Below the pieces are notes generated by a model, which worked only from the letters and a program-made list of their open reading frames with translations, was not told the origin of the DNA and did not search any database. The position numbers and the translations under genes are program-made. Of a stretch of 64,000 bases of DNA, positions 1-64,000 are shown piece after piece. The stretch comes from Prevotella sp. Rep29 (GTDB taxonomy: Bacteria; Bacteroidota; Bacteroidia; Bacteroidales; Bacteroidaceae): positions 1,116,001 to 1,180,000 of the forward strand of contig NZ_CP047159.1 of NCBI RefSeq assembly GCF_019551475.1, in the 5' to 3' direction. How positions within the stretch are numbered: position 1 is the stretch's first letter; each line of letters begins with the position of its first letter.

Positions 1-1007
1 GCGTGCTTTTCCTTGACGAACCGACGACGGGAGTTGACCCCGTGAGCCGCAAAGAGTTGTGGGAGATGCTGCTCATGCTGAAGGAACGGGGCATCACGAT
101 TGTGGCTTCCACGCCCTATCTCGATGAAGTGCGCTGTTGTGAGCGGGTGGCATTCCTCGACCAAGGAAAGATTCGTGGCATTGACTCGCCCGAAATCATT
201 CTCGACCGCTTCGCAGAGATATTCAATCCGCCGGGATTAGCGCGACAGAACGAGACGAAAGTAGAAGACGAAAACGTCATCGAGGTCTCACATTTGGTGA
301 AGGCTTTCGGTACATTCCATGCCGTTGACGACATCTCGTTCACGGTCAGGCGCGGTGAGATTTTCGGTTTCCTCGGAGCCAACGGCGCAGGCAAGACCAC
401 CGCCATGCACATGTTGACAGGACTCAGTCAGCCGACGAGCGGTACGGGGCGCGTATGTGGCTATGACATCCGTACGGAATATGAGCAGATCAAGCGTCAT
501 ATCGGCTACATGTCGCAGCGCTTCTCGCTCTATGAAGACCTGACTGTCGCCGAAAACATCCGGCTTTTTGCGGGAATCTACGGAATGGACGATTCCACCA
601 TACGTACAAAGACGGACGAGCTCTTGCACCGTCTCCAGTTCGAAGCCCACAAAGACGACCTCGTCTCGTCGCTGCCCCTTGGTTGGAAGCAGAAGCTGGC
701 GTTCTCCGTGAGTATATTCCATGAGCCGGGCGTCGTGTTCCTGGACGAACCGACGGGAGGCGTAGATCCTTCCACGCGTCGCCAGTTCTGGGAACTCATC
801 TACGATGCTGCCCGTCGTGGCATTACCGTCTTCGTGACCACCCACTACATGGACGAGGCGGACTATTGCGACCGCATCTCCATCATGGTGGATGGGAAAA
901 TCAGCGCTCTCGGCACGCCCGACGAGTTGAAGACGCGTTTCAGTCAACCCGATATGGATCATGTCTTCACCTATCTTGCGCGTCAGGCAACAAGGTCTTC
1001 AGATTAA
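1..1007 (+). CDS. ABC transporter ATP-binding protein, tandem ATPase (5' truncated by window)
   Basis: Cytoplasmic ATPase of an ABC-2 drug or lipid exporter, of the YbhF type with two nucleotide-binding domains in one chain. The window opens inside domain 1: the first readable residues are its Walker B (VLFLDEPTTGVDP). Domain 2 is complete, with Walker A (GANGAGKTT, near residue 129 of the visible part), a degenerate signature (LPLGWKQKL), Walker B (VVFLDEPTGGVDP) and the H-loop (VTTHYMDEAD). The start codon lies upstream of base 1. Two ABC-2 permease genes follow at once, so it is the first visible gene of an exporter operon. A membrane-fusion protein and a TolC-like gene would be expected upstream, outside the window. 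Confidence 0.93.
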   Translation, partial: VLFLDEPTTGVDPVSRKELWEMLLMLKERGITIVASTPYLDEVRCCERVAFLDQGKIRGIDSPEIILDRFAEIFNPPGLARQNETKVEDENVIEVSHLVKAFGTFHAVDDISFTVRRGEIFGFLGANGAGKTTAMHMLTGLSQPTSGTGRVCGYDIRTEYEQIKRHIGYMSQRFSLYEDLTVAENIRLFAGIYGMDDSTIRTKTDELLHRLQFEAHKDDLVSSLPLGWKQKLAFSVSIFHEPGVVFLDEPTGGVDPSTRRQFWELIYDAARRGITVFVTTHYMDEADYCDRISIMVDGKISALGTPDELKTRFSQPDMDHVFTYLARQATRSSD

Positions 1008-1039
1008 CAGTCACTACGGCTAAAAAGGATATTAAGCTT

Positions 1040-2098
1040 ATGCGTCAATTCATGTCATTCGTCATCAAGGAAGCCCGCCATATCGTGCGCGACAAGCGGA
1101 CGATGCTCATTCTCTTCGGTATGCCGACGGTGATGATGCTCCTGTTCGGCTTTGCCATCTCGACCGACGTGCGGAATGTGCGGACGGTGGTGGTCACGTC
1201 GCAGATGGACCATCAGACCCAGGCAGCCGTTGAGCGCCTTTCGGCTTCCGAATATTTCACGATTACCGCCGCCGTTGCCACTCCTCGCGATGCTGAGCGG
1301 ATGATTCGCCATCAAGAGGCTGACATGGCTGTCGTGTTCGGGAAAGATTTTGCTGCCAAGAAGTCGGGTGTCCAGTTGATTGTCGATGGCGCCGATCCGA
1401 ACATGGCGCAGCAATGGGCAACCTATGCGCAGCAAGTCGTTGCCAATCCGTCGTCGTCAGTTGTCAATTCGAAGATGCTCTATAATCCGCAGATGCGTTC
1501 TGCGTACAACTTTGTGCCTGCCATTATGGGCATGTTGCTGATGCTCGTCTGTGCGATGATGACATCTATCAGTATTGTGCGCGAGAAGGAGCGTGGCACG
1601 ATGGAGGTGCTGCTCGTGTCGCCGGTCCGTCCGCTGATGGTGATTATAGCCAAGGCGGTTCCTTATCTGGTGCTGGCTTTCACCATTCTCGTCGTCATTC
1701 TGCTGATGGCGCACTATGTGCTCGACGTGCCGCTTGTCGGTTCGTTGTTCTGGATTGTCGCTGTCTCCACATTATATATATTATTGGCGCTCTCGCTGGG
1801 GTTGCTCATTTCGAATGTCGCGCGGACGCAGCTCGTGGCGTTGCTCTTGTCGGCGATGGTGTTGCTGATGCCTGTGGTGATGCTGTCGGGCATGATGTTT
1901 CCTGTGGAGTCGATGCCGCAAGTGTTGCAATGGGGGGCTGCCGTCGTTCCTCCGCGTTATTACATTGATGCCATGCGTAAGCTGATGATTATGGGAGTGG
2001 GCATCGGTGAGGTGGTGAAGGAGGTTGCCATACTTGCAGGAATGACTTTCCTGTTTCTTTCCGTCGCCATCGCCAAGTTCAAGAAGCGGTTGGAGTAA
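1040..2098 (+). CDS. ABC-2 type transporter permease (YbhS-like)
   Basis: Inner-membrane permease of the exporter operon. It has an N-terminal anchor (LILFGMPTVMMLLFGFAIS), a large extracytoplasmic domain, then a cluster of about five membrane helices from residue 165 with the ABC-2 'REKERGTMEVLLVSPV' motif. About 352 residues is normal for the family. I chose ATG 1040 because the family begins with a short cytoplasmic stretch ending in a kinase-like basic segment (VRDKRTML). An upstream in-frame start at 866 would overlap the ATPase gene. It lies 32 bp after the ATPase and overlaps the next reading frame by one base. Confidence 0.92.
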   Translation: MRQFMSFVIKEARHIVRDKRTMLILFGMPTVMMLLFGFAISTDVRNVRTVVVTSQMDHQTQAAVERLSASEYFTITAAVATPRDAERMIRHQEADMAVVFGKDFAAKKSGVQLIVDGADPNMAQQWATYAQQVVANPSSSVVNSKMLYNPQMRSAYNFVPAIMGMLLMLVCAMMTSISIVREKERGTMEVLLVSPVRPLMVIIAKAVPYLVLAFTILVVILLMAHYVLDVPLVGSLFWIVAVSTLYILLALSLGLLISNVARTQLVALLLSAMVLLMPVVMLSGMMFPVESMPQVLQWGAAVVPPRYYIDAMRKLMIMGVGIGEVVKEVAILAGMTFLFLSVAIAKFKKRLE

Positions 2099-2154
2099 TG
2101 AAGAAAAGCGATATAACGTCATCACGTCATCACGAAATAACGAAAATAATAACA

Positions 2155-3231
2155 ATGCTAAGACATCTCATCCGAAAAGAGTTCCTTCAGATCAGGCGCA
2201 ATGCTTTCCTGCCACGGCTCATCGTTGCGTTTCCCGTTGTCATTATGTGTGTCATGCCGTGGGTGATGCAGATGGAGGTGAAGAACATTCGCGTCGATGT
2301 GGTTGACAACGACCGCTCGACTGCCAGCCAGCGCCTCGTTCACGCCATTGAGCAGAGCCGCTATTTCATCTTTGGCGGGCAGAAATCCAGTTACCGGCTT
2401 GCCCTCTCCGAAGTGGAGAAGGGGAGGAGCGACGTGGTGCTGGTCATTCCGAAGGACTACGGGCGTGACCTCGTCAAGGGCAGATTGCCGCAGGTGCTCA
2501 TTGCCGCCAACGCCGTGAACGGCACGAAGGGGTCGATGGGCAGCGCATACCTTTCGCAGATTGTCGTTTCTTCGGTCTCCGTTCCCTCCGCTGCGTCTTT
2601 GCCCTCGGTGCTCGTTCTCTACAATAAGGGTCAGAATTACAAGCTCTTTATGATTCCCGCCCTTCTCGCTATCGTGATGATGCTCATGACGGGCTTTCTG
2701 CCTACGCTCAACATCGTGGGCGAGAAGGAGGCTGGAACCATCGAGCAAATCAACGTCACGCCCGTCCCGAAGTGGGCGTTCATCCTTGCCAAACTGATTC
2801 CCTACTGGCTCATTGCGCTCTTCGTCATCACCGTGTGTCTGCTGTTGGCGTGGCTTATCTACGGCATCGCGCCCGCCGGTCCGCTCTGGCTCATCTACGT
2901 GTTGGCGATGCTGCTTGCGCTGTTCTTCTCCTCGTTCGGGCTTATCGTGTCCAACTATAGCGACACGATGCAGCAGGCAGTCTTCGTGATGTGGTTCTTC
3001 GTGGTGTGCATCATGCTGCTCAGCGGACTTTTCACGCCGACGCGTTCCATGCCACAATGGGCGTACATGACCACCTATGTCAATCCGATGCACTATTTCA
3101 TCGACGCCATCCGCACCGTCTTCGTTCGCGGAGGCTCCTTCTCAGCGGTCGCCCACCAGCTTGCCGCCCTCCTCGCCATCGGCATTTTCATGGCAGTCTG
3201 GGCGGTGCGGAGCTATAAGAAAAACAGCTGA
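2155..3231 (+). CDS. ABC-2 type transporter permease (YbhR-like)
   Basis: Second permease of the exporter, presumably forming a heterodimer with the product of the preceding gene. It shows the same plan: an N-terminal helix (LPRLIVAFPVVIMCVMPWVM), a periplasmic domain and five C-terminal helices with the motif 'GEKEAGTIEQINVTPV'. The frame is open from an ATG at 2098 that overlaps the previous stop (TAATG). The extra 19 residues are polar and unlike the family, and homologues usually begin MLRHLIRKEF, so I prefer ATG 2155. If 2098 is used the two permeases are translationally coupled. It is the last gene of the operon, and a 22-bp repeat array starts two bases after its stop. Confidence 0.9.
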   Translation: MLRHLIRKEFLQIRRNAFLPRLIVAFPVVIMCVMPWVMQMEVKNIRVDVVDNDRSTASQRLVHAIEQSRYFIFGGQKSSYRLALSEVEKGRSDVVLVIPKDYGRDLVKGRLPQVLIAANAVNGTKGSMGSAYLSQIVVSSVSVPSAASLPSVLVLYNKGQNYKLFMIPALLAIVMMLMTGFLPTLNIVGEKEAGTIEQINVTPVPKWAFILAKLIPYWLIALFVITVCLLLAWLIYGIAPAGPLWLIYVLAMLLALFFSSFGLIVSNYSDTMQQAVFVMWFFVVCIMLLSGLFTPTRSMPQWAYMTTYVNPMHYFIDAIRTVFVRGGSFSAVAHQLAALLAIGIFMAVWAVRSYKKNS

Positions 3232-3232
3232 A

Positions 3233-3354
3233 GCGTGAACGCCGCGCTCCGCCGTAGCGAACACTGCGTTCCGCACTGTTAAACGTAGCGCCTCGCTCTG
3301 TTAAACGTAGCGCCCCGCTGTGTTGAGCGCAGCATGAGCGAGCGTTGAAATATG
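3233..3354. repeat. 22-bp-period tandem array, copy 1
   Basis: Units begin at 3233, 3255, 3277, 3299 and 3321, with a weak sixth at 3343. Units 3 and 4 share TGTTAAACGTAGCGCC and all carry a (G/A)AAC-like core followed by a GC-rich tail. The step is exactly 22 bp with no spacers between units. The array begins two bases after the permease stop and ends before the promoter of the next gene. It belongs to the window-wide family discussed in the findings. Confidence 0.75.
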
Positions 3355-3407
3355 CATGTCGTCAATCACGTTGTTGATAAGAAAAATGAAAGAAAAAGTG
3401 CTTTACA

Positions 3408-3439
3408 TTTGTCAAATCTACATTTTTTATTTATATTTG
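3408..3439 (+). promoter_or_regulatory. Bacteroidetes promoter for the P5C dehydrogenase gene
   Basis: A -33 TTTG (3408-3411), a 20-bp spacer and a -7 TATATTTG (3432-3439) match the Bacteroidetes sigma consensus. It gives a leader of roughly 32 nt before ATG 3478 and rules out the longer in-frame start at 3352. Confidence 0.8.
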
Positions 3440-3477
3440 CAAACAGATGGAAACTTAATCTTTTAATTAACAACAAA

Positions 3478-5103
3478 ATGAAAAATTCAGTTATTACATT
3501 CCCGGTGCCGGCAAACGAGCCCGTAAAAGCCTATCTGGCTGGCTCTCCGGAGCGCGTTGAACTCGAGAAAGAGTTGAAGCGCCAGAGCAAATTAGTGGTT
3601 GACATTCCAATTATCATCGGCGGTGAAGAGATTCGCACGGGCGATGTGGGCAAGGTGACTTGTCCGCACGACCATAAGCACGTGCTGGCTACTTACCACA
3701 AGGTGGGCAAGAAGGAAGTTGAAATGGCGGTCAAGGCTGCCATGAAAGCTTGGAAGGAATGGAGCCGTACGCCGTGGACAACACGCGCAGCTGTCGTGAT
3801 GAAGATGGCAGAGCTGCTCGCTACGAAGTATCGCCCCATCCTGAATGCTGCCACGATGCTCGGACAGAGCAAGAACATCTATCAGGCGGAAATCGACTCT
3901 GCATGCGAGACAATCGACTTCTTCCGCTACAACGTGCACTACGCTTCGAAGATTTACAGCATGCAGCCGAAAGATGGAGTAGGACACTTGAACCACATGG
4001 AATATCGTCCGCTGGAAGGATTCATCCTGGCAGTCACCCCGTTCAACTTCACGTCGATTGCATCCAACCTTTGCATGACGCCGGTTCTGATGGGTAACGT
4101 GGCGCTCTGGAAACCTTCAACGACCGCTTTGCTGAGCAACTACTATCTGATGCAGCTCTACAAGGAGGCAGGTCTTCCCGATGGTGTCATCAACTTCCTG
4201 CCGGGTAGCGGCGCGCTGATAGGCGAGGTGGCTACGCAGTCGAAATACTTCTCAGGCATTCACTTCACCGGTTCTACGGAGACGTTCAACTCACTCTGGC
4301 GTCAGGCAGGTCAGAACCTTGGCAAATACATCTCTTATCCGCGCCTCGTAGGTGAGACGGGTGGTAAGGACTTCATCTTCGTTCATCCTTCTGCAGATGC
4401 GAAGGCAGTGGCAACGGCAGCATTCTGCGGTGCGTTCGAGTTCCAAGGACAGAAGTGCTCGGCAGCCTCTCGCATGTACATCCCGAAGAGCCTCTGGGGT
4501 GATGTGCTGAAAGATATCAAGCGCATGGCGAAAGAAGTGAAGATGGGCGACGTGGCAGATGCGAAGAACTTCATCAACGCCGTGATTGACCAGGCTTCGT
4601 TCGACAAGTGCAAGTCGTATATCGACTATGCGAAGAAGGCGAAAGACGCTAAGGTCGTGATGGGCGGTAAGTGCGACAAGACGAAGGGTTGGTTTGTTGA
4701 GCCTACGGTTATCGAGACAACAAATCCGCGCTTCAAGTCGATGGTAGAAGAAATCTTCGGCCCGATTCTCACCGTTTATCCTTATGACGACAACAAGGTT
4801 GACGAGGCAGTTAAGCTCTGCGACGAGACTTCTCCTTACGGACTTACAGGTGCGGTGTTCGGACGTGACCGCCTTGCAGTAGAGAAACTTGCCGACAAGT
4901 TGAGCTATGCAGCCGGAAACTTCTACATCAACGACAAGCCGACAGGTGCTGTGGTTGGTATGCAGCCGTTCGGTGGTGCACGTGCGAGCGGTACGAACGA
5001 CAAGGCTGGTGGCGAGTTCAACCTCATTCGCTGGATTATCCCGCGTGTGATTAAGGAGACGCTTGTTTCGCCGACGGATTACCGTTACACCTATTTGAAA
5101 TAA
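3478..5103 (+). CDS. pruA: L-glutamate gamma-semialdehyde dehydrogenase (1-pyrroline-5-carboxylate dehydrogenase)
   Basis: Oxidises glutamate semialdehyde/P5C to glutamate with NAD+, the last step of proline (and ornithine) catabolism, in the cytoplasm. The aldehyde dehydrogenase fold is complete: NAD-binding 'TPFNFTSIASN', 'FTGSTETF', general-base Glu about 292 in 'GETGGKDF', nucleophile Cys about 327 in 'GQKCSAAS', and the C-terminal 'PFGGARASGTNDKAGG' typical of P5CDH. At 541 residues it is the normal size for the stand-alone enzyme, without a PutA proline dehydrogenase fusion. It stands alone with its own promoter and a strong terminator. Confidence 0.93.
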   Translation: MKNSVITFPVPANEPVKAYLAGSPERVELEKELKRQSKLVVDIPIIIGGEEIRTGDVGKVTCPHDHKHVLATYHKVGKKEVEMAVKAAMKAWKEWSRTPWTTRAAVVMKMAELLATKYRPILNAATMLGQSKNIYQAEIDSACETIDFFRYNVHYASKIYSMQPKDGVGHLNHMEYRPLEGFILAVTPFNFTSIASNLCMTPVLMGNVALWKPSTTALLSNYYLMQLYKEAGLPDGVINFLPGSGALIGEVATQSKYFSGIHFTGSTETFNSLWRQAGQNLGKYISYPRLVGETGGKDFIFVHPSADAKAVATAAFCGAFEFQGQKCSAASRMYIPKSLWGDVLKDIKRMAKEVKMGDVADAKNFINAVIDQASFDKCKSYIDYAKKAKDAKVVMGGKCDKTKGWFVEPTVIETTNPRFKSMVEEIFGPILTVYPYDDNKVDEAVKLCDETSPYGLTGAVFGRDRLAVEKLADKLSYAAGNFYINDKPTGAVVGMQPFGGARASGTNDKAGGEFNLIRWIIPRVIKETLVSPTDYRYTYLK

Positions 5104-5146
5104 TGTAGGTAGCGAAGCCGAAAGGCGCAGCTAACCTGTAAATACG

Positions 5147-5184
5147 AATAAACCCCAAAAGCCGGAAAGCTTTTGGGGTTTATT
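5147..5184. terminator. Bidirectional intrinsic terminator
   Basis: Perfect 16-bp inverted repeat (5147-5162 and 5169-5184) around a 6-nt CGGAAA loop. It has A-rich and T-rich edges, so it can end transcription of pruA and also of the convergent nucleotidase gene. Confidence 0.88.
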
Positions 5185-5223
5185 GTTTCTCGTTTTTTCA
5201 GTCAAGGGTAGAACCTTTAATTT

Positions 5224-5312
5224 TCAAATCAAATGAATTTGGTCATCAAATTCACTTGATTTGGTAATCAAATTCAGTGAATTTGGTTTTCGAGAGTTAA
5301 ACTTTGGTTGCT
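5224..5312. repeat. 22-bp-period palindromic array, copy 2
   Basis: Units with C at 5225, 5247, 5269 and a diverged one at 5291. The clearest unit reads CAAATTCAGTGAATTTG, a 17-nt odd palindrome followed by a 5-nt spacer. Neighbouring units vary in the core but keep the symmetry and the exact 22-bp step. It lies between two convergent genes. Confidence 0.75.
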
Positions 5313-5354
5313 GAACGTTGCCGTTTTGTCTGGCAAGAGTCCATTCAGGGGCTT

Positions 5355-7094
5355 TTATTTCTTGGGGAATATGATGGCTCTGTCGCGCTCGATGGCAGGC
5401 TTTGTCCATTCTTCGGGCACGAAGCGCCAATTGTCGTGTTTCTTTGGTTTGACTATTTTCATGCGTTCAATCTCGTTCATGAGGTAGTATCGCTGATCGC
5501 GTTCGCTCTCGAAAATGATGCGGTTCACGAGTTCTTCCCTCGGTATTCCCGCTCCTTTGGTGAGCAGTTCGCCGCCTCCGTTTCCGCGATAGCTGTTCAT
5601 TGCCACTCTGTACCATTGCTTCTCGTTGAAAGGCTCTCCGTTGCTCATGCGCAGTATGCGCACTTTCTCTCCGTCGGGTTTGGTCACGTCCACTTCGTAG
5701 TCAATACCTGCGGCGCTGTCGAAGTTGAAAGCGAGGTTTTTGAATCCGAATCGCTTCATGTCGTTATGCGTGTATTCGCTGAGGAGCATGATGTGGTCGT
5801 CGGGCGATGTCATGGTGTTGACCCACAGGTCGTAGCTCATTTCGAGGTGTTTGCGTATCTCCTCGCCCGTGAGTCTCAACACGTAGATTTGGTTTTCATA
5901 TCGGTAGAGGTTGAACATGTCGCTCACATACACCACGCCTTTTTGTATGCTGATGTCGAAGGCGAGTGGGGCGTTGAACGAGATGTCGGCACCTGTTATC
6001 TGCAGTTGCAGGTCGTGTATGAAGTCGGTGAATGCGGCATTTCCGAAATAGCAGTCGCGCGAATAGATGCTTTCTTCGAACACGCCGATGGGTCGGTGAA
6101 TGAAGTTGCTCACGCTGTCGATTGTCTCTTCGAAGCGTTTCATGTATGCCTCGTCGATTTCTTGTTGCTCGATGTTGACCACTTCGCCTGTTATTTCTTT
6201 CTTCAGGATTTGTCCTTTCTTGTTGATTTGGAGGTTGATTTCCGCATCAGCCACCATATAGGCGTTGGCTGAGGGGTTGAGCAGGAGCACGTCGTTGCCC
6301 TCTTGGTTTTTGACGATGCTTTTGTGTTGTGCGTGGTCGTGTCCGAAGAGAATTATGTCGAATCCCGGCACTTCCCTTGCCACGCGCATGGTGGCGTCTT
6401 CTTCATACTCGTCGGTGGTGATGCCTCCGTCTTTTCCCGAGTGGAAGAGTCCGATGATGATGTCGGGCTTTTCTGTCGTCTTGAGGTGGTTCACCCAGTA
6501 GCGTGCCGATGCGGTGATGTCTTCGAACCGTAGTCCGCTCCATAGTGATTCGCGCAACCAGTTGGGTATTGCGGGTGTGAGCATTCCGACGACGGCTATT
6601 TTCACGCCTTCGCGTTTGAATATGGCGTATGGCGCAACGTAGGGTTTGCCGGTTTTCGTGTCGATGATGTTGGCTCCGAGCATGGGGCATTCCACTTCTC
6701 GTATCCATTTGTCATACACCTCGTGTCCTGTTTCTATGTCGTGGTTTCCGATGGTCTGTGCGTCGTATTTCATGTAGTTGATGACTTCCGCCGCGACGTT
6801 CGGAATGTTGGGATTGATGTAGTTGCAGTAGTAGCACGTCGGTTGGCCTTGCAGGATGTCGCCGTTGTCGAGCAGCAGCAGATTGTTGCCGTAGTGCTTT
6901 CTCAGGCTGTCAACATAGGTGATGACGCGTGCCAGCGTTCCTTCTTTCGGCTTCCTGTTGATGAAGTCGTAAGGGAAGAAGCATCCGTGCACGTCGCTTG
7001 TCTGAATGATTCTCAACTTGACTGTCTTTGGTTTTGCCGTGATGAATGAATTAAAGAAGAATGCTGCCATACATAGGATAAATATTTTCTTCAT
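5355..7094 (-). CDS. Secreted 5'-nucleotidase / 2',3'-cyclic phosphodiesterase (UshA family)
   Basis: Periplasmic metallophosphatase that dephosphorylates nucleotides and related esters for salvage. It has a Sec signal peptide (residues 1-20, MKKIFILCMAAFFFNSFITA). The calcineurin-like metal ligands follow in order: SDVHG at 33-37, NGD near 77-79, GNHD at 116-119, HSG near 218-220 and GHDH at 251-254. The C-terminal half is the 5'-nucleotidase substrate domain, with 'GNGGGELLTKG' as the nucleotide-binding loop region. At 579 residues it is full length. It is divergent from the PAS gene and shares an overlapping promoter region with it. Confidence 0.9.
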   Translation of the reverse strand: MKKIFILCMAAFFFNSFITAKPKTVKLRIIQTSDVHGCFFPYDFINRKPKEGTLARVITYVDSLRKHYGNNLLLLDNGDILQGQPTCYYCNYINPNIPNVAAEVINYMKYDAQTIGNHDIETGHEVYDKWIREVECPMLGANIIDTKTGKPYVAPYAIFKREGVKIAVVGMLTPAIPNWLRESLWSGLRFEDITASARYWVNHLKTTEKPDIIIGLFHSGKDGGITTDEYEEDATMRVAREVPGFDIILFGHDHAQHKSIVKNQEGNDVLLLNPSANAYMVADAEINLQINKKGQILKKEITGEVVNIEQQEIDEAYMKRFEETIDSVSNFIHRPIGVFEESIYSRDCYFGNAAFTDFIHDLQLQITGADISFNAPLAFDISIQKGVVYVSDMFNLYRYENQIYVLRLTGEEIRKHLEMSYDLWVNTMTSPDDHIMLLSEYTHNDMKRFGFKNLAFNFDSAAGIDYEVDVTKPDGEKVRILRMSNGEPFNEKQWYRVAMNSYRGNGGGELLTKGAGIPREELVNRIIFESERDQRYYLMNEIERMKIVKPKKHDNWRFVPEEWTKPAIERDRAIIFPKK

Positions 7095-7110
7095 GTGTAA
7101 TATCTTTTAT

Positions 7111-7150
7111 TTTGTGTGCAAAAGTAAGCAAAAATTCTTATCTTTGCAAA
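7111..7150. promoter_or_regulatory. Overlapping divergent promoters, nucleotidase and PAS gene
   Basis: On the minus strand a -7 TACTTTTG (7119-7126, reverse complement) has a -33 TTTG at 7147-7150 with a 20-bp spacer. On the plus strand a -7 TATCTTTG lies at 7139-7146, 33 bp before ATG 7179, with no clear -33. The two elements interlock, so the genes may exclude or co-regulate each other. Confidence 0.7.
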
Positions 7151-7178
7151 AGAGAGATAAACAAATACAAAACGAAAA

Positions 7179-7520
7179 ATGGAAATGAGTTTTAACTGGG
7201 CGGAGGATATGAACTGCGCCGTCACGGTGTGTGACAAATCGGGAGTGATTGTGTTTATGAATCAGAAGTCGCGTGAGACGTTCTGTAAGAATGGCGAGTC
7301 GATGGTTGGTCGCTCCATGATACCTTGCCACAATGAGCGTTCGCAGGGAATCATCCGTGAGATGTTGGAGAAAGGAACGAGCAACAGCTATACGATTCAG
7401 AAGAACGGTGTGAAGAAGATGATTTATCAGACACCGTGGCGGGAGAACGGCGAGATAATGGGGCTCGTGGAAATCTCCATGGTCATTCCTGAAGAGATGC
7501 CGCACTATGTGCGCGGATAG
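7179..7520 (+). CDS. Single PAS-domain protein
   Basis: Small cytoplasmic protein of 113 residues that is almost entirely one PAS fold: 'MNCAVTVCDKSGVIVFMNQ' starts the domain and 'YQTPWRENGEIMGLVEIS' forms the last strands. No kinase, cyclase or DNA-binding domain is attached, so it probably senses a ligand or redox state and acts through a partner. A Cys pair (Cys 12 and 20) and further Cys near 35 and 48 are visible but are not a recognisable metal motif. It reads away from the nucleotidase and converges on the DUF5687 gene. Its stop lies inside the first unit of a 22-bp array. Confidence 0.8.
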   Translation: MEMSFNWAEDMNCAVTVCDKSGVIVFMNQKSRETFCKNGESMVGRSMIPCHNERSQGIIREMLEKGTSNSYTIQKNGVKKMIYQTPWRENGEIMGLVEISMVIPEEMPHYVRG

Positions 7521-7600
7521 GTCTTTTGCGAGCCGTGAACGTGCTCTTTGCAAAGAGTGAACGTGCTCTTTGCGGTGCGTGAAAGGGTCAGTTGCTTATC
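7513..7600. repeat. 22-bp-period array, copy 3
   Basis: Two near-identical units GTGAACGTGCTCTTTGC begin at 7535 and 7557. A diverged unit precedes them (7513, sharing CTTTTGC in phase) and another follows (7579, GTGAAAGG...TTGC). All steps are 22 bp. It lies between convergent genes and overlaps the stop codons of both, so the outer units also code for a few terminal residues. Confidence 0.7.
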
Positions 7601-9096
7601 GTGCTTCTGAAACCTTCGAGGTTTTCATATTTGCGCTTCATCATGCGTCTGTAGATGTTGCGTATCCATAGTTTGTGGGTTGCGATGAAGGCAAAGCCGA
7701 TGGCCATCAGCACGAGGTAAGTGGGTGTCTCGCCAATGACAAGTTTAAGCACCGAGATGAGAATGAGCGGCACGGCGAAGACGAGGATATTCACAAAGAG
7801 TTGCAGATAGTTGGTCTCCATGCTTCCTTTTCCGACGAATTTGCTGTTTAGCGGAATGGTCTGCTTGTTATATACTGCCATCTGGAAGAACAGGAAATAG
7901 AGAAATCCTGCCATGAAGACCATGACGGCGAGAAGCATCATCAGCGAGCACTTTCCCGTGACGACCATCGGAAGCATCAGCAGGAGGGGAAGCAGCAGGA
8001 GTGCGGTGTAGAAGTAGTATTTGGCGCGCAGGAGCGAGACAATGTTCTCTTGGCGCACCATCAGACACTCGATGTAGTTGCCTTCGTGGCACATGACCTT
8101 GACGAGAATCATGGCGCCGTAGATGCCGAAGTTGTAGATACACCAGAAGACGACCATATTGTTGTAAATATCGCTAAATGAAATAGCGAAGCTCAGGAGC
8201 GCGACCGCTACCGTAGCGAAGATAAATCCCTTCTTGATGTTCTTGTTGCGCATGATGCTTTTTACCTCTAACTTCAGGTATTCGCCCGTCTCCTCGAACC
8301 GGTCGAACATCTTGAACTGGCTGACGTGATGGAGCTTGGTCGTTTCCGTGCGCGACAACTCCGCATACACAAAGCGGTATTGCAGTCGGCGGTTGATGTA
8401 GATAAGTATCGCCAGCACCGCAAACAAAAAGAGCCAGGGAAGGGGTTTCCACGTTGCAAGCAGGTATCCCCCGTCGGCATAAAACTGGCAGCATTTTGCC
8501 ATGTCGGCACCTTCCCAGGCGTATGCCGGCAAGAAGATGAGGGCATAGACGATGAGTGGCAGCACCCACCAGGCTATATGGCGGTTGATGAGGCTCCTTG
8601 CCAGCATGTACCATTGGCTGTTGATGAGTATCAGCACGTAGAAGCCTGCCAGGCAACCGAGCGTGACTCCTATTCCCTCAGAAAAGACGATGGACATGAT
8701 GCTGTAGGGTATGAGCATGGCAAACCACGTGAGGTTGCCGATGCTGAGCAGCGAATTGGCTATGAAGCAGTCAATGCACGTGTATCGGGAAATGGGGAGG
8801 AGTATGTAGGGCTTGATTTGCTGCGAAGGCGTTTGCTGTGCGATGAACCTGAAAAAGAAATCCAAGGCAAGGATGAATGGCGCAATGCCGAATATCAGCT
8901 CTGATGCCGTGGTGCTATGGCTCTCGTTGGCAATCAAGGCAAACATGATGGCGAAGCCTATCAGGTAGAGTAATATGAAGGCAGCGCCAATCCACAAAAA
9001 TACTTTTGCCACTTTGTTTTGTGTGACGGCGGGATTGCGCTTGTCTGCCAGACTGTTATGCGTGCGCAATGTCTTAAAGAGCTGGAACTTGTTCAT
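7588..9096 (-). CDS. DUF5687 family integral membrane protein
   Basis: A 502-residue polytopic protein with about 11-12 hydrophobic segments and short loops (for example 'VFLWIGAAFILLYLIGFAIM' near residue 30). The pattern matches DUF5687, a Bacteroidetes family resembling ABC-2 permeases that often pairs with an ATPase gene. No ATPase gene is next to it here, so the transport role is an inference. It lies 2 bp downstream of the lolA-like gene and appears to be the third gene of an ftsK-lolA-DUF5687 operon. Confidence 0.75.
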   Translation of the reverse strand: MNKFQLFKTLRTHNSLADKRNPAVTQNKVAKVFLWIGAAFILLYLIGFAIMFALIANESHSTTASELIFGIAPFILALDFFFRFIAQQTPSQQIKPYILLPISRYTCIDCFIANSLLSIGNLTWFAMLIPYSIMSIVFSEGIGVTLGCLAGFYVLILINSQWYMLARSLINRHIAWWVLPLIVYALIFLPAYAWEGADMAKCCQFYADGGYLLATWKPLPWLFLFAVLAILIYINRRLQYRFVYAELSRTETTKLHHVSQFKMFDRFEETGEYLKLEVKSIMRNKNIKKGFIFATVAVALLSFAISFSDIYNNMVVFWCIYNFGIYGAMILVKVMCHEGNYIECLMVRQENIVSLLRAKYYFYTALLLLPLLLMLPMVVTGKCSLMMLLAVMVFMAGFLYFLFFQMAVYNKQTIPLNSKFVGKGSMETNYLQLFVNILVFAVPLILISVLKLVIGETPTYLVLMAIGFAFIATHKLWIRNIYRRMMKRKYENLEGFRSTISN

Positions 9097-9098
9097 GT

Positions 9099-9707
9099 TT
9101 ATCTCAAGTCGATGATTTCCGCATTGGGATAATTCTTCGCGTTGAATGTGAAGAGCGCGTCACTGAGTGTCTTCATCTGGAAGTTGCTGATGGTGATGGT
9201 GCTCCACTTGTTGTTCTGCCGCATTCTTACTTGTGTGGGAAGGTTGGTCGCCTTGTTGACGGTGACGTACATCTCTTGTATCGACTGTTTTTTCTGGTCT
9301 TTGAGATGTATCTGATAGCTGTTGCCGACGGTTTTCATCGCCAGTGCATATCCTTTTTTATATAATGTGATGAACGTGTAGGGGTTCATCTGTGCCTGTT
9401 GTGCGGCATTCGGATTGCTGACGTTCACCTCTTCGCTCTTCGCCAGATAGGTCCATTGGGTCTTTCCGTTGTACCATGTGGCTGCCTGTGGTGTCTTTGC
9501 GTAGAACTTGTTTCCTTTGACGTAGAGCGTTCCCGAGAGTTTTCCACTGGCGCCTCCGTCGATGGTGAAGTTGGCACTTGCGCCTCCTTTGCGCGTGATG
9601 AGTTTTGCTGCCTTGTCAAGTATCTGCTTTGCCTGAGCCGCATTTTGCGCATAGGCGGTTAAAGAGAGCAGAAGGGTCAGCGCTATCAGTATGTTTTTTC
9701 TTTTCAT
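9099..9707 (-). CDS. LolA-like outer-membrane lipoprotein carrier
   Basis: Periplasmic chaperone that would carry lipoproteins from the inner to the outer membrane. It has a signal peptide (MKRKNILIALTLLLSLTAYA), then a mature domain of about 180 residues with the LolA beta-barrel half pattern ('ASANFTIDGGASGKLSGTLY', 'KFYAKTPQAATWYNGKTQW'). It follows ftsK by 49 bp on the same strand, a common order in Bacteroidetes. Distant LolA-like paralogues are frequent in this phylum, so the exact cargo is not certain. Confidence 0.83.
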   Translation of the reverse strand: MKRKNILIALTLLLSLTAYAQNAAQAKQILDKAAKLITRKGGASANFTIDGGASGKLSGTLYVKGNKFYAKTPQAATWYNGKTQWTYLAKSEEVNVSNPNAAQQAQMNPYTFITLYKKGYALAMKTVGNSYQIHLKDQKKQSIQEMYVTVNKATNLPTQVRMRQNNKWSTITISNFQMKTLSDALFTFNAKNYPNAEIIDLR

Positions 9708-9756
9708 CGTTATTGCTTTTTGTCAGTATGACGCTCGTTTGCGAACAAGGTTTAAC

Positions 9757-12189
9757 TTATTTTGCCAGCGAGGCGAGCAGTTGCTCGAGCGTGTTGAGGT
9801 CTTGTATGAGCACTTCGCGCGGTTTGCTGCCTTGTGCCACGCCCACGATTCCTGCCTGTTCGAGTTGATCCATCAGTCGTCCGGCACGGTTGTAGCCGAT
9901 AGAGAAGCGCCGTTGAACCATGCTCGTTGAGCCTTGTTGCGAGGAGACGATGGAGCGTGCCGCCTCGTTGAAGAGCGGGTCTATCTGTGCGTTGGCGTCG
10001 AATGAGCCGCCTCCGCCTGCGCTTTCTTCCACGATGGGTTCAGGAATTTCAAACGGGTGCTGCGGACCAGGTTGGTTACAGATGTGTTCGTTGATGCGTT
10101 CCACTTCGGGTGTATCAACGAAGGCGCATTGTACGCGTTCCGGTTCGTTGCCTACGAGACAGAGCATGTCACCGCGACCGATGAGTTGGTTGGCTCCCGT
10201 GCGGTCGAGGATGATACTGGAGTCGATGCGTTGAGCTGTCTTGAAGGCGATGCGTCCGGGGAAGTTGGCTTTGATTCCGCCGGTGATGACTTTCGCTGAA
10301 GGACGCTGGGTGGCAATTACCATGTGAATACCGATGGCACGTGCCAACTGTGCGATACGTGTCAATGGCGTTTCCACCTCTTTTCCTGCGGTGATAATCA
10401 AGTCGGCAAACTCATCGATGATGACCACGATGTAGGGCATGAAAGCATGTCCGTCTTTGGGACTGAGCCGGTGGTTGAGGAATTTTGTGTTATATTCTTT
10501 GATGTTTCGTGCTCCGGCTTTCTTGAGCAGGTCGTAGCGGTGGTCCATCAACACGCAGAGTCCGTTCAGGGTCTTGATTACTTTCGAGGTGTCGGTGATG
10601 ATAGGTTCGTCCATGTTCTCGTCCAGCGCAGCCATGAAATGGTCGGCTATGGGACTATAGACGCTGAATTCCACCTTCTTCGGGTCGATGAGCACGAACT
10701 TCAGTTCGTTGGGATGTTTCTTGTAGAGCAGCGAAGTGATGATGGCGTTCATGCCGACCGACTTTCCCTGACCGGTCGCTCCTGCCACGAGCAGGTGTGG
10801 AACCTTTGCCAAATCTACCATATAGACCTCGTTCATGATGGTTTTTCCGAGCGCCATAGGCAGTTCCATGCTCTTTTCCGCTTCCTGGAACTTCTTCGAG
10901 TTGAGGATGCTCTGCATGGAGACGACATTTGCCTTGGCATTGGGCACTTCGATACCGATGGTTCCTTTTCCCGGTATCGGTGCGATGATGCGTATGCCCA
11001 TGGCTGAGAGCGAGAGGGCGATGTCGTCTTCCAGGTTTTTGATTCTCGAGATTTTCACACCAGGTGCGGGAGTGACTTCATAGAGGGTGATGGTCGGTCC
11101 GATGGTTGCTCGTATCTCGCTGATTTGCACGCCGAATGAGTTGAGTACGCGGATGATTCGGTTCTTGTTCGACTCCTGTTCGTCGCGGTCGATATATGGT
11201 TTTCCGTCGTCTTCGTATTTCTTGAGCAGTTCGAGCGTCGGGAATTTGTATCTTGTGAAGGGCTCGCGGGGGTTGATGGGCGTGTTGATGTCCACGTTTG
11301 CCACGGTCTTCCCATCGGCTTTTTCCTCTTCTTTCATCACTTCAACCTTCATGCCCAACCCGTTCGAGTTGTTCGTGCCTTCATTGCTGAGGGGCTCTTC
11401 TGCAATCGGCTTTTCCTCTTCCTGTTCTTGTGGATGAAGGTATTCCTCTTGTGAAGTGCCGGCTTCATCGGTTGTTTCCCCGTCGTCGAAGGTTCCCACT
11501 TCTGCGGTCTTAGATTCTTTTGATGAATTGTTGGTGATGACAAAGGGTATTTTTTTCAGATAGCCGAACGGATTGAACATCTTCCGAATGATATTGATGG
11601 TCTCGGAGCTGACGAAAGCGAGGAAGGCGAGTGCCACGATGAGCAGCAGCGCGATGAGTCCCGGTGCTCCGATGACGTTCTCAATCCATTGCGAGACGTG
11701 CGCTCCGTGGTCTCCGCCGGGGGTGAATATGCGGTCGCCGAAGATGGGTTTGAGGAATTTTGCGAAGGTGACCGAGCACCAGATGGTGATGATGGCGAGG
11801 CTGAAAAACCATTTCCAGAGGTTCAGCTGGTAGGCGTTCATGAGTTTGAGTCCGCAGATGATGAGGAATAAGGGAATCGTGAACGCTGCTATTCCGAAGC
11901 AGCGGGAGATGAAGAAGTAGGAGACGATGGCTCCCACCGACCCGCAGGTGTTCTGGAAGCTGCGCGCCGTGTTTTCTATTTCGCCCGGTCGCAAATCGGT
12001 CACCAGACTTTGGTCGGCTTCGCCCGTAGAGAAATAGGAGATGAAGGCGATGACCATGACTATCGCCAGCAGTATCAGGACGATGCCTGAGACGAAGTTG
12101 AATGTTTCGTTCTTTTGAAATATATTGCGGGCGCCCAATGCTTCGAGGAATGATTTTTTCTTCTGCGCCGTTTTCTTTTTCTTTGCCAT
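9757..12189 (-). CDS. ftsK: DNA translocase FtsK/SpoIIIE
   Basis: Septum-located hexameric DNA pump that clears the chromosome during division and activates XerCD at dif. In order: basic N-terminus; four membrane helices between residues 30 and 195; a Glu/Thr-rich linker (220-300); the alpha-beta motor domain with Walker A AGATGQGKS at 469-477 and Walker B 'VVIIDEFADLI' near 600; and a C-terminal gamma winged helix (about 745-805, 'SIGYNRAGRLMDQLEQAGIV') that reads KOPS-like sites. At 810 residues it is full length. First gene of the ftsK-lolA-DUF5687 operon. Confidence 0.95.
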   Translation of the reverse strand: MAKKKKTAQKKKSFLEALGARNIFQKNETFNFVSGIVLILLAIVMVIAFISYFSTGEADQSLVTDLRPGEIENTARSFQNTCGSVGAIVSYFFISRCFGIAAFTIPLFLIICGLKLMNAYQLNLWKWFFSLAIITIWCSVTFAKFLKPIFGDRIFTPGGDHGAHVSQWIENVIGAPGLIALLLIVALAFLAFVSSETINIIRKMFNPFGYLKKIPFVITNNSSKESKTAEVGTFDDGETTDEAGTSQEEYLHPQEQEEEKPIAEEPLSNEGTNNSNGLGMKVEVMKEEEKADGKTVANVDINTPINPREPFTRYKFPTLELLKKYEDDGKPYIDRDEQESNKNRIIRVLNSFGVQISEIRATIGPTITLYEVTPAPGVKISRIKNLEDDIALSLSAMGIRIIAPIPGKGTIGIEVPNAKANVVSMQSILNSKKFQEAEKSMELPMALGKTIMNEVYMVDLAKVPHLLVAGATGQGKSVGMNAIITSLLYKKHPNELKFVLIDPKKVEFSVYSPIADHFMAALDENMDEPIITDTSKVIKTLNGLCVLMDHRYDLLKKAGARNIKEYNTKFLNHRLSPKDGHAFMPYIVVIIDEFADLIITAGKEVETPLTRIAQLARAIGIHMVIATQRPSAKVITGGIKANFPGRIAFKTAQRIDSSIILDRTGANQLIGRGDMLCLVGNEPERVQCAFVDTPEVERINEHICNQPGPQHPFEIPEPIVEESAGGGGSFDANAQIDPLFNEAARSIVSSQQGSTSMVQRRFSIGYNRAGRLMDQLEQAGIVGVAQGSKPREVLIQDLNTLEQLLASLAK

Positions 12190-12217
12190 GTGGAATATGT
12201 TGTTGTGAATTTACATG

Positions 12218-12275
12218 CAAAAGTAAGGAAAAAAGTTAGAAAAGCCGATAAATTCGCAACTTTTTTTTAATTTTG
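12218..12275. promoter_or_regulatory. Divergent -7 elements for ftsK and the exonuclease gene
   Basis: A minus-strand TACTTTTG (12218-12225, reverse complement) lies 29 bp before the ftsK start. A plus-strand TAATTTTG (12268-12275) lies 23 bp before ATG 12298. No convincing -33 TTTG is seen for either. Confidence 0.6.
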
Positions 12276-12297
12276 CACTTTCAAAAGAGAGTGGTTG

Positions 12298-12960
12298 ATG
12301 AAAAAAGTCATCTACAATAAATATGATAAGGCTCTGATAGGCGGTTTGCCTCAGGTGCTTTTCCCGGGTGAAGTGGTGGTGATTGTCGATGCTGCCGAGG
12401 CTGACCGTGCCGTTGATTTTCTGCTTTCCCATCCGCTTTTGGGCGTTGATACGGAGACGCGCCCCTCGTTCAGGAAAGGCAAGCAGAACCGGGTGGCGCT
12501 CCTTCAGGTGGCAACGCCGCAGCGCTGTTTCCTCTTCCGTCTGAACCGCTTGGGCTTGGTGCCGTCGGTGGTGCGGCTGCTGGAGGACAAGAGGACGCTG
12601 AAGGTGGGCTTGTCGTTACACGATGATTTGCTTTCTCTCCACCGTCTGGGAGCCTTCACGGCGGGGCGTTTTGCCGATTTACAGGACTTGATGACCGAGA
12701 TAGGCATCGAGGACAAGAGTCTGCAGAAACTCTATGCCAATCTTTTCCACGAGAAAATCAGCAAACGGCAGCAGCTCTCGAACTGGGAGAACGACACGTT
12801 GTCGGAGAAGCAGAAAGGCTATGCTGCCACCGATGCGTGGGCGTGCATCAATTTGTATAATGAATATAACCGATTGCGGGAGACGGGTGATTATCAACTC
12901 GTTATAAGTGAAGCAAAGAAAGAGGAATATGTACAGGAAAGTATATCTGAAGAAGGGTAA
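12298..12960 (+). CDS. 3'-5' exonuclease, DEDDy type (RNase D-like fold)
   Basis: Single-domain ribonuclease/DNase of about 220 residues. Exo I carries Asp 51 and Glu 53 in 'GVDTETRPSF', Exo II a later Asp in 'GLSLHDDLL', and Exo III the Tyr and Asp of 'YAATDAWA', which makes it DEDDy. No HRDC domain follows, so it is shorter than true RNase D and closer to the stand-alone WRN-exonuclease-like proteins of Bacteroidetes. An in-frame TTG one codon earlier is unlikely to be used. Its last 32 bases overlap the next gene, so the two are probably co-translated. Confidence 0.85.
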   Translation: MKKVIYNKYDKALIGGLPQVLFPGEVVVIVDAAEADRAVDFLLSHPLLGVDTETRPSFRKGKQNRVALLQVATPQRCFLFRLNRLGLVPSVVRLLEDKRTLKVGLSLHDDLLSLHRLGAFTAGRFADLQDLMTEIGIEDKSLQKLYANLFHEKISKRQQLSNWENDTLSEKQKGYAATDAWACINLYNEYNRLRETGDYQLVISEAKKEEYVQESISEEG

Positions 12961-14110
12961 GGAGGAAAGTCTCAAGCGCTTTCATCCGTGGATTTTCTCG
13001 GGTGCGATTCATCATGTGGATGAGGGCATCGGCGAGGGCGAAGTGGTGCGCGTGCTGACCGTCGATGGCGATTTCATTGCCGTTGGTCACTATCAGGTGG
13101 GCTCCATTGCCGTTCGTGTGCTTTCGTTCGACGACGAGGAGGTGGGTGAAGCCTTCTGGGAGCGCCGGCTGAGGGCGGCTTTGCAGATGCGCATTGCCGT
13201 AGGTTTGGCTGACGTGACGGGCAACGACACCTACCGTCTGGTGCACGGCGAGGGCGACTTCCTGCCAGGGTTGGTCATCGACTGCTATGGCAAGACGGCG
13301 GTCGTGCAGGCACATAGCGTAGGAATGCACGTCTCACGCCACGAGATAGCCCAAACGCTCGTCAGCGTGATGGAAGGCAGAATCGCCAACGTCTTCTACA
13401 AGAGTGAGACGACGCTCCCCTTCAAAGCAGATTTGGGGCAGGAGAACGGCTTTATCATTGGCGGGAGTGCCGACGATACGGCTGTTGAGAACGGCTTGCG
13501 CTTCCATGTCGATTGGCTGAAAGGGCAGAAGACGGGCTTTTTCATCGACCAGCGCGAGAACCGCCTCCTGTTGGAAAAATATGCCAAGGGTAGGGACGTG
13601 CTGAACATGTTCTGCTACACGGGTGGCTTCTCGTTCTATGCCATGCGCGGCGGTGCGCAGACGGTACATTCGGTGGACAGCAGCGCCAAAGCCATTGAGC
13701 TGACCCGTCAGAACATCGCCCTCAACTTCCCCGACGACAGCCGCCATCAGGCGTTTTGCGAAGATGCCTTCAAGTTTCTCGACGGAATCGACGGGCGCTA
13801 CGACCTCATCGTGCTCGACCCGCCAGCCTTTGCCAAGCACCGCGGAGCGCTCCACAATGCGCTGAAAGGCTACACACGCCTCAACGCCAAGGCTTTCGAG
13901 CGGATACGCGAGGGAGGAATCCTCTTCACGTTCAGCTGCAGCCAGGTGGTCACGAAAGACCACTTCCGCAACGCCGTCTTCACCGCTGCCGCACAGTCGG
14001 GACGCAAGGTGCGGATATTGCATCAGCTGCATCAGCCCGCCGACCATCCTGTCAACATCTACCACCCCGAAGGCGAGTACCTGAAAGGACTTGTCTTGTA
14101 CGTCGAATAA
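12929..14110 (+). CDS. rlmI: Class I SAM-dependent rRNA large-subunit methyltransferase (RlmI family)
   Basis: Predicted 5-methylcytosine methyltransferase for 23S rRNA. An N-terminal PUA domain (about 1-75, 'LKKGKEESLKRFHPWIFSGA') leads to a ferredoxin-like segment and a Rossmann methylase with 'KTGFFIDQRENR', SAM-binding 'NMFCYTGGFSFYA', the acidic 'SVDSSAKAIEL' strand, 'VLDPPAFAKHR' and the C-terminal catalytic-loop region 'FTFSCSQVV'. ATG 12929 gives the normal N-terminus MYRKVYLKKG; the frame is open slightly further upstream from a GTG. It overlaps the exonuclease gene by 32 bp and is followed by tilS after 15 bp. Confidence 0.9.
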   Translation: MYRKVYLKKGKEESLKRFHPWIFSGAIHHVDEGIGEGEVVRVLTVDGDFIAVGHYQVGSIAVRVLSFDDEEVGEAFWERRLRAALQMRIAVGLADVTGNDTYRLVHGEGDFLPGLVIDCYGKTAVVQAHSVGMHVSRHEIAQTLVSVMEGRIANVFYKSETTLPFKADLGQENGFIIGGSADDTAVENGLRFHVDWLKGQKTGFFIDQRENRLLLEKYAKGRDVLNMFCYTGGFSFYAMRGGAQTVHSVDSSAKAIELTRQNIALNFPDDSRHQAFCEDAFKFLDGIDGRYDLIVLDPPAFAKHRGALHNALKGYTRLNAKAFERIREGGILFTFSCSQVVTKDHFRNAVFTAAAQSGRKVRILHQLHQPADHPVNIYHPEGEYLKGLVLYVE

Positions 14111-14125
14111 CACACACCAGCGGAT

Positions 14126-15469
14126 ATGTCGAACAGCGATTTCCTGAAGAAAGTTTCAGCCTTCATCGCCAAGCACCAGATGCTTCAGAAGGAAGGCACC
14201 TACCTGGTGGCACTCTCGGGCGGAGCCGACAGCGTGGCGCTGCTGTGCGCCCTGCAGGCGTTGGGCTATCGCGTGAAAGCTGCACATTGCAATTTCCATC
14301 TCCGTGGCGAAGAGTCGCTCAGGGACGCCAAGTTTTGCAAGCAGCTGTGCAAGGAGAGAGGCATCTTCATGCATCAGACAAATTTCGACACCCGCGCCCA
14401 TGCCGCCAAGCGCAAGATAAGCATCGAGATGGCTGCCCGACAGCTGCGCTATACGTATTTCTATAAGATGTTCTGGAAATATGGGTATGCTGGAGTGTGC
14501 ATCGCCCACCACCGCGACGACTCCGTTGAGACGCTGCTCATCAATCTCATCCGCGGTACAGGCATTCATGGCTTGCGCGGCATCACACCAGTCAACGAGA
14601 TTTTCTACCGACCGCTGCTCGGCGTCAGTCGGATGGAGATAGAAGACTATCTCAGCAGCATCGGGCAAGACTACATCACCGACAGCTCGAATCTCGTGGA
14701 CGACGTGGTGAGAAACAAAATCCGGCTCAACGTACTGCCGCTGCTGGAGACCATCAACCCTTCCGTGCGCAAGTGCATCGCCAAGACTGCCGGCCGTATG
14801 CGCGATGCAGCATCCATCATCGACCGCGTGATGGAAGAACGGACTGGCGACTTCGACCTCTTCAGCACACACAGACCTATATTCATCTCCATAGCATTAA
14901 TCAAAAACGAAGAACACCTGTACCTCCTACTGGAAGATTACGGCTTCAAACCCCAGCAGATAGAACAAATCTACGACAACCTTCACACCACGACGGGGAA
15001 GATGTTCCGCTCCGATACCTACGAACTGCTTTTCGACCGCGGAAACATCATTGTGGAACGTCGGGGGTGGGAAAATATTCCGCCGCTCACCATCACCGCG
15101 ACAGGGACATATTCCTATTCCGGCGACAAGACCTTCACGGTGGCAGAAGAGGAGTACACGCCCGGAATGCTTCTTGATAGAGGACCACATTGTGCACTTC
15201 TCGACAAGGCGAAAGTGACGTTCCCCCTGACCGTCAGGCGCGCAGCGAAAGGCGACCGCTTCGTGCCTCTCGGCATGAAAGGCTCCAAGCTGCTCAGCGA
15301 CTTCATGACCGACCGCAAGATGACGCGCTTCGAGAAACGTGCCCAGCTCGTCGTCACCGACGCCACCGGACGCATCATCTGGGTCGTCAGCCACCGACCC
15401 GACCACCGCTTCGCTGTTACCGGCGAAACGCGCAGTCTAATCACTATAAAATTGATAATTGACAATTGA
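14126..15469 (+). CDS. tilS: tRNA(Ile)-lysidine synthase
   Basis: Essential enzyme that converts the wobble C of tRNA-Ile(CAU) to lysidine using ATP and lysine, so that AUA is read as Ile. The ATP-pyrophosphatase P-loop SGGADS is at residues 31-36, followed by the N-type core motifs (HCNFHLRGEES, IAHHRDDSVET, RGTGIHGLRGI). The C-terminal part holds the TilS substrate-binding domain ('RRAAKGDRFVPLGMKG', 'DFMTDRKMTRFEK'). At 447 residues it is typical. It is the last gene before a 1.3-kb non-coding repeat region. Confidence 0.93.
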   Translation: MSNSDFLKKVSAFIAKHQMLQKEGTYLVALSGGADSVALLCALQALGYRVKAAHCNFHLRGEESLRDAKFCKQLCKERGIFMHQTNFDTRAHAAKRKISIEMAARQLRYTYFYKMFWKYGYAGVCIAHHRDDSVETLLINLIRGTGIHGLRGITPVNEIFYRPLLGVSRMEIEDYLSSIGQDYITDSSNLVDDVVRNKIRLNVLPLLETINPSVRKCIAKTAGRMRDAASIIDRVMEERTGDFDLFSTHRPIFISIALIKNEEHLYLLLEDYGFKPQQIEQIYDNLHTTTGKMFRSDTYELLFDRGNIIVERRGWENIPPLTITATGTYSYSGDKTFTVAEEEYTPGMLLDRGPHCALLDKAKVTFPLTVRRAAKGDRFVPLGMKGSKLLSDFMTDRKMTRFEKRAQLVVTDATGRIIWVVSHRPDHRFAVTGETRSLITIKLIIDN

Positions 15470-15569
15470 TAGTTCTTTTAGTCGCTTCGCTTGGGATTTC
15501 GCTTTGCACCTGAGCACCTACGGAGCGCAAGAAAAGCGTTAGAGACGATTATATAAATATGATTAGGTG

Positions 15570-15735
15570 TTTTCTACCTAAAATGTTTTATCCCTCGTAG
15601 GGGCGGATTGATGTATCCGCCCGCAAAGAAACAATCTGTATAATCTGCGCAATCTGCGGTTAATACTATTCGAGTGAATCAATGTATCCGCAGAAAACAA
15701 TCCGTGTAATCTGTGCAATCTGCGGTTAATGACGT
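15570..15735. repeat. REP-like palindrome and short duplicated sequence
   Basis: A palindrome GGGCGGAT-tgatgt-ATCCGCCC lies at 15601-15622. Then AATCTG(C/T)GCAATCTGCGG occurs twice (about 15642-15660 and 15708-15726). The same modules occur in reverse order at 59384-59465. No gene is visible here. Confidence 0.7.
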
Positions 15736-15747
15736 TTCATTTAATTG

Positions 15748-16137
15748 TTAAAATGTCAAGATTTCACCCGAAAAATGCTTACAAACGGGATGAAAGTTTT
15801 TGAATAGATATACGGCTGTTTCCGAATAATTATGCAAAACGTGCATATTTTTCACCGAAAAATGGTGGAAATTGCTTCCCAAAGTGCCACTTTCGGGCTT
15901 CAAAAGTGCAACTTTGGGAATGCGAAAGTGGCACTTTGGGGAGGTCAAAGTTGAACTTTCGCAAATCGCGTCTGCATGTTTTTGGTATAAAATGTGCTTT
16001 TTGCGTTTCTAACGCGCTGATTTTCAAGAAACTTTTCACAGGAGCGCTTAAAATGCTTCCGCCCTCGTCACAGTCCACCGACTTAAATATACAGCCTCTG
16101 AGTGCGTTAATATTTGTAAAGAAACCTAAAACGTCAT
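15748..16137. repeat. 390-bp intergenic repeat element, copy 1
   Basis: Almost identical (about nine bases in ten by eye) to the reverse complement of 59579-59961. It ends in conserved segments (TAAATATACAGCCTCTGAG on one side, ATAGATATACGGCTGTTTCC on the other) and carries a 22-bp palindrome array in the middle. It has no transposase. An 82-codon open frame through it is conserved in length but changes mostly at the amino-acid level, so I treat it as non-coding. Confidence 0.8.
15878..15965. repeat. 22-bp-period palindromic array, copy 4
   Basis: Within the 390-bp element, AAAG-type cores have their G at 15884, 15906, 15928 and 15950, exactly 22 bp apart. The cores are AAAGTGCCACTTT, AAAGTGCAACTTT, AAAGTGGCACTTT and AAAGTTGAACTTT. 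Three of the four are perfect odd palindromes. Confidence 0.85.
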
Positions 16138-16224
16138 CAGAAAAATGTCAAGGAAAATGACAAATGGAAGTCAGGAAAGTTAAGCCGGTAGAATCAGTGG
16201 AAAGTCTCATTTCTTTTGTCTTGG

Positions 16225-16290
16225 AGTAGGGGCGGATTGGTGTATCCGCCCGATTTGCTCCTGCGGGTCGATACATCAATCGACCCCTAC
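16225..16290. repeat. Pair of REP-like palindromes
   Basis: GGGCGGAT-tggtgt-ATCCGCCC (16229-16251, one extra base) and GGGTCGAT-acatca-ATCGACCC (16265-16286) stand side by side. Matching forms recur at 15601, 59415, 60025 and 60060. Their arms differ (GGATCC-like or GTCGAC-like) but the 8-6-8 layout is constant. Confidence 0.75.
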
Positions 16291-16332
16291 ATGCGTCATA
16301 CCTTAATTAAAGAATTATGAATGTTACACCAT

Positions 16333-16390
16333 CTCGGCATAAAAAACAAATGTATTTGTTTTGTTCTGCTCTCGATTTTTCGTAACTTTG
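16333..16390 (+). promoter_or_regulatory. Promoter cassette with operator-like palindrome
   Basis: A -33 TTTG (16360-16363), 19-bp spacer and -7 TAACTTTG (16383-16390) form a full Bacteroidetes promoter. A perfect palindrome AACAAATGTATTTGTT (16345-16360) sits on the -33 edge, where a repressor could bind. The region from CTCGGCATAAAAAAC onward is shared with the promoter at 31934-31998. No gene follows on the plus strand; it points at the island's left end. Confidence 0.65.
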
Positions 16391-16446
16391 TAAGAATTCT
16401 CAGCTTTTCTTTGTATAAAGGCTGTCTGAGGAATTGAAAGAAAATA

Positions 16447-16465
16447 GGGTTACGAATTGGCAACC
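16447..16465. other. Putative attL
   Basis: 19-bp sequence repeated directly at 24489. The 18 bases after the first G form an imperfect palindrome, as in many tyrosine-recombinase core sites, and it is framed by GGAATTGA and TCAATTCC. Confidence 0.5.
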
Positions 16466-16506
16466 GTACTCAATTCCACATTCTGCTATGAAATGCATTC
16501 AATGAA

Positions 16507-16584
16507 CACCCGACGGTGAGCCACCAGCCGTTTCAATAACTCATCATCGGGTGCAAAGGTAAACATTTCTTTTGAAAGAGCAAA
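16507..16584 (-). promoter_or_regulatory. Outward (leftward) promoter plus hairpin at island left end
   Basis: Read on the minus strand: -33 TTTG (16581-16584), a 19-bp spacer, -7 TACCTTTG (16554-16561), then a stem CACCCGA/TCGGGTG (16547-16553 with 16507-16513). Transcription would cross attL and leave the island. Only a 32-codon open frame follows, so the product may be a small RNA. Confidence 0.5.
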
Positions 16585-16608
16585 ATCTATTCATCTCTTT
16601 TTTCCTCT

Positions 16609-16699
16609 GAGCTTGCTCATCGCTCTTGAACTGATTGCGGCATTTTTTGTGGCACTTGCCAGATAAGTGCGTATTAGGCTACGTCCTTCTTCTGAAATG
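16609..16699. repeat. Left inverted repeat of the cargo cassette
   Basis: Matches the reverse complement of 22155-22241. The inner 51 bp align without gaps at 41 positions, including an 18-bp perfect core AAGTGCGTATTAGGCTAC (16664-16681). An outer GAGCTTGCTcAT also matches. The repeat surrounds the cargo but excludes the HTH and recombinase genes. Confidence 0.8.
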
Positions 16700-16744
16700 A
16701 TATGTCGCATACAGAACTACCTAAGAATACTGCATCAGGAGAAT

Positions 16745-17737
16745 CTACCTTGAAATGTGTACATCTTTTATCTCTCTACTCTTTACTTTGATACATTCTG
16801 CGGACGAGGAATCGAATAGTACGACATTTACGCCACCATTATGTAATGAACTATTAAAGCATATACCATCAATACCATTAATCTTACAATACTCACAAAT
16901 TAGTTGCGTTGGAACATACTCTAACTCGGAATCATATCGTCTTAAGGGTTTTGACAAGTCTGAACTTATAAGTTGTAGTATTTTTTGTTTTGCAATTACT
17001 TCTGAAAGCGAAATGGTAGAATTGTTATACGCATAATACAAACTCAATGCAGAGGTGAAATCCAAGATATTTAAGTCTCTTGTAGTCTTAAAACTTCCTA
17101 TGGCTAACTTATCCAAATACAACGCACGGACTTCGTAGTATGTTGTTTCCTCGTTCTTGCACAAATACAAATAGGGTATACCAAGAGGATTTGCTCTACC
17201 TGCTGTTGCCTTCCCTCTCGGAGGACAACCCATATCGTTTTTGGTCAGATAGGTTCGCTCTGATGGAATGACTCTTGCTCTATACAAAATAGTGCCTTGG
17301 GGAATTGTTGTATTCGCTTCTATCATATTGTTACCATCAAAGTATGACAAATTTGCAAAGAACCTCTTTTCTTCTCGAACTTCCCTTTTTATATCATCCC
17401 ATGTTGAGATGTCACTCTTGATAGCATCAACATATCCAACTTTTTCGTTTAAATCATAACCATAATTGTCTAATGACAAAAAATGACCTATGATTCTTTT
17501 GCCAACTTCATCATCAACAAAAATGTCCCAGTCCTTTTGAAGAAGACCAACTATATCTACCCCTTCTCTGGCTGGCTGAAACAAATGTAACAATTCCTTG
17601 AAGAAATCTGCAAAGATGTCGATGTCTACAACATATGCTTCTTGCCCACACGCATCGCAAATCCCAAAAACTGACGATTCGTTGCTGACAGAAATTTGTA
17701 ATTCTACATCATTAAAGCAGTTACTACAGATTAACAT
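16745..17737 (-). CDS. RES-domain protein with N-terminal zinc ribbon (HEPN/RES N-terminal type)
   Basis: 330 residues. The N-terminus has two CxxC pairs (Cys 4/7 and Cys 27/30), a zinc-ribbon pattern seen in HEPN/RES N-terminal proteins. The C-terminal half is a RES domain: Arg 153 in 'ILYRARV', a Glu near 202 in 'TTYYEVRALYL' and Ser 296/297 in 'GICFNSS'. RES enzymes degrade NAD+ and are toxins in RES-Xre systems. No Xre-type antitoxin gene is adjacent; instead sce7725 and sce7726 genes lie just upstream on the same strand (9 bp gap), so all three probably form one operon. Toxic or antiviral NADase activity is inferred. Confidence 0.75.
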   Translation of the reverse strand: MLICSNCFNDVELQISVSNESSVFGICDACGQEAYVVDIDIFADFFKELLHLFQPAREGVDIVGLLQKDWDIFVDDEVGKRIIGHFLSLDNYGYDLNEKVGYVDAIKSDISTWDDIKREVREEKRFFANLSYFDGNNMIEANTTIPQGTILYRARVIPSERTYLTKNDMGCPPRGKATAGRANPLGIPYLYLCKNEETTYYEVRALYLDKLAIGSFKTTRDLNILDFTSALSLYYAYNNSTISLSEVIAKQKILQLISSDLSKPLRRYDSELEYVPTQLICEYCKINGIDGICFNSSLHNGGVNVVLFDSSSAECIKVKSREIKDVHISR

Positions 17738-17746
17738 AGTTATATA

Positions 17747-18691
17747 TCAGTCGGACAAAATGCCGTTTATTAATTCAAGATGATTCAGTATTGATAACTT
17801 TTTTATATAGCCAAGCCCTGGGTAGCCATCTTCCTGGTTTGCTTTTTCAATTAACTCGTCAACAGCAGTAGTATGGGCAATACCATTACTATAGAATGGA
17901 GCTATCTTTATGGCTGCTTCATGGAATTTTCCACGAACATTGGATTGGTCAAAATTGCTATCTGATACAAAATGATGTACAAAAATCTGGTCTTCTGCCT
18001 TTTGGTATGTCAGATGAATGGCAATTGCATATGGCATCATGCCCCCCTCTATAAAGTCTTTAGGCAATGAAGTGTAGTCAGAAAAACCATATAGGCCATC
18101 AGCATTGTAATACGCGAAATCATCACTAAAGAATTCATCATCGGGTTCCGCATAATCTGCATTTCTTGACTTATTGTTAAATCTGTCTTCAAGCGAGATT
18201 AGTTGCTTGTTTAATCTAAGAAGCCTTGCCCGAGTTGATCTATTTCCATTGTTCCCATTCACGATATAAGAAACCCTTTCATTACGAAGAAAGTCCATCA
18301 AACTTTCATCATTGACATCAGCCCCATTAGGAAGTATAATCATTACTTGCTGGAGATTATTTTGATCAATATGATCGAGAAGGGCATTGGCATTTCGTCT
18401 GTATATATAAGCGGGAATCCAACCATCATGCGTACCGGCTAAAGAAGTCAGGCTTCCAAAAATGTCATTATTTACATTTGGATGTTTGAAATCTCCATCC
18501 TTAGGGTTAAGAATCATCGCAAATTGGAGCCCGCTATCCAACATGGTAGATATGGCTGTGTTAAGCCCTCCAAATTGTTGCTTTACAGGCTCTATAATGG
18601 GGACTACCTTTTCTTTGCCTTGATTTCCTGTTGCGAAATCTCGCAAAGCCAATAACTCAAACTGTTTACCTCTTAAATACGGGAAATACAT
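17747..18691 (-). CDS. sce7725 family protein
   Basis: 314 residues starting MYFPYLRGKQFELLALRDFA, the hallmark start of the sce7725 family. I see no signal peptide, membrane helix or standard catalytic motif. The middle reads like an alpha/beta barrel ('VVPIIEPVKQQFGGLN', 'FAMILNPKDGDF'). Biochemical function is unknown. Members occur beside sce7726 genes, as here: it overlaps the upstream sce7726 gene by 19 bp and is 9 bp from the RES gene. The tight packing suggests a three-component system. Confidence 0.8.
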   Translation of the reverse strand: MYFPYLRGKQFELLALRDFATGNQGKEKVVPIIEPVKQQFGGLNTAISTMLDSGLQFAMILNPKDGDFKHPNVNNDIFGSLTSLAGTHDGWIPAYIYRRNANALLDHIDQNNLQQVMIILPNGADVNDESLMDFLRNERVSYIVNGNNGNRSTRARLLRLNKQLISLEDRFNNKSRNADYAEPDDEFFSDDFAYYNADGLYGFSDYTSLPKDFIEGGMMPYAIAIHLTYQKAEDQIFVHHFVSDSNFDQSNVRGKFHEAAIKIAPFYSNGIAHTTAVDELIEKANQEDGYPGLGYIKKLSILNHLELINGILSD

Positions 18692-19572
18692 AAATCAGAC
18701 TTTTTTATTGGGTTACATAGTTGGTTAGCCAATTCGAGCCTTTGCTTTTCTGAGAGATTTAAAGAAAGACATATTTGCCTGAGTTCTTTCGGAACATCCT
18801 TCAATTTGCTTGTTACACTCTTTCTTTTCTTAATCTCATAAAGGAATAGCTCATTTAGCCTCAAGGATGGTATTTGCATAATGCGTGCTTTGCATGCATT
18901 GTACATTTGATATTCACTAACGTCAGGAAGATAACCATCAAATGATAACACGATGTCCTTGTATTCCTGTGTTCTCAGACATCCCATTAGAATTTCGGAA
19001 TCGAGTTCTGAATTCTTAACAGCAGGTCTGTATTCATTTAATTTTATTCTCCCTCTATCATAAAATAACTCTATGATGCCTATAGTTGGTTCAACAATAC
19101 TCTCATAATAACCTAAATCTTCAGAAGCAACAACAATATAACATTTGTTGAATACTTTCTTATAATCTCCCATCTGTTTGGAAAGCCTTCTTGATGTATC
19201 GAACTGGGTCTTAATTTCAAAAGCTTTACTCTCTCCATTCATCATGGCAAAGTCGACGATAGAGTTGCCTATCCGAAATTCATTGAATGCTATGGTGTTT
19301 TTTGTACCATACTTCTTCAACAAGAGTTGATTTATAATTTCGTTCTTGTATACATACTCGCATCTATAAAATCTCGCAATATACTTATATAGGTATAGAA
19401 GATAGTCAGAATATGATTCAATACCTCTCTGATACTGGTCATACGTTGAATATAGCCAATTCAAATGAGAGAAATCGTTATAGTTGATAATATCTGAAAA
19501 CACCTTTCGAGTAAAGACTGAAGAATAGCTTCTCAATCTTTCGCCCTGTACGTATGGTGTAGTCTTATTCAT
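18673..19572 (-). CDS. sce7726 family protein, PD-(D/E)XK nuclease-like
   Basis: 299 residues from ATG 19572 (a longer frame starts at 19710, but the promoter lies between). The centre has a PD-(D/E)XK pattern: Glu 78 in 'KNEIINQLL', Asp 107 in 'NSIVDFAMM', then Glu 119-x-Lys 121 in 'KAFEIKTQFD'. This suggests a nuclease or nuclease-derived DNA-binding fold. It is the first gene of the leftward RES operon. The C-terminus is basic and ends in a short overlap with sce7725. The nuclease idea is mine, from the motif spacing. Confidence 0.78.
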   Translation of the reverse strand: MNKTTPYVQGERLRSYSSVFTRKVFSDIINYNDFSHLNWLYSTYDQYQRGIESYSDYLLYLYKYIARFYRCEYVYKNEIINQLLLKKYGTKNTIAFNEFRIGNSIVDFAMMNGESKAFEIKTQFDTSRRLSKQMGDYKKVFNKCYIVVASEDLGYYESIVEPTIGIIELFYDRGRIKLNEYRPAVKNSELDSEILMGCLRTQEYKDIVLSFDGYLPDVSEYQMYNACKARIMQIPSLRLNELFLYEIKKRKSVTSKLKDVPKELRQICLSLNLSEKQRLELANQLCNPIKKSDLCISRI

Positions 19573-19595
19573 ACATGATATTGCAATAATCTGTG

Positions 19596-19685
19596 CAAAA
19601 ATAATGTTTTTTCTTGAAAATAGCAACGATTTTTGAAGTTTTTTCGCAAAAACGTGCACAATGTGCCAACTTTTTTGTATTTTTG
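19596..19685. promoter_or_regulatory. Divergent -7 elements of the cargo cassette
   Basis: Minus strand TATTTTTG (19596-19603, reverse complement) is placed for the sce7726-sce7725-RES operon, 23 bp before ATG 19572. Plus strand TATTTTTG (19678-19685) is only 6 bp before ATG 19692, so that mRNA would be almost leaderless. The two octamers are identical. Confidence 0.6.
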
Positions 19686-19691
19686 CATCAT

Positions 19692-20567
19692 ATGTTGACG
19701 CCATACACATCTATAAAAACTAAGCAAGATGTCATTCTTCTATTGAATGACAATAATTTTGTGCTGTCGTTGTGTGACAATCTGACATTTCTGATGAGAA
19801 AGTCTATCAGTCCCAATGATGATGACTATATTTGTTGTCAAAGAGAACAAGCTCCAATTCTTGGTCTGTATGTAAAAATTTACAAGTTCTGGAAGGAATG
19901 TATAGATGTTAACAAGCGTGGAGAGTTTGGCGTATACATTGTCTATGAACGCATCTTATATGAGGCATTTACAAAAATGGTCTATCTAATCGTAAATGGT
20001 AAGGAAGCATTGGATGACTTTAGGCTAGCCTCATACAAAAATCGAATCAACGTATATAACAAAACAGAAAAGAAAGTTGATGGAGTTAATCTTGTTCGAA
20101 ACACAAAGTTTTTAGACGATTTGAAAGCTGACGGTTTTACTATTGAGGACTTAAAGTCTATCCATCCAAAGAACTTCAAAACAATACTGAATCTTGTCGA
20201 TCAAACTTATACACAGGAAGAAAAGGATTTGATTTACACTTTAGAATATGGACTTTCATCTGATGCTATTCATTCTGACTGGGGTGAGCTACGTCAAATT
20301 CACCTAAATGATATTGGGGATGGAATGATGGTACCGAATATAGACGAACGAGTATATAATCATTATCGCATTATACTTCCTATAGCAGACATCATCACAC
20401 TGGCAATACAAGCGTTCATTCCATACATAAATGAAACCAAAGCTGTTGTCATTGCAGGCGACGCTTTGGTTTCAATGGCCGAAGACATCCAACGTGTCCT
20501 TCGACTGATTTTTGAACACATCAAAGACGAATATGAAAATATCCCCGATGCGTTTATGACGAAATAA
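19692..20567 (+). CDS. Hypothetical protein, DUF5677-like
   Basis: 292 residues, soluble and largely helical. The region 'YERILYEAFTKMVYLIVNG' and the conserved-looking 'SSDAIHSDWGELRQIH' resemble DUF5677 proteins, which often sit in defence islands. I cannot name an activity. It is divergent from the sce7726 operon and inside the inverted-repeat cassette, so it may be part of the same system. AT-rich like its neighbours. The ATG at 19692 fits the promoter; an upstream in-frame ATG (19614) lies before the -7 element. Confidence 0.6.
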   Translation: MLTPYTSIKTKQDVILLLNDNNFVLSLCDNLTFLMRKSISPNDDDYICCQREQAPILGLYVKIYKFWKECIDVNKRGEFGVYIVYERILYEAFTKMVYLIVNGKEALDDFRLASYKNRINVYNKTEKKVDGVNLVRNTKFLDDLKADGFTIEDLKSIHPKNFKTILNLVDQTYTQEEKDLIYTLEYGLSSDAIHSDWGELRQIHLNDIGDGMMVPNIDERVYNHYRIILPIADIITLAIQAFIPYINETKAVVIAGDALVSMAEDIQRVLRLIFEHIKDEYENIPDAFMTK

Positions 20568-20608
20568 GAAATGTGTTAGTGGCTATCCATTAGTATCATT
20601 ATGTATTC

Positions 20609-20896
20609 TTATTTCTTGACGCTATTTCTAATGTCGTCAATTGCCTCTCCGATACATCCTCCAAACAGGGTGAATAAACCGCCAAAGAAAGAACTGGCTC
20701 CAAATATTGCTGCGTCAGCTTTATCATTACTTAAAGATGCAAGAAACGCTATTACTCCAATTACGATAAACAATCCTCCAAGCCATTTGTAAATTGTTGA
20801 AACTTTACCAAGAAGTGTAGAACCAATGGTTTGATTGCTTGCAGTTGATGCTTGTTCTTTTTGTTGGTTTTCCAACATGTTTTCTAAATTACCCAT
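20609..20896 (-). CDS. Small membrane protein
   Basis: 95 residues: a polar Gln-rich N-terminus (1-30), then two hydrophobic segments ('WLGGLFIVIGVIAFLASL' and 'AAIFGASSFFGGLFTLFGG') separated by a short charged loop. Both ends are probably cytoplasmic. It lies 2 bp downstream of the next gene on the same strand, so the two are co-transcribed. Function unknown. Confidence 0.65.
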   Translation of the reverse strand: MGNLENMLENQQKEQASTASNQTIGSTLLGKVSTIYKWLGGLFIVIGVIAFLASLSNDKADAAIFGASSFFGGLFTLFGGCIGEAIDDIRNSVKK

Positions 20897-20898
20897 AC

Positions 20899-21834
20899 TT
20901 AAAGTTTTTTGTAAAATTTATATAATGAATAAGTCAAAACTACATACTCAGCAAAATAAAGTAAAACCACATCGTCTGCTTCATTCCATAAGCCAAAGCC
21001 TCTATAATGTGCAAACATAGTATTAGCTCCATACATGACACCAAACCCAATCATGGAAAGAATAGCAGGAATACACACTCCACTGAGAGCCATCTTAGAT
21101 CTCTTAAGAAGGTAACCAAAATATGATGCCATAATAATACCTGCTAAGAAAACCCAATTTGTTGAGAAACTGAAGATATTTCGGCAAGCAGCGTATAAGG
21201 GATACTCTTCAGGTGTGAAATCATATTCTGAAATTATTCCATATCCGAATTTTCCACTTTTTGGTTGGTCACAAAATTCATAGATGATACCTATAACAGC
21301 GACAAATAGTATAAAGGCAGATGCAATTGCCGCTCCCAATGATATGTATCGAGTAATTATGTCCGTTGTGTCTAAAGCAGATGAGAGAAAAAGAAAGATT
21401 AGTGAAATAATGAGTAAATAGAAACTAAGACAGAGAAGTGTATTGGTATCAAAAGAATAACTATAACCATTCCACATTCTCGGCAATATGGTCAATATAA
21501 TGATTCCAAGAAACACTCTTGTCGATACTTCGCCAGCCTTTATTATTGCATATACGATTGGGCCTACAACTATAACTAAAAGTATCAAAGCGTTTATGAT
21601 ATTGTCATAATATAAGTCAAGAACTGAATAAGTGGAATTGAGGCATACGGAAACACATAAAGCTCGAACTACAATCGAGTCTTTTACACAGAAGAAAGAA
21701 ATTACCGATAAAATGGCCAAAATTACATGCGCTGTACTAAAACCATATGAAGGCATAGATAGCAATACTGCAACAGAAGAGAAAAAGCACAATTCTGCTT
21801 GATTCTTCAATGGAAATAATTGTTTGATATTCAT
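20899..21834 (-). CDS. Polytopic membrane protein of unknown function
   Basis: 311 residues with about nine or ten hydrophobic helices and only short loops. The one longer loop (about residues 195-220, 'DQPKSGKFGYGIISEYDF') is probably extracytoplasmic. No transporter signature is recognised. It is expressed leftward, with a long leader containing a strongly structured RNA (21865-22032), and is followed by the small membrane protein gene. Located at the right edge of the cargo cassette. It could be an abortive-infection membrane effector, but nothing in the sequence proves this. Confidence 0.65.
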   Translation of the reverse strand: MNIKQLFPLKNQAELCFFSSVAVLLSMPSYGFSTAHVILAILSVISFFCVKDSIVVRALCVSVCLNSTYSVLDLYYDNIINALILLVIVVGPIVYAIIKAGEVSTRVFLGIIILTILPRMWNGYSYSFDTNTLLCLSFYLLIISLIFLFLSSALDTTDIITRYISLGAAIASAFILFVAVIGIIYEFCDQPKSGKFGYGIISEYDFTPEEYPLYAACRNIFSFSTNWVFLAGIIMASYFGYLLKRSKMALSGVCIPAILSMIGFGVMYGANTMFAHYRGFGLWNEADDVVLLYFAEYVVLTYSLYKFYKKL

Positions 21835-21864
21835 ATATGATTATTTTAAAATTTCCACATAAAG

Positions 21865-22032
21865 AGGCGCAGACTTTCGCCATACGCCGCACGGTTCACC
21901 ACAAACCACATAGAAATATGGGAAATCTGCGCCCTATACGGGGCAGCTCCTATATTCTATGTTCGCTCGTAGCAAGTACGGTGGTGATTGTGCGGCTATC
22001 GAGCTTTATGTCTTTGCGCTCCTATCGGATTG
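21865..22032 (-). ncRNA. Candidate structured RNA or regulatory leader
   Basis: Read on the minus strand, two nested long-range helices close the region. The outer one pairs GAGCGCAaaGAC (22010-22021) with GTCTGCGCCTC (21865-21875). The inner one pairs GCCGCAC and CACCAC (21990-21996, 21981-21986) with GTGGTG and GTGCGGC (21898-21903, 21887-21893). Smaller hairpins (around CCCATA/TATGTGG and GCCC/GGGGC) fill the centre. A promoter -7 ends 7 bp upstream. It could be an independent RNA or the 5' leader of the membrane-protein gene. I cannot assign it to a named family. Confidence 0.5.
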
Positions 22033-22038
22033 CGAGTG

Positions 22039-22046
22039 CAAAAATA
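22039..22046 (-). promoter_or_regulatory. -7 element for the structured RNA / membrane-protein gene
   Basis: TATTTTTG on the minus strand (CAAAAATA on the plus strand). It gives a leader near 200 nt before ATG 21834, unusually long for this genome. Confidence 0.5.
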
Positions 22047-22154
22047 ACAAATAATTTCGAGATTATGACTAAAATGAAGAAAAAAAATGAAATTAGTGTT
22101 TTTGCGGCTATACAAGTAGGAATTAATGAAGAACCGACAATGTTATAAGGCATA

Positions 22155-22241
22155 CATTTCCCATGAAGGGTGTAGCCTAATACGCACTTTTCTGTGGAGT
22201 ACCACACAAAGATGCTTGTCTGCTTTCGAATAAGCAAGCTC
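22155..22241. repeat. Right inverted repeat of the cargo cassette
   Basis: Reverse-complement partner of 16609-16699, with perfect 18-bp core GTAGCCTAATACGCACTT at 22170-22187. An additional stem TGTCTGC (22217-22223) / GCAGACA (22243-22249) is present only on this side. Confidence 0.8.
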
Positions 22242-22324
22242 GGCAGACATTAGGCTTTTGTTTCCCTGAATTGTTATTTCACAACAAGGAATTATCAGAA
22301 TGAGTTTATCTGGAGATCATGGCC

Positions 22325-22332
22325 TACCTTTG
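22325..22332 (+). promoter_or_regulatory. -7 element for the HTH gene pair
   Basis: TACCTTTG, 27 bp before ATG 22360. No clear -33 TTTG at the usual distance, so it may need an activator. Confidence 0.5.
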
Positions 22333-22359
22333 CACGCAAAATTCAAAAACTAAACAGAC

Positions 22360-22680
22360 ATGGAAGTAGTATCAATTGAGCGCAGTACCTACGAGGAGCT
22401 GCTGACGAGCTTCAACAGTTTCGTCACAAAGATGAAGGAGATGGCCAGTAGAGGCACAGACAAAGGGTTAGGTAACTGGCTTGACAACCAAGACGTGTGC
22501 CAGATGCTGAACATCAGCCCAAGAACATTACAAACTTTACGAGACAACGGAACATTGGCCTATTCTCAAATCAATCGTAAGGTATATTACAAGCCTGAGG
22601 ATGTGGAGAGTATTCTTCATGTTGTGGCAGGTAGAGATAAGGATAGCAAGATGTGTAACCTCAAAACGGAGTGCCTATGA
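22360..22680 (+). CDS. Helix-turn-helix protein, excisionase (Xis/MerR-like) type 1
   Basis: 106 residues. A coiled N-terminus (1-40) precedes a winged HTH: 'NQDVCQMLNISPRTLQTLRD' is the helix-turn-helix and 'QINRKVYYKPEDVESIL' the wing and final helix. Such proteins accompany tyrosine recombinases on Bacteroidetes integrative elements and act as excision or directionality factors or as regulators. It overlaps the next gene (ATGA) and faces the recombinase gene. Confidence 0.82.
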   Translation: MEVVSIERSTYEELLTSFNSFVTKMKEMASRGTDKGLGNWLDNQDVCQMLNISPRTLQTLRDNGTLAYSQINRKVYYKPEDVESILHVVAGRDKDSKMCNLKTECL

Positions 22681-22973
22681 ACGAACTGATAATGCCTCAT
22701 AACGTCAGCGTAAAGAATGCGTTGGAGAACATGAAAGAGGTGCTTGCCCTATACAAGAAGGTGATAGGCAATTATCGCCCATTGCTTGATGGTGAACGCT
22801 ACCTGACAGACAGAGAGGTGGCACAGATCCTGAAGGTCAGCAGACGAACGCTACAGGAATACCGAAATGATGGTTTACTACCTTATATATTATTAGGTGG
22901 CAAGGTGCTATATCGTGAGAGTGACTTGGAAAGGGTTCTGGAAAGTTGCTATCACCCTGCGTATATACGATAG
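22677..22973 (+). CDS. Helix-turn-helix protein, excisionase (Xis/MerR-like) type 2
   Basis: 98 residues with the same plan as its upstream neighbour ('TDREVAQILKVSRRTLQEYR' as HTH, 'LLGGKVLYRESDLERVLE' as wing). The pair looks like an old tandem duplication that has diverged. Start ATG 22677 overlaps the preceding TGA, so the two are translationally coupled. A hairpin terminator separates it from the convergent recombinase gene. Confidence 0.82.
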   Translation: MNELIMPHNVSVKNALENMKEVLALYKKVIGNYRPLLDGERYLTDREVAQILKVSRRTLQEYRNDGLLPYILLGGKVLYRESDLERVLESCYHPAYIR

Positions 22974-23020
22974 GGAAAAAGAAAGATCCGTCAGTGGCTT
23001 GTGTGCTGAGGGAATATAAT

Positions 23021-23065
23021 GCAGAAAGACGGATGACAGACTTCGCTAATCATTCGTCTTTCTGC
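23021..23065. terminator. Hairpin between HTH pair and recombinase
   Basis: Stem GCAGAAAGACGgAT (23021-23034) with ATtCGTCTTTCTGC (23052-23065), loop about 18 nt. There is no long T-run, so termination may be modest. It serves both convergent units. Confidence 0.6.
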
Positions 23066-23092
23066 TTTGAAGTATTTATGCGTCGTTAGTGG

Positions 23093-24313
23093 TTATGCTC
23101 TCTTTATATCCTTGAATGAGGCATTGAGCTTATTGCCGAGCATCGTCAAGTCATTGTCGAGTTTCTGGCTCGTGATTTTGGCATAAATCTGGGTGGTCAC
23201 GATGTTAGTATGTCCCAATACGCGACTCACGCTCTCAATAGGCATTCCTTTTGAAAGCGCTAAGGTTGCGAATGAGTGACGTCCGCAATGGTAGGATATG
23301 GCTTTCTCTATGCCACAAGCTGACATCACCGTTTTCAGTTTCTTGCACATTGACCAGTAGTTCATCTTGCCGAACACCAGTTTGTCTTCCTGTAGGTGTT
23401 TGTAGCGGTCGATAATCTGCAAGGGTACCTCCATCAGCTTCACTTGAAAGGGAATGTTGGTCTTATGTCGCTTGCTGATAATCCACTTGTCACCGTTGAT
23501 GTCCACGATGTTGGCCGTCGTCAGGTTCTTCACGTCGATGAACGAAAGGGCAGTGAAGCACACGAATACAAAGATGTCACGCACGAAGGCGAGACTGTCG
23601 TCGTCGAACTCATGGGTCACGACAGCCTTCAGTTCTTCCTCGGTCAGAAACTCCCTTTCCTTACAGTTCGGGCTGATGTGGAACTGCGCGAACGGGTTAC
23701 GGGGAATCTTGCCGTTATAGTGCGCTCTCAGAACAACACCTTTCAGCCACATACATCGCTGCCAGATAGTGCCGTTGGCCAGTCCACGGTCTGTACTGAG
23801 GTAGGCGGCAAAGTCTTTGATGAACTCTGGTGTTAGTTCCAACATCGACATGTCTGTGCGACGGTAGTGCGACTGAATGAACTCTGCCACATCCTTCCGC
23901 GAACGCTCCATAGCCCAAAGCGTGCTTGCAGCCCTGTCCTTGCCCACACGTTTCTTCTGATTGTCGATGTCCTTGTCGAAAGCACTCAATAATGTCTCGT
24001 ACTCGCTTCCAAATCCCTGATAGGAGTTGCGCACCATCTCTGCCGTCACGAAAGCCTCACGGTCAGAAAGATGCTGATAATGTTTGATAATCTGTGCCTT
24101 GATGTTATTCAGTTCGCGGTTGATCTGCAAAGCCTCCTTGCTACGGCCTTTGGCACAATTGCCCTTTACATCCCACATGTCAAGCGGAATCGTCTTCTTA
24201 CAGCTGAACTGCGACTGAGTCCCATTAATCGTCACCCTGCCCATCACAGGCACAACACCGTTCTTCTCCTTACTCTTGTTCACATAGAACAGAATGTTAA
24301 AAGTACTTCTCAT
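23093..24313 (-). CDS. Site-specific tyrosine recombinase/integrase
   Basis: 407 residues. An Arm-DNA-binding N-terminus (1-90) and SAM-like core-binding domain (about 105-200) precede the catalytic domain: the first catalytic Arg region is altered ('FVCFTALSFIDVKNL', with no clear R at the usual place), then Lys in 'ISKRHKTNIPFQV', the box 'HCGRHSFATLAL' (HxxR), 'LGHTNIVTTQIYAKI' (H and nucleophile Tyr). This form with a variant first Arg is common in Bacteroidetes conjugative-transposon integrases. A real AAGGAG Shine-Dalgarno precedes ATG 24313, unusual for this genome. It lies 176 bp from the putative attR. Confidence 0.9.
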   Translation of the reverse strand: MRSTFNILFYVNKSKEKNGVVPVMGRVTINGTQSQFSCKKTIPLDMWDVKGNCAKGRSKEALQINRELNNIKAQIIKHYQHLSDREAFVTAEMVRNSYQGFGSEYETLLSAFDKDIDNQKKRVGKDRAASTLWAMERSRKDVAEFIQSHYRRTDMSMLELTPEFIKDFAAYLSTDRGLANGTIWQRCMWLKGVVLRAHYNGKIPRNPFAQFHISPNCKEREFLTEEELKAVVTHEFDDDSLAFVRDIFVFVCFTALSFIDVKNLTTANIVDINGDKWIISKRHKTNIPFQVKLMEVPLQIIDRYKHLQEDKLVFGKMNYWSMCKKLKTVMSACGIEKAISYHCGRHSFATLALSKGMPIESVSRVLGHTNIVTTQIYAKITSQKLDNDLTMLGNKLNASFKDIKRA

Positions 24314-24488
24314 GTTTCTTACTCCTTTTTTAATTTTGGCTGCAAAACTACTGTTTCTTTTGGCATCCATCGCTATGCAAAATGTAGCAGTTTGCGGAAT
24401 AAGAAACTGGAAGTGAACGGATGGTGAAAGGTACGCCATTCTGCCCCGATTTGCTTAGTCGATTAACCTGCATCAGAACCCTAATTTT

Positions 24489-24507
24489 GGGTTACGATTT
24501 GGCAACC
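24489..24507. other. Putative attR
   Basis: Direct repeat of 16447-16465 with one mismatch, located just upstream of the recombinase gene. The 24314-24679 gap holds this site, a -7 element TAACTTTG (24643-24650) and no gene that I can support. Confidence 0.5.
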
Positions 24508-24679
24508 TAACTCCTTCACCAATCCTCCCTAATTTGCTTTTAGCCCCAAATTGAACTTCTTCATTCTTCCCCGTCTTGCCTTTATTTTAGGCCGAACTGC
24601 GTTAATCTTCCAAAATCGCTTCGCTTTTACAAGCTTTTTTCGTAACTTTGCAGTGTTCCAATTTGCGCACAAAACGCAG

Positions 24680-24940
24680 ATGGGACAACTACATATTGGA
24701 AAAGCGTCATTGATGCTTTGTTTTTGGCAACTCAAAATTACCACAGAAAAGACCAGTCAAGAACATTGCGGAGGTGAATGCTACGGGTGTAGTATATACT
24801 CCCCGGAGTGTGCCGAGGGCAAACTGTGTCCTCACGCACACTTTTGGGATGCATATATACTTACCAGCGTGGGTATTCAAGACTCTGTTTCGTTCACTGG
24901 TCAGGTTGTGGTAAACCTTGAGTTGCGGGCGAGCAGATGA
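24680..24940 (+). CDS. Small Cys/His-rich hypothetical protein (doubtful)
   Basis: 86 codons from an ATG about 30 bp after a good -7 element (TAACTTTG, 24643-24650). The middle has clustered metal-ligand residues: 'CGGECYGCSIYSPEC', 'CPHAHFWD'. It matches no family I know and its codon use is not convincing. It lies between the island's right end and the restriction-modification gene. It may instead be a non-coding, palindrome-rich stretch, since AGTATATACT and GTGTCCTCACGCACAC can fold. Confidence 0.35.
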   Translation: MGQLHIGKASLMLCFWQLKITTEKTSQEHCGGECYGCSIYSPECAEGKLCPHAHFWDAYILTSVGIQDSVSFTGQVVVNLELRASR

Positions 24941-24988
24941 GGATACCCCGTTTTTCGTTTATGTAGCAAACAAGGTAAAAAACAGCTG

Positions 24989-27553
24989 ATGTTTGGGTAT
25001 CGGTCAGTATTTATAACAAAAGAACGGATGGATGTAAATGCTGTTAAAGAATTAGGAAATGGATATATTATAGACTTTATATCTAACGAACCTGTTAAGG
25101 CAACTCCAGAAGAAGTTAATGCTGTACAGGTTTATTCGAAAATGTTAGTAGCAGACTATAATTATAATCGTAATCAAATACAAACTCATCCTCAGTTTAG
25201 GGTCAAGGCATCACCATCAGATACGGAGTATAGATATCCTGTTGATATTGTTGTATTTAAAACGGAAGAGAAAAAACGTGGGGATGAATATATAGTGGTG
25301 GAATGTAAAAAACCAACCCGTGAAGATGGTGTAGAACAGTTGAAGTTGTATCTTAAGTTTTCTGAAGCGGAACTTGGAGTTTGGTTTAATGGTGAAAACA
25401 CTCATTACATTAGAAAAGTTATTAAAGGAGGAAGAATAGAGTTTGATGAAAATCTTCTGAACATCCCGGCGTATGGGCAAAGACTTGAGGATATAGGAAA
25501 ATATAAAAAGGAGGATTTGATACCTACGCATAACTTGAAACAGAAGTTTATATCAATTAGAAACTATTTGGCTGGTAATGCTGTGGGTACTACGCGTGAT
25601 GAAGAGTATGCAAGACAGATTATAAACGTTATCCTTTGCAAGTTGTATGATGAAAAATATACCCGTCCTACCGAAGTACTGACATTTAGAGCCGGAATAG
25701 ATGAAAGTCCTAAAGATATAAAAAAGAGAATTGTTGACAGGTTCAAAGAAGCAAAAAGGACATACAAAGATGTCTTGGATGATTCGGATAACATAACATT
25801 GGATGATAAGTCATTAGCTTATATTGTCGGTGAACTTCAGCCCTATTCATTGATGACAGCGCAACGCGATGTGATTGGAGATGCTTTCGAAGTGTTTATC
25901 CATCGTGCATTAAAGGGAGGGCAAGGGCAATATTTTACGCCTAAAAATATAGTTCGCACAGCAATTCAAATTTTGGATCCAGGTTGTGATGACAAAATAA
26001 TAGACCCTGCTTGTGGATCTGGAGGTTTTCTTATAGAGGGGCTCAAGTATCTTCATGGTAAAGTGGAAAAAATGGGAGCAGAAATGAATTGGCCGGAGGA
26101 AATGATAAAAGAAGAGAAGATAGCCAAGGCAAATATAAATTTCTGTGGAATAGAAAAAGATACTTTTTTGAGCAAGGTGGTAAAAGCCTACATGATTTTG
26201 ATGGGTGATGGCAAAAGTGGCATTTTCTGTGAAGATAGTTTGAATGAACCAAAAGATTGGGATGGAAAAACAAAAGCTCGTATTCAATTAGATTGTTTTG
26301 ATATTCTTTTAGCAAACCCTCCTTTTGGTGCAAAGATTCCCGTGAAGGGTGAGAAAAAACTTTCACAATATCCATTAGGTCATAAATGGAAATATGATAG
26401 AGATGGCAAATTGTGGACAAAGACAAACAAAGTAAAAGAAAGTGAAGCTCCGCAGATTCTTTTTTTGGATAGGTGTATAGATTTGGTAAGAGAAGGAGGA
26501 AAACTTGCAATAGTTGTTCCAGATGGTGTACTATGTAATCCGACAGACGGATATATTGTACAAGAGTTATTAAGCAAGACGGAACTTCTTGGACTAATAG
26601 ATTTACCAATGAGCTCTTTTTTACCATATACGCCAACGAAAACACATCTTATTTTTCTGAAAAAAACAGCAACCCCGAGAGACGATTATCCATTTTTCAT
26701 GAGTTACGCTAAAAGTTGTGGTCATGATAAACGAGGTCGTGAAATTAAAAATGATGAGATAGCAGAAATTCCAGAATATTTGAAAATGTTGAGAAACGGA
26801 AAAATAGAAAAGCCTTCACATCTTGGATGGTTTATGCGAATCAGTGATTTGAAAGACAATATATTATTGCCAAAATATTACAATCCAGACATTCAGACGG
26901 AATTGGATTCTTACTTACAATCTGGAGATTTTGAACTTAAAACTTTGCAAGAACTTCAGGATGATAAAATATTGAAAGTTTCAAGAGGACACGAGGTTGG
27001 TAGCGAACATTATGGGACGGGAGATATTCCTTTTGTCCGGACTTCTGAAATTTCGAATTGGGAAATAACTTCTGACTGTACTCATTGCCTTTCAGAAGAT
27101 ATTTATATGAAGTATAAAGATAAGCAAAATCTTGAGACGGAAGACATACTTGTCGTAAATGATGGCACCTATCTTATGGGTAGAGCAGCAATGATAACCG
27201 AGTCTGATTTAAAGATAATCTTTCAAAGCCATTTTAGAAGAATCAAAATATACAGAAAGGATATTCTGTCTCCTTATTTGCTTTTGGCCCTGTTGGGAAT
27301 GGAAATCGTTCAAAGACAAATTGAATCCAAATCATTTAGACAGGGTACTATTTCAACAATGGGGAATAGGCTAATGGAAGTGAAAATACCAATACCAACC
27401 GATGATGTACTCAAAAGTAGAATAATTGATGACATGAAAATAATAATTAATAATAAAAATGAAGCAAAAAAGAAAGCGCAATCATATATCATCATGACAA
27501 AACAGGAGAATTTGATGGGCTTAAGAAATAAAGCTAAGATAGGTAATCTGTAA
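24989..27553 (+). CDS. Single-chain restriction-modification enzyme (Type IIG-like; endonuclease + N6-adenine methylase + specificity domain)
   Basis: 854 residues. The N-terminal third is a type I HsdR_N-like PD-(D/E)XK nuclease (Asp 86 in 'YPVDIVVF', Glu 105-x-Lys 107 in 'VVECKKP'). The centre is an HsdM-type N6-adenine methylase with SAM motif DPACGSGGFL (from 339) and catalytic NPPF (443-446). The C-terminus (about 640-850) is one HsdS-like target-recognition domain followed by a helical segment. No helicase is present, so it would cut near its site without translocation. An alternative start is ATG 25028. It is clearly AT-rich compared with clpC next door, a sign of transfer. No separate partner gene is adjacent. 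Confidence 0.82.
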   Translation: MFGYRSVFITKERMDVNAVKELGNGYIIDFISNEPVKATPEEVNAVQVYSKMLVADYNYNRNQIQTHPQFRVKASPSDTEYRYPVDIVVFKTEEKKRGDEYIVVECKKPTREDGVEQLKLYLKFSEAELGVWFNGENTHYIRKVIKGGRIEFDENLLNIPAYGQRLEDIGKYKKEDLIPTHNLKQKFISIRNYLAGNAVGTTRDEEYARQIINVILCKLYDEKYTRPTEVLTFRAGIDESPKDIKKRIVDRFKEAKRTYKDVLDDSDNITLDDKSLAYIVGELQPYSLMTAQRDVIGDAFEVFIHRALKGGQGQYFTPKNIVRTAIQILDPGCDDKIIDPACGSGGFLIEGLKYLHGKVEKMGAEMNWPEEMIKEEKIAKANINFCGIEKDTFLSKVVKAYMILMGDGKSGIFCEDSLNEPKDWDGKTKARIQLDCFDILLANPPFGAKIPVKGEKKLSQYPLGHKWKYDRDGKLWTKTNKVKESEAPQILFLDRCIDLVREGGKLAIVVPDGVLCNPTDGYIVQELLSKTELLGLIDLPMSSFLPYTPTKTHLIFLKKTATPRDDYPFFMSYAKSCGHDKRGREIKNDEIAEIPEYLKMLRNGKIEKPSHLGWFMRISDLKDNILLPKYYNPDIQTELDSYLQSGDFELKTLQELQDDKILKVSRGHEVGSEHYGTGDIPFVRTSEISNWEITSDCTHCLSEDIYMKYKDKQNLETEDILVVNDGTYLMGRAAMITESDLKIIFQSHFRRIKIYRKDILSPYLLLALLGMEIVQRQIESKSFRQGTISTMGNRLMEVKIPIPTDDVLKSRIIDDMKIIINNKNEAKKKAQSYIIMTKQENLMGLRNKAKIGNL

Positions 27554-27570
27554 ATTTTGATAGGACAATA

Positions 27571-27606
27571 AAAAAGCACGATACAAATAAATGTACCGTG
27601 CTTTTT
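27571..27606. terminator. Bidirectional terminator
   Basis: AAAAAGCACG-a-TACA / TGTA-c-CGTGCTTTTT around AATAA, with A-run and T-run ends. It serves the restriction-modification gene and the convergent clpC. Confidence 0.85.
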
Positions 27607-27650
27607 TTGATAGTTATATGTTTTTGTGTCCTCGTCGAACAGTTGCGACG

Positions 27651-30188
27651 TTACTCGCTCTTGGTGAAGACGAGTTCTTCTTTTTCGGGATGTTTGTCGG
27701 CGTGGATGGTGTCGCCGCTTTGCAGTTCACCGCTCAGGATGCGCTCGCAGACACCGTCTTCGATGTGGTTTTGGATGGCGCGTTTGAGCGGGCGGGCACC
27801 GAACTGTACGTCGTAGCCCTTTGTGGCAACAAACTCCTTGGCAGCGTCGCTGACGGTCAGGTGATAGCCCATGTTCTCTATCCGCTTGAAGAGTCCTTTG
27901 AGCTCGATGTCGATGATGCGCTTGATGGCGTCGAGGTCGAGCTGGTCGAAGGTGATGATTTCGTCGAGGCGGTTGAGGAACTCAGGGGCGAACTGTCGGC
28001 TAAGGCTCTTCTGGATGATGGAGCGGGCGTGTTCCTTGTCTTTCTCGTCGAGCACGCCACCGAACTGTCCTCCGGTGTTGAAGCCGATGCCGCGTCCGAA
28101 CTCTTTGAGTTGTCGGGTGCCGGCGTTGGAGGTCATGATGACGACGGTGTTACGGAAGTCGATAAGTCGCCCGTTGCCGTCGGTCAGTCGTCCTTCGTCG
28201 AGCACTTGCAGCAGGAGGTTGAAGACGTTGCCGTGGGCTTTCTCTATCTCGTCGAGCAGGACGATGGAGTAGGGTTTGCGACGCACTTTTTCGGTGAGCT
28301 GTCCGCCTTCTTCATAGCCGACGTATCCCGGAGGGGCGCCGACGAGTCGGGAGACGTTGAAACTCTCGGTGAATTCGCTCATGTCGATGCGTATGAGGTC
28401 GTCTTCGCTTCCGAACATTTCTTCGGCGAGTTTCTTGGCGAGATAGGTCTTTCCGACGCCTGTCGGACCGAGGAACATGAAGACGCCGATGGGGTGGTTG
28501 GGCTCTTTCAGTCCTACGCGGTTGCGCTGGATGGCTTTGACCATCTTTTCGATGGCTTCGTCTTGTGCGATGACGGCGCCTTTGAGCCGCTCTGCCATGT
28601 TTCTGAGACGTATGCCTTCAGCCTCTGCCATGCGCTGTACGGGCACGCCGGTCATCATCGACACGACGTCTGCCACTTCTTTCTCGGTGACGGTCTCGCG
28701 CGTTCCTGCCTCGCCGTTGCTCCATTGCTCGTTGAGACGTTGGAGCTCGGCTTCGAGCTGTGTCTGTCGGTCGCGGTAGTTGGCGGCGAGTTCGAAGTCT
28801 TGACTCTTGACGGCAGCGTCTTTCTTTTGCTTGACGAGTTCTATCTCTTTCTCCTTCTCGTTGATTTCGGGCGGCACTTGTGCGTGTTGCAGATGTACGC
28901 GTGCGCCCACTTCGTCGAGCGCGTCGATGGCTTTGTCGGGGAAGGAGCGGTCGGTCACGTAGCGTTCTGTCAGTTTGACACATGCTGTGATGGCATCGTC
29001 GGTGTAGGCAACGTGGTGATGTTGCTCGTAGCGGTCTTTGATGTTTTCGAGTATCTGCAGTGTCTCGACGGTATTGGTTGGCTCGACGAGCACTTTCTGG
29101 AAGCGTCGCTCGAGTGCTCCGTCTTTTTCTATGCTGTTGCGGTATTCGTCAAGAGTAGTGGCTCCGATGCACTGGATGGTGCCTCTTGCGAGTGCCGGTT
29201 TGAGGATGTTGGCAGCGTCCATTGAACCGGGTGTCGAGCCTGCTCCGATGATGGTGTGTATCTCGTCGATGAAGACGATGATGTCGGGATTCTGCTCGAT
29301 TTCCTTGATAAGTGCCTTGATGCGCTCTTCGAACTGTCCGCGGTATTTGGTTCCTGCCACGACGGCGGTGAGGTCGAGACTCACGAGGCGTTTGTTGAAC
29401 AGCACGGGCGATGTCTTGCGCTTGGCGATGAGTTGTGCCAGTCCTTCGACGATAGCGCTTTTGCCGACGCCCGGCTCGCCGATGAGTATGGGGTTGTTCT
29501 TTTTTCGGCGGCAGAGAATCTCTGTCACACGCTGTATCTCGCGCTCGCGTCCCACGACGGGGTCAAGCTTTCCTTCGAGGGCAGCAGCCGTGAGATTGAC
29601 CGAGAAGTTATCGAGCACGGGGGTCTTTCCGCTACTCTTGCGTGCTTGTGTGGTCGTATGGCTGCCGTTCTGCTCCTCGTTGCGCGGGTTTTGTCCGATG
29701 GGTTCGAGTTCTTCCTCGTCTTCATCGGGGAGCCCGATGCCGCTTTGTGGCATGTTGGCTTTCTGCTGGAGATATTCCAAGGTGTCTTGATAGTTCATTT
29801 TGTTGAGTTCTAAGATTCGTTTTGCCTCGTTGCCCGATGGGTCGTGGAGGATAGCGAGGAGGAGATGCTGCACGTCGACGGTGTCTCGGTGCTGCGTGCG
29901 TGCCTCGATGACTGCTTGTCGGAGTATGTTGCTCGACTGCTCGCTGAGAGCGAGCTCTGTCGGATGGGTGCTTGCTGGCTCTCTCCGCACGTTGTTTTCA
30001 AGTTCTGTCTTTATGGATTGCAGATTGATGTTCAGTTTATCGAACATATCGTGTACAACGTCGCCTTTCCCCCTCATGATGCCCATGAGCAGATGCTCGG
30101 GACTTACCGACTGGCAGCAGAGGCGTTCTGCTTCCTCACGGCTGAAGGTGAGAATCTCAGAGAGTCTGTCTGAAAACAGGTTGTTCAT
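27651..30188 (-). CDS. clpC: ATP-dependent Clp protease ATPase subunit ClpC
   Basis: Hexameric AAA+ unfoldase that feeds ClpP. In order: Clp-N double repeat (1-145), an acidic linker (150-180), AAA module 1 with Walker A GEPGVGKS at 237-244, a middle region with a UvrB/C-like motif ('AAVKSQDFELAANYRDRQ', near 440), AAA module 2 with GPTGVGKT near 560-570, and a C-terminal ClpB D2-small domain. At 845 residues it is the expected size. The middle domain and UVR motif mark it as ClpC rather than ClpA or ClpB. It is followed on the same strand, 73 bp upstream, by ispE. Confidence 0.94.
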   Translation of the reverse strand: MNNLFSDRLSEILTFSREEAERLCCQSVSPEHLLMGIMRGKGDVVHDMFDKLNINLQSIKTELENNVRREPASTHPTELALSEQSSNILRQAVIEARTQHRDTVDVQHLLLAILHDPSGNEAKRILELNKMNYQDTLEYLQQKANMPQSGIGLPDEDEEELEPIGQNPRNEEQNGSHTTTQARKSSGKTPVLDNFSVNLTAAALEGKLDPVVGREREIQRVTEILCRRKKNNPILIGEPGVGKSAIVEGLAQLIAKRKTSPVLFNKRLVSLDLTAVVAGTKYRGQFEERIKALIKEIEQNPDIIVFIDEIHTIIGAGSTPGSMDAANILKPALARGTIQCIGATTLDEYRNSIEKDGALERRFQKVLVEPTNTVETLQILENIKDRYEQHHHVAYTDDAITACVKLTERYVTDRSFPDKAIDALDEVGARVHLQHAQVPPEINEKEKEIELVKQKKDAAVKSQDFELAANYRDRQTQLEAELQRLNEQWSNGEAGTRETVTEKEVADVVSMMTGVPVQRMAEAEGIRLRNMAERLKGAVIAQDEAIEKMVKAIQRNRVGLKEPNHPIGVFMFLGPTGVGKTYLAKKLAEEMFGSEDDLIRIDMSEFTESFNVSRLVGAPPGYVGYEEGGQLTEKVRRKPYSIVLLDEIEKAHGNVFNLLLQVLDEGRLTDGNGRLIDFRNTVVIMTSNAGTRQLKEFGRGIGFNTGGQFGGVLDEKDKEHARSIIQKSLSRQFAPEFLNRLDEIITFDQLDLDAIKRIIDIELKGLFKRIENMGYHLTVSDAAKEFVATKGYDVQFGARPLKRAIQNHIEDGVCERILSGELQSGDTIHADKHPEKEELVFTKSE

Positions 30189-30261
30189 GGTATGCCTTTC
30201 TTTTATATATTATATATGAATAATGTATTGGCATTCATGCAAATAGTGTGCCAAACATTTT

Positions 30262-31098
30262 CTATAGGGCGACGATGTGGCAGAATGCGTCGCGGAAAAT
30301 GAGGCTGAGGCTGTCTGGCTTTTTGTCGAACAGGGCATAGATAGCGCTGCCGCTGCCGGTCATCTGTGCATAGATGGCTCCTTCGGAATAGAGCCTTTCC
30401 TTGATGCGGGCAAGCTCGGGATAAATGCTGAACACGGACGTTTCGAAGTCGTTGGTGAGCTGATGGCGCCATGTCTCGACGGGTTGTTGCACGATGTCGA
30501 GGCAGCAGCGTTCGGGCTTTTTCGGCACAATCCGGGCGAAGGCTTCGCGGGTGGATACTGCCACGTTGGTCTTTACGACCGCCATGTAGAGCCCTTTCAA
30601 ATGAGACAAGTTCCCTTCGACTGCTGACAGCTTGTCACCTATGCCTCTTGCAAATGCTGGTATCGACTCGATGAAGAAGGCGCAGTCGGCACCAAGTCTG
30701 GTGGCTTTCGTCTGCATTTCTTCCACGCTGAGTCCTAAGCGGAACTTCTCGTTGAGCAGACGAATCATGTAGGCAGCATCGCTCGAGCCTCCGCCCATGC
30801 CCGCTTGTGAGGGAATGGCTTTGTGGAGGTGTATGCTGAGGGGTGGAAGCGCGTGCTCCGCAGCCAACAGGCGATAAGCCTTCAACACGAGGTTGTCCGT
30901 CGGCGCACCTTCGATTTCGATGCCGCTCATCGTGAATTCGCATTCTCCCGACGCATTATTGCCTGTCATGGCTTCTACTTCCAGCGTGTCGTATAGCGGG
31001 ATGGGATAGAACACCGTTTCCAAATCGTGGTAACCGTCGGTGCGACGCTCCACGATGTTCAAACCCAGATTGACTTTCGCACAAGGATATATTTTCAT
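30262..31098 (-). CDS. ispE: 4-diphosphocytidyl-2-C-methyl-D-erythritol kinase
   Basis: GHMP-family kinase that phosphorylates CDP-ME in the MEP isoprenoid pathway. It shows the N-terminal 'CAKVNLGLNIVERRTDGYHD' substrate motif, the glycine-rich ATP loop 'PSQAGMGGGSSDAA' and the C-terminal 'QMTGSGSAIYALF' loop. At 278 residues it is normal. Its ATG overlaps the stop codon of the RHS remnant upstream (ATGA), which shows how close the recombination that brought the RHS piece came to this gene; the original promoter may be lost. Confidence 0.93.
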   Translation of the reverse strand: MKIYPCAKVNLGLNIVERRTDGYHDLETVFYPIPLYDTLEVEAMTGNNASGECEFTMSGIEIEGAPTDNLVLKAYRLLAAEHALPPLSIHLHKAIPSQAGMGGGSSDAAYMIRLLNEKFRLGLSVEEMQTKATRLGADCAFFIESIPAFARGIGDKLSAVEGNLSHLKGLYMAVVKTNVAVSTREAFARIVPKKPERCCLDIVQQPVETWRHQLTNDFETSVFSIYPELARIKERLYSEGAIYAQMTGSGSAIYALFDKKPDSLSLIFRDAFCHIVAL

Positions 31099-31310
31099 CG
31101 TTCTCTGATAAATATGGTTGATATGATGGGCGTGTAGTACTCTGCACGAAGCTTCCTGCCCGTGGCGTCGTACGTATATACATGCTTGCTGTTGTTACCG
31201 AAACGTATCATCTTCGGCAAATTTAAGCAATTATATTCAATCCTCAAAATCCCAGCGTCCAAATCTTTCGTCAGGTTGCCGTTGGCGTCGTATTCATAGC
31301 TTTTCTTTAT
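31095..31310 (-). pseudogene. RHS/YD-repeat protein fragment 1
   Basis: About 68 codons in one open frame with YD-repeat pattern: 'SYEYDANGNLTKDLDAGI', 'IEYNCLNLPKMIRFGN', 'YTYDATGRKLRAEYY'. It has no start and its stop overlaps ispE's ATG. In the same frame a TAA occurs just upstream. The fragment directly abuts the end of the lipoprotein gene, with frames interleaved at AAGCTATGAA. It is the remnant of a large polymorphic-toxin-like or cell-surface RHS gene. Confidence 0.75.
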
Positions 31311-31863
31311 TGTTTAGGTACAGATTCCTTGAAATTGAAGAAATTAGATCGTATAATTCCGTAAATTCTTTCGAGTAGTTATATTCGTAGTAGCCTTGTC
31401 TCGTTCCAACTATCATATCATAGGAAAATATTTTCTGATTATTATTATATCCTGTAATAGTAAAAAACGGAAAATCTGCTTCAACATACAATTCTTTATG
31501 TTCTTTTTTAACAATAATAGGTTTCTTTTTTATGCAAATTTCATAAGCATAATAAAATATTTTAGAATAATCATACTGCGGAAGTTTTTCTATTATGTTT
31601 TCCCCAACTATCCGAACAATACCTCCCATAGTATCTAATTCAAAGACAAATTGATATCCTAAAGTTGAAGCAGATCCATAATATTTTATGATACATTTAT
31701 CCAAACCCCTAATTAAATTCATTTGGAAGAGAGTGTTTTCTTTTTTTTCTACTTCAAGTACTGAAGATTCACTATTTACCAATTTGGGGGTTGCTTCTCC
31801 TCTGCATGACAGAAATACTGAACCAAATAATAAAAGTAATAATATTGATAAGATATGTTTCAT
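31294..31863 (-). CDS. Small predicted lipoprotein, possible immunity protein
   Basis: 189 residues with a lipoprotein signal peptide (MKHILSILLLLLFGSVFLSC, Cys 20 acylated). The mature part is polar with alternating beta-like segments. It matches no family I recognise. It lies between two copies of the same RHS core segment, under a promoter cassette of its own, with strongly AT-rich sequence. That is the usual place of an immunity gene left after exchange of an RHS toxin tip, but no toxin gene is visible. Function remains unknown. Confidence 0.65.
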   Translation of the reverse strand: MKHILSILLLLLFGSVFLSCRGEATPKLVNSESSVLEVEKKENTLFQMNLIRGLDKCIIKYYGSASTLGYQFVFELDTMGGIVRIVGENIIEKLPQYDYSKIFYYAYEICIKKKPIIVKKEHKELYVEADFPFFTITGYNNNQKIFSYDMIVGTRQGYYEYNYSKEFTELYDLISSISRNLYLNNKEKL

Positions 31864-31933
31864 GTTATGTATATTATGAACTATACTTCAGAAAGAATTT
31901 TTACCGCTTGCGAAGTATATCTGTTATACTCGG

Positions 31934-31998
31934 CAAAGATAATGAAAACCGAGCGCAGAACAAAATAAATTCATTTGTTTTTTATGCCGAGGTGCATC
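31934..31998 (-). promoter_or_regulatory. Promoter cassette shared with 16333-16390
   Basis: Minus strand -7 TATCTTTG (31934-31941) lies about 70 bp before ATG 31863. Upstream are an AT-rich near-palindrome (AACAAATGAATTTATT) and CTCGGCATAAAAAAC, the same order as at 16333. It overlaps the end of RHS fragment 2. Confidence 0.6.
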
Positions 31999-32080
31999 TT
32001 ATCTTATGTAAATTTAGCGAATTATATTCAATTCTCAAAATTCCCGCATCCAAATCTTTCACGGGGTCTGTTTGTAGATT
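31982..32080 (-). pseudogene. RHS/YD-repeat protein fragment 2
   Basis: Reads 'KDLDAGILRIEYNSLNLHK' and then stops; nearly the same segment as in fragment 1 ('KDLDAGILRIEYNCLNLPK'). Its upstream side is cut exactly at the IS30 terminal repeat (32081). Confidence 0.7.
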
Positions 32081-33121
32081 CCAGTAGCAAGTGCAAAGTT
32101 ATGTTATTTTTTTGAAGAATTCAGCAGTAGGTGTGGAAAAGTTTAGTTTTTTTCTTGGCCTACGGTTTATTTTATGTTGTATTCTCTTTATTTGTTCCTC
32201 TGAAATATGTTTAAAGTCAGTTCCTTTTGGTATATATTGCCTGATGAGTTTGTTGGTGTTTTCTATGTTTCCTTTCTCCCATGATGAGTATGGATGTGTG
32301 AAGAAGATCTTTGTTTTGAGTCTCTCTGCTATGTATTTGTGCTCAGCGAACTCACTTCCGTTGTCTGTGGTAATACTTTTTATCCTTCCTATGTACGGTG
32401 TCATCATGGCTACTACGGTTTTTGCCAGCTGCTTTGCGTTTTTCCCGTGTCTGAGTTTTCTCATCATGAAGAAGTCCCGGCTTCTCTCGACAATTGTAAC
32501 GATTGTCCCTTTTCCGTCCTTTCCGATGATGGTGTCCATTTCGAAATCCCCGAATCGTGTTCCGTCAGCCTCTTCTTCCCTCTGTTCTATCATTACCCTG
32601 TCCTTTATGGCAGTATGTGCAGTTTCGGCAGTCCTTCTGATGTTCTTCAGGCGGTGCCTGCAGTGTTTGTAGAGTTCTCCTCCGCACTTGCGGTCAAATC
32701 GGATATATTGATAGATGGTTTCTACTGAAACGCACTTTTCTCCATTCCTTTCCATCCATCCCTTGATTTGTTCCGGCGACCACTGCTCACACACCAGGAG
32801 TGAGACGATTCTCCTTCGCATATCTATGGAGAACTTGCGGTGTCTCCTCATCCTGTGCTTACGCTCGTCACACTTATGCTGGGCTATACCATAATGGTAA
32901 TGGTGTGTGCCTTTGTTGCGTTTCAACTCACGATAGACTGTGCTGTAATGCACTCCTATCGTATCAGCGATGTCTTTTATCGCTACATTCTTTTGCCGTA
33001 ACACGAAAATTGTGTACCTTTGCTGTGAGGTTAGTTGATGATACATCATTACAATACAAAGTTAACTAATCTTTGGGAGACAGCAGTCTCCCTTTTTGCT
33101 TTTTTTTTGTATTGCTACTGG
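32081..33121. mobile_element. IS30-family insertion sequence
   Basis: About 1041 bp with terminal inverted repeats CCAGTAGCAA (32081-32090) and TTGCTACTGG (33112-33121), which continue imperfectly. One transposase gene fills it. I see no clear target duplication. The element interrupts RHS-like sequence on its left side. The transposase is intact, so it may still move. Confidence 0.8.
32099..33049 (-). CDS. IS30 family transposase
   Basis: 316 residues. An N-terminal HTH ('LTSQQRYTIFVLRQ', 'IGVHYSTVYRELKRN') is followed by a second HTH-like segment and the DDE catalytic core: Asp in 'DFEMDTIIGK', Asp in 'SITTDNGSEF', Glu in 'WEKGNIENTNKLIRQY'. Length and the 'NRRPRKKLNF' C-terminal motif are typical of the Bacteroidetes IS4351-like group. 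The gene is unbroken. Confidence 0.93.
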   Translation of the reverse strand: MMYHQLTSQQRYTIFVLRQKNVAIKDIADTIGVHYSTVYRELKRNKGTHHYHYGIAQHKCDERKHRMRRHRKFSIDMRRRIVSLLVCEQWSPEQIKGWMERNGEKCVSVETIYQYIRFDRKCGGELYKHCRHRLKNIRRTAETAHTAIKDRVMIEQREEEADGTRFGDFEMDTIIGKDGKGTIVTIVERSRDFFMMRKLRHGKNAKQLAKTVVAMMTPYIGRIKSITTDNGSEFAEHKYIAERLKTKIFFTHPYSSWEKGNIENTNKLIRQYIPKGTDFKHISEEQIKRIQHKINRRPRKKLNFSTPTAEFFKKIT

Positions 33122-33269
33122 TGAATCAATGTCTCGCCGGGGCTGTCTGCCCCTTGCCGACAGCGTTCCACGAGTGTTTTACATGGTTGAGGGCTTACAA
33201 TTGAAAACCATTTGCACTTCTTATTGGAACTTATGGTTTGAAAAATGGCAAAAATAGGCAGGTTTTCCT

Positions 33270-33300
33270 TTTGCATTTTCCTTATTTATTTGTATCTTTG
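33270..33300 (+). promoter_or_regulatory. Promoter for the small acidic protein / TerB-like pair
   Basis: -33 TTTG (33270-33273), 19-bp spacer, -7 TATCTTTG (33293-33300), 36 bp before ATG 33337. This good match excludes the longer upstream frame from 33238. Confidence 0.75.
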
Positions 33301-33336
33301 GTGCAGTTTTTTACTAAAACACAGAAAGGTATTATT

Positions 33337-33579
33337 ATGGGAGAATTTTTTAAGAACATCCTGAAGATGGGCGAAGAGAGTGGAATTCTCGAAGGGCTCA
33401 AGGAGAAGTTGGGAGGAGGAGTCCTTGATGCTGTCAAGGAGAAATTGAATCTGGAGAATATGGATCTCGGGAGCCTCGCCCAAAGCGTGTTGAGTATTAT
33501 TGGGCTTGCCGGCAATTCGGTTGCAACGGAAGGCGAAGCGGAAGTAGTTGAAGACGAAACAGTAGTAGAGGAGGAATGA
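33337..33579 (+). CDS. Small acidic hypothetical protein
   Basis: 80 residues: an amphipathic helix with alternating charges ('KMGEESGILEGLKEKLGGG'), a moderately hydrophobic stretch ('LAQSVLSIIGLAGNSVA') and an acidic tail ('VVEDETVVEEE'). No family known to me. It is followed after one base by the TerB-like gene, with AGGAGG overlapping its own end as ribosome-binding site for that gene. The pair is probably functionally linked. Confidence 0.65.
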   Translation: MGEFFKNILKMGEESGILEGLKEKLGGGVLDAVKEKLNLENMDLGSLAQSVLSIIGLAGNSVATEGEAEVVEDETVVEEE

Positions 33580-33580
33580 T

Positions 33581-33949
33581 ATGGAAAAGTTAGCTAATGT
33601 TGTGAGACTGATGGCAAAAACGGGATTGTTCTTTGCCAATTGCGACGGTCAGTATGCTCAGCCGGAGAAGGATTTCATCCATGGTTTCATTGCTCAGATA
33701 GAGCAAGTGGGGACGATTGACGAGGAGCTGAAGAAGGAAGTGACGGGAGCCATCGACCGCAAATATACGCTTGAGGAAATCGTTCGCGACACGCAGGAAG
33801 TGCTCGAAGGCTTCAACCGCGACGAACAGAAAGCCATTCTCTTGACCATCGACGCGTTTGTGGCGAAAGTGATTAAGGCAGACAAGCGCATGGCTGAGGC
33901 GGAGAATGCCAACCGCATGGCTTGGAAAAAGCAGTTCGCTTTGGATTAA
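33581..33949 (+). CDS. TerB-like helical protein
   Basis: 122 residues, all-helical. The start resembles the TerB fold: 'LFFANCDGQYAQPEKDFIHG' has the acidic D-G-x-x-x-x-x-E metal-binding pattern seen in TerB proteins. The second half is rich in charged helices ('AFVAKVIKADKRMAEAEN'). TerB-like proteins are linked to tellurite and stress or membrane surveillance; the assignment is by pattern only. Co-transcribed with the 80-residue protein and ended by a hairpin at 33973. Confidence 0.6.
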   Translation: MEKLANVVRLMAKTGLFFANCDGQYAQPEKDFIHGFIAQIEQVGTIDEELKKEVTGAIDRKYTLEEIVRDTQEVLEGFNRDEQKAILLTIDAFVAKVIKADKRMAEAENANRMAWKKQFALD

Positions 33950-33972
33950 GCTTTATCGACTCATCACTCATG

Positions 33973-34003
33973 GGTTATGCTTCTCCGACGGGGAGGCATA
34001 GCC
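33973..34003 (+). terminator. Intrinsic terminator
   Basis: GGTTATGCTTCTCC-gac-GGGGAGGCATAGCC with one G-T pair, followed by TTCTGTTTC. It lies 17 bp before dinB. Confidence 0.75.
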
Positions 34004-34019
34004 TTCTGTTTCATGCGGA

Positions 34020-35099
34020 ATGGCGTACAGAAAGATTATACATATTGATATGGATGCGTTCTTTGCGGCGGTAGAGCAAAGAGACCATCCCGAATTGCGG
34101 GGCAAACCGATTGCCGTCGGTTTTGACGGACCGCGCGGGGTGGTGGCGACCGCCAGCTACGAAGCGCGTCGGTATGGTATTCATTCCGCCATGTCGATTG
34201 TTCGGGCGAAGTATCTCTGTCCGGAGCTGACCATTGTCTTTCCCGACCATACGCATTATAAGGAAGTGTCGATGGAGGTTCAGGAGATTTTCCGCGAATA
34301 TACCGACGTGATAGAACCGCTCTCGATTGATGAGGCTTTCTTGGATGTGACGGAAAACAAGAAAGGCATGGAAATGGCGGTCGATATTGCCCGCGAAATC
34401 AGAGAACGAATCCGCCAACAGCTGCATCTGACCGCCTCGGCAGGCATCTCCTATAACAAGTTTCTGGCGAAAATAGCGTCTGACATGCGCAAGCCCGACG
34501 GTATGTGTGTGGTTCATCCCGACCGTTCCGATGAGTTTATCGCGCAACTGAAGATTGAGAAATTCTGGGGAGTGGGACCGAAAACCGCCACGCGCTTTCA
34601 TCGCATGGGTGTCTTCAACGGTGCCGATTTGCGAAAACTGACGATGGAACAACTGTCGTTCGTCTTCGGCAAAGTGGGCAGAATCTATTACAATTTCGCA
34701 CGGGGAATAGACGACCGCCCCGTCGTCACGTCTCGCGTGAGGAAGTCGGTAGGGTGTGAGCAGACGTTCCTGGAAGACATCAACACGCGAGTAGCCGTCT
34801 TGGTGGAACTCTATCGCATCGTCCTCGAACTCATACAGCGTATCCGAAAGAGCCATTTCGAAGGTTACACGCTCACGCTGAAAGTGAAATACGAGGACTT
34901 TACACAACTCACCCGCAGCGTAACAAAACCGCACCCCCTGCAAACGAAAGAACAGATATTGCCACTTGCCAAGGAGCTGATGAAGCAAGTGGATTACGAG
35001 AAACGTGCCATCCGACTGATAGGCGTGAGCGTCTCCAATCCCCATCTGGCCGACACCCATTCGGTTTGGGTAGAAGGTGAACTCGACTTCTCGGCGTAG
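34020..35099 (+). CDS. dinB: DNA polymerase IV (Y-family)
   Basis: Error-prone translesion polymerase. Catalytic acids are Asp 10 in 'IHIDMDAFFAAVE' and Asp 104-Glu 105 in 'SIDEAFLDVT'. The fingers, thumb ('KFWGVGPKTATRFHRMG') and little-finger domains are complete at 359 residues. The C-terminus ends without an obvious beta-clamp motif; 'LDFSA' is not QLSLF. No SOS box can be asserted here. The upstream terminator reaches almost to ATG 34020, so its promoter must lie within or before that hairpin. Confidence 0.93.
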   Translation: MAYRKIIHIDMDAFFAAVEQRDHPELRGKPIAVGFDGPRGVVATASYEARRYGIHSAMSIVRAKYLCPELTIVFPDHTHYKEVSMEVQEIFREYTDVIEPLSIDEAFLDVTENKKGMEMAVDIAREIRERIRQQLHLTASAGISYNKFLAKIASDMRKPDGMCVVHPDRSDEFIAQLKIEKFWGVGPKTATRFHRMGVFNGADLRKLTMEQLSFVFGKVGRIYYNFARGIDDRPVVTSRVRKSVGCEQTFLEDINTRVAVLVELYRIVLELIQRIRKSHFEGYTLTLKVKYEDFTQLTRSVTKPHPLQTKEQILPLAKELMKQVDYEKRAIRLIGVSVSNPHLADTHSVWVEGELDFSA

Positions 35100-35124
35100 C
35101 GTCATGCGGAAACCGTCTCCCTCT

Positions 35125-35362
35125 GGCAGATGCTGTTTATGTATGTTTATGCAGAGGTGGAACTGTTGACGTTCGTTTTGTAAACTCTTGAATTTCAACA
35201 TGTTAAATACTGCTTTCCAAAAGTTCAACTTTTAGCTTGCAAAAGTTGAACTTTTAGGCGATGAAAGTTGAACTTTCAGGACGCAAAAGTTGAACTTTTG
35301 GAAAGTGAAAGTTCAACCGTATATTTATACGCCCTTTTCCGTATGTTTATGCAAACATGTTT
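35125..35362. repeat. Intergenic repeat element type B, copy 1 (with 22-bp array)
   Basis: Similar over its whole length to 45130-45350: both share TTTTGTAAAC then AATTTCA, a 22-bp array, and an end reading CGCCCTTTTCCGTATGTTTA. Inside, AAAG cores have G at 35223, 35245, 35267, 35289 and 35311, exactly 22 bp apart. Cores are AAAGTTCAACTTT once, AAAGTTGAACTTT three times, then a half unit. All four full cores are perfect odd palindromes. Confidence 0.85.
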
Positions 35363-35390
35363 TTGTGGTTCTTTTTCATTGAATTCACGT

Positions 35391-35438
35391 TCTCAAACAG
35401 CACGTTCATCCATCGTAAACGGCACGTTTGCGCTCATG
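35391..35438. repeat. Two-unit 22-bp repeat
   Basis: AAACAGCACGTTC (35395) and AAACGGCACGTTT (35417) are 22 bp apart. The sequence type matches the array at 42255, while the neighbouring array at 35219 is of AAAG type. It is out of phase with that array. Confidence 0.55.
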
Positions 35439-35464
35439 AAGAGCAAAGTCTATCTGCTGCCAAC

Positions 35465-35505
35465 GCAAAAAGGTGTCTCTCCAAAATGGAAAGACACCTT
35501 TTGCG
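35465..35505. terminator. Bidirectional terminator
   Basis: CGCAAAAaGGTGTCT and AGACACCTTTTGCG around TCTCCAAAATGGAA, one bulged A. It lies between dinB and the convergent transglutaminase-like gene. Confidence 0.75.
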
Positions 35506-35527
35506 TATCATGACGTGATGATTTCAT

Positions 35528-38152
35528 TCAGAGTTTTTTGATGATTTTCTCCAGTTGCTCGCCAAGTCCGATGGTGTAACCCTGTGAGATGCTAACCACG
35601 CGGTTGAACGTGTCAGAGGTGAAGAAAATAGGCAGCAGGCGGTCGCTTTGGAGTTTCATCTCCTTGACGATTTGCTGCTTGATGGCGCCGTCTTTGTCGA
35701 TACCGTAGATGATGGTGTTGGGCAGTTCGCCGAACTCTTTCTTGTTAAATTTCCGTGCTTCCTCTTCGTTTTCGAAAAGCAGGAGAATCGGACGTCCCCA
35801 CGTCTCGAACGACTTCCGCACTTTGGCAATGTCGCGCAGCGCATGGTTGGTCGGCTCTTGTCCTACGCCGATGAGTCCTACGATGAAGTAGCCCCTGCCT
35901 GTCTGTGAGAGGATGCTAACTTCCTTCTTGTCGCCAATTGTGAGGAATTTGCTTTCGGAGTCGAAGCTGCCGATGACGCTCACTTCTTGGTCGGTAGAGC
36001 GCAACGTGAGTTCGATGTTGGTCGTTTCTCCCGCACGGATGTTGAATATCTGTGAGGTGGAGAGCACCGTGCCGTTGGCAAGGCGCATACCGGTCACCAG
36101 TTCGTAGGTTCCCTCGTCGAGCAACGTTCCGTTCTTGAATGTGTTCGACCAGCTGACACCGCCGCCCATATCTACCTGCCCCTCGTCGAAGCTGAGGAGC
36201 GATGTCGTTCCGTTGTCGATGCGCGAGATGGTGAAGTGGCTGTAGTATTTCGGGTCGTCCACCATCTTCGTCGGGGTATATCCCAACATGAGTGTGCCTT
36301 GCGGGGCGCTCGCCTGTTCGGTAGCATCGAAGTTCACATCTACCCATTTGCCGTCCTGCTTGTATTGCACCTTCGAGGTGACGCCGTCTTTTTGCGCTTC
36401 AATGCCCAGGCTTCGCGCCACGTCAACGAAGAAGATGTCGCGCGAACGTGTGTCAGTCACCCGTGAACGCCATACTCCGACGGGAGTCTGTGCAATGCGG
36501 ATGGCTTTCTTGTCGGGATTGAGGCGAATGTTTTTCTTCACCCAGCCGACCAGTTCTGAAGGATTCTTGCGGAAGCGGTCAGCCGTTTTCTTGTCGAAAG
36601 CCTTCTCGAAGAACTGCTTGAACGGGAGAATAATCATCTCGTTTTCTACACGCGGGCAGAGTTGGTCGCTCGTTGCGTTCATGTTATCATCCAGAATGTC
36701 CATCTGCATGTCGCGCAAATCTTTGTCGCTCAGCGTCGAGAGCAGTTTGTATGCGCGCTCTTTCCGGTCGCTGTATTTCTCGAGGAACGCAAGAATCGTC
36801 TGCCAGTTGCCGCGCGCCTTTATTAAATAAGGTGTCGCTTCAGCGGGGAAGTTGCTTGCTGTCTCTTGAGAAATGAAGGTGGCGACGTAGGCGTTGCGGA
36901 TAGAGTCTTCATACGCAAAGCGCTCTTTGTTCCGCTTCTGCATATCTTCGGGCACGTCGGGGAGGTTGACCTTCTCTGGTGGCGGCACAATGTCGAACTC
37001 TTCGACCGGGAAGACCCGTTGTGTGAGGTCGCTGTTTTGTGAACGCGACAAGGTGATGGTGATGTGTTTGTCCTTCCCGAATGATGCTTTCGTGAAACCG
37101 TATCTGCCTTCGTGTGACGCCCATACAATCAGGTCGCCAAGACCTGCCGTGAGGAATGTCTCTCCTCGCTCATCTGTATATTTCGTCACGGCGGTGTAAT
37201 ATTCCGCATAGTTGTAGATTTTGAAATCCACACGTGCCCCGTTCACCGCTTTCCCGTCGGTATCTACCACACGGAAGTCGATGCGTTCGGTCGTGGCGTA
37301 ATTGTCGATGAGGTTGATTTCTGTATAGTTGTTGGTGCGGAGAACTGCCTCTTCGGGACCGTTGTAGTCGCCGAAGGCACGTGTGTGCATGAGCATGGCT
37401 CTTGATGCCGGTGCGTTGAACCATCCGAGATTCAGCACGGCTTCCGGCTCGCAGGCACCAAGGAAATACCATTCACCATCTGCCCATGCTTCCACCCACG
37501 CGTGGTTGTCATCGGTATGTGCCCAACGCGGAGTATAGACCTGACGGGCAGGAATACCGATGGAGCGGAGGGCTGCCACCGTGAAGGTCGACTCCTCGCC
37601 GCATCGTCCATAGGCGGTGCGGATGGAAGCGAGTGGGGAAGAGGTGCGGGCGTCTGAAGGCTGATAGGTCACCCTCTCGTGGCACCAATGGTTCACTTCA
37701 AGGATGGCTTCCTTCATCGACATGCCTTTTACGCGTTCTTTCAGATCTTTATAGAACACCATGCGGCTCTCGTCAAGATTCTCGTTGTTGACACGCACGG
37801 GTAAAACGAAATGGCGGAACAACAATTCGGGAATCTTTACACCCCAAGGCATTTCCTTTTGGGCGGTAAATGAGCACTTCACATTGTCATAAAAGAATGA
37901 GGTGGGATAGTCGGTCGCATCCGCTAAAGCCATGTAGGCATAGAGGAATTTGAGTGCTTCCAACTCTCTTTCATTTGCATTCAGTTTCTTTGTGTCAAAA
38001 AACTGTTTGCCAATGAGTTGCATTTTTTCGTTAAATGCTTTCTCAGTCTTTTCCCGATAGTTGTCATCGGAGATGAAATGCTTGCTTTTCTGCGCTTGAG
38101 CACCCATCATGACCGAGAGGCAAATGGTGAATATAAAAATCTTTTTTTTCAT
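35528..38152 (-). CDS. Secreted transglutaminase-like domain protein
   Basis: 874 residues with signal peptide (1-20, ends GAQA). A transglutaminase-core domain has Cys 184 in 'YGRCGEES' and His 217 in 'DDNHAWVEAW'. Beyond it are a beta-sandwich (about 290-385, with 'VVDTDGKAVNGARVDF') and a second, degenerate transglutaminase-like stretch ('RSRDIFFVDVARSLGIEAQ') without Cys. A final beta and thioredoxin-like segment follows ('GRPILLLFENEEEARKF'). It probably acts in the periplasm or at the surface as a peptidase or crosslinker; substrate unknown. It sits alone, ahead of rpiB on the same strand. Confidence 0.8.
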   Translation of the reverse strand: MKKKIFIFTICLSVMMGAQAQKSKHFISDDNYREKTEKAFNEKMQLIGKQFFDTKKLNANERELEALKFLYAYMALADATDYPTSFFYDNVKCSFTAQKEMPWGVKIPELLFRHFVLPVRVNNENLDESRMVFYKDLKERVKGMSMKEAILEVNHWCHERVTYQPSDARTSSPLASIRTAYGRCGEESTFTVAALRSIGIPARQVYTPRWAHTDDNHAWVEAWADGEWYFLGACEPEAVLNLGWFNAPASRAMLMHTRAFGDYNGPEEAVLRTNNYTEINLIDNYATTERIDFRVVDTDGKAVNGARVDFKIYNYAEYYTAVTKYTDERGETFLTAGLGDLIVWASHEGRYGFTKASFGKDKHITITLSRSQNSDLTQRVFPVEEFDIVPPPEKVNLPDVPEDMQKRNKERFAYEDSIRNAYVATFISQETASNFPAEATPYLIKARGNWQTILAFLEKYSDRKERAYKLLSTLSDKDLRDMQMDILDDNMNATSDQLCPRVENEMIILPFKQFFEKAFDKKTADRFRKNPSELVGWVKKNIRLNPDKKAIRIAQTPVGVWRSRVTDTRSRDIFFVDVARSLGIEAQKDGVTSKVQYKQDGKWVDVNFDATEQASAPQGTLMLGYTPTKMVDDPKYYSHFTISRIDNGTTSLLSFDEGQVDMGGGVSWSNTFKNGTLLDEGTYELVTGMRLANGTVLSTSQIFNIRAGETTNIELTLRSTDQEVSVIGSFDSESKFLTIGDKKEVSILSQTGRGYFIVGLIGVGQEPTNHALRDIAKVRKSFETWGRPILLLFENEEEARKFNKKEFGELPNTIIYGIDKDGAIKQQIVKEMKLQSDRLLPIFFTSDTFNRVVSISQGYTIGLGEQLEKIIKKL

Positions 38153-38192
38153 TTGTAAAAGTAATCTATGAATGAATTTGTGTTGCCTGAAA

Positions 38193-38633
38193 TTATTTTA
38201 CGGGAATCTTCTCTACGCGCTTCAGGTGGCGTCCTGCTTCGAATGTCGTCTTGAAGAATTCGTCCATGATTTTTTCAGCCGTCTTGTTGTCGATGAAGCG
38301 TCCGGGCATTACGAGGACGTTGGCATCATTGTGCTGACGAATCATGTGTGCAATTTCGGGAATCCATGCCAAGCCGGCGCGTACACCTTGGTGCTTGTTC
38401 AGCGTCATGGCAATGCCTTCGCCGCTTCCGCAAATGCCGATACCGGGATAGACTTCACCGCTTTCGATACCTTCAGCAAGGGCATGTCCGAAGTCTGGAT
38501 AATCCACACTCACGTCGCTCCATGTGCCGTAGTCTTTGTAAGGATAACCGTGCTTTTCCAAATACTCAATCACAAATTTTTTTAACGCATAACCTGCATG
38601 GTCGCAGGCAATTCCAACTGTCTTGATTTCCAT
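38193..38633 (-). CDS. rpiB: Ribose-5-phosphate isomerase B
   Basis: Interconverts ribose-5-P and ribulose-5-P. RpiB/LacA fold at 146 residues with 'ACDHAGYALK' near the start, 'GICGSGEGIAMTLNKH' (catalytic Cys region) and 'IRQHNDANVLVMPGR'. It lies 41 bp downstream of transketolase on the same strand, so the two form a small non-oxidative pentose-phosphate unit. Confidence 0.93.
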   Translation of the reverse strand: MEIKTVGIACDHAGYALKKFVIEYLEKHGYPYKDYGTWSDVSVDYPDFGHALAEGIESGEVYPGIGICGSGEGIAMTLNKHQGVRAGLAWIPEIAHMIRQHNDANVLVMPGRFIDNKTAEKIMDEFFKTTFEAGRHLKRVEKIPVK

Positions 38634-38674
38634 GATATTTATGTTTTTTGTTTGTTGATATTTGTCTCTTTTTG

Positions 38675-40693
38675 TTACTTACCTAAGAAGTCTTTCACTT
38701 GCCGATAGACGTTCTCACCGGTGAAACCGAGTTTCTCGTCGAGCACTTTGTAGGGTGCGGAGAAGCCGAAACTGGTGAGTCCGAATACACGTCCGTTGCT
38801 GCCTGCCAATCCTTCGAGCGTGACAGGGAGTCCGGCGGTCAATCCGAATTTCTTCGCTTCAGCGGGCAGAATCATTTCTTGGTATTCCTTTGATTGCTGA
38901 CGGAAGAGTCCTTCTGACGGAACACTGACGATGCGAACTTTGATGTTGTCCTTGCGCAAGAGTTCGGCTCCGGCAACGAGTGTCGCCACTTCAGAACCAG
39001 AAGCAAAGAGTATCACATCATACTGCTCGTCGCTTCCTGCAACGATATAGGCACCTTTGCGCGCTTCTTGATAGTTGGTGCCTGCAGGAAGCTTGCTGAT
39101 GTCCTGCCGTGAGAGGACAAGCGCCGTCGGTGTTTCCATGTTTTCCATCGCCATTTGCCAGCAAACGGTCGTCTCGTCGGCATCGGCAGGACGGAAAACA
39201 CGCACGGAGTCTTTCCCGTGATGGTTTTTCAGTTTTTCCATCAGTCGTATCTGTGCTTCCTGTTCCACCGGTTCGTGCGTCGGACCGTCTTCACCTACGC
39301 GGAAGGCATCGTGCGTCCAGATGAACTTGATGGGCACTTCCATGAGAGCCGCCATTCGTACTGCCGGCTTCATATAGTCGGAGAATACAAAGAATGTTCC
39401 GCATGCGGGAATCACTCCGCCATGCAGGTACATACCGATGCACACACACGCCATCGTCAGTTCGCTGACTCCTGCTTGCAGGAAGGCACCGCTGAAATCG
39501 TTGCGTTGCAGGTCGTGGGTCTTTTTCAGGAACCCGTCGGTCTTATCGGAGTTGGACAGGTCGGCAGATGAGCACACCATGTTCGGAACCTGCTCGGCGA
39601 GTATTCCGAGACAAGCTGCCGAAGCAGCACGGGTGGCACATCCTTCTTTCTGAATGAGCGCACTCCAATCCACTTTCGGTGCCTTCCCTTCAAACCACTC
39701 TTGCATTTGCGCGGCTTGTGCCGGATGACCTTTTGTCCATTCTGCCTCCTCGTTCTTTCGCTCAGCCACGATGTGTTTGAGTTCTTCTCTGCGGCAGGCA
39801 TAGAGTTTTTCGGTTTCAGGGAAGATGACAAACGGATTTTCGGGATCGCCACCAAGGTTCTTTATCGTGTTGATGTAGGCATCGCCACCGAGCGGTGCAC
39901 CATGCGTCTTAATTGTCCGTTCATACGATGAGCCGTCGGCTTGCAAAGCACCTTTTCCCATGACGGTCTTTCCGATGATGAGTGTCGGTCGGCTTTTCTC
40001 CTCGATAGCCTCTTGGAGCGCCTGTCGAATCTCGTCAGCATCGTTGCCGTTGATGTTCAGGACATTCCATCCCCATGACTTGTACTTGGCTTCGGTGTCT
40101 TCTTCCATCACGACCGAGCATTCCGTAGAGAGCTGTATGTCGTTCGAGTCATAGAACATAATCAGGTTGTTCAGTCCCAACAGTCCTGCCATGCGACCGG
40201 CACCTTGTGAAATCTCTTCCTGAATGCCTCCGTCGGAAATATAGGCATAGATTTTATGTTGCATCATGGTGTGTCCAAGGCGTGCTTCGAGGAACTTTTC
40301 CGCAATGGCAGCTCCGACGGCGAAAGTGTGTCCTTGTCCGAGCGGTCCGCTGGTGTTCTCAATGCCTCGTTCCACGTCGCGTTCGGGATGTCCGGGTGTC
40401 GGAGATTCCCATTGTCTGAATGCTTTCAGTTCGTCGATAGTGAATCTGCCCTGCAAGGCGAGAGCTGAGTAAAGCATGGGTGACATGTGCCCCGGGTCTA
40501 AATAGAAACGGTCGCGACCGCTCCACGTCGGGTTTTCGGGGTCATAAACGAGAAATTCGGAGAAAAGCACATTGATGAAATCGGCACCGCCCATAGCGCC
40601 GCCAGGATGTCCGGATTTGGCTTTTTCCACCATCGAAGCAGCGAGAATGCGTATGTTGTCTGCTGCCCGTGTCATAAGGTCTTTGCTGTTCAT
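38675..40693 (-). CDS. tkt: Transketolase
   Basis: Thiamine-diphosphate enzyme of the pentose-phosphate pathway. It has the full set: 'GHPGGAMGGADFINVL' near the start, 'DPGHMSPMLYSAL', the ThDP motif 'GDGGIQE'-like segment present as 'SDGGIQEEISQGAGRM', pyrimidine-domain 'FLQAGVSELTMAC' and the C-terminal domain. 672 residues from ATG 40693; the frame opens 18 codons earlier but those residues are not family-like. Followed by rpiB. Confidence 0.93.
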   Translation of the reverse strand: MNSKDLMTRAADNIRILAASMVEKAKSGHPGGAMGGADFINVLFSEFLVYDPENPTWSGRDRFYLDPGHMSPMLYSALALQGRFTIDELKAFRQWESPTPGHPERDVERGIENTSGPLGQGHTFAVGAAIAEKFLEARLGHTMMQHKIYAYISDGGIQEEISQGAGRMAGLLGLNNLIMFYDSNDIQLSTECSVVMEEDTEAKYKSWGWNVLNINGNDADEIRQALQEAIEEKSRPTLIIGKTVMGKGALQADGSSYERTIKTHGAPLGGDAYINTIKNLGGDPENPFVIFPETEKLYACRREELKHIVAERKNEEAEWTKGHPAQAAQMQEWFEGKAPKVDWSALIQKEGCATRAASAACLGILAEQVPNMVCSSADLSNSDKTDGFLKKTHDLQRNDFSGAFLQAGVSELTMACVCIGMYLHGGVIPACGTFFVFSDYMKPAVRMAALMEVPIKFIWTHDAFRVGEDGPTHEPVEQEAQIRLMEKLKNHHGKDSVRVFRPADADETTVCWQMAMENMETPTALVLSRQDISKLPAGTNYQEARKGAYIVAGSDEQYDVILFASGSEVATLVAGAELLRKDNIKVRIVSVPSEGLFRQQSKEYQEMILPAEAKKFGLTAGLPVTLEGLAGSNGRVFGLTSFGFSAPYKVLDEKLGFTGENVYRQVKDFLGK

Positions 40694-40748
40694 AATGATA
40701 TTGTTTGTTTTCTTATTCCTTAATAATTGTGTTCCTATCTTACCCATG

Positions 40749-40867
40749 CAAAGGTAATGAATTAAATTGAATCAGCGAAATTTTCGCATATGAATTGTTT
40801 GATAATCTTCAAAAATAGGAAAACTTTCGTTTCTTTGTAGGTAATGACAGATTTTTTTGTAATTTTG
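40749..40867. promoter_or_regulatory. Divergent promoters, tkt-rpiB and serS
   Basis: Minus-strand -7 TACCTTTG (40749-40756) lies 56 bp before the tkt start. Plus-strand -7 TAATTTTG (40860-40867) lies 39 bp before serS, with TTTG at 40834-40837 (22-bp spacer, a little long). Confidence 0.6.
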
Positions 40868-40906
40868 CACAGTCAAAAAAAAGAATTCTGATTCAAATTT
40901 AATATT

Positions 40907-42196
40907 ATGCTTACGCTTAGACTTATCAATGAAGAAACGGATCGCGTGATTCGCGGATTGGAGAAAAAACATTTCAAGGGTGCCAAAGAGGCGATAGAAA
41001 AGGTTCAGGAAGTGGACAGACTTCGTCGTGAAACCCAGCAAAAACTGGATAAAACCAAGCAAGACGCTAAGCTGTTGGCTGCTCAAATCGGACAGTTGAT
41101 GAAACAGGGCGATAAAGAGCAGGCAGAGCAGGTGAAAGAACAGGTGGCTGCATTGAAACAGGCGGACAAGACGCTGCAAGAGAAAATGGATGCGGCTGAG
41201 CAGGAACTCACGAATTTGCTTTGCGCCATTCCCAATATTCCCTGCGAGCTCGTTCCTGAAGGGGCTGACGCTTCGGCAAATGTGGTCGTGAAAGAGGGTG
41301 GAGTAAAGCCTCAGTTGGGAGCCGATGCGCAATGCCATTGGGACTTGTGCAAGAAGTATAATCTGATAGATTTCGACCTCGGTGTGAAAGTGACGGGAGC
41401 CGGTTTCCCGATATATATAGGTAAGATGGCACGTTTGCAACGCGCATTGGAGGCATTCTTCCTCGAAGAGGCGCGCAAGAGCGGCTATCTGGAAGTTCAG
41501 CCGCCTTACGTGGTGAACGAAGCTTCGGGATATGGTACGGGACAATTACCCGACAAAGAGGGGCAGATGTATCATGTCAACATGGACAATCTCTATCTGA
41601 TACCTACGGCGGAAGTGCCCGTGACCAATATCTTCCGCGACGTGATTCTCGATGAAAGTGAATTGCCTATCAAGCGTTGTGCCTACTCGGCATGTTTCCG
41701 CAGAGAGGCGGGCTCGTATGGTAAGGATGTGCGAGGATTGAATCGTCTGCATCAGTTCGATAAGGTTGAAATCGTGCGCATAGACACTCCGCAGCACTCG
41801 TATGAAAGTCTCGACGAGATGCTTGTTCACGTGGAAGGTCTGATGAAGCAACTTGAACTGCCTTATCGCATCTTACGTCTTTGCGGTGGCGACATGAGTT
41901 TCACCAGTGCGATATGCTATGACTTTGAAGTGTGGAGTGCAGCGCAGGAGCGTTGGCTGGAAGTGTCTTCCGTCAGCAACTTCGAGAGCTATCAGGCAAA
42001 CCGCTTGAAGTGCCGTTATCGCCGTGCCGAGGACAAGAAAATAGAACTGTGCCACACCTTGAATGGTTCGGCATTGGCATTGCCGCGCATCGTTGCTGCG
42101 ATTATCGAGAACAACCAGACACCGGAAGGCATTCGCATACCGAAGTGCCTCGTGCCCTATTGTGGTTTCGAAATACTCGACGATAAGAATTTCTGA
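40907..42196 (+). CDS. serS: Seryl-tRNA synthetase
   Basis: Class II synthetase that charges tRNA-Ser (and tRNA-Sec where present). The N-terminal coiled-coil arm (about 27-110, alternating Lys/Glu/Ala/Gln) binds the tRNA; the catalytic core has motif 2 'FRREAGSYGKDVRGLNRLHQ' and motif 3 'NGSALALPRIVAAIIENNQ'. At 429 residues it is normal. Own promoter and terminator. Confidence 0.96.
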   Translation: MLTLRLINEETDRVIRGLEKKHFKGAKEAIEKVQEVDRLRRETQQKLDKTKQDAKLLAAQIGQLMKQGDKEQAEQVKEQVAALKQADKTLQEKMDAAEQELTNLLCAIPNIPCELVPEGADASANVVVKEGGVKPQLGADAQCHWDLCKKYNLIDFDLGVKVTGAGFPIYIGKMARLQRALEAFFLEEARKSGYLEVQPPYVVNEASGYGTGQLPDKEGQMYHVNMDNLYLIPTAEVPVTNIFRDVILDESELPIKRCAYSACFRREAGSYGKDVRGLNRLHQFDKVEIVRIDTPQHSYESLDEMLVHVEGLMKQLELPYRILRLCGGDMSFTSAICYDFEVWSAAQERWLEVSSVSNFESYQANRLKCRYRRAEDKKIELCHTLNGSALALPRIVAAIIENNQTPEGIRIPKCLVPYCGFEILDDKNF

Positions 42197-42214
42197 TACA
42201 AACAGTATATGACA

Positions 42215-42249
42215 AAGCCTGTCTTCGCAGAAAGAAGACAGGCTTTTTT
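42215..42249 (+). terminator. Intrinsic terminator of serS
   Basis: AAGCCTGTCTT (42215-42225) with AAGACAGGCTT (42235-42245) and a T-run. Confidence 0.88.
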
Positions 42250-42254
42250 ATTGC

Positions 42255-42318
42255 TAAACGGCATGTTAAAGCATCGTAAACGGCATGTTTGCGACGGCTA
42301 AACGTTGTGTTTGCGCAA
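42255..42318. repeat. 22-bp-period array, copy 6
   Basis: TAAACGGCATGTTA, TAAACGGCATGTTTGCG and TAAACGTTGTGTTTGCG start at 42255, 42277 and 42299, exactly 22 bp apart. Core AAAC-N5-GTTT is an odd inverted repeat. The third unit contains the stop codon of the convergent methyltransferase gene. Confidence 0.75.
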
Positions 42319-43107
42319 TTCCCAGAAAGCTACGGCAGCCGCTGCCGACACGTTGAGCGAATCTACGTGGTAGGACATCGGGATGCGAACGACATAATCG
42401 GCTTCGGAAATGGTCTTTTCAGGCAGACCGTCGCCTTCCGTCCCCATAATGACAGCCAGGCGTTCTTCGTCTTTCAGGCGAGGGTCGTCGAGCGCGATGG
42501 CTTGTTCGGAAAGCGCCATGGCTGCTGTCTTGAAACCGTATTGGTGCAAACTCGTTGCGGGTTCGTCCAACCACGTCCAGGGTATCAGGAATACACTCCC
42601 CATGGACACGCGGACGGCACGGCGGTTCAGCGGGTCGCACGAATCTTTTGTGAGCAATACAGCGTCCATCCCAAGCGCCGCTGCCGAGCGGAATATTCCG
42701 CCGATGTTCGTCGTGTCGCTCACTCCCTCGATGACAACGATGCGACGGGCATCCTTGCACAGCGTTTCCACGTCGGGAAGTTGTTTTCTCCGCATCGCAC
42801 ACAGGACGCCTCTCGTGAGTGTGTAGCCCGTCAGCTGTGCGAGCAGTTCGCGGCTTCCCGTATATACAGGGACTCCTTCGCAGCGCTGGAGCACCTCTGC
42901 CGCGTCGCCTTCGATGTGTCGGCGTTCACACAAGACGGAGAGGGGTTCATATCCGGCGGCGAGTGCCACCTTGATGACTTTGGGACTCTCGGCTATGAAG
43001 ATGCCGTCTTCCATGTGCAGGCGGTTGCGTAGTTGTGCCTCGGTCAGCGAATGAAACACTTCCACGCCCGGGACGTTCAGTGACGATATTTCTATGATGT
43101 TAGCCAT
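42298..43107 (-). CDS. RNA 2'-O-methyltransferase, TrmH/SpoU family
   Basis: SPOUT methylase of 269 residues. An N-terminal substrate-binding part (about 1-100) is followed by the knotted SAM domain: motif 1 'EGVSDTTNIGGIFRSAAAL', motif 2 'AVIMGTEGDGLP', motif 3 'IPMSYHVDSLNVSAAAAV'. The exact target (tRNA Gm18 or 23S Gm) cannot be told. It is convergent with serS and divergent from miaA, with a minus-strand -7 TACCTTTG at 43115-43122. Confidence 0.88.
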   Translation of the reverse strand: MANIIEISSLNVPGVEVFHSLTEAQLRNRLHMEDGIFIAESPKVIKVALAAGYEPLSVLCERRHIEGDAAEVLQRCEGVPVYTGSRELLAQLTGYTLTRGVLCAMRRKQLPDVETLCKDARRIVVIEGVSDTTNIGGIFRSAAALGMDAVLLTKDSCDPLNRRAVRVSMGSVFLIPWTWLDEPATSLHQYGFKTAAMALSEQAIALDDPRLKDEERLAVIMGTEGDGLPEKTISEADYVVRIPMSYHVDSLNVSAAAAVAFWELRKHNV

Positions 43108-43173
43108 GCTGTTGCAAAGGTACGCTTTTTATGCACAAAGCGAGCAATAACGAACGATTTTTCCTTAATAATT

Positions 43174-43204
43174 TTTGTATTGTCTCGGCTTTTAATTAAC
43201 TTTG
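43174..43204 (+). promoter_or_regulatory. Promoter of miaA
   Basis: -33 TTTG (43174-43177), 19-bp spacer, -7 TAACTTTG (43197-43204). The start of transcription would be close to 43210, only a few bases before ATG 43213. Confidence 0.75.
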
Positions 43205-43212
43205 CCGTTAGA

Positions 43213-44154
43213 ATGCACGACATGATTACCATACTTGGTCCTACGGCAAGCGGTAAGACTCGTTTGGCTGTAGCCCTTGCACTGAAGCTGAATGCGGAAA
43301 TTATCAGCGCAGACAGCCGACAGGTGTATCGGCGTATGGATATTGGGACAGGTAAGGATTTGGACGACTATTGTGTTGAAGGGCAACGCGTTCCTTTCCA
43401 TTTGATAGACATTTGCGAGCCGGGAACGAAATACAATCTGTTTGAATATCAGCGCGATTTCCTTGCTGCCTACGATTTGATTCGCGGGCGGAACCGGCTC
43501 CCGCTGCTGTGTGGCGGTACGGGGTTGTATATAGAGTCAGTCCTGAAGGGTTATCAACTGTCGCCCGTGCCCCAAGATGCGGCATTGAGGGAGCGTCTTT
43601 CGGACAAGTCGTTGGACGAACTGACCGAGATGTTGCGCGACTTGAAGCGACAGACAGGCTCTGCGATGCACAACCGTTCGGACGTTGACACACCGCAACG
43701 CGCCATTCGTGCCATCGAGATAGAGATGGGAGTGCTCGCTGCCCAGCGCGACAAGGATGAAGGCAGGTGCATGGAACGGTCGTTTCCGCAAATCAACTCC
43801 GTCATTCTCGGCGTTGACATTGACCGCGAAGAGCGCCGGAAAAAGATTACCGCGCGACTGAAAGAGCGCTTGGAACAAGGCATGGCAGACGAGGTGCGCA
43901 GCCTCTTGGATGAAGGAATCTCTCCTGAAGACTTGACGTATTACGGGTTGGAATATCGCTATGTCACGGAATATGTCACGGGAAAAATCACCTTCGACGA
44001 GATGTTCCAGCGGTTGGAGATTGCCATCCACCAGTTTGCCAAGCGGCAGATGACGTGGTTCCGGGGAATGGAACGGCGTGGATTCACAATACATTGGATA
44101 GACGCCATGTTGCCGATGGACGAGAAAATAAGTCAAGCCCTTTCATATATATAA
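43213..44154 (+). CDS. miaA: tRNA dimethylallyltransferase
   Basis: Adds the isopentenyl group from DMAPP to A37 of tRNAs reading UNN codons. P-loop GPTASGKT near the N-terminus, 'ISADSRQVYRRMDIGTGK' (general base Asp region), 'LLCGGTGLYIES', and the C-terminal 'YYGLEYRYVTEYVTG' and 'QFAKRQMTWFR' segments. About 313 residues. The start may be ATG 43213 (MHDMITILGP) or 43222 (MITILGP); the promoter leaves a 2-4 or 11-13 nt leader. The next gene follows after 13 bp. Confidence 0.93.
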   Translation: MHDMITILGPTASGKTRLAVALALKLNAEIISADSRQVYRRMDIGTGKDLDDYCVEGQRVPFHLIDICEPGTKYNLFEYQRDFLAAYDLIRGRNRLPLLCGGTGLYIESVLKGYQLSPVPQDAALRERLSDKSLDELTEMLRDLKRQTGSAMHNRSDVDTPQRAIRAIEIEMGVLAAQRDKDEGRCMERSFPQINSVILGVDIDREERRKKITARLKERLEQGMADEVRSLLDEGISPEDLTYYGLEYRYVTEYVTGKITFDEMFQRLEIAIHQFAKRQMTWFRGMERRGFTIHWIDAMLPMDEKISQALSYI

Positions 44155-44167
44155 ATAATGTATAGCA

Positions 44168-45103
44168 ATGAGTAGCAGTATCGACAAGAAGTGGGGAATC
44201 ATCTATTGCCCGAAAAATGCCTTCCGTCCGCAGAAACGATGGGAGAAGATAGAAAAGAGCCTTCGTGCGCACGAAATCGACTTCGATTTGGTGCAAAGTG
44301 AAAACTCCGCAGGTGTGGAACGCCTTGTGACCATGATGATTAACAATGGCTACAAGACGTTGGTAATCGTCGGCGGCGACTCTGCTTTGAACGATGCGGT
44401 GAACTGTCTGATGCAGGCGGAAAAGTCGGTGCGTGAGAGCATCGCACTCGGAGTTATTCCAAACGGTTCAATCAACGACTTTGCCAAGTTCTGGGACTTC
44501 AAGGAGAGCGAAGTCGAGCAGACCGTCGCGTGGTTGAAGAAACACCGCACGAGGAAGATAGACCTGGGATGTATCCGATATACGAACAAGAACAACGAGC
44601 GTTGCCACCGCTATTTCCTCAACAGCATGAACGTCGGGCTGGTGGCTGCGGTGATGAATCTTCGCCGTAAGACGCGCGGATATTTCGGTTCGAAGACGCT
44701 TTCGTTCATCCCCTCATCGCTGATGATGATTTTCCAGCGACTGGACTATAAGATGAAATTGCGAATCAATTCCGATACCATCAACCGGAAAGTCATGGCG
44801 GTGTGTGTCGGCAACGCTACGGCATACGGCATGACCCCCAATGCCGTTCCCTATAATGGCTTGTTGGACGTCTCTGTCATATCCCATCCGGAGATGACCA
44901 AGCTGATAGAGGGCTTCTATCTGCTGTATAACGGAAAGATATTGAACCACAAAGACGTGCACCCTTACCGCACGCGCGAGGTCTATTTCGACAAGGCAGA
45001 GCGCGCAATGGTCAGTCTTGACGGAAGACTGTTGGCGACACCGGTCGGACCGTTCAAGGTGACAGTAGAGCAGGAGGTCATCAATTTCCTCATACCGGGA
45101 TAG
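44168..45103 (+). CDS. Diacylglycerol kinase family lipid kinase (YegS/DgkB-like)
   Basis: 311 residues. The catalytic loop is 'IVGGDSALNDAVNCLM', a variant of the GGDGTxxEV motif with Ser and Asn in place of the usual Gly-Thr and Glu; 'LGVIPNGSINDFAKFW' matches the second motif. The C-terminal beta domain is present. It probably phosphorylates diacylglycerol or a similar lipid at the inner membrane, although the altered loop may change the substrate. Co-transcribed with miaA. Confidence 0.82.
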   Translation: MSSSIDKKWGIIYCPKNAFRPQKRWEKIEKSLRAHEIDFDLVQSENSAGVERLVTMMINNGYKTLVIVGGDSALNDAVNCLMQAEKSVRESIALGVIPNGSINDFAKFWDFKESEVEQTVAWLKKHRTRKIDLGCIRYTNKNNERCHRYFLNSMNVGLVAAVMNLRRKTRGYFGSKTLSFIPSSLMMIFQRLDYKMKLRINSDTINRKVMAVCVGNATAYGMTPNAVPYNGLLDVSVISHPEMTKLIEGFYLLYNGKILNHKDVHPYRTREVYFDKAERAMVSLDGRLLATPVGPFKVTVEQEVINFLIPG

Positions 45104-45129
45104 CATCCTGTGTTTTGCCAACTTGCTGC

Positions 45130-45350
45130 TTCTGCATATTTATGCATAAGTGGGGCTGTTGGTGTGTGTTTTGTAAACCACTGAATTTCAGAACGTTAGG
45201 ATGGGCTTTCCAAAAGTGCCACTTTCGCACTCCAAAAGTGGCACTTTCAGGAGGTGAAAGGGGAACTTTTGCAAGCTAAAAGTGGCACTTTTGGAAAGTG
45301 AAAGTTCAACTGCATATTTATACGCCCTTTTCCGTATGTTTATACAAGGG
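45130..45350. repeat. Intergenic repeat element type B, copy 2 (with 22-bp array)
   Basis: Partner of 35125-35362. AAAG cores have G at 45216, 45238, 45260, 45282 and 45304, exactly 22 bp apart. Cores are AAAGTGCCACTTT, AAAGTGGCACTTT, AAAGGGGAACTTT (symmetry broken), AAAGTGGCACTTT and a half unit AAAGTTCAAC. The conserved end CGCCCTTTTCCGTATGTTTA follows. The 45104-45443 gap holds this element and nothing else visible. Confidence 0.85.
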
Positions 45351-45443
45351 CTGTCGTTCTCCAAAAATAGCACTCCCGTCAACCAATTCCGTGCGACTTT
45401 GGTTGATGAAAGTTCAGCTGTCGGATGACGAAGCGAGTGAGTC

Positions 45444-48400
45444 CTATTCTTGTTTGAGGGAATCTGCCGGCATTTCCGGTATGCTGTCGGGTGTGGCTTG
45501 CGATGTCTTTTTCTTCTTCCGTCCGAACAAATCACGGAAATTGTTGAAGTCTTTTTTGATAATAAGACCGATGCCCTGCGTGTTGAGTGAACTGCGTGTG
45601 AAATAGCGGTCGTTTGTCTGGTTGTAAACCTTGACGGCAAGGTTGCCATTGGGGAAGAGCAGGTAGCGGATATCGAAGTCACCGATGAACGAAGTGGTGG
45701 CGTTGGGGTTGTCGCGGTAGCCGAACTGTCCGTTGATGAGCAGTCGGTTGTTGAGCAGTCGTCCGGACAGGATGCCCTCATATTCGGCGTTGTTCCATCC
45801 TTCCGTTCCGGTCGAGATGTTGGCTCCGAAGTTCCAGTTGCTGTTGTTCACCACACTTCCCAAGACCGTATTGATTTGCTGGCTGAGTGTTCCGCTGAGC
45901 AGACTTTGCATGGCGAGACTTGCCTGGCTGGGAGAGGTGCCGTCTTGGTTGGCGTTGTTGGCACCCTGCGTGTAGAAGCGTCCGATGGTCAGGAGGTAAA
46001 TCACTTGCTGGTTGAGTTCCTCTTCGCTGTTGATGAGCGAGCGCACCATCTGTTGCGCATCGCTGCTGACGGTTGGCAGTTGGAGGTCGAAGTCGGCTTT
46101 GGGTGCACTTGGCGTTCCGGTGATGTTCATCAGGCAGTTGACACGGATGTTGTTGGATGAGAACGAGCGTCCGATGTTGAGGTCGGAGAGACTGACGCCA
46201 TTGATGGTGTGGGCGGCTTGAAGGTTGAGTGTCGCTTCGTAGGGGTCGCCACCGAAGACGATGGTTCCGCCTTCTTGGAATTCAAAGTCTTTCTTGATGA
46301 TGTTTTGTATGGTCATCTTATACACCCCGTGGTCGATGATGTAATTGCCGAAAATGTCGAAGCTTCCTTTATTGAAATAGGTGGCTCGGAGCACGCCATT
46401 GCCGTGCAGGTCGATATAGTCGCCGCTCTCTTCGTTCATGATGAGGCGGAGTGTCAGGTCGGGTGTGGTGTTGATGAGGAAGTTGATGTGGAGGTTGGTT
46501 GGGATGGATATGTTTTGCGACGTGGTAGCCGTTTCCGTCTCCTCTTTCGCGATGGCAATCTCCAGCGGTTTGTAGAAAAGCGGATTCTTCTCCGTGACGT
46601 CATGCCAATGGATGAACTCTTGCTTCTTTACGGCATTGGGACTGTCCGCATTATATTTGATGATGGAATTTTCTTGTGGCGTCGCCTCGATATCGAGTAC
46701 GACCTCGTTGGTCTGGTTGCTGATGTGGCAGGTGCCTGTGGCATAGACCGTTCCGCAGAAGCTGTCATCGCCGAAGTCTTTGACGTCGAATGCCAGCACG
46801 TTGTCAGCCTCGATGTTGAGGTCGTATATCCAGTTTTTGAGGCATGTGTGGTAGATATCTCCGTTGACGACGGCGAGATGTTTGTTCTTGTCGAACACGC
46901 TGTCTGCGCGGAAGATGAGGTGGTCGGGCAGAAGGCGTATCGTATCGTTGTGCAGGGTGTATGTCGTGTTGAGGGGTTCTATGCCGACATCTCCGTTAGC
47001 CACGACTTCCCCTTCGATGTTAATGTTCTTGAGTGGTCCGAAGATGCGGAGGCTTCCTGTTGCCCGCGCATCCATCTTGTGCATGACGCCCTTCAAGTAG
47101 TTCTCCAGAAATTCAATCCTCGTGTTGTTCAAGTCGCAGTTGAGGGTGAGGATTTCCGGCGTAAGGGCAATGTCTCCGTTGATGAGTGTCTGCCCCAGCG
47201 GACCATCGTCTGCCACACCGTGGATGTTGATGGTGTTGTCGGTCTTGTTCCAGTCGGCGGTTGCGCGCAATGCTCCCAGCCTTCCATCTACGAAGGTGAA
47301 GTCCTCTATGCTTAGCGCAGCGTTTGCTGTAGTGTTCGCAAAGACCGATGCGAGCGTGGCTTTCCCTGAGGCACTTCCCCCGAAGAACACGTCATCCACG
47401 TTGAGAATGTCGGAGAAGAAACCGATATCAACGTTCTTCAGGTCAATGTTGACTGTGTCTTGTATCTCTGTTGTGGCTATTCCCGAAACGATGACGTGCT
47501 GTTCTCCGTTCTGGATGGCGAAATGGTCGATGATGAGATGTTTGTCGCTGTAAACGATATCCGAAGGCTCCACGTTCCACGTCGCTTCGTTGACCGACAA
47601 CTGGGAGGGGTGTATGATGGTGTGGGCTGCGGGCTGTCCCTGTTCGTTCCTGAAGAATTGTGTCTCAGTAGAAATGACACCTTTCAGGTGGCGCAGTTCG
47701 TCATGGTTGTCCAGGATGAAATCAGCTTTGGTATTGTTCTCGGCAGCTTTGGCAGATATCGCAAAGTCGAAGAAATTGCCGTTGCTCATCAGTTTTTTTG
47801 TCGAGCCGTCCAGTTTCAGCGTGTCGTCAACGGTTTTCAGAACGATTTCCGTTTGGTTGTACTGGTTGTCGTTGTATGTAAACTCGGGCAGGATGCACGT
47901 CAAGTCCACCGCCTTCTTCTCATCGTTGATAGAAGCGTTGACGGTCATCGGGCGTTTGAGTTGTAGGTCGATGTCGAAGAATGCTTTCAGCCAGTCGGTC
48001 TTTGTGATGTTGGCATTGAGCGAGAGCTGGTTGGGTCGTATGTTTTTTGTTGCGGGAAGTCCCGGCAGGGTGGGGAGCTTGTCTTTGATGGCGTTGGTAA
48101 TGCTGTGTGCCAAAGTGCTGTAATCGTAGTCGCCGACAATCTGTATGTTGCCGAAGTCGCCATGAATGTCGATGTTCTGGTTGCCACGCTCAGAAAGACT
48201 TTCTATGATCAGTTGCTCCATCTGGTACTGTTCTTCCGGCGATTGCAATGTGAAATTGTTCAGTTCAACCCTTCCGGTCAACTTGTTGAGCGACTTTCCC
48301 TGAAGGTTGATTTTCGTGTCGAAGCTCACTTTTGCGGTATTCCATTTCTTGTCCAGACGGAGAATGGCAGCGTTAAACTGGTGAACCTTCGCCGTAAGGT

Positions 48401-49895
48401 TGGCTTCCGGAATCTTGGAAGAGAAGTCAATCGTTCCGTCCATGCTCGCAGAGCCGTTCTCATCGTTGATGGAGAACTTTCCGGCAAAAGCCTGATTGTG
48501 ATAGACACCGTCGATGTCGATATTCTTGTAGGTATTGCCCTCGTAGTCGAACCGGCTGACATCTCCTTTCAGCTTGAAATCATTCCTCTTCAAATCGCCT
48601 TCTATGTTCATCTGGGTGGCAAGCGTTCCGAGGCGTTGGTCGTTGAGTAGCTCCCGGAGATTGATGCCGTCTGTCGATATCTTGGCGCTGAGCAGGTTGC
48701 CTCGCAGTTTCAGGTCGGCATTGGTTTTTCCGATGTCCGTCTGCAAGATGCCGTTAAGTGCCAGGCTGTTTCCGTCCCGATTGCTGATTTCGCCTTGATA
48801 GTTGACTTTCCCGAGCGACGCTATCTGCGCAGGGGCTGAGGGCACAAATTCTTTCAGCAAGCGTGAGTTGACCGATAGTTGACGGATGTTTGCATACCAT
48901 TTGGGAGTCGTGTTCAACTGGTTGGCGTAGCCATTTCCCTGAAGCTTTAATTCTCCGTCTTTCGACGAAAGTGCCATTTGTGCTATCTGAATGCCATCTT
49001 TATCACCGCTAAATGTGCCGGATAGGGTCAGGGAAGAGGGTAGCAATTGTGGATTCACATAGTTTCGGAGGAGTGGCTTCAAGTCATCGGTGCCGATTTC
49101 CGATGGGTTGATTCTTCCGTTGAACGACTTTTTGGTGGATAAGGATTGTGCTGTGAGTTCAGGAATCTGGATATGGCTGTGTGGTAGTTTTATTTCCAGA
49201 TTCCGGAGCTTTGCGTCTTGATTCGCCACCGACAGTTTGAAGATGATGTTCTGCACGTCCAGTCCAGCTTGTTCCTTGAATGCCAGTCGCTTGACCTTGA
49301 GTGACAGCGAATCGTCTGAAAGTTGGTCAAGCGTAAGGTGTGCGCTTAGTGCGTTGACGTGAATGTGTTTCGGGTTGAAGATGCCTGTGGTTTGCGGGGC
49401 ATCAAGTTGGTCGTATTTGATGTTGCCGTGTCTGATAACGAGCGAGTTGATGTGAATCTCTGTCTTCTTTTCCTCGTCCGTTTCCTTAGACTTGAGCGAG
49501 TCGAGCATGAATTGGAAATTGGGCTGACTCGCTGCATCCTTTTTATATAAGGTGGCATGGAGTCCGAAAATCTGTGCCGACGAAATGTCAACCGTACCCT
49601 TTATCAATGCGATGAGATCCAGTTTGGCTGAGAGTCGGGAAGCGCTGAGCATCTTTTTGTGTTGCTGGTCTTTGATGACGACATCGTCGATGACGAGGCG
49701 GTTCAGAAAGCCAAAGCTGACTTTCCCGACCTTGACTTCAGTGCCCAGCTTGTCGGATAGCGTGCTCTCAATCCTGTTTCCTATAAAACGTTGTACGGCA
49801 GGTATTTGTATGGATATCATCAACAAAAGGTATGAACCGATGAGGGTCCATAATGCAATGTTGATGATGCGTTTGATTCGACTTAATTTCTTCAT
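45444..49895 (-). CDS. tamB: TamB-like translocation and assembly protein (DUF490/AsmA-like)
   Basis: 1483 residues, anchored by one N-terminal helix (about 12-31, 'IINIALWTLIGSYLLLMISI') with the rest in the periplasm as a very long beta-rich groove. The C-terminal third has the DUF490 pattern ending in 'NQTNDRYFTRSSLNTQGIGL'. TamB bridges inner and outer membranes and carries phospholipids and/or helps outer-membrane protein assembly. No TamA-type BamA homologue is adjacent. It is divergent from the nqr operon and has a well-formed promoter. Confidence 0.87.
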   Translation of the reverse strand: MKKLSRIKRIINIALWTLIGSYLLLMISIQIPAVQRFIGNRIESTLSDKLGTEVKVGKVSFGFLNRLVIDDVVIKDQQHKKMLSASRLSAKLDLIALIKGTVDISSAQIFGLHATLYKKDAASQPNFQFMLDSLKSKETDEEKKTEIHINSLVIRHGNIKYDQLDAPQTTGIFNPKHIHVNALSAHLTLDQLSDDSLSLKVKRLAFKEQAGLDVQNIIFKLSVANQDAKLRNLEIKLPHSHIQIPELTAQSLSTKKSFNGRINPSEIGTDDLKPLLRNYVNPQLLPSSLTLSGTFSGDKDGIQIAQMALSSKDGELKLQGNGYANQLNTTPKWYANIRQLSVNSRLLKEFVPSAPAQIASLGKVNYQGEISNRDGNSLALNGILQTDIGKTNADLKLRGNLLSAKISTDGINLRELLNDQRLGTLATQMNIEGDLKRNDFKLKGDVSRFDYEGNTYKNIDIDGVYHNQAFAGKFSINDENGSASMDGTIDFSSKIPEANLTAKVHQFNAAILRLDKKWNTAKVSFDTKINLQGKSLNKLTGRVELNNFTLQSPEEQYQMEQLIIESLSERGNQNIDIHGDFGNIQIVGDYDYSTLAHSITNAIKDKLPTLPGLPATKNIRPNQLSLNANITKTDWLKAFFDIDLQLKRPMTVNASINDEKKAVDLTCILPEFTYNDNQYNQTEIVLKTVDDTLKLDGSTKKLMSNGNFFDFAISAKAAENNTKADFILDNHDELRHLKGVISTETQFFRNEQGQPAAHTIIHPSQLSVNEATWNVEPSDIVYSDKHLIIDHFAIQNGEQHVIVSGIATTEIQDTVNIDLKNVDIGFFSDILNVDDVFFGGSASGKATLASVFANTTANAALSIEDFTFVDGRLGALRATADWNKTDNTINIHGVADDGPLGQTLINGDIALTPEILTLNCDLNNTRIEFLENYLKGVMHKMDARATGSLRIFGPLKNINIEGEVVANGDVGIEPLNTTYTLHNDTIRLLPDHLIFRADSVFDKNKHLAVVNGDIYHTCLKNWIYDLNIEADNVLAFDVKDFGDDSFCGTVYATGTCHISNQTNEVVLDIEATPQENSIIKYNADSPNAVKKQEFIHWHDVTEKNPLFYKPLEIAIAKEETETATTSQNISIPTNLHINFLINTTPDLTLRLIMNEESGDYIDLHGNGVLRATYFNKGSFDIFGNYIIDHGVYKMTIQNIIKKDFEFQEGGTIVFGGDPYEATLNLQAAHTINGVSLSDLNIGRSFSSNNIRVNCLMNITGTPSAPKADFDLQLPTVSSDAQQMVRSLINSEEELNQQVIYLLTIGRFYTQGANNANQDGTSPSQASLAMQSLLSGTLSQQINTVLGSVVNNSNWNFGANISTGTEGWNNAEYEGILSGRLLNNRLLINGQFGYRDNPNATTSFIGDFDIRYLLFPNGNLAVKVYNQTNDRYFTRSSLNTQGIGLIIKKDFNNFRDLFGRKKKKTSQATPDSIPEMPADSLKQE

Positions 49896-49956
49896 CCTTT
49901 CGGTCGGTCTCCATCATTAGGAAACGCTTTTCTTCCATTATTTCAAATAGCCACTG

Positions 49957-49987
49957 CAAAGATAATGCAAAGCCTTTGAAGTGCAAA
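49957..49987 (-). promoter_or_regulatory. Promoter of tamB
   Basis: Minus strand -7 TATCTTTG (49957-49964) and -33 TTTG (49984-49987), 19-bp spacer; 61 bp before the start codon. Confidence 0.72.
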
Positions 49988-50044
49988 ATAATTTAAGTTA
50001 TTTTACCGAAACGCTATTATTGTCATTTGAAAATGCCTCATTTT

Positions 50045-50076
50045 TTTGTCAACGTCCTTATTTTTTAGTAAATTTG
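50045..50076 (+). promoter_or_regulatory. Promoter of the nqr operon
   Basis: -33 TTTG (50045-50048), 20-bp spacer, -7 TAAATTTG (50069-50076), 38 bp before nqrA. Confidence 0.8.
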
Positions 50077-50114
50077 CACCCAATATCGTGAACGAATACT
50101 AGTATTTAAATATT

Positions 50115-51458
50115 ATGGCGAATGTGATAAAATTGCGTAAAGGTCTGGATATCCGTTTGAAGGGAACAGCCGATATGCGTAAGATTCAGCCAGCATTTTC
50201 AGATGATTTTGGTTTTGTGCCTGACGATTTCGTCGGTGTGAAGCCAAAGGTTGTTGTTGATGTTGGAGACCGTGTGCTGGCAGGTGATGCCTTGTTTGTC
50301 AACAAGCGTTTCCCTGAAGTGAGATTTGCATCTTCTGTAAGTGGCGTTGTCACGGATGTGGTGCGTGGCGAACGCCGGAAAGTTTTGTGTGTAAAGGTGA
50401 AGGCAGACAAGGAACCGGAATTCCGTGATTTCGGAAAAATGAATCTCCCGGAGATGGACGGAAATGCTGTTTGCCAGAAACTGATGGAAGCAGGTTTGTT
50501 CGGCTATATCAATCAGTTGCCTTATGCCATCTCAGCCGAGCCGACAGTGCAGCCCAAAGCTGTTTTCGTAAGTGCATTGCGTGACATGCCTTTGGCAGCA
50601 GACTTTGAGTATGAACTGCAAGGAAATGAAGCAGATTGGCAAGCAGGATTGACGGCGCTGTCTAAGATTGCCAAGACCTATCTGGGCGTCGGTGCGCGAC
50701 AAACCTCAGCCGCTTTATTGAACGCAAAAGATGTCGAGGTCACAGTCTTCGACGGTCCCTGCCCGGCTGGTAATGTCGGCGTTCAGGTGAATCATCTTTC
50801 TCCCGTCAATAAGGGCGAGGTGGTATGGACCGTCGCTCCGACAGCCGTCATCTTCATCGGTCGTCTCTTCAATACGGGCAAAGTGGATCTGCGTCGCACG
50901 ATAGCCATTGCAGGCAGCGAGGTGAGCGAGCCTGCTTATGCTGATGTGTTGGTTGGTCAGCGCATCAGCACCGTGTATGAGCCGTCAGGCGAGCATGTCC
51001 GTCTCATCAAGGGCAATCCCCTGACAGGAATGAAAACGACGGCTGAAGATTATATCGGTGCAAACACTTCCGAGATAACAGCGATACCTGAGGGCAATGA
51101 CCGTGACGAGATGTTCGGCTGGATACTTCCCCGAACAAAAGATTTCTCGACAAACAGGAGCTATTTCAGTTGGCTGTGCGGAAAGAAAAAGGAATATACG
51201 CTGGATGCTCGCGTGAAAGGCGGTGAGCGTCACATGATTATGAGCGGTGAATATGACCGCGTGTTCCCGATGGACATCTATCCTGAATATCTGATTAAGG
51301 CAATCATTGCCGGTGATATTGATAGGCAGGAACAATTGGGTATCTATGAAGTAAGTCCGGAAGATTTTGCGCTGGCAGAGTTTGTGGACTCCTCGAAATT
51401 GGAGTTGCAGCGGATAGTTCGCGAAGGTCTGGACATGTTGCGTAAAGAAAATGCTTAG
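50115..51458 (+). CDS. nqrA: Na+-translocating NADH:quinone reductase subunit A
   Basis: Peripheral cytoplasmic subunit of Na+-NQR, 447 residues, beginning 'MANVIKLRKGLDIRLKG' as in other Bacteroidetes. It contains the biotin-like and barrel-sandwich regions with 'VDVGDRVLAGDALFVNK' and the long C-terminal domain. First gene of the six-gene nqr operon, which oxidises NADH, reduces menaquinone and exports Na+. Confidence 0.95.
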   Translation: MANVIKLRKGLDIRLKGTADMRKIQPAFSDDFGFVPDDFVGVKPKVVVDVGDRVLAGDALFVNKRFPEVRFASSVSGVVTDVVRGERRKVLCVKVKADKEPEFRDFGKMNLPEMDGNAVCQKLMEAGLFGYINQLPYAISAEPTVQPKAVFVSALRDMPLAADFEYELQGNEADWQAGLTALSKIAKTYLGVGARQTSAALLNAKDVEVTVFDGPCPAGNVGVQVNHLSPVNKGEVVWTVAPTAVIFIGRLFNTGKVDLRRTIAIAGSEVSEPAYADVLVGQRISTVYEPSGEHVRLIKGNPLTGMKTTAEDYIGANTSEITAIPEGNDRDEMFGWILPRTKDFSTNRSYFSWLCGKKKEYTLDARVKGGERHMIMSGEYDRVFPMDIYPEYLIKAIIAGDIDRQEQLGIYEVSPEDFALAEFVDSSKLELQRIVREGLDMLRKENA

Positions 51459-51485
51459 GAATTGAATGATAAACGATTAGAACTT

Positions 51486-52646
51486 ATGAAAAAGCTAAGA
51501 AATTATCTTGATAAAGTGAAGCCGAACTTCGAGGAAGGCGGCAAACTACATGCTTTCCAGAGCATTTTTGACGGAATGGAAACATTCTTGTATGTGCCGA
51601 ACACTACGGCAAAAAGCGGAACGAACATTCATGATGCCATTGACTCGAAGCGCATTATGAGTATCGTCGTGATTGCGCTGATGCCGGCGATGTTGTTTGG
51701 TATGTATAATGTGGGATATCAGAACTACATGGCTGCCGGAACATTGGCAAACGCTTCTTTCCTCGAAGTGTTCTTCTATGGTTTCCTGGCAGTTCTCCCA
51801 AAGATTCTTGTGAGCTATATCGTAGGCTTGGGTATAGAGTTTGCGTGGGCACAATGGAAAGGGGAAGAGATTCAGGAAGGCTATCTCGTTTCGGGAATCA
51901 TCATCCCCTTGATTATTCCAATCGGTTGTCCGCTTTGGATGCTGGCATTGGCATGTGCATTCTCGGTCATTTTCGTCAAGGAGATTTTCGGCGGAACAGG
52001 TATGAATATCTTTAATGTGGCGATTGCCGCACGCATGTTCCTGTTCTTCTCCTACCCATCGAAAATGACGGGAGACACGATTTGGGTGGCAGACGAAAGT
52101 ATCTTCGGATTGGGAAATACGCTTCCCGATACTTTCACGGCAGCAACCCCGTTAGGACAGATTGGTGCCAACATGCCGACAGAATATAGCATTTGCGATA
52201 TGATAACAGGTTTCATTCCCGGAAGTATCGGTGAAACGAGTATCATCGCTATCGCCATTGGTGCCGTGATTCTCCTCTGGACGGGCATTGCTTCTTGGAA
52301 AACCATGCTGAGTGTATTTGTCGGCGGTGCCGTTGCAGGCTTGATTTTCTCGCAGGCAGATATGACCCCGATACCGTTCTATGAGCATCTGATTCTGGGA
52401 GGATTCGCTTTCGGAGCTGTGTTTATGGCAACCGACCCGGTAACAAGTGCACGTACGGAGACCGGTAAATACTATTATGGCTTCATCATCGGAGCTCTGG
52501 CAGTTATCGTGCGCGTAATGAACCCTGGCTATCCCGAAGGTATGATGCTTGCCATCTTCTTCGGAAATATGTTTGCACCGCTCATCGACCATTTCGTTGT
52601 AGCGCGTAATATCTCGAAACGAATGAAGAGAGGAGGTTCCAAATGA
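51486..52646 (+). CDS. nqrB: Na+-translocating NADH:quinone reductase subunit B
   Basis: Integral membrane subunit with about ten helices that holds covalent FMN on a Thr (about 221, in 'DTFTAATPLGQ') and riboflavin. 386 residues from ATG 51486; a TTG further upstream is in frame but gives a non-family N-terminus. The start 'MKKLRNYLDKVKPNFEEGG' is typical. Lies 27 bp after nqrA and overlaps nqrC by 4 bp (ATGA). Confidence 0.95.
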   Translation: MKKLRNYLDKVKPNFEEGGKLHAFQSIFDGMETFLYVPNTTAKSGTNIHDAIDSKRIMSIVVIALMPAMLFGMYNVGYQNYMAAGTLANASFLEVFFYGFLAVLPKILVSYIVGLGIEFAWAQWKGEEIQEGYLVSGIIIPLIIPIGCPLWMLALACAFSVIFVKEIFGGTGMNIFNVAIAARMFLFFSYPSKMTGDTIWVADESIFGLGNTLPDTFTAATPLGQIGANMPTEYSICDMITGFIPGSIGETSIIAIAIGAVILLWTGIASWKTMLSVFVGGAVAGLIFSQADMTPIPFYEHLILGGFAFGAVFMATDPVTSARTETGKYYYGFIIGALAVIVRVMNPGYPEGMMLAIFFGNMFAPLIDHFVVARNISKRMKRGGSK

Positions 52647-53263
52647 AACTGAATACAAACAATAATGCGTACATTATTATATATAGTGCGATACTTGTAG
52701 TCATCGTTGCATTCCTGCTGGCATTCGTCTATCAGGCGTTGAAGCCTATGCAGGACGCGAACGTGGCGCTTGACCAGAAGAAGCAGATACTCAATTCGCT
52801 GAACCTCAGAAATCTTGATGGGGCAGAGGCGGAAGCGATGTATGGAAGGGTTGTCAAGTCAGAAGAGGAAATTGACGGCAGCACCTATTATCTTTGTGAG
52901 ACCAAAGCCGGCAACAAGAAGTATGTGTTCCCATTGAAAGGAATGGGACTGTGGGGAGGCATCAGCGGATATGTGGCTGTTGATGATGACCTGAACACCA
53001 TTTTTGGCGTCTATTTCAACCATGAGAGCGAGACGGCTGGCTTGGGCTCTGAGATAAAAGATTCGCAGGCTTGGCAGGAGAAGTTTATCGGCAAGAAAAT
53101 CTATTCCGAAAGCGGCGAACTCGCTGTCGGTGTGGTGAAGAAGGTTGAGAATGCAGCCTCTGAGGTCGATTGCATCACCGGTGCCACGCTGACGTCAAAT
53201 GGAGTTCACGACATGCTTCGCAATGGGTTGGATGGTTATATTTCTAAATTGAAGGAGGAATAG
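52643..53263 (+). CDS. nqrC: Na+-translocating NADH:quinone reductase subunit C
   Basis: 206 residues: one N-terminal membrane helix (about 9-30) and a periplasmic FMN-binding domain in which FMN is bound to Thr 182 of 'CITGATLTSNG' (the S/T-GAT flavinylation motif). A flavin transferase (ApbE) is required but is not encoded in the window. Overlaps nqrB. Confidence 0.95.
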   Translation: MKLNTNNNAYIIIYSAILVVIVAFLLAFVYQALKPMQDANVALDQKKQILNSLNLRNLDGAEAEAMYGRVVKSEEEIDGSTYYLCETKAGNKKYVFPLKGMGLWGGISGYVAVDDDLNTIFGVYFNHESETAGLGSEIKDSQAWQEKFIGKKIYSESGELAVGVVKKVENAASEVDCITGATLTSNGVHDMLRNGLDGYISKLKEE

Positions 53264-53267
53264 TATT

Positions 53268-53891
53268 ATGGCATTATTCAGTAAACAAAATAAAGAGGTT
53301 CTGACAACCCCGTTGAACCTTGACCACCCGATTCTTAATCAGGTTTTAGGTATATGTTCCGCATTGGCTGTTACGGCACAGCTGAAGCCTGCAATCGTGA
53401 TGGGACTTGCCGTAATCGTCATCACGGCGTTTTCCAATGTGATTATCTCGCTGATTCGCAAGACCATCCCCAACCGCATCCGTATCGTGGTGCAGCTGGT
53501 TGTGGTGGCAGCGTTGGTGACCATTGTCTCGCAAGTGCTCAAGGCGTTTGTGTATGACGTGAGTGTGGAGCTGAGCGTTTATGTTGGATTGATTATCACC
53601 AACTGTATTCTGATGGGACGCCTGGAGGCGTTTGCTATGATGAACAAGCCGTGGCCATCGCTTCTTGATGGAGTGGGCAACGGAATCGGTTACGCCATGA
53701 TACTTGTAATCGTAGGAGGTGTGCGTGAATTTCTGGGACGCGGCTCGCTGCTGGGATTCCAGATACTTCCCGACAGTTTCTATGAGGCTGGCTATATGAA
53801 CAATGGTATGATGACAATGCCCGCAATGGCACTCATCCTCGTCGGTTGTGTGATTTGGGTGCATCGTGCATATTTTTATAAGGAGAAATAA
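53268..53891 (+). CDS. nqrD: Na+-translocating NADH:quinone reductase subunit D
   Basis: 207 residues, six membrane helices. Cys 30 in 'LGICSALAVT' and a second Cys in 'IITNCILMGR' match the pair that, with NqrE, holds an intramembrane iron centre. Preceded by an AAGGAGG-like ribosome site within the end of nqrC. Confidence 0.95.
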   Translation: MALFSKQNKEVLTTPLNLDHPILNQVLGICSALAVTAQLKPAIVMGLAVIVITAFSNVIISLIRKTIPNRIRIVVQLVVVAALVTIVSQVLKAFVYDVSVELSVYVGLIITNCILMGRLEAFAMMNKPWPSLLDGVGNGIGYAMILVIVGGVREFLGRGSLLGFQILPDSFYEAGYMNNGMMTMPAMALILVGCVIWVHRAYFYKEK

Positions 53892-53894
53892 GAT

Positions 53895-54521
53895 ATGGAA
53901 CACGCAATAAGTTTATTCTTTCGGTCGATATTTGTCGACAACATGATTTTCGCCTTCTTCCTTGGCATGTGTTCATACCTTGCCGTTTCGAAGACGGTAA
54001 AGACTTCGGTAGGATTGGGCTTGGCTGTGACCTTTGTGTTGACAGTTACTGTTCCTGTCAATTATTTGCTTCAGACGAAGGTGCTTGGTCCCGATTGCCT
54101 GATAGAAGGAGTTGATTTGAGCTATCTCAGTTTCATCCTTTTCATCGCGGTGATAGCGGGCATGGTGCAGTTGGTTGAGATGACGGTGGAGAAATATTCT
54201 CCCTCGCTATATGCTGCATTGGGCATCTTCTTACCTTTGATAGCAGTCAACTGTGCCATCATGGGTGCCTCGCTCTTCATGCAGCAGCGCATTCTGTTGG
54301 ATCCCGAAAATTCTCAGGCAATCACCAGTGTCTGGGATGCCATCGTCTATGGTTTCGGTTCGGGCTTGGGCTGGACATTGGCAGTGGTGGCATTGGGTGC
54401 CATTCGTGAAAAGATGCAGTATAGCGATGTTCCTAAACCCTTGCAGGGACTTGGCATCGTCTTTATCACTGTCGGACTGATGGCAATGGCAATGATGTGT
54501 TTCTCCGGACTTAATATATAA
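53895..54521 (+). CDS. nqrE: Na+-translocating NADH:quinone reductase subunit E
   Basis: 208 residues, six helices, homologous to NqrD with opposite topology. Cys 26 in '[12 protein letters not shown]' and the later Cys in '[11 protein letters not shown]' complete the iron site. Three bases separate it from nqrD and seven from nqrF. Confidence 0.95.
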
Positions 54522-54528
54522 ATAAGGT

Positions 54529-55797
54529 ATGGTACAGTTTATATTATACAGCATAATCGTATTTCTGGCAACGATACTTCTGCTCGTAGTCATTTTGCTC
54601 GTAGCCAAGAAATACCTTTCCCCGAGTGGAAATGTCAATATTGAAATCAATGGTGAGCGGACCATCAACGTCCCACAAGGCAATAACCTGATGGCAACGC
54701 TCAACGAGAACGGGATATTCCTTCCGTCAGCCTGTGGAGGAAAAGCCTCTTGCGGTCAATGCAAGGTGCAGGTTCTGGAGGGAGGCGGAGAGATTCTCGA
54801 TTCCGAGCGTCCGCACTTCACCCGTAAGGAAATAAAAGACCACTGGCGATTGGGTTGCCAATGCAAGGTGAAGGGCGATTTGACAATCAAAGTGCCCGAG
54901 AGCGTCATGGGTGTTAAGGAATGGGAGTGTACGGTCATTTCCAACAAGAACGTGTCGTCGTTCATCAAGGAGTTTATCGTCGCACTGCCCGAAGGTGAAC
55001 ACATGGACTTCATTCCCGGTTCGTACGCTCAGATTAAGATTCCTGCATACGACTGCATCGACTATGACAAGGACTTCGATAAGAACGATATCGGTCCAGA
55101 CTATCTGCCGTCATGGGAGAACTTCAATATCTTCTCGTTGAAGGCTCACAATCCGGAAGACACAATTCGCGCCTATTCCATGGCAAACTATCCGGCAGAG
55201 GGCGATCGCATCACGCTGACTGTGCGCATCGCAACGACACCGTTCAAACCAAAGCCCGAAGTGGGCTTCCAGGATGTGCCGACGGGCATCGCCTCCAGTT
55301 ACATCTTCTCACGTAAGCCGGGCGATAAGGTGATTATGAGTGGTCCTTATGGCGATTTCCATCCCATCTTCGATTCTAAAAAGGAGATGATATGGGTCGG
55401 TGGAGGTGCCGGAATGGCTCCTCTGAGAGCACAAATCATGCACATGACTAAAACGCTGAACACGCGCGACCGCGAAATGCACTATTTCTATGGCGCACGT
55501 GCGCTCGTCGAGGCATTCTTCGTGGAAGACTTTCTGGAGTTGGAGAAAGAGTTTCCGAACTTCCATTTCCACCTTGCGCTCGACCGTCCCGATCCGAAAG
55601 CAGACGAGGCTGGCGTGAAATACACGGCTGGTTTTGTGCATCAGGTGATGTATGAAACCTATCTGAAAGACCATGAGGCACCAGAGGATATCGAATATTA
55701 CATGTGTGGTCCCGGTCCGATGTCGAAAGCCGTGCAGGGCATGCTCGACTCGTTGGGCGTAGAACCCGAAAGCATCATGTTCGACAATTTCGGATAA
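54529..55797 (+). CDS. nqrF: Na+-translocating NADH:quinone reductase subunit F
   Basis: NADH entry subunit, 422 residues. An N-terminal helix (3-25) is followed by a 2Fe-2S ferredoxin domain (Cys in 'SACGGKASCGQCK' and 'RLGCQC'), an FAD domain ('RAYSMANYPAEGD') and an NADH domain ('MIWVGGGAGMAPLRAQ', 'YYMCGPGPMSKAV'). Last gene of the operon; a strong terminator follows. Confidence 0.96.
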   Translation: MVQFILYSIIVFLATILLLVVILLVAKKYLSPSGNVNIEINGERTINVPQGNNLMATLNENGIFLPSACGGKASCGQCKVQVLEGGGEILDSERPHFTRKEIKDHWRLGCQCKVKGDLTIKVPESVMGVKEWECTVISNKNVSSFIKEFIVALPEGEHMDFIPGSYAQIKIPAYDCIDYDKDFDKNDIGPDYLPSWENFNIFSLKAHNPEDTIRAYSMANYPAEGDRITLTVRIATTPFKPKPEVGFQDVPTGIASSYIFSRKPGDKVIMSGPYGDFHPIFDSKKEMIWVGGGAGMAPLRAQIMHMTKTLNTRDREMHYFYGARALVEAFFVEDFLELEKEFPNFHFHLALDRPDPKADEAGVKYTAGFVHQVMYETYLKDHEAPEDIEYYMCGPGPMSKAVQGMLDSLGVEPESIMFDNFG

Positions 55798-55804
55798 TGA
55801 AACA

Positions 55805-55899
55805 GAGTGCCGTAAAGAAAGGCACTCCGTATAGAAAACCAAAAAGCGAGCCGACTGAGGAATGTTTATGTAAAACACCTCAGTCGGCTCGCTTTTTTT
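55805..55899. terminator. Double hairpin and bidirectional terminator
   Basis: First hairpin GAGTGCC/GGCACTC (55805-55827) without T-run. Then a 20-bp stem AAAAAGCGAGCCGACTGAGG (55841-55860) with CCTCAGTCGGCTCGCTTTTT (55878-55897) and A and T runs. It ends nqr and, on the other strand, the TlpA-like gene, whose stop codon lies within the T-run. Confidence 0.88.
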
Positions 55900-56434
55900 A
55901 TTTGCTGAATTGTTTCTCGATGTAATTGATTAGGTCGTTGCCTATCAGTCCGTTTTGCAAAATGATCCCATCTTGAGCAACAATCACCGTGTGAGGAATA
56001 GCATACACGTTGAATGCCCGTGCCACGGTGTTTTCCCAGCCATTGAGCTCAGAGACGTTCGTCCATGACATGTTCAACTCCTTGATGGCATTTTTCCAAC
56101 TGGTCTCATCCGTATCCAGCGAGATACTGATGATGCCCAATCCCTTATCCTTGTATTTGTTGTAGAGTTCAGCCACCCGAGGCATCTCGTAGAGGCAGGG
56201 TCCGCACCAGCTTGCCCAGAAGTCGATGATGGTGAGCTTGTGCTTGCTGATTTCATCGAGGGCAGAGATGGTTGTCCCCTCGGGGGTGTTCATGCTGAAA
56301 TCATCAATCCGGTTGATACTTTCAGCCACTTCCTCTTGTGCCTGTTCGGTCGTCTCCGTCTGCTTAGGCACCTGTTTGCACGAAGCGAACAAGATGGCAG
56401 CAAGTGCCATCCCGATCAATTTCCTGTCAATCAT
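55898..56434 (-). CDS. Thioredoxin-like (TlpA/ResA family) lipoprotein
   Basis: 178 residues: a lipoprotein signal (Cys 19 in 'ILFASC'), a linker to about residue 45, and a thioredoxin fold with active site 'FWASWCGPC' (near 73-81) and cis-Pro loop 'YAIPHTVIV'. It is probably a periplasmic disulphide reductase, for example for cytochrome maturation or oxidative repair. Located 12 bp downstream of prs on the same strand. Confidence 0.87.
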   Translation of the reverse strand: MIDRKLIGMALAAILFASCKQVPKQTETTEQAQEEVAESINRIDDFSMNTPEGTTISALDEISKHKLTIIDFWASWCGPCLYEMPRVAELYNKYKDKGLGIISISLDTDETSWKNAIKELNMSWTNVSELNGWENTVARAFNVYAIPHTVIVAQDGIILQNGLIGNDLINYIEKQFSK

Positions 56435-56445
56435 ACACCTTATTA

Positions 56446-57384
56446 TTATATAAGATATTGCGAACTGATACTCTGGTTATCTACCACACGGCGGATGGTT
56501 TCGGCAAACATGTCGGCAACCGACAGTTGCTTAACCTTTGCGCAGCGGTGGGAGTAGGGGATAGAGTCGGTGAACACGATTTCCTCGAGGGCGGAATTCT
56601 GTACGCGGTCGCTCGCCGGTCCGCTCATGACACAATGGGATGCACATGCGCGCACACTCTTTGCGCCAGCTTCCTTCATCACGTCGGCTGCCATCGTAAT
56701 TGTTCCTGCTGTGTCAACCATGTCATCCACTATGATGACGTTCTTGTCCTTCACGTCGCCGATAATCTGCATGCTTTCCACCACGTTTGCACGGGCACGC
56801 GTCTTGTTGCAGATGACAAACGGGCAACCGAGGTATTTTGCGTATGCGTTGGCACGTTTCGAGCCGCCTACGTCAGGCGATGCGATGCAGATGTCTTCGA
56901 GTTTCAGGCTCTGCAGATACGGCAGGATGACGCCTGAGGCATACAGGTGGTCAACAGGAACGTCGAAGAATCCTTGTATCTGGTCGGCGTGCAGGTCCAT
57001 GGTAATCACGCGGTTGACACCAGCCACTGAGAGGAGGTCGGCAACCAGTTTCGCGCCGATGCTGACGCGCGGTTTGTCCTTTCTGTCTTGCCGTGCCCAT
57101 CCGAAATAGGGTATCACGGCGTTGATCTGTCGTGCTGATGCCCTTTTGGCAGCGTCAATCATCAGGAGCAATTCCATCAGATTGTCGGAGTTGGGGAAGG
57201 TGCTTTGAACAAGGAACACGTCGCGTCCGCGAATAGATTCTTCATACGACACAACAAACTCTCCGTCAGAGAATTTGGTGATCTGTAGTTTTCCTAAAGG
57301 ACAGCCTAGACTGTTGCAAATTTTTTCTGCCAAGTATTGGGTACTTGTGCCAGAAAACACGATAAAGGAGTTCTGCTCACTCAT
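56446..57384 (-). CDS. prs: Ribose-phosphate pyrophosphokinase (PRPP synthetase)
   Basis: Makes PRPP from ribose-5-P and ATP for nucleotide, His and Trp synthesis. 312 residues with 'RDVFLVQSTFPNSDNLMEL' (N-terminal), the flag-loop 'IPYFGWARQDRKDKPR', 'TMDLHADQIQGFFDVPVDHL' and the PRPP loop 'VIIVDDMVDTAGTI'. All catalytic residues are present. The TlpA-like gene follows 12 bp downstream. Confidence 0.95.
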   Translation of the reverse strand: MSEQNSFIVFSGTSTQYLAEKICNSLGCPLGKLQITKFSDGEFVVSYEESIRGRDVFLVQSTFPNSDNLMELLLMIDAAKRASARQINAVIPYFGWARQDRKDKPRVSIGAKLVADLLSVAGVNRVITMDLHADQIQGFFDVPVDHLYASGVILPYLQSLKLEDICIASPDVGGSKRANAYAKYLGCPFVICNKTRARANVVESMQIIGDVKDKNVIIVDDMVDTAGTITMAADVMKEAGAKSVRACASHCVMSGPASDRVQNSALEEIVFTDSIPYSHRCAKVKQLSVADMFAETIRRVVDNQSISSQYLI

Positions 57385-57424
57385 TGCTCTTTTGTTGTTT
57401 TTAGTTATATAATGTGGAGTTTCA

Positions 57425-58030
57425 TTAAATGGCTTTATACAATTTCGTGAAATGAATAATCAAATTCCTGTAGTCTTGTTCGTTGTGAATATCGAATCTT
57501 GTCCAAAGGTCGTTGCAGATGACCGCACCTCCGAATCCCAGTTCTTTCAGCACCTTGATGTTTTCCAGGCGCACTCCTCCCAGCGCATATACATGCTTGT
57601 CGATGAGCCCTCTGTGAGCGGCTTCTTTCAGTTGGTCATAACTGAACGATGCTTTCCCGTTGGCGTCGGAAATGCTGTCAAAAACGTCTCTCAGAAATAC
57701 ATATTTCGATTGTTTCTTCGCGCTTTTCAGTTCTTCGAGAGACCGACACGTGCGTGATATCTTGCCCTTGTAGCCTTGCGGCGCCTCGGCATCGGCTTCG
57801 TCCAGGTGAATGCCGGCGAGCCCATATTCGTTCTTCAGGTAATAATTGTCATGGACAACAATCTTCTTGTGATATTCTTCCGGCAGCAGCGACAGCAGAC
57901 GCTCAGCATATACAGGGGAGGAGTCAGGCTTATTGAGATGAAGCATTTCCATCCCTTCTTCGAAGAGTGTTTCGAGGATTTTGTCTTCTTCCACAAAGTA
58001 TGTGGGGCTTGTCATGATTATGAGTTTCAT
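57425..58030 (-). CDS. Thiamine-phosphate synthase-like protein (ThiE/TenI fold)
   Basis: 201 residues with TIM-barrel order: 'VVHDNYYLKNEYGLAGIHLD', 'ISRTCRSLEELKSAKK', 'YALGGVRLENIKVLKELG'. Motifs agree with ThiE/TenI, but the pyrophosphate-binding Gly/Ser loops are weak and other thi genes are absent nearby. The family in Bacteroidetes contains many stand-alone members, so it may be a TenI regulator-like or salvage enzyme. It lies between prs and the divergent nspC. Confidence 0.72.
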   Translation of the reverse strand: MKLIIMTSPTYFVEEDKILETLFEEGMEMLHLNKPDSSPVYAERLLSLLPEEYHKKIVVHDNYYLKNEYGLAGIHLDEADAEAPQGYKGKISRTCRSLEELKSAKKQSKYVFLRDVFDSISDANGKASFSYDQLKEAAHRGLIDKHVYALGGVRLENIKVLKELGFGGAVICNDLWTRFDIHNEQDYRNLIIHFTKLYKAI

Positions 58031-58163
58031 CTCTAATGCTTTTCAAGTGCAAATGTATAAAAAATATAGCAAACACACAATAATATCCGAGATAATTATC
58101 GTTCCTTTTCTTGAAAAATGAAAATTATTGATGTGCTTGGCATATAATCTCGGAAATTATGTT

Positions 58164-58171
58164 TAAATTTG
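58164..58171 (+). promoter_or_regulatory. -7 element of nspC
   Basis: TAAATTTG, 27 bp before ATG 58199. It overlaps the longer in-frame start at 58169, which is why that start is rejected. Confidence 0.65.
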
Positions 58172-58198
58172 CATGAGATTATATTGTTGTTTGAAGAA

Positions 58199-59365
58199 AT
58201 GGAAGCTAATCATCCATATACCGACATTCGGCGTCCGACCTATGTGTTGGACGAGGCTCGTCTGCTCCGTAATCTCGAACTCATAGCGAGCGTGGCGCGG
58301 CGGGCTGATGTGGAAATCATCCTGGCGTTCAAGGCGTATGCGCTGTGGAAGACGTTTCCCGTATTCCAGAGATATGTCCATTCGACAACAGCCAGTTCCC
58401 TGAACGAGCTGCGGATGGCAGTTGAGAAATTCGGACGACCGCCCCATACCTATTCACCGGCTTATGAGGAGCACGAGATTGAAGAGATTGCCCGCCATTC
58501 CAGCCATCTCACCTTCAACTCCCTCTCGCAGTATGAACGGTTCCATGAGCAGGCACGGCTTGCGAACCCTGCACTCTCGTTGGGACTGCGCATCAATCCT
58601 GAATACAGCGAGGTGGGAACTGAACTGTACAACCCCTGCGCTCCGGGAACACGTTTCGGCGTGACGGCAGACAAGCTGCCCGAGCGCCTGCCCGACGACC
58701 TGGAGGGATTCCATTGCCATTGCCATTGCGAGAGCGGTGCTGATGTCTTTGTGCGGACGCTGGCGCATATTGAGGAAAAGTTCTCACGATGGTTTTCCCA
58801 GATTCGGTGGATTAACTTCGGTGGCGGACATCTGATGACGCGCAAAGACTATGATGTGGAACTGCTGATAGCGACATTGAGGGAGTTCAAGAAACGCTAT
58901 CCCCACCTGCAGGTCATTCTCGAGCCGGGCAGCGCATTCGCATGGCAGACGGGCGACCTTGTGGCGCAAGTCGTTGACGTGGTGGAGGATAAAGGAATAC
59001 GCACGGCGATTCTCAACGTGAGCTTCACATGCCACATGCCCGATTGTCTGGAAATGCCTTATCAGCCCGCAGTCACCGGTGCAGCGCAGGTAGATGCCGT
59101 GGAAGACCTTCCAACAAAAGATTTCTGTTATCGGCTCGGAGGCAACAGTTGCCTGTCGGGCGACTTCATGGGGTATTGGCAGTTTGCACACGAACTGCAG
59201 ATAGGGGAGAATATCATCTTCGAAGACATGCTGCACTACACAACGGTAAAGACAAACATGTTCAACGGAGTCGCTCATCCAGCCATCGCCTTCCTTCGTA
59301 CCGACGGACAACTGGAATTGTTGCGCGAATACACCTATGACGATTATCTTTCGCGAATGGATTGA
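58199..59365 (+). CDS. nspC: Carboxynorspermidine decarboxylase
   Basis: PLP enzyme of the alternative polyamine pathway (carboxy(nor)spermidine to (nor)spermidine). 388 residues from ATG 58199. PLP Lys about 45 in 'ILAFKAYALWK'; phosphate and substrate sites 'FHCHCHCESGADVFVRT', 'INFGGGHLMTRKDYD' and the C-terminal 'LGGNSCLSGDFMGYW'. The partner carboxyspermidine dehydrogenase gene is not in the window. It is divergent from the thiE-like gene. Confidence 0.93.
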   Translation: MEANHPYTDIRRPTYVLDEARLLRNLELIASVARRADVEIILAFKAYALWKTFPVFQRYVHSTTASSLNELRMAVEKFGRPPHTYSPAYEEHEIEEIARHSSHLTFNSLSQYERFHEQARLANPALSLGLRINPEYSEVGTELYNPCAPGTRFGVTADKLPERLPDDLEGFHCHCHCESGADVFVRTLAHIEEKFSRWFSQIRWINFGGGHLMTRKDYDVELLIATLREFKKRYPHLQVILEPGSAFAWQTGDLVAQVVDVVEDKGIRTAILNVSFTCHMPDCLEMPYQPAVTGAAQVDAVEDLPTKDFCYRLGGNSCLSGDFMGYWQFAHELQIGENIIFEDMLHYTTVKTNMFNGVAHPAIAFLRTDGQLELLREYTYDDYLSRMD

Positions 59366-59383
59366 ATTTCTCAACCTTCCCAT

Positions 59384-59518
59384 TAACCGCAGATTATACA
59401 GATTTTTTCTTTGCGGGTCGATACATTGATCGACCCCTACGAAGGATAAACATTTTTAGGTAGAAAAACCTAATCATAATTCTTAATTCTTAATTTTTAA
59501 TTCTTAATTCTTAATTAT
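59384..59518. repeat. REP-like palindrome, shared sequence and simple repeat
   Basis: ATTAACCGCAGATTATACAGATT (59384 on; reverse of the 15630-15660 type), then GGGTCGAT-acattg-ATCGACCC (59415-59436), then a 10-bp AATTCTTAAT-type tandem (about 59476-59518). In opposite order these match the region at 15570-15735. Confidence 0.7.
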
Positions 59519-59578
59519 CGAAGCTTTTCTCCCGTCAGGCATTCCCTCCCAATTTGGGGGAGGGTTAGGGAGGGGCTC

Positions 59579-59961
59579 TTAAGGTTTCTTTACAAATAAT
59601 AACGCGCTCAGAGGCTGTATATTTAAGTCGGTGGACTGTGGCGAGGGCGGAAGCATTTTAAGCGCTCCTGCGAAAAGTTTTCTGAAAATCAGCGGATTAG
59701 AAGCACGAAAAGCATATTTTATACCAAAAACATGCGGACGTGATTTGCGAAAGTTCAACTTTGACCTTGCAAAAGTGCCACTTTCGCATTCCCAAAGTGG
59801 CACTTTTGAAGCCCGAAAGTGGCACTTTTGGAAGCAATTTTCGCCGTTTTTCGGTGAAAAATATGCACGTTTTGCATAATTATTCGGAAATAGCCGTATA
59901 TCTATTCAAAAACTCCCGTCCCGTTTGTAAGCATTTTTCGGGTGAAATCTTGACATTTTAA
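59579..59961. repeat. 390-bp intergenic repeat element, copy 2 (inverted)
   Basis: Reverse-complement partner of 15748-16137, with about one base in twelve different. It carries the array at 59748. Confidence 0.8.
59748..59832. repeat. 22-bp-period palindromic array, copy 8
   Basis: AAAG cores with G at 59753, 59775, 59797 and 59819. Cores are AAAGTTCAACTTT, AAAGTGCCACTTT, AAAGTGGCACTTT and AAAGTGGCACTTT, all perfect odd palindromes. Confidence 0.85.
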
Positions 59962-60017
59962 CAATTAGAAGAAGGAAGCCCTCTTTATATTATTATCTAT
60001 AAATTGTAATCCATGTG

Positions 60018-60082
60018 TGTGTAGGGGTCAATCGATGTATCGACCCGCAGAAACAAATCGGGCGGATACACCGATCCGCCCC
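60018..60082. repeat. Pair of REP-like palindromes
   Basis: GGGTCAAT-cgatgt-ATCGACCC (60025-60046) and GGGCGGAT-acaccg-ATCCGCCC (60060-60081). Same two types as 16229 and 16265 but in reverse orientation and order. Confidence 0.75.
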
Positions 60083-60165
60083 TACAAATAGCAACCCATT
60101 CTTAGATAGAAATCGCCTAAACGTATTTATCATTTAGCGAAGCGCTTTGTTTTCAAAAAAATGAT

Positions 60166-60173
60166 TATCTTTG
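60166..60173 (+). promoter_or_regulatory. -7 element for the 162-residue membrane protein gene
   Basis: TATCTTTG, 74 bp before ATG 60248. A TTTG at 60146 gives only a 16-bp spacer, so the -33 is doubtful. Confidence 0.5.
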
Positions 60174-60189
60174 CATCAGAAAATGATGT

Positions 60190-60216
60190 GATACAGGTTT
60201 TAACCTGCTTATCATA
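60190..60216. repeat. Palindromic direct repeat, left copy
   Basis: CAGGTTTTAACCTG is a perfect palindrome, and GTTTTAACCTGCTTATCATA (60197-60216) recurs with one deletion at 60761-60779, directly flanking the gene between. Confidence 0.6.
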
Positions 60217-60247
60217 TGAAGGATTACAAACTAAAAATAATTAAATT

Positions 60248-60736
60248 ATGGAACAAAACGAAGTTGAAGTAAAAGTGCCGAATATATCGGAAAATCCAGA
60301 AAGTATATTAAAGACAGTGGCCATCATTCTCCTAATAGGTGGTATTTTTGCTGCTTTGATTTTTATGTTTGGTGTTGAAGACCACGCCATTGGACTTGGC
60401 GCTGGCATAGGAATAATGCTTAGTGCTCTGGCTTCATGGGCTGTACTTAATGTAATTGCTAACATTTCTCTTCGGCTAAAGGCCATTCAAGAAACTATGC
60501 CCTTGAAACTCGTTTCTCCTGAAGTTGGAAAAGAAAATAACAATTCAACAACTGATACTCCTGCTGTTCAGGAAGAAAAAGTTTCTGTTACAAAGGGAGA
60601 TGTTGTTATTTCAAGAATGACAAAGCAGGAATATACGGTTGAAGACGTTAAAGATAACATGATTTATATAAATCGTGGCAGGTTTGCAGGTTATAAATGG
60701 GAACCACTAAGCGATTTTCTTATACAACAAGATTAG
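60248..60736 (+). CDS. Membrane protein of unknown function
   Basis: 162 residues. Two membrane helices (about 20-42 'ILKTVAIILLIGGIFAALIF' and 48-70), a Ser/Thr/Asn-rich linker, and a cytoplasmic C-terminal beta segment ('KGDVVISRMTKQEYTVEDV'). No known family. Its leader has the palindrome repeat that is also found after its end. Sequence is more AT-rich than the tRNA and ssb region that follows. Confidence 0.65.
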   Translation: MEQNEVEVKVPNISENPESILKTVAIILLIGGIFAALIFMFGVEDHAIGLGAGIGIMLSALASWAVLNVIANISLRLKAIQETMPLKLVSPEVGKENNNSTTDTPAVQEEKVSVTKGDVVISRMTKQEYTVEDVKDNMIYINRGRFAGYKWEPLSDFLIQQD

Positions 60737-60760
60737 AGAAATGAGTAGTTTGGAGATAAT

Positions 60761-60779
60761 GTTTTAACCTGCTATCATA
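60761..60779. repeat. Palindromic direct repeat, right copy
   Basis: GTTTTAACCTGCTATCATAA, counterpart of 60197-60216 with one base missing. Confidence 0.6.
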
Positions 60780-60843
60780 AAAGGTGTTATAGCTACCTTA
60801 TATATTATATGGAACTAAATCACGAAAAAATAAGTGCAAAAAG

Positions 60844-60875
60844 TTTGTGAGTTCCGAAAAAAACGATTATCTTTG
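60844..60875 (+). promoter_or_regulatory. Promoter of the tRNA cluster
   Basis: -33 TTTG (60844-60847), 20-bp spacer, -7 TATCTTTG (60868-60875), 41 bp before the first tRNA. Confidence 0.78.
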
Positions 60876-60916
60876 CACCGCATTTGGAGAAATGCCCTTG
60901 AGAAATCAGGGATTTT

Positions 60917-60989
<73 letters not shown>

Positions 60990-61064
60990 CACATTCTGAA
61001 ACAATCTTTTGAATGTTTGTAAAACCGTTTTGGGTTTTGACTTTAGTCGTTCAAAAGAAAATTT

Positions 61065-61146
61065 GCCCAGGTGGCGGAATTGGTAGACGCGCACGTTTCA
61101 GGTGCGTGTGCCGCGAGGCGTGCAGGTTCGAGTCCTGTTCTGGGCA
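61065..61146 (+). tRNA. tRNA-Leu (CAG)
   Basis: Acceptor GCCCAG with CTGGGC, anticodon stem CACGT/GCGTG around TTCAGGT (anticodon CAG), long class II variable arm, T-loop TTCGAGT. Confidence 0.93.
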
Positions 61147-61174
61147 CCCAATGATTTCGGAATGTTATTGTGAT

Positions 61175-61258
61175 GGAGAGGTGGCGGAATTGGTAGACGC
61201 GCTACTTTGAGGGGGTAGTGTCAATTGCGACGTGGGAGTTCGAGTCTCCTCCTCTTCA
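61175..61258 (+). tRNA. tRNA-Leu (GAG)
   Basis: Acceptor GGAGAGG with CCTCTTC (one G-T), anticodon stem CTACT/GGTAG around TTGAGGG (anticodon GAG), long variable arm, T-loop TTCGAGT. Confidence 0.92.
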
Positions 61259-61334
61259 CACATTTGTTTTCGGTTGGTGGGAAAGATTTTCTGATTTTTC
61301 ATGAACCCTTTCTCAATTAATCCCAAAACTCAAT

Positions 61335-61407
<73 letters not shown>

Positions 61408-61442
61408 CTTTTTTTGAATAGAAAAAACAATCAGGACAGCAG

Positions 61443-61985
61443 ATGAATTTATATTTGAGGTATTTTGATAAGGAGACATTGGTTTTTAATGTCGATGATG
61501 CAATTAGTTTTTTGAGTTCAATCCCCGAAATTGACATGGATGAGCATCTTGAAGCGGATATTAGGGACTATGCCGCAAGCAACGTGTATTATCCCAAACG
61601 CTATAAGATTCGTCCGCGCGTGTACTTTATTATTATAAAGACAGAGGCAGCCTCGATGCTCGACTTCAAGCAGAAGAAGGCTGTGCGTCCGACAATAGCA
61701 GGGGAGAGTCGCGAGGCAGCAGCATCGGCCTTGTCGCGCCTGGTTGACGACCGTCCGGGATGGTACGAAGGGGCACTCGATTTTAAGCGGGTTGTGATGA
61801 TTCCTGCAACGGGAAAATTTGAGTATCGCGACACTCGGTTTGTTGCCCAGTGCAAAGCCAATTCGCCGCAAGATTGTTATGACAGGATCGTTGAGCATCT
61901 GCGAGGACGCGTTGACAGTCGCAGCCAGTTCCCTTCTGTCAAAGGAAAAAACTTCAGATATAAGTATTTGGGATATTGGAAATAA
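61443..61985 (+). CDS. Conserved hypothetical protein
   Basis: 180 residues, soluble, mixed alpha/beta. It includes 'RVYFIIIKTEAASMLDFKQ' and 'FEYRDTRFVAQCKANSPQD'. I do not recognise a family. It lies 15 bp before ssb on the same strand and 35 bp after a tRNA, so it is transcribed with the tRNA or ssb group. Basic C-terminus ('KGKNFRYKYLGYWK') might bind nucleic acid; that is speculative. Confidence 0.7.
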   Translation: MNLYLRYFDKETLVFNVDDAISFLSSIPEIDMDEHLEADIRDYAASNVYYPKRYKIRPRVYFIIIKTEAASMLDFKQKKAVRPTIAGESREAAASALSRLVDDRPGWYEGALDFKRVVMIPATGKFEYRDTRFVAQCKANSPQDCYDRIVEHLRGRVDSRSQFPSVKGKNFRYKYLGYWK

Positions 61986-62000
61986 TTTCTTTGGAGACGT

Positions 62001-62411
62001 ATGAATAAGGTAATGCTGATAGGTAACGTCGGGAAAGAGCCGGAAGTCAGATATTATGACTCCGAGCAGGTTTGTGCCATGTTCTCATTGGCAACGACGG
62101 AACGTGGTTATACATTGGCAAACGGGACACAGGTGCCCGACCATACGGATTGGCATAATATCATTATGTGGCGTGGGCTTGCAAAAATAGCTGAGCGATA
62201 TGTCCATAAAGGTGATAAATTGTATATAGAAGGGCGTATTCGTTACAGGACCTACGATGATCAAAAAGGAAAACGTGTTACGGTGACTGAGATTCTTGCA
62301 GACGCGATGGAGTTGCTGTCGCCAAAGCAGGACAGAAAGGAAAAGGTTGCTGAAGAACCGACGGCAACAACTGAAGAGAATCAGCCGGATAACGATAAGA
62401 TGCCATTTTGA
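62001..62411 (+). CDS. ssb: Single-stranded DNA-binding protein
   Basis: 136 residues: an N-terminal OB fold ('MNKVMLIGNVGKEPEVRYY', 'WHNIIMWRGLAKIAERY') and an acidic tail ending DNDKMPF, the protein-interaction tip. Its stop overlaps the gldE start (TGATG). Confidence 0.93.
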   Translation: MNKVMLIGNVGKEPEVRYYDSEQVCAMFSLATTERGYTLANGTQVPDHTDWHNIIMWRGLAKIAERYVHKGDKLYIEGRIRYRTYDDQKGKRVTVTEILADAMELLSPKQDRKEKVAEEPTATTEENQPDNDKMPF

Positions 62412-63730
62412 TGGATACACTTTCACTTCTCTTGTTTGTTAAGTTCGTTGCTCCTGATTCGGGAGTGATTATTGCAGCTGTCTTGGCAGTTGTCCTTTTA
62501 GTCTTGTCCGCTTTCGCAAGTGGTTCGGAAGTGGCTTTTTTCAGTCTCTCGCCGAGTGACTTGGGCGAATTGGAAGAGAGCAAGTCGGCTACCGACAAGA
62601 ACATTAGGATGCTTCGAGAGGAGAGCGAACGGACACTGGCAACCATCCTGATTACCAATAACTTCGTGAACGTAACTATCATCATGCTTTGCAATTATAT
62701 CTTTGCGAAGGTGGTGGATTTCGGGGATGCTGCGTGGCTTCAATTCCTGTGTGTCACGGTGTTGCTTACTTTTTTGCTCCTGTTGTTTGGCGAGATTATT
62801 CCGAAGGTGTATAGCCGCCAGTCTCCCTTGGCTTTTTGCCGTCGCACGGTGAATGGGCTTTTGATTGCCCGTAAGTTGTTTTGGCCTGTCGAGAACCTGC
62901 TGATGAAGAGCGGTCTTTTGACGAAGCGGGTTGCTCACAAGGAACAACATGTCTTGAGTGTGGATGACCTGGAGCAGGCGTTGGAGTTGACCGACAATGA
63001 AGAGATAAAGGAGGAGAGGAGTATGCTGGAGGGCATCATCCGTTTCGGTGATGAGACCGCGAAGGAGATTATGACAAGTCGCCAGGATATTGTCGACTTG
63101 GACATCCGGAGTCCTTTCCCCGACGTGCTGAAATGTATCGTTGAGAATAACTATAGCCGCATCCCCGTCTATCAAGACACGACGGACAATATTCGCGGTA
63201 TCTTATATATCAAGGACTTGTTGCCCCACCTTGATAAGGGAGCAACCTTCCGCTGGCAGAGTTTGATTCGTCCGCCGTATTTCGTTCCGGAGACAAAAAA
63301 GATTGACGATTTGTTGCGAGAGTTCCAAGAGAACAAAGTGCATATTGCGATTGTCGTTGATGAGTTTGGGGGAACGAGCGGTATCGTTACGCTTGAAGAT
63401 ATTCTCGAGGAGATTGTCGGCGAGATAAACGATGAGTTTGATGAGGAGGAAAGGACGTACACCCGCATCAATCAGAATACTTATATCTTCGAAGGAAAGA
63501 CCCTACTGAGCGATTTCTGCAAGATACTCGACATCGATGATGACGAATTCTCTGAAGTGGAAGGGGAAGCTGATTCGCTTGCCGGTCTCTTGCTTGAACT
63601 GAAAGGAGACTTCCCGGAAATTCATGAGAAGATAGACTATCACCATTACAGTTTTGAAATTCTGGGAATCGAAGAGCGCAGAATTTCACGCGTGAAGGTC
63701 GTTATCCGCAATGTTGATGAAAATAATTAG
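62411..63730 (+). CDS. gldE: Gliding motility-associated GldE / CorC-HlyC family membrane protein
   Basis: 440 residues: an N-terminal DUF21/CNNM membrane domain (about four helices up to residue 150, 'NFVNVTIIMLCNYIF'), a pair of CBS domains (about 215-340, 'NYSRIPVYQDTTDNIRGI', 'VVDEFGGTSGIVTLEDILEE') and a CorC-HlyC C-terminal domain. In Bacteroidetes the gene downstream of ssb is annotated gldE and is needed for gliding only in motile species; here it more likely handles Mg2+ or Co2+. Overlaps ssb by one base. Confidence 0.85.
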   Translation: MDTLSLLLFVKFVAPDSGVIIAAVLAVVLLVLSAFASGSEVAFFSLSPSDLGELEESKSATDKNIRMLREESERTLATILITNNFVNVTIIMLCNYIFAKVVDFGDAAWLQFLCVTVLLTFLLLLFGEIIPKVYSRQSPLAFCRRTVNGLLIARKLFWPVENLLMKSGLLTKRVAHKEQHVLSVDDLEQALELTDNEEIKEERSMLEGIIRFGDETAKEIMTSRQDIVDLDIRSPFPDVLKCIVENNYSRIPVYQDTTDNIRGILYIKDLLPHLDKGATFRWQSLIRPPYFVPETKKIDDLLREFQENKVHIAIVVDEFGGTSGIVTLEDILEEIVGEINDEFDEEERTYTRINQNTYIFEGKTLLSDFCKILDIDDDEFSEVEGEADSLAGLLLELKGDFPEIHEKIDYHHYSFEILGIEERRISRVKVVIRNVDENN

Positions 63731-63738
63731 AGAGCCGG

Positions 63739-64000
63739 ATGCCGCTAATTTCGATTGAAACAATAGCAGAAGATGTCTCTTTAGGATTGTGGAAAATAAC
63801 AGAGACAGCGGATGAATTGTATCAGCAATATCCTTTTTTAGAGACTTATAGGGATGAGCTAGACAGGCATTATCGGGCAGAGGCGAGGAAGAAGGAATTT
63901 CTTTGTGTGCATCTGTTGCTGGCACTGATGACGGGCAATCGCCGGTTGAGAGTTGGGCATCTTTCGTCGGGAAAGCCATGCCTGGAGAGCGGACAGCATA
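63739..64000 (+). CDS. 4'-phosphopantetheinyl transferase family protein, 3' truncated by window
   Basis: The first 87 codons from ATG 63739 are visible: 'LGLWKITETADELYQQ', then 'RKKEFLCVHLLLALMT' and 'GHLSSGKPCLESGQH'. The trailing GKPxL pattern is that of Sfp-type transferases, which load carrier proteins with the pantetheine arm. The catalytic WxxKE motif is outside the window. Eight bases after gldE; ssb-gldE-PPTase is a common Bacteroidetes order. Confidence 0.75.
   Translation, partial: MPLISIETIAEDVSLGLWKITETADELYQQYPFLETYRDELDRHYRAEARKKEFLCVHLLLALMTGNRRLRVGHLSSGKPCLESGQH

Follow-up and report, generated by a model that had tools for sequence, protein, structure and literature searches.

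Intergenic arrays of short palindromes at a constant 22-bp pitch in Prevotella sp. Rep29 and other Prevotella genomes

The window analysed here is a 64,000-nt stretch of the Prevotella sp. Rep29 genome (NZ_CP047159.1, 1,116,001 to 1,180,000, forward strand), in which several arrays of short units recurring every 22 bp lie between genes; elements are given with their strand, and arrays and anchors without one. Between the convergent genes for DNA polymerase IV and an 874-aa ORF lies an entire 214-bp main-family element (35140..35353, + strand), which carries four palindromes AAAGTTSAACTTT in 22-bp steps (35220..35298; centres 35226, 35248, 35270 and 35292), extends 86 bp leftward from the centre of the first unit and 62 bp rightward from that of the last, and contains a 25-bp anchor palindrome (35181..35205, score 22.4) whose centre is 33 bp away from that of the first unit. 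A second 214-bp element (45133..45346, + strand), located between convergent YegS-like and TamB-like genes, holds four units of the variant AAAGTGSCACTTT together with one AAAGGGGAACTTT (45213..45291), and the centre of its anchor palindrome (45174..45198, score 20.0) likewise lies 33 bp from that of the first unit. Two more four-unit arrays (15881..15959 and 59750..59828) are found within the two copies of a 395-nt inverted duplicate (15736-16130 and 59579-59973, 93% identical). Three second-family units (AAATYMAVWKRATTT, 5226..5284) are present between convergent genes and three AAACGGCATGTTT-like units (42256..42312) between the seryl-tRNA ligase and SpoU methylase genes, while a GC-rich 22-bp array (3233..3342) lies between two tandem genes and a further 22-bp array lacks a palindrome (7525..7590, 31/44 matches).

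The initial annotation described eight main arrays stepping by exactly 22 bp, and this was borne out, with best 44-base scores of 35, 33, 31, 33, 35, 29, 31 and 35 at the starts 3233, 5225, 7513, 15884, 35223, 42255, 45216 and 59753, respectively; a two-unit place at 35395, which was also listed, reaches 22/44 matches only and is therefore no array in its own right. Four of the eight (15884, 35223, 45216 and 59753) share a single sequence family, and two of these, 15884 and 59753, fall within the duplicate, so the window alone overstates the variety of units, which is properly seen in other genomes. When the window was scanned by lag, with 44-base windows and a threshold of 26 matches, 10 places emerged at 22 bp versus 0, 3, 1 and 1 at 20, 21, 23 and 24 bp. 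Genome-wide in Rep29, a search for main-family units that allowed any gap from 3 to 15 returned 201 forward pairs, all of those listed (part of the 201) having a gap of 9, and 0 pairs in its reversed control, the listed main-family arrays being kilobases apart from each other; the corresponding search for the second family returned 20 forward pairs, all listed at 22 bp. The expectation that 22 bp would be commoner than neighbouring periods in intergenic DNA also held across ten genomes (327,658 intergenic bases; P. ihumii not among them), where 126 arrays at 22 bp were found versus 3, 18, 11 and 9 at 20, 21, 23 and 24 bp, some lag matches being simple repeats such as the CA run at L248:11225, and 0 at 22 bp in shuffled sequence. 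Unit centres in genome G016 were 22 bp apart in 104 cases, 44 bp in 69 and 66 bp in 36, with 1 case at 21 and 0 at 23. Genome G009 is nearly without 22-bp signal (1), which counts against the explanation preferred below.

Palindromy in the window was tested against 500 column shuffles, and five arrays (5225, 15884, 35223, 45216 and 59753) gave p 0.0, two were borderline (3233, p 0.052; 42255, p 0.058), and the 7513 array showed none (p 0.70). Among the 126 arrays of the ten-genome scan, 79 were palindromic at p<=0.05, so the claim of a conserved palindrome is supported for most arrays but not for all; palindromy reached this level in only 3/16 arrays of G069, 8/17 of G003 and 8/21 of G016, and the 47 arrays without significance also count against the preferred explanation. 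The unit matrices are dyad-seeded and symmetric by construction, and palindromy rests on separate tests, among them the 79/126 arrays and the 105 symmetric units out of 136. The two arms of a unit change together, with half-sites of GTT/GTT in 73 of the 136 units, GTG/GTG in 32 and mixed GTT-GTG in 6, indicating arm-to-arm compensation. Self-complementary units located after genes might also be read as RNA hairpins in 3' ends, one stem-loop per unit, and G.U should then exceed A.C in the transcribed strand; yet the G.T:A.C mismatch counts in that orientation are near equal (17:17 in Rep29, 80:68 in G016, 8:12 in G004 and 4:4 in G010), and the window has no Rfam match at gathering score except four tRNAs. 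In view of these strand-specific counts without G.U bias the hairpin reading, which we consider highly improbable, was rejected. The terminator finder used for the gene-to-array interval fires on the array units themselves and is unusable there.

Relatives are mostly without the Rep29 sequence yet carry 22-bp arrays of other palindromes, which supports across species the earlier statement that the unit sequence changes while the period stays constant; presence in relatives thus applies to the architecture, and mostly not to these letters. Loci L001-L030 and P. ihumii were retrieved by pattern. No match to the Rep29 sequence was found in plasmid records, phage records or viral contigs. In the sister pair G003/G042, an alignment of 95% crosses one orthologous array and ends at the start of another, and no clean empty site emerged from the YegS spacer. 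Gain and loss of units proceed by 22 bp at a time, as they would in ordinary minisatellites made by slippage, with 22 bp as an accident of ancestry. However, the pitch is common to unrelated palindromes, not only across species but also within P. ihumii and within G006 arrays, the number four recurs, and units and spacers retain position-specific sequence of their own, leaving slippage very unlikely as an explanation.

In an unselected sample of 24 Rep29 arrays, 19 are quartets with even steps, as are 9 of the 12 arrays of G004; quartets are weaker in G016, where 30 of 47 arrays are evenly stepped, 13 with four units and 10 with five. Fixed end offsets of 86 and 62 bp, giving an element of 214 bp, occur in 15 of the 22 Rep29 arrays having both end motifs, and copies with 2, 3 and 5 units measure 170, 192 and 236 bp, the unit number shifting in exact 22-bp steps. 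In G017, the nine copies that match both end patterns are 186 bp each. Four is the prevalent number of units, element length is fixed in Rep29 and G017, and the elements have spread whole. Like a MITE, the 214-bp and 186-bp elements are short and non-coding with defined ends. No target-site duplication was detected over the 22 Rep29 elements (p 0.88; 3 of the 22 right ends were placed at an inner motif) or the 9 of G017 (p 0.49). As to terminal inverted repeats, the G017 ends, TGTAAATATTTTTC and AGAATTATCTTTACA, resemble one another when inverted, while each Rep29 end is near-palindromic in itself. Moreover, the anchor palindrome lies at a favoured, species-typical distance from the array, with some distances in the survey due to chance because scores from 4 up were accepted. 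The anchor model was taken from G016, as the Rep29 model drifted onto units and was discarded; searches for the anchor elsewhere allowed one or no mismatch, so confinement of the anchor to the genus does not follow from them. Anchor distances as multiples of 11 were also considered and dropped, since such a rule does not accommodate all of 21, 33, 43 and 68-69. Observations beyond the initial annotation are the rule of four units, the host elements of fixed length, the anchor palindrome of 25 bp and a bias to convergent spacers.

The arrays are near-exclusively intergenic and biased to convergent spacers. With spacer classes approximate because genes were called by our own script, arrays occupy 8/17 convergent spacers of at least 150 bp in Rep29, 14/26 in G016 and 5/5 in G004, compared with 11/50, 20/78 and 2/25 tandem spacers of that size and 4/38, 4/23 and 5/8 divergent spacers. 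The richness of convergent over tandem spacers in all three genomes might reflect a job for the chromosome instead of a multiplying repeat, the gene-end quartets binding a nucleoid protein, recruiting gyrase or standing as a block between convergent transcripts; E. coli BIMEs are a case for which such roles have been suggested. A multiplying repeat purged from promoters would yield an equal bias, however, and G004 does not fit because of its 5/8 divergent spacers. Positions are not kept either, since 6/65 flanks of three orthologous genes in 25 relatives hold arrays, and the neighbours that these genes have in Rep29 were not found beside them. We regard such a chromosome job as possible, with the balance clearly against it.

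A REP/RAYT-like system, with the arrays as non-autonomous partners moved by a Y1 (IS200-type) transposase, finds its evidence in G016, whose Y1_Tnp copies bear arrays of the species' own palindrome on both sides (L138 and L139) or one side (L136). Arrays occur in 5/6 flanks of 1.5 kb of this IS200-like transposase, against a chance of 0.123 per random stretch, the flanks not being independent because the three copies are 92-96% alike. Nevertheless, no Y1_Tnp was found in 7 of the 15 array-bearing genomes searched (Rep29, G003, G017, G042, G055, which is 81% complete, G062 and G063), and arrays are likewise missing beside all four Y1 genes of G004, G006 and G010. The G016 protein scores 38.1 bits, below the 55 required for IS200, and gives no match to the REP transposase model; the unit and spacer consensus of Rep29, G016, G004 and G017 includes neither a GTAG nor a GTGG head; and the transposase element may instead insert beside arrays. 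Such a system is unlikely, while the G016 transposase bracketed by its species' arrays is one lead to the copying machinery.

Spacing by two helical turns, with the sites on one face of the DNA, is consistent with the data. Phased A-tracts causing intrinsic curvature might also be considered, as AAA and TTT occur in many units and arrays are curved in G017 (mean z 3.65; 1.66 over 3 arrays in G010), but the mean z is -0.48 in Rep29, 0.15 in G016, 0.76 in G004 and -0.23 in P. ihumii, all computed from wedge angles. Not being raised in four of six genomes, general curvature was rejected and is scarcely credible as the cause.

We judge the chances about even that the arrays belong to a class of dispersed non-coding elements built around four DNA sites that face one side of the helix and serve a putative, diverging dimeric protein. 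Constant spacing with palindrome letters that change between species points to sites at which a DNA-binding protein that evolves quickly would dock. Each palindrome would bind a dimer, and, 22 bp being about two turns, four dimers would share one face and cooperate in binding; the specificity of the protein would diverge, element copies would be replaced to match, and the bound protein or its partner would most likely multiply the elements in trans. No binding protein for the quartets was found, which counts against this explanation, as do the weaker quartets of G016, the lack of target-site duplications, the seven array-bearing genomes without a Y1 transposase, the four Y1 genes without adjoining arrays and the kinship of the three G016 copies. 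More tentatively, and in our estimate rather improbably, a fast-diverging DNA-binding protein or paralogous set may read two-turn-phased palindrome quartets genus-wide, at gene ends numbering from dozens to hundreds in each genome, with pitch and copy number constant, protein and sites rewriting each other between species, and spread by an undescribed kind of element. If true, bacteria would have their own counterpart of rapid protein-site turnover. A spacing and copy number that stay constant while the sequence changes are unusual and testable; they predict a candidate DNA-binding protein in a genus of major standing in gut and mouth, the letter-blind signature would find the sites of this putative protein in each species, and the system could show a joint change of specificity across very many chromosomal sites.

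Among known systems, plasmid iterons are directly repeated protein sites of about two helical turns at one origin beside a rep gene, whereas the Prevotella arrays are many chromosomal copies. Tn7-like transposon ends have arrays of transposase sites of about 22 bp, of which the right end of Tn7 has four, but mark the two ends of a gene-bearing transposon, while the Prevotella arrays are solitary and palindromic (PMC8649781). The BrickBuilt MITE of Porphyromonas gingivalis is a dispersed intergenic 23-nt tandem repeat between fixed flanks, with variable repeat number, terminal repeats like those of IS5 elements and target duplications, and has a single sequence in one species plus P. gulae; 22-nt tandem repeats are also mentioned for P. 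gingivalis strain W83 (PMC4596501). BrickBuilt shares with the Prevotella arrays the bacterial order, dispersed intergenic position, a close repeat period and fixed flanks, whereas the latter have a 22-bp period, mostly four palindromic units, species-dependent letters and no duplication found; its 23-nt consensus AGAYCATARTATCCTCTCRTRTG was not matched, the Prevotella period being 22 and the unit letters different. Compared with REP sequences (PMC2817692), the Prevotella units lack a GTAG/GTGG head, are short, often AT-rich and arranged in phased quartets, and 7 of the 15 searched array-bearing genomes are without a Y1 gene. The likeness to REP/BIME/RAYT lies in abundant, species-specific intergenic palindromes with complementary arms and, in G016, in arrays that bracket a Y1 transposase gene (PMC2817692).

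Laid out in a 22-base register and scored over 44 bases at lag 22, eight of the nine places that the initial annotation had listed as 22-bp arrays (3233, 5225, 7513, 15884, 35223, 42255, 45216 and 59753) proved to be such arrays, with 29–35 identities of 44, while the two-unit place at 35395 (22/44) did not. The preference for this pitch was borne out in the window, which spans 1116001–1180000 of the genome and where lag 22 gave 10 places versus 0, 3, 1 and 1 at lags 20, 21, 23 and 24. In the whole genome of Prevotella sp. Rep29 (2.73 Mb, a single contig), the main unit AAAGTKSMACTTT forms 201 forward pairs when gaps of 3–15 are allowed, and in all pairs listed, which are part of the 201, the gap is 9 and the pitch 22. 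In addition, a second family, AAATYMAVWKRATTT, forms 20 forward pairs (gaps of 1–13 allowed), 20/20 at 22 bp, and the reversed controls of both searches in this genome gave 0. Evenly stepped quartets of units make up 19 of the 24 arrays in an unselected sample of this genome, and all 11 arrays fetched by pattern have four units.

The initial annotation had also raised a possible absence of the arrays from relatives, which holds for the letters in most relatives but fails for the pitch: the Rep29 unit pair is found in only two of 40 genomes, Rep29 itself and G006 (G numbers denote compared genomes), but letter-blind scans detect the pitch elsewhere. Nine named stretches carry the Rep29 array, seven of P. 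ihumii, one of Prevotella sp. RGIG4794 and one of a Solobacterium MAG. Intergenic lag counts (self-matches at a given offset) at 20/21/22/23/24 were 0/2/37/2/0 in Rep29, 1/1/17/4/0 in G003, 0/0/21/1/0 in G016, 0/6/16/2/2 in G069, 1/0/19/0/1 in G017 and 0/0/9/0/2 in G062; lag-22 counts were 2, 2 and 4 in small samples of G004, G006 and G010, 1 in G009, and 1 in ten members of the order (~241 kb). The 327,658 intergenic bases scanned in ten genus genomes yielded 126 arrays at 22 bp. In G009 (sampled stretches L067–L071), intergenic repeats of 7, 14 and 21 bp prevail instead of 22, and G016 (L076–L097) has eight intergenic lag matches at 41 bp.

The units are GTAATTTGA.TCAAATTAC in G016, GCAAAAGGC.GCCTTTTGC in G004, TCTTTTAC...GTAAAAGA in G010, CAAAACC...GGTTTTG in G017 and the imperfect palindrome CAAANTCAATGANTTTG in G062. 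The dyad AAAGT-N3-ACTTT has a raw count of 79 in Rep29 versus 0.82 expected, and ATTTG-N3-CAAAT 12 in G016 versus 0.6. More 22-bp families occur in G017 (L244, 2507 and 6891), with palindromes TTGTCTTATAAGACAA and TGACGTCA. Since some species share a palindrome, namely Rep29 with P. ihumii and G044 with G060 (judged by eye), turnover is slower than speciation. In P. ihumii, AAAGTTSAACTTT and AAACATATATGTTT are mixed within one array with the pitch about unchanged, the even palindrome moving it by half a base.

The arrays belong to larger elements. Both end motifs are present in 22 of 35 Rep29 arrays, and 15 of those 22 have offsets of 86 and 62 bp in common, resulting in a total of 214 bp, while copies with 2, 3 and 5 units and the same offsets measure 170, 192 and 236 bp. 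The three spacers of this element are unlike one another, yet each recurs at its position across copies, which, together with the copies of other lengths, shows that elements spread whole and that arrays grow or shrink by exactly 22 bp at a time. In ten G017 copies read, units 1–4 each retain their own sequence, one copy missing units 2–4, and all nine copies fitting both end patterns are 186 bp. Moreover, a 25-bp palindrome near TAACNNNTTGANNNTCAANNNGTTA, the anchor, adjoins many arrays. With one mismatch allowed it occurs in 28 of 60 genus genomes (97 forward matches vs 6 for the reversed pattern), and exactly in 3 of 119 order genomes, Rep29 included (control 1). It lies 33 bp from the first unit in 16 of 22 Rep29 arrays and 69 bp in four, 68 bp in 18 of 36 G016 arrays and 21 bp in 10 of 12 G017 arrays; distances are split in G004 and G010, and no anchor was seen beside G003 arrays.

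Compared with column shuffles, palindromy is raised in 79 of the 126 arrays at the 0.05 level and in 64 at 0.01. Covariation between the arms is seen in 105 of the 136 units; the copies are related, so the accompanying small p carries no weight. As to DNA or RNA, tandem spacers taken in their orientation of transcription contain G.T and A.C mismatches in numbers of 17/17 in Rep29, 80/68 in G016, 8/12 in G004 and 4/4 in G010. Half-sites AAAGGG of Rep29 are partnered by AAAGTT (15/16) or AAAGTG (1/16), never by another AAAGGG.

Sites are intergenic in 96 cases and within genes in 2 in Rep29, and 174 and 45, respectively, in G016. Among spacers of at least 150 bp, arrays occupy 8/17 convergent, 11/50 tandem and 4/38 divergent ones in Rep29, 14/26, 20/78 and 4/23 in G016, and 5/5, 2/25 and 5/8 in G004. 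The genes next to the window arrays are ordinary (DNA polymerase IV, seryl-tRNA ligase, SpoU methylase, YegS-like kinase and TamB-like protein). Four tRNA genes, Gly-Leu-Leu-Gly, lie at 60917–61408.

Genes with the IS200-type transposase domain Y1_Tnp are present in 4/6 genomes of one search set and 4/9 of another. In G016, three copies, 92–96% alike over ~0.9–1.1 kb in common, are accompanied by arrays of the G016 palindrome within 1.5 kb on five of their six sides, the chance in a random 1.5-kb stretch being 0.123. In L138, which holds one of these copies, the shared unit stops at 2096 and the next array begins at ~2099, and in the sampled stretch L095, similar flanking pieces are set between two small arrays. 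Transposase and array are, therefore, linked in one species at least; the G016 transposase may move arrays, or it may insert beside them. G004, G006 and G010 together have four Y1 genes, none of them flanked by arrays.

In the window, 15736–16130 and 59579–59973 form an inverted duplicate (395 nt, 93%, 43 kb apart) with one array per copy. The arrays at 15884 and 59753 are surrounded, at 15597–16290 and 59412–60085, by GTAGGGG-head repeats with the palindrome GTAGGGGCGGATTGATGTATCCGCCC or a GTCGAT variant. These repeats look like classical REPs, although a search of the Rep29 genome found no Y1_Tnp gene. Six such heads lie in these two regions, one is coding (46239), and six occur in 400 kb elsewhere.

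In the open-licence literature, no description of such arrays in Prevotella was found, and nothing relevant to them turned up in PMC5771137. The nearest systems there are BrickBuilt (PMC4596501), REP/RAYT (PMC2817692) and Tn7-like ends (PMC8649781).
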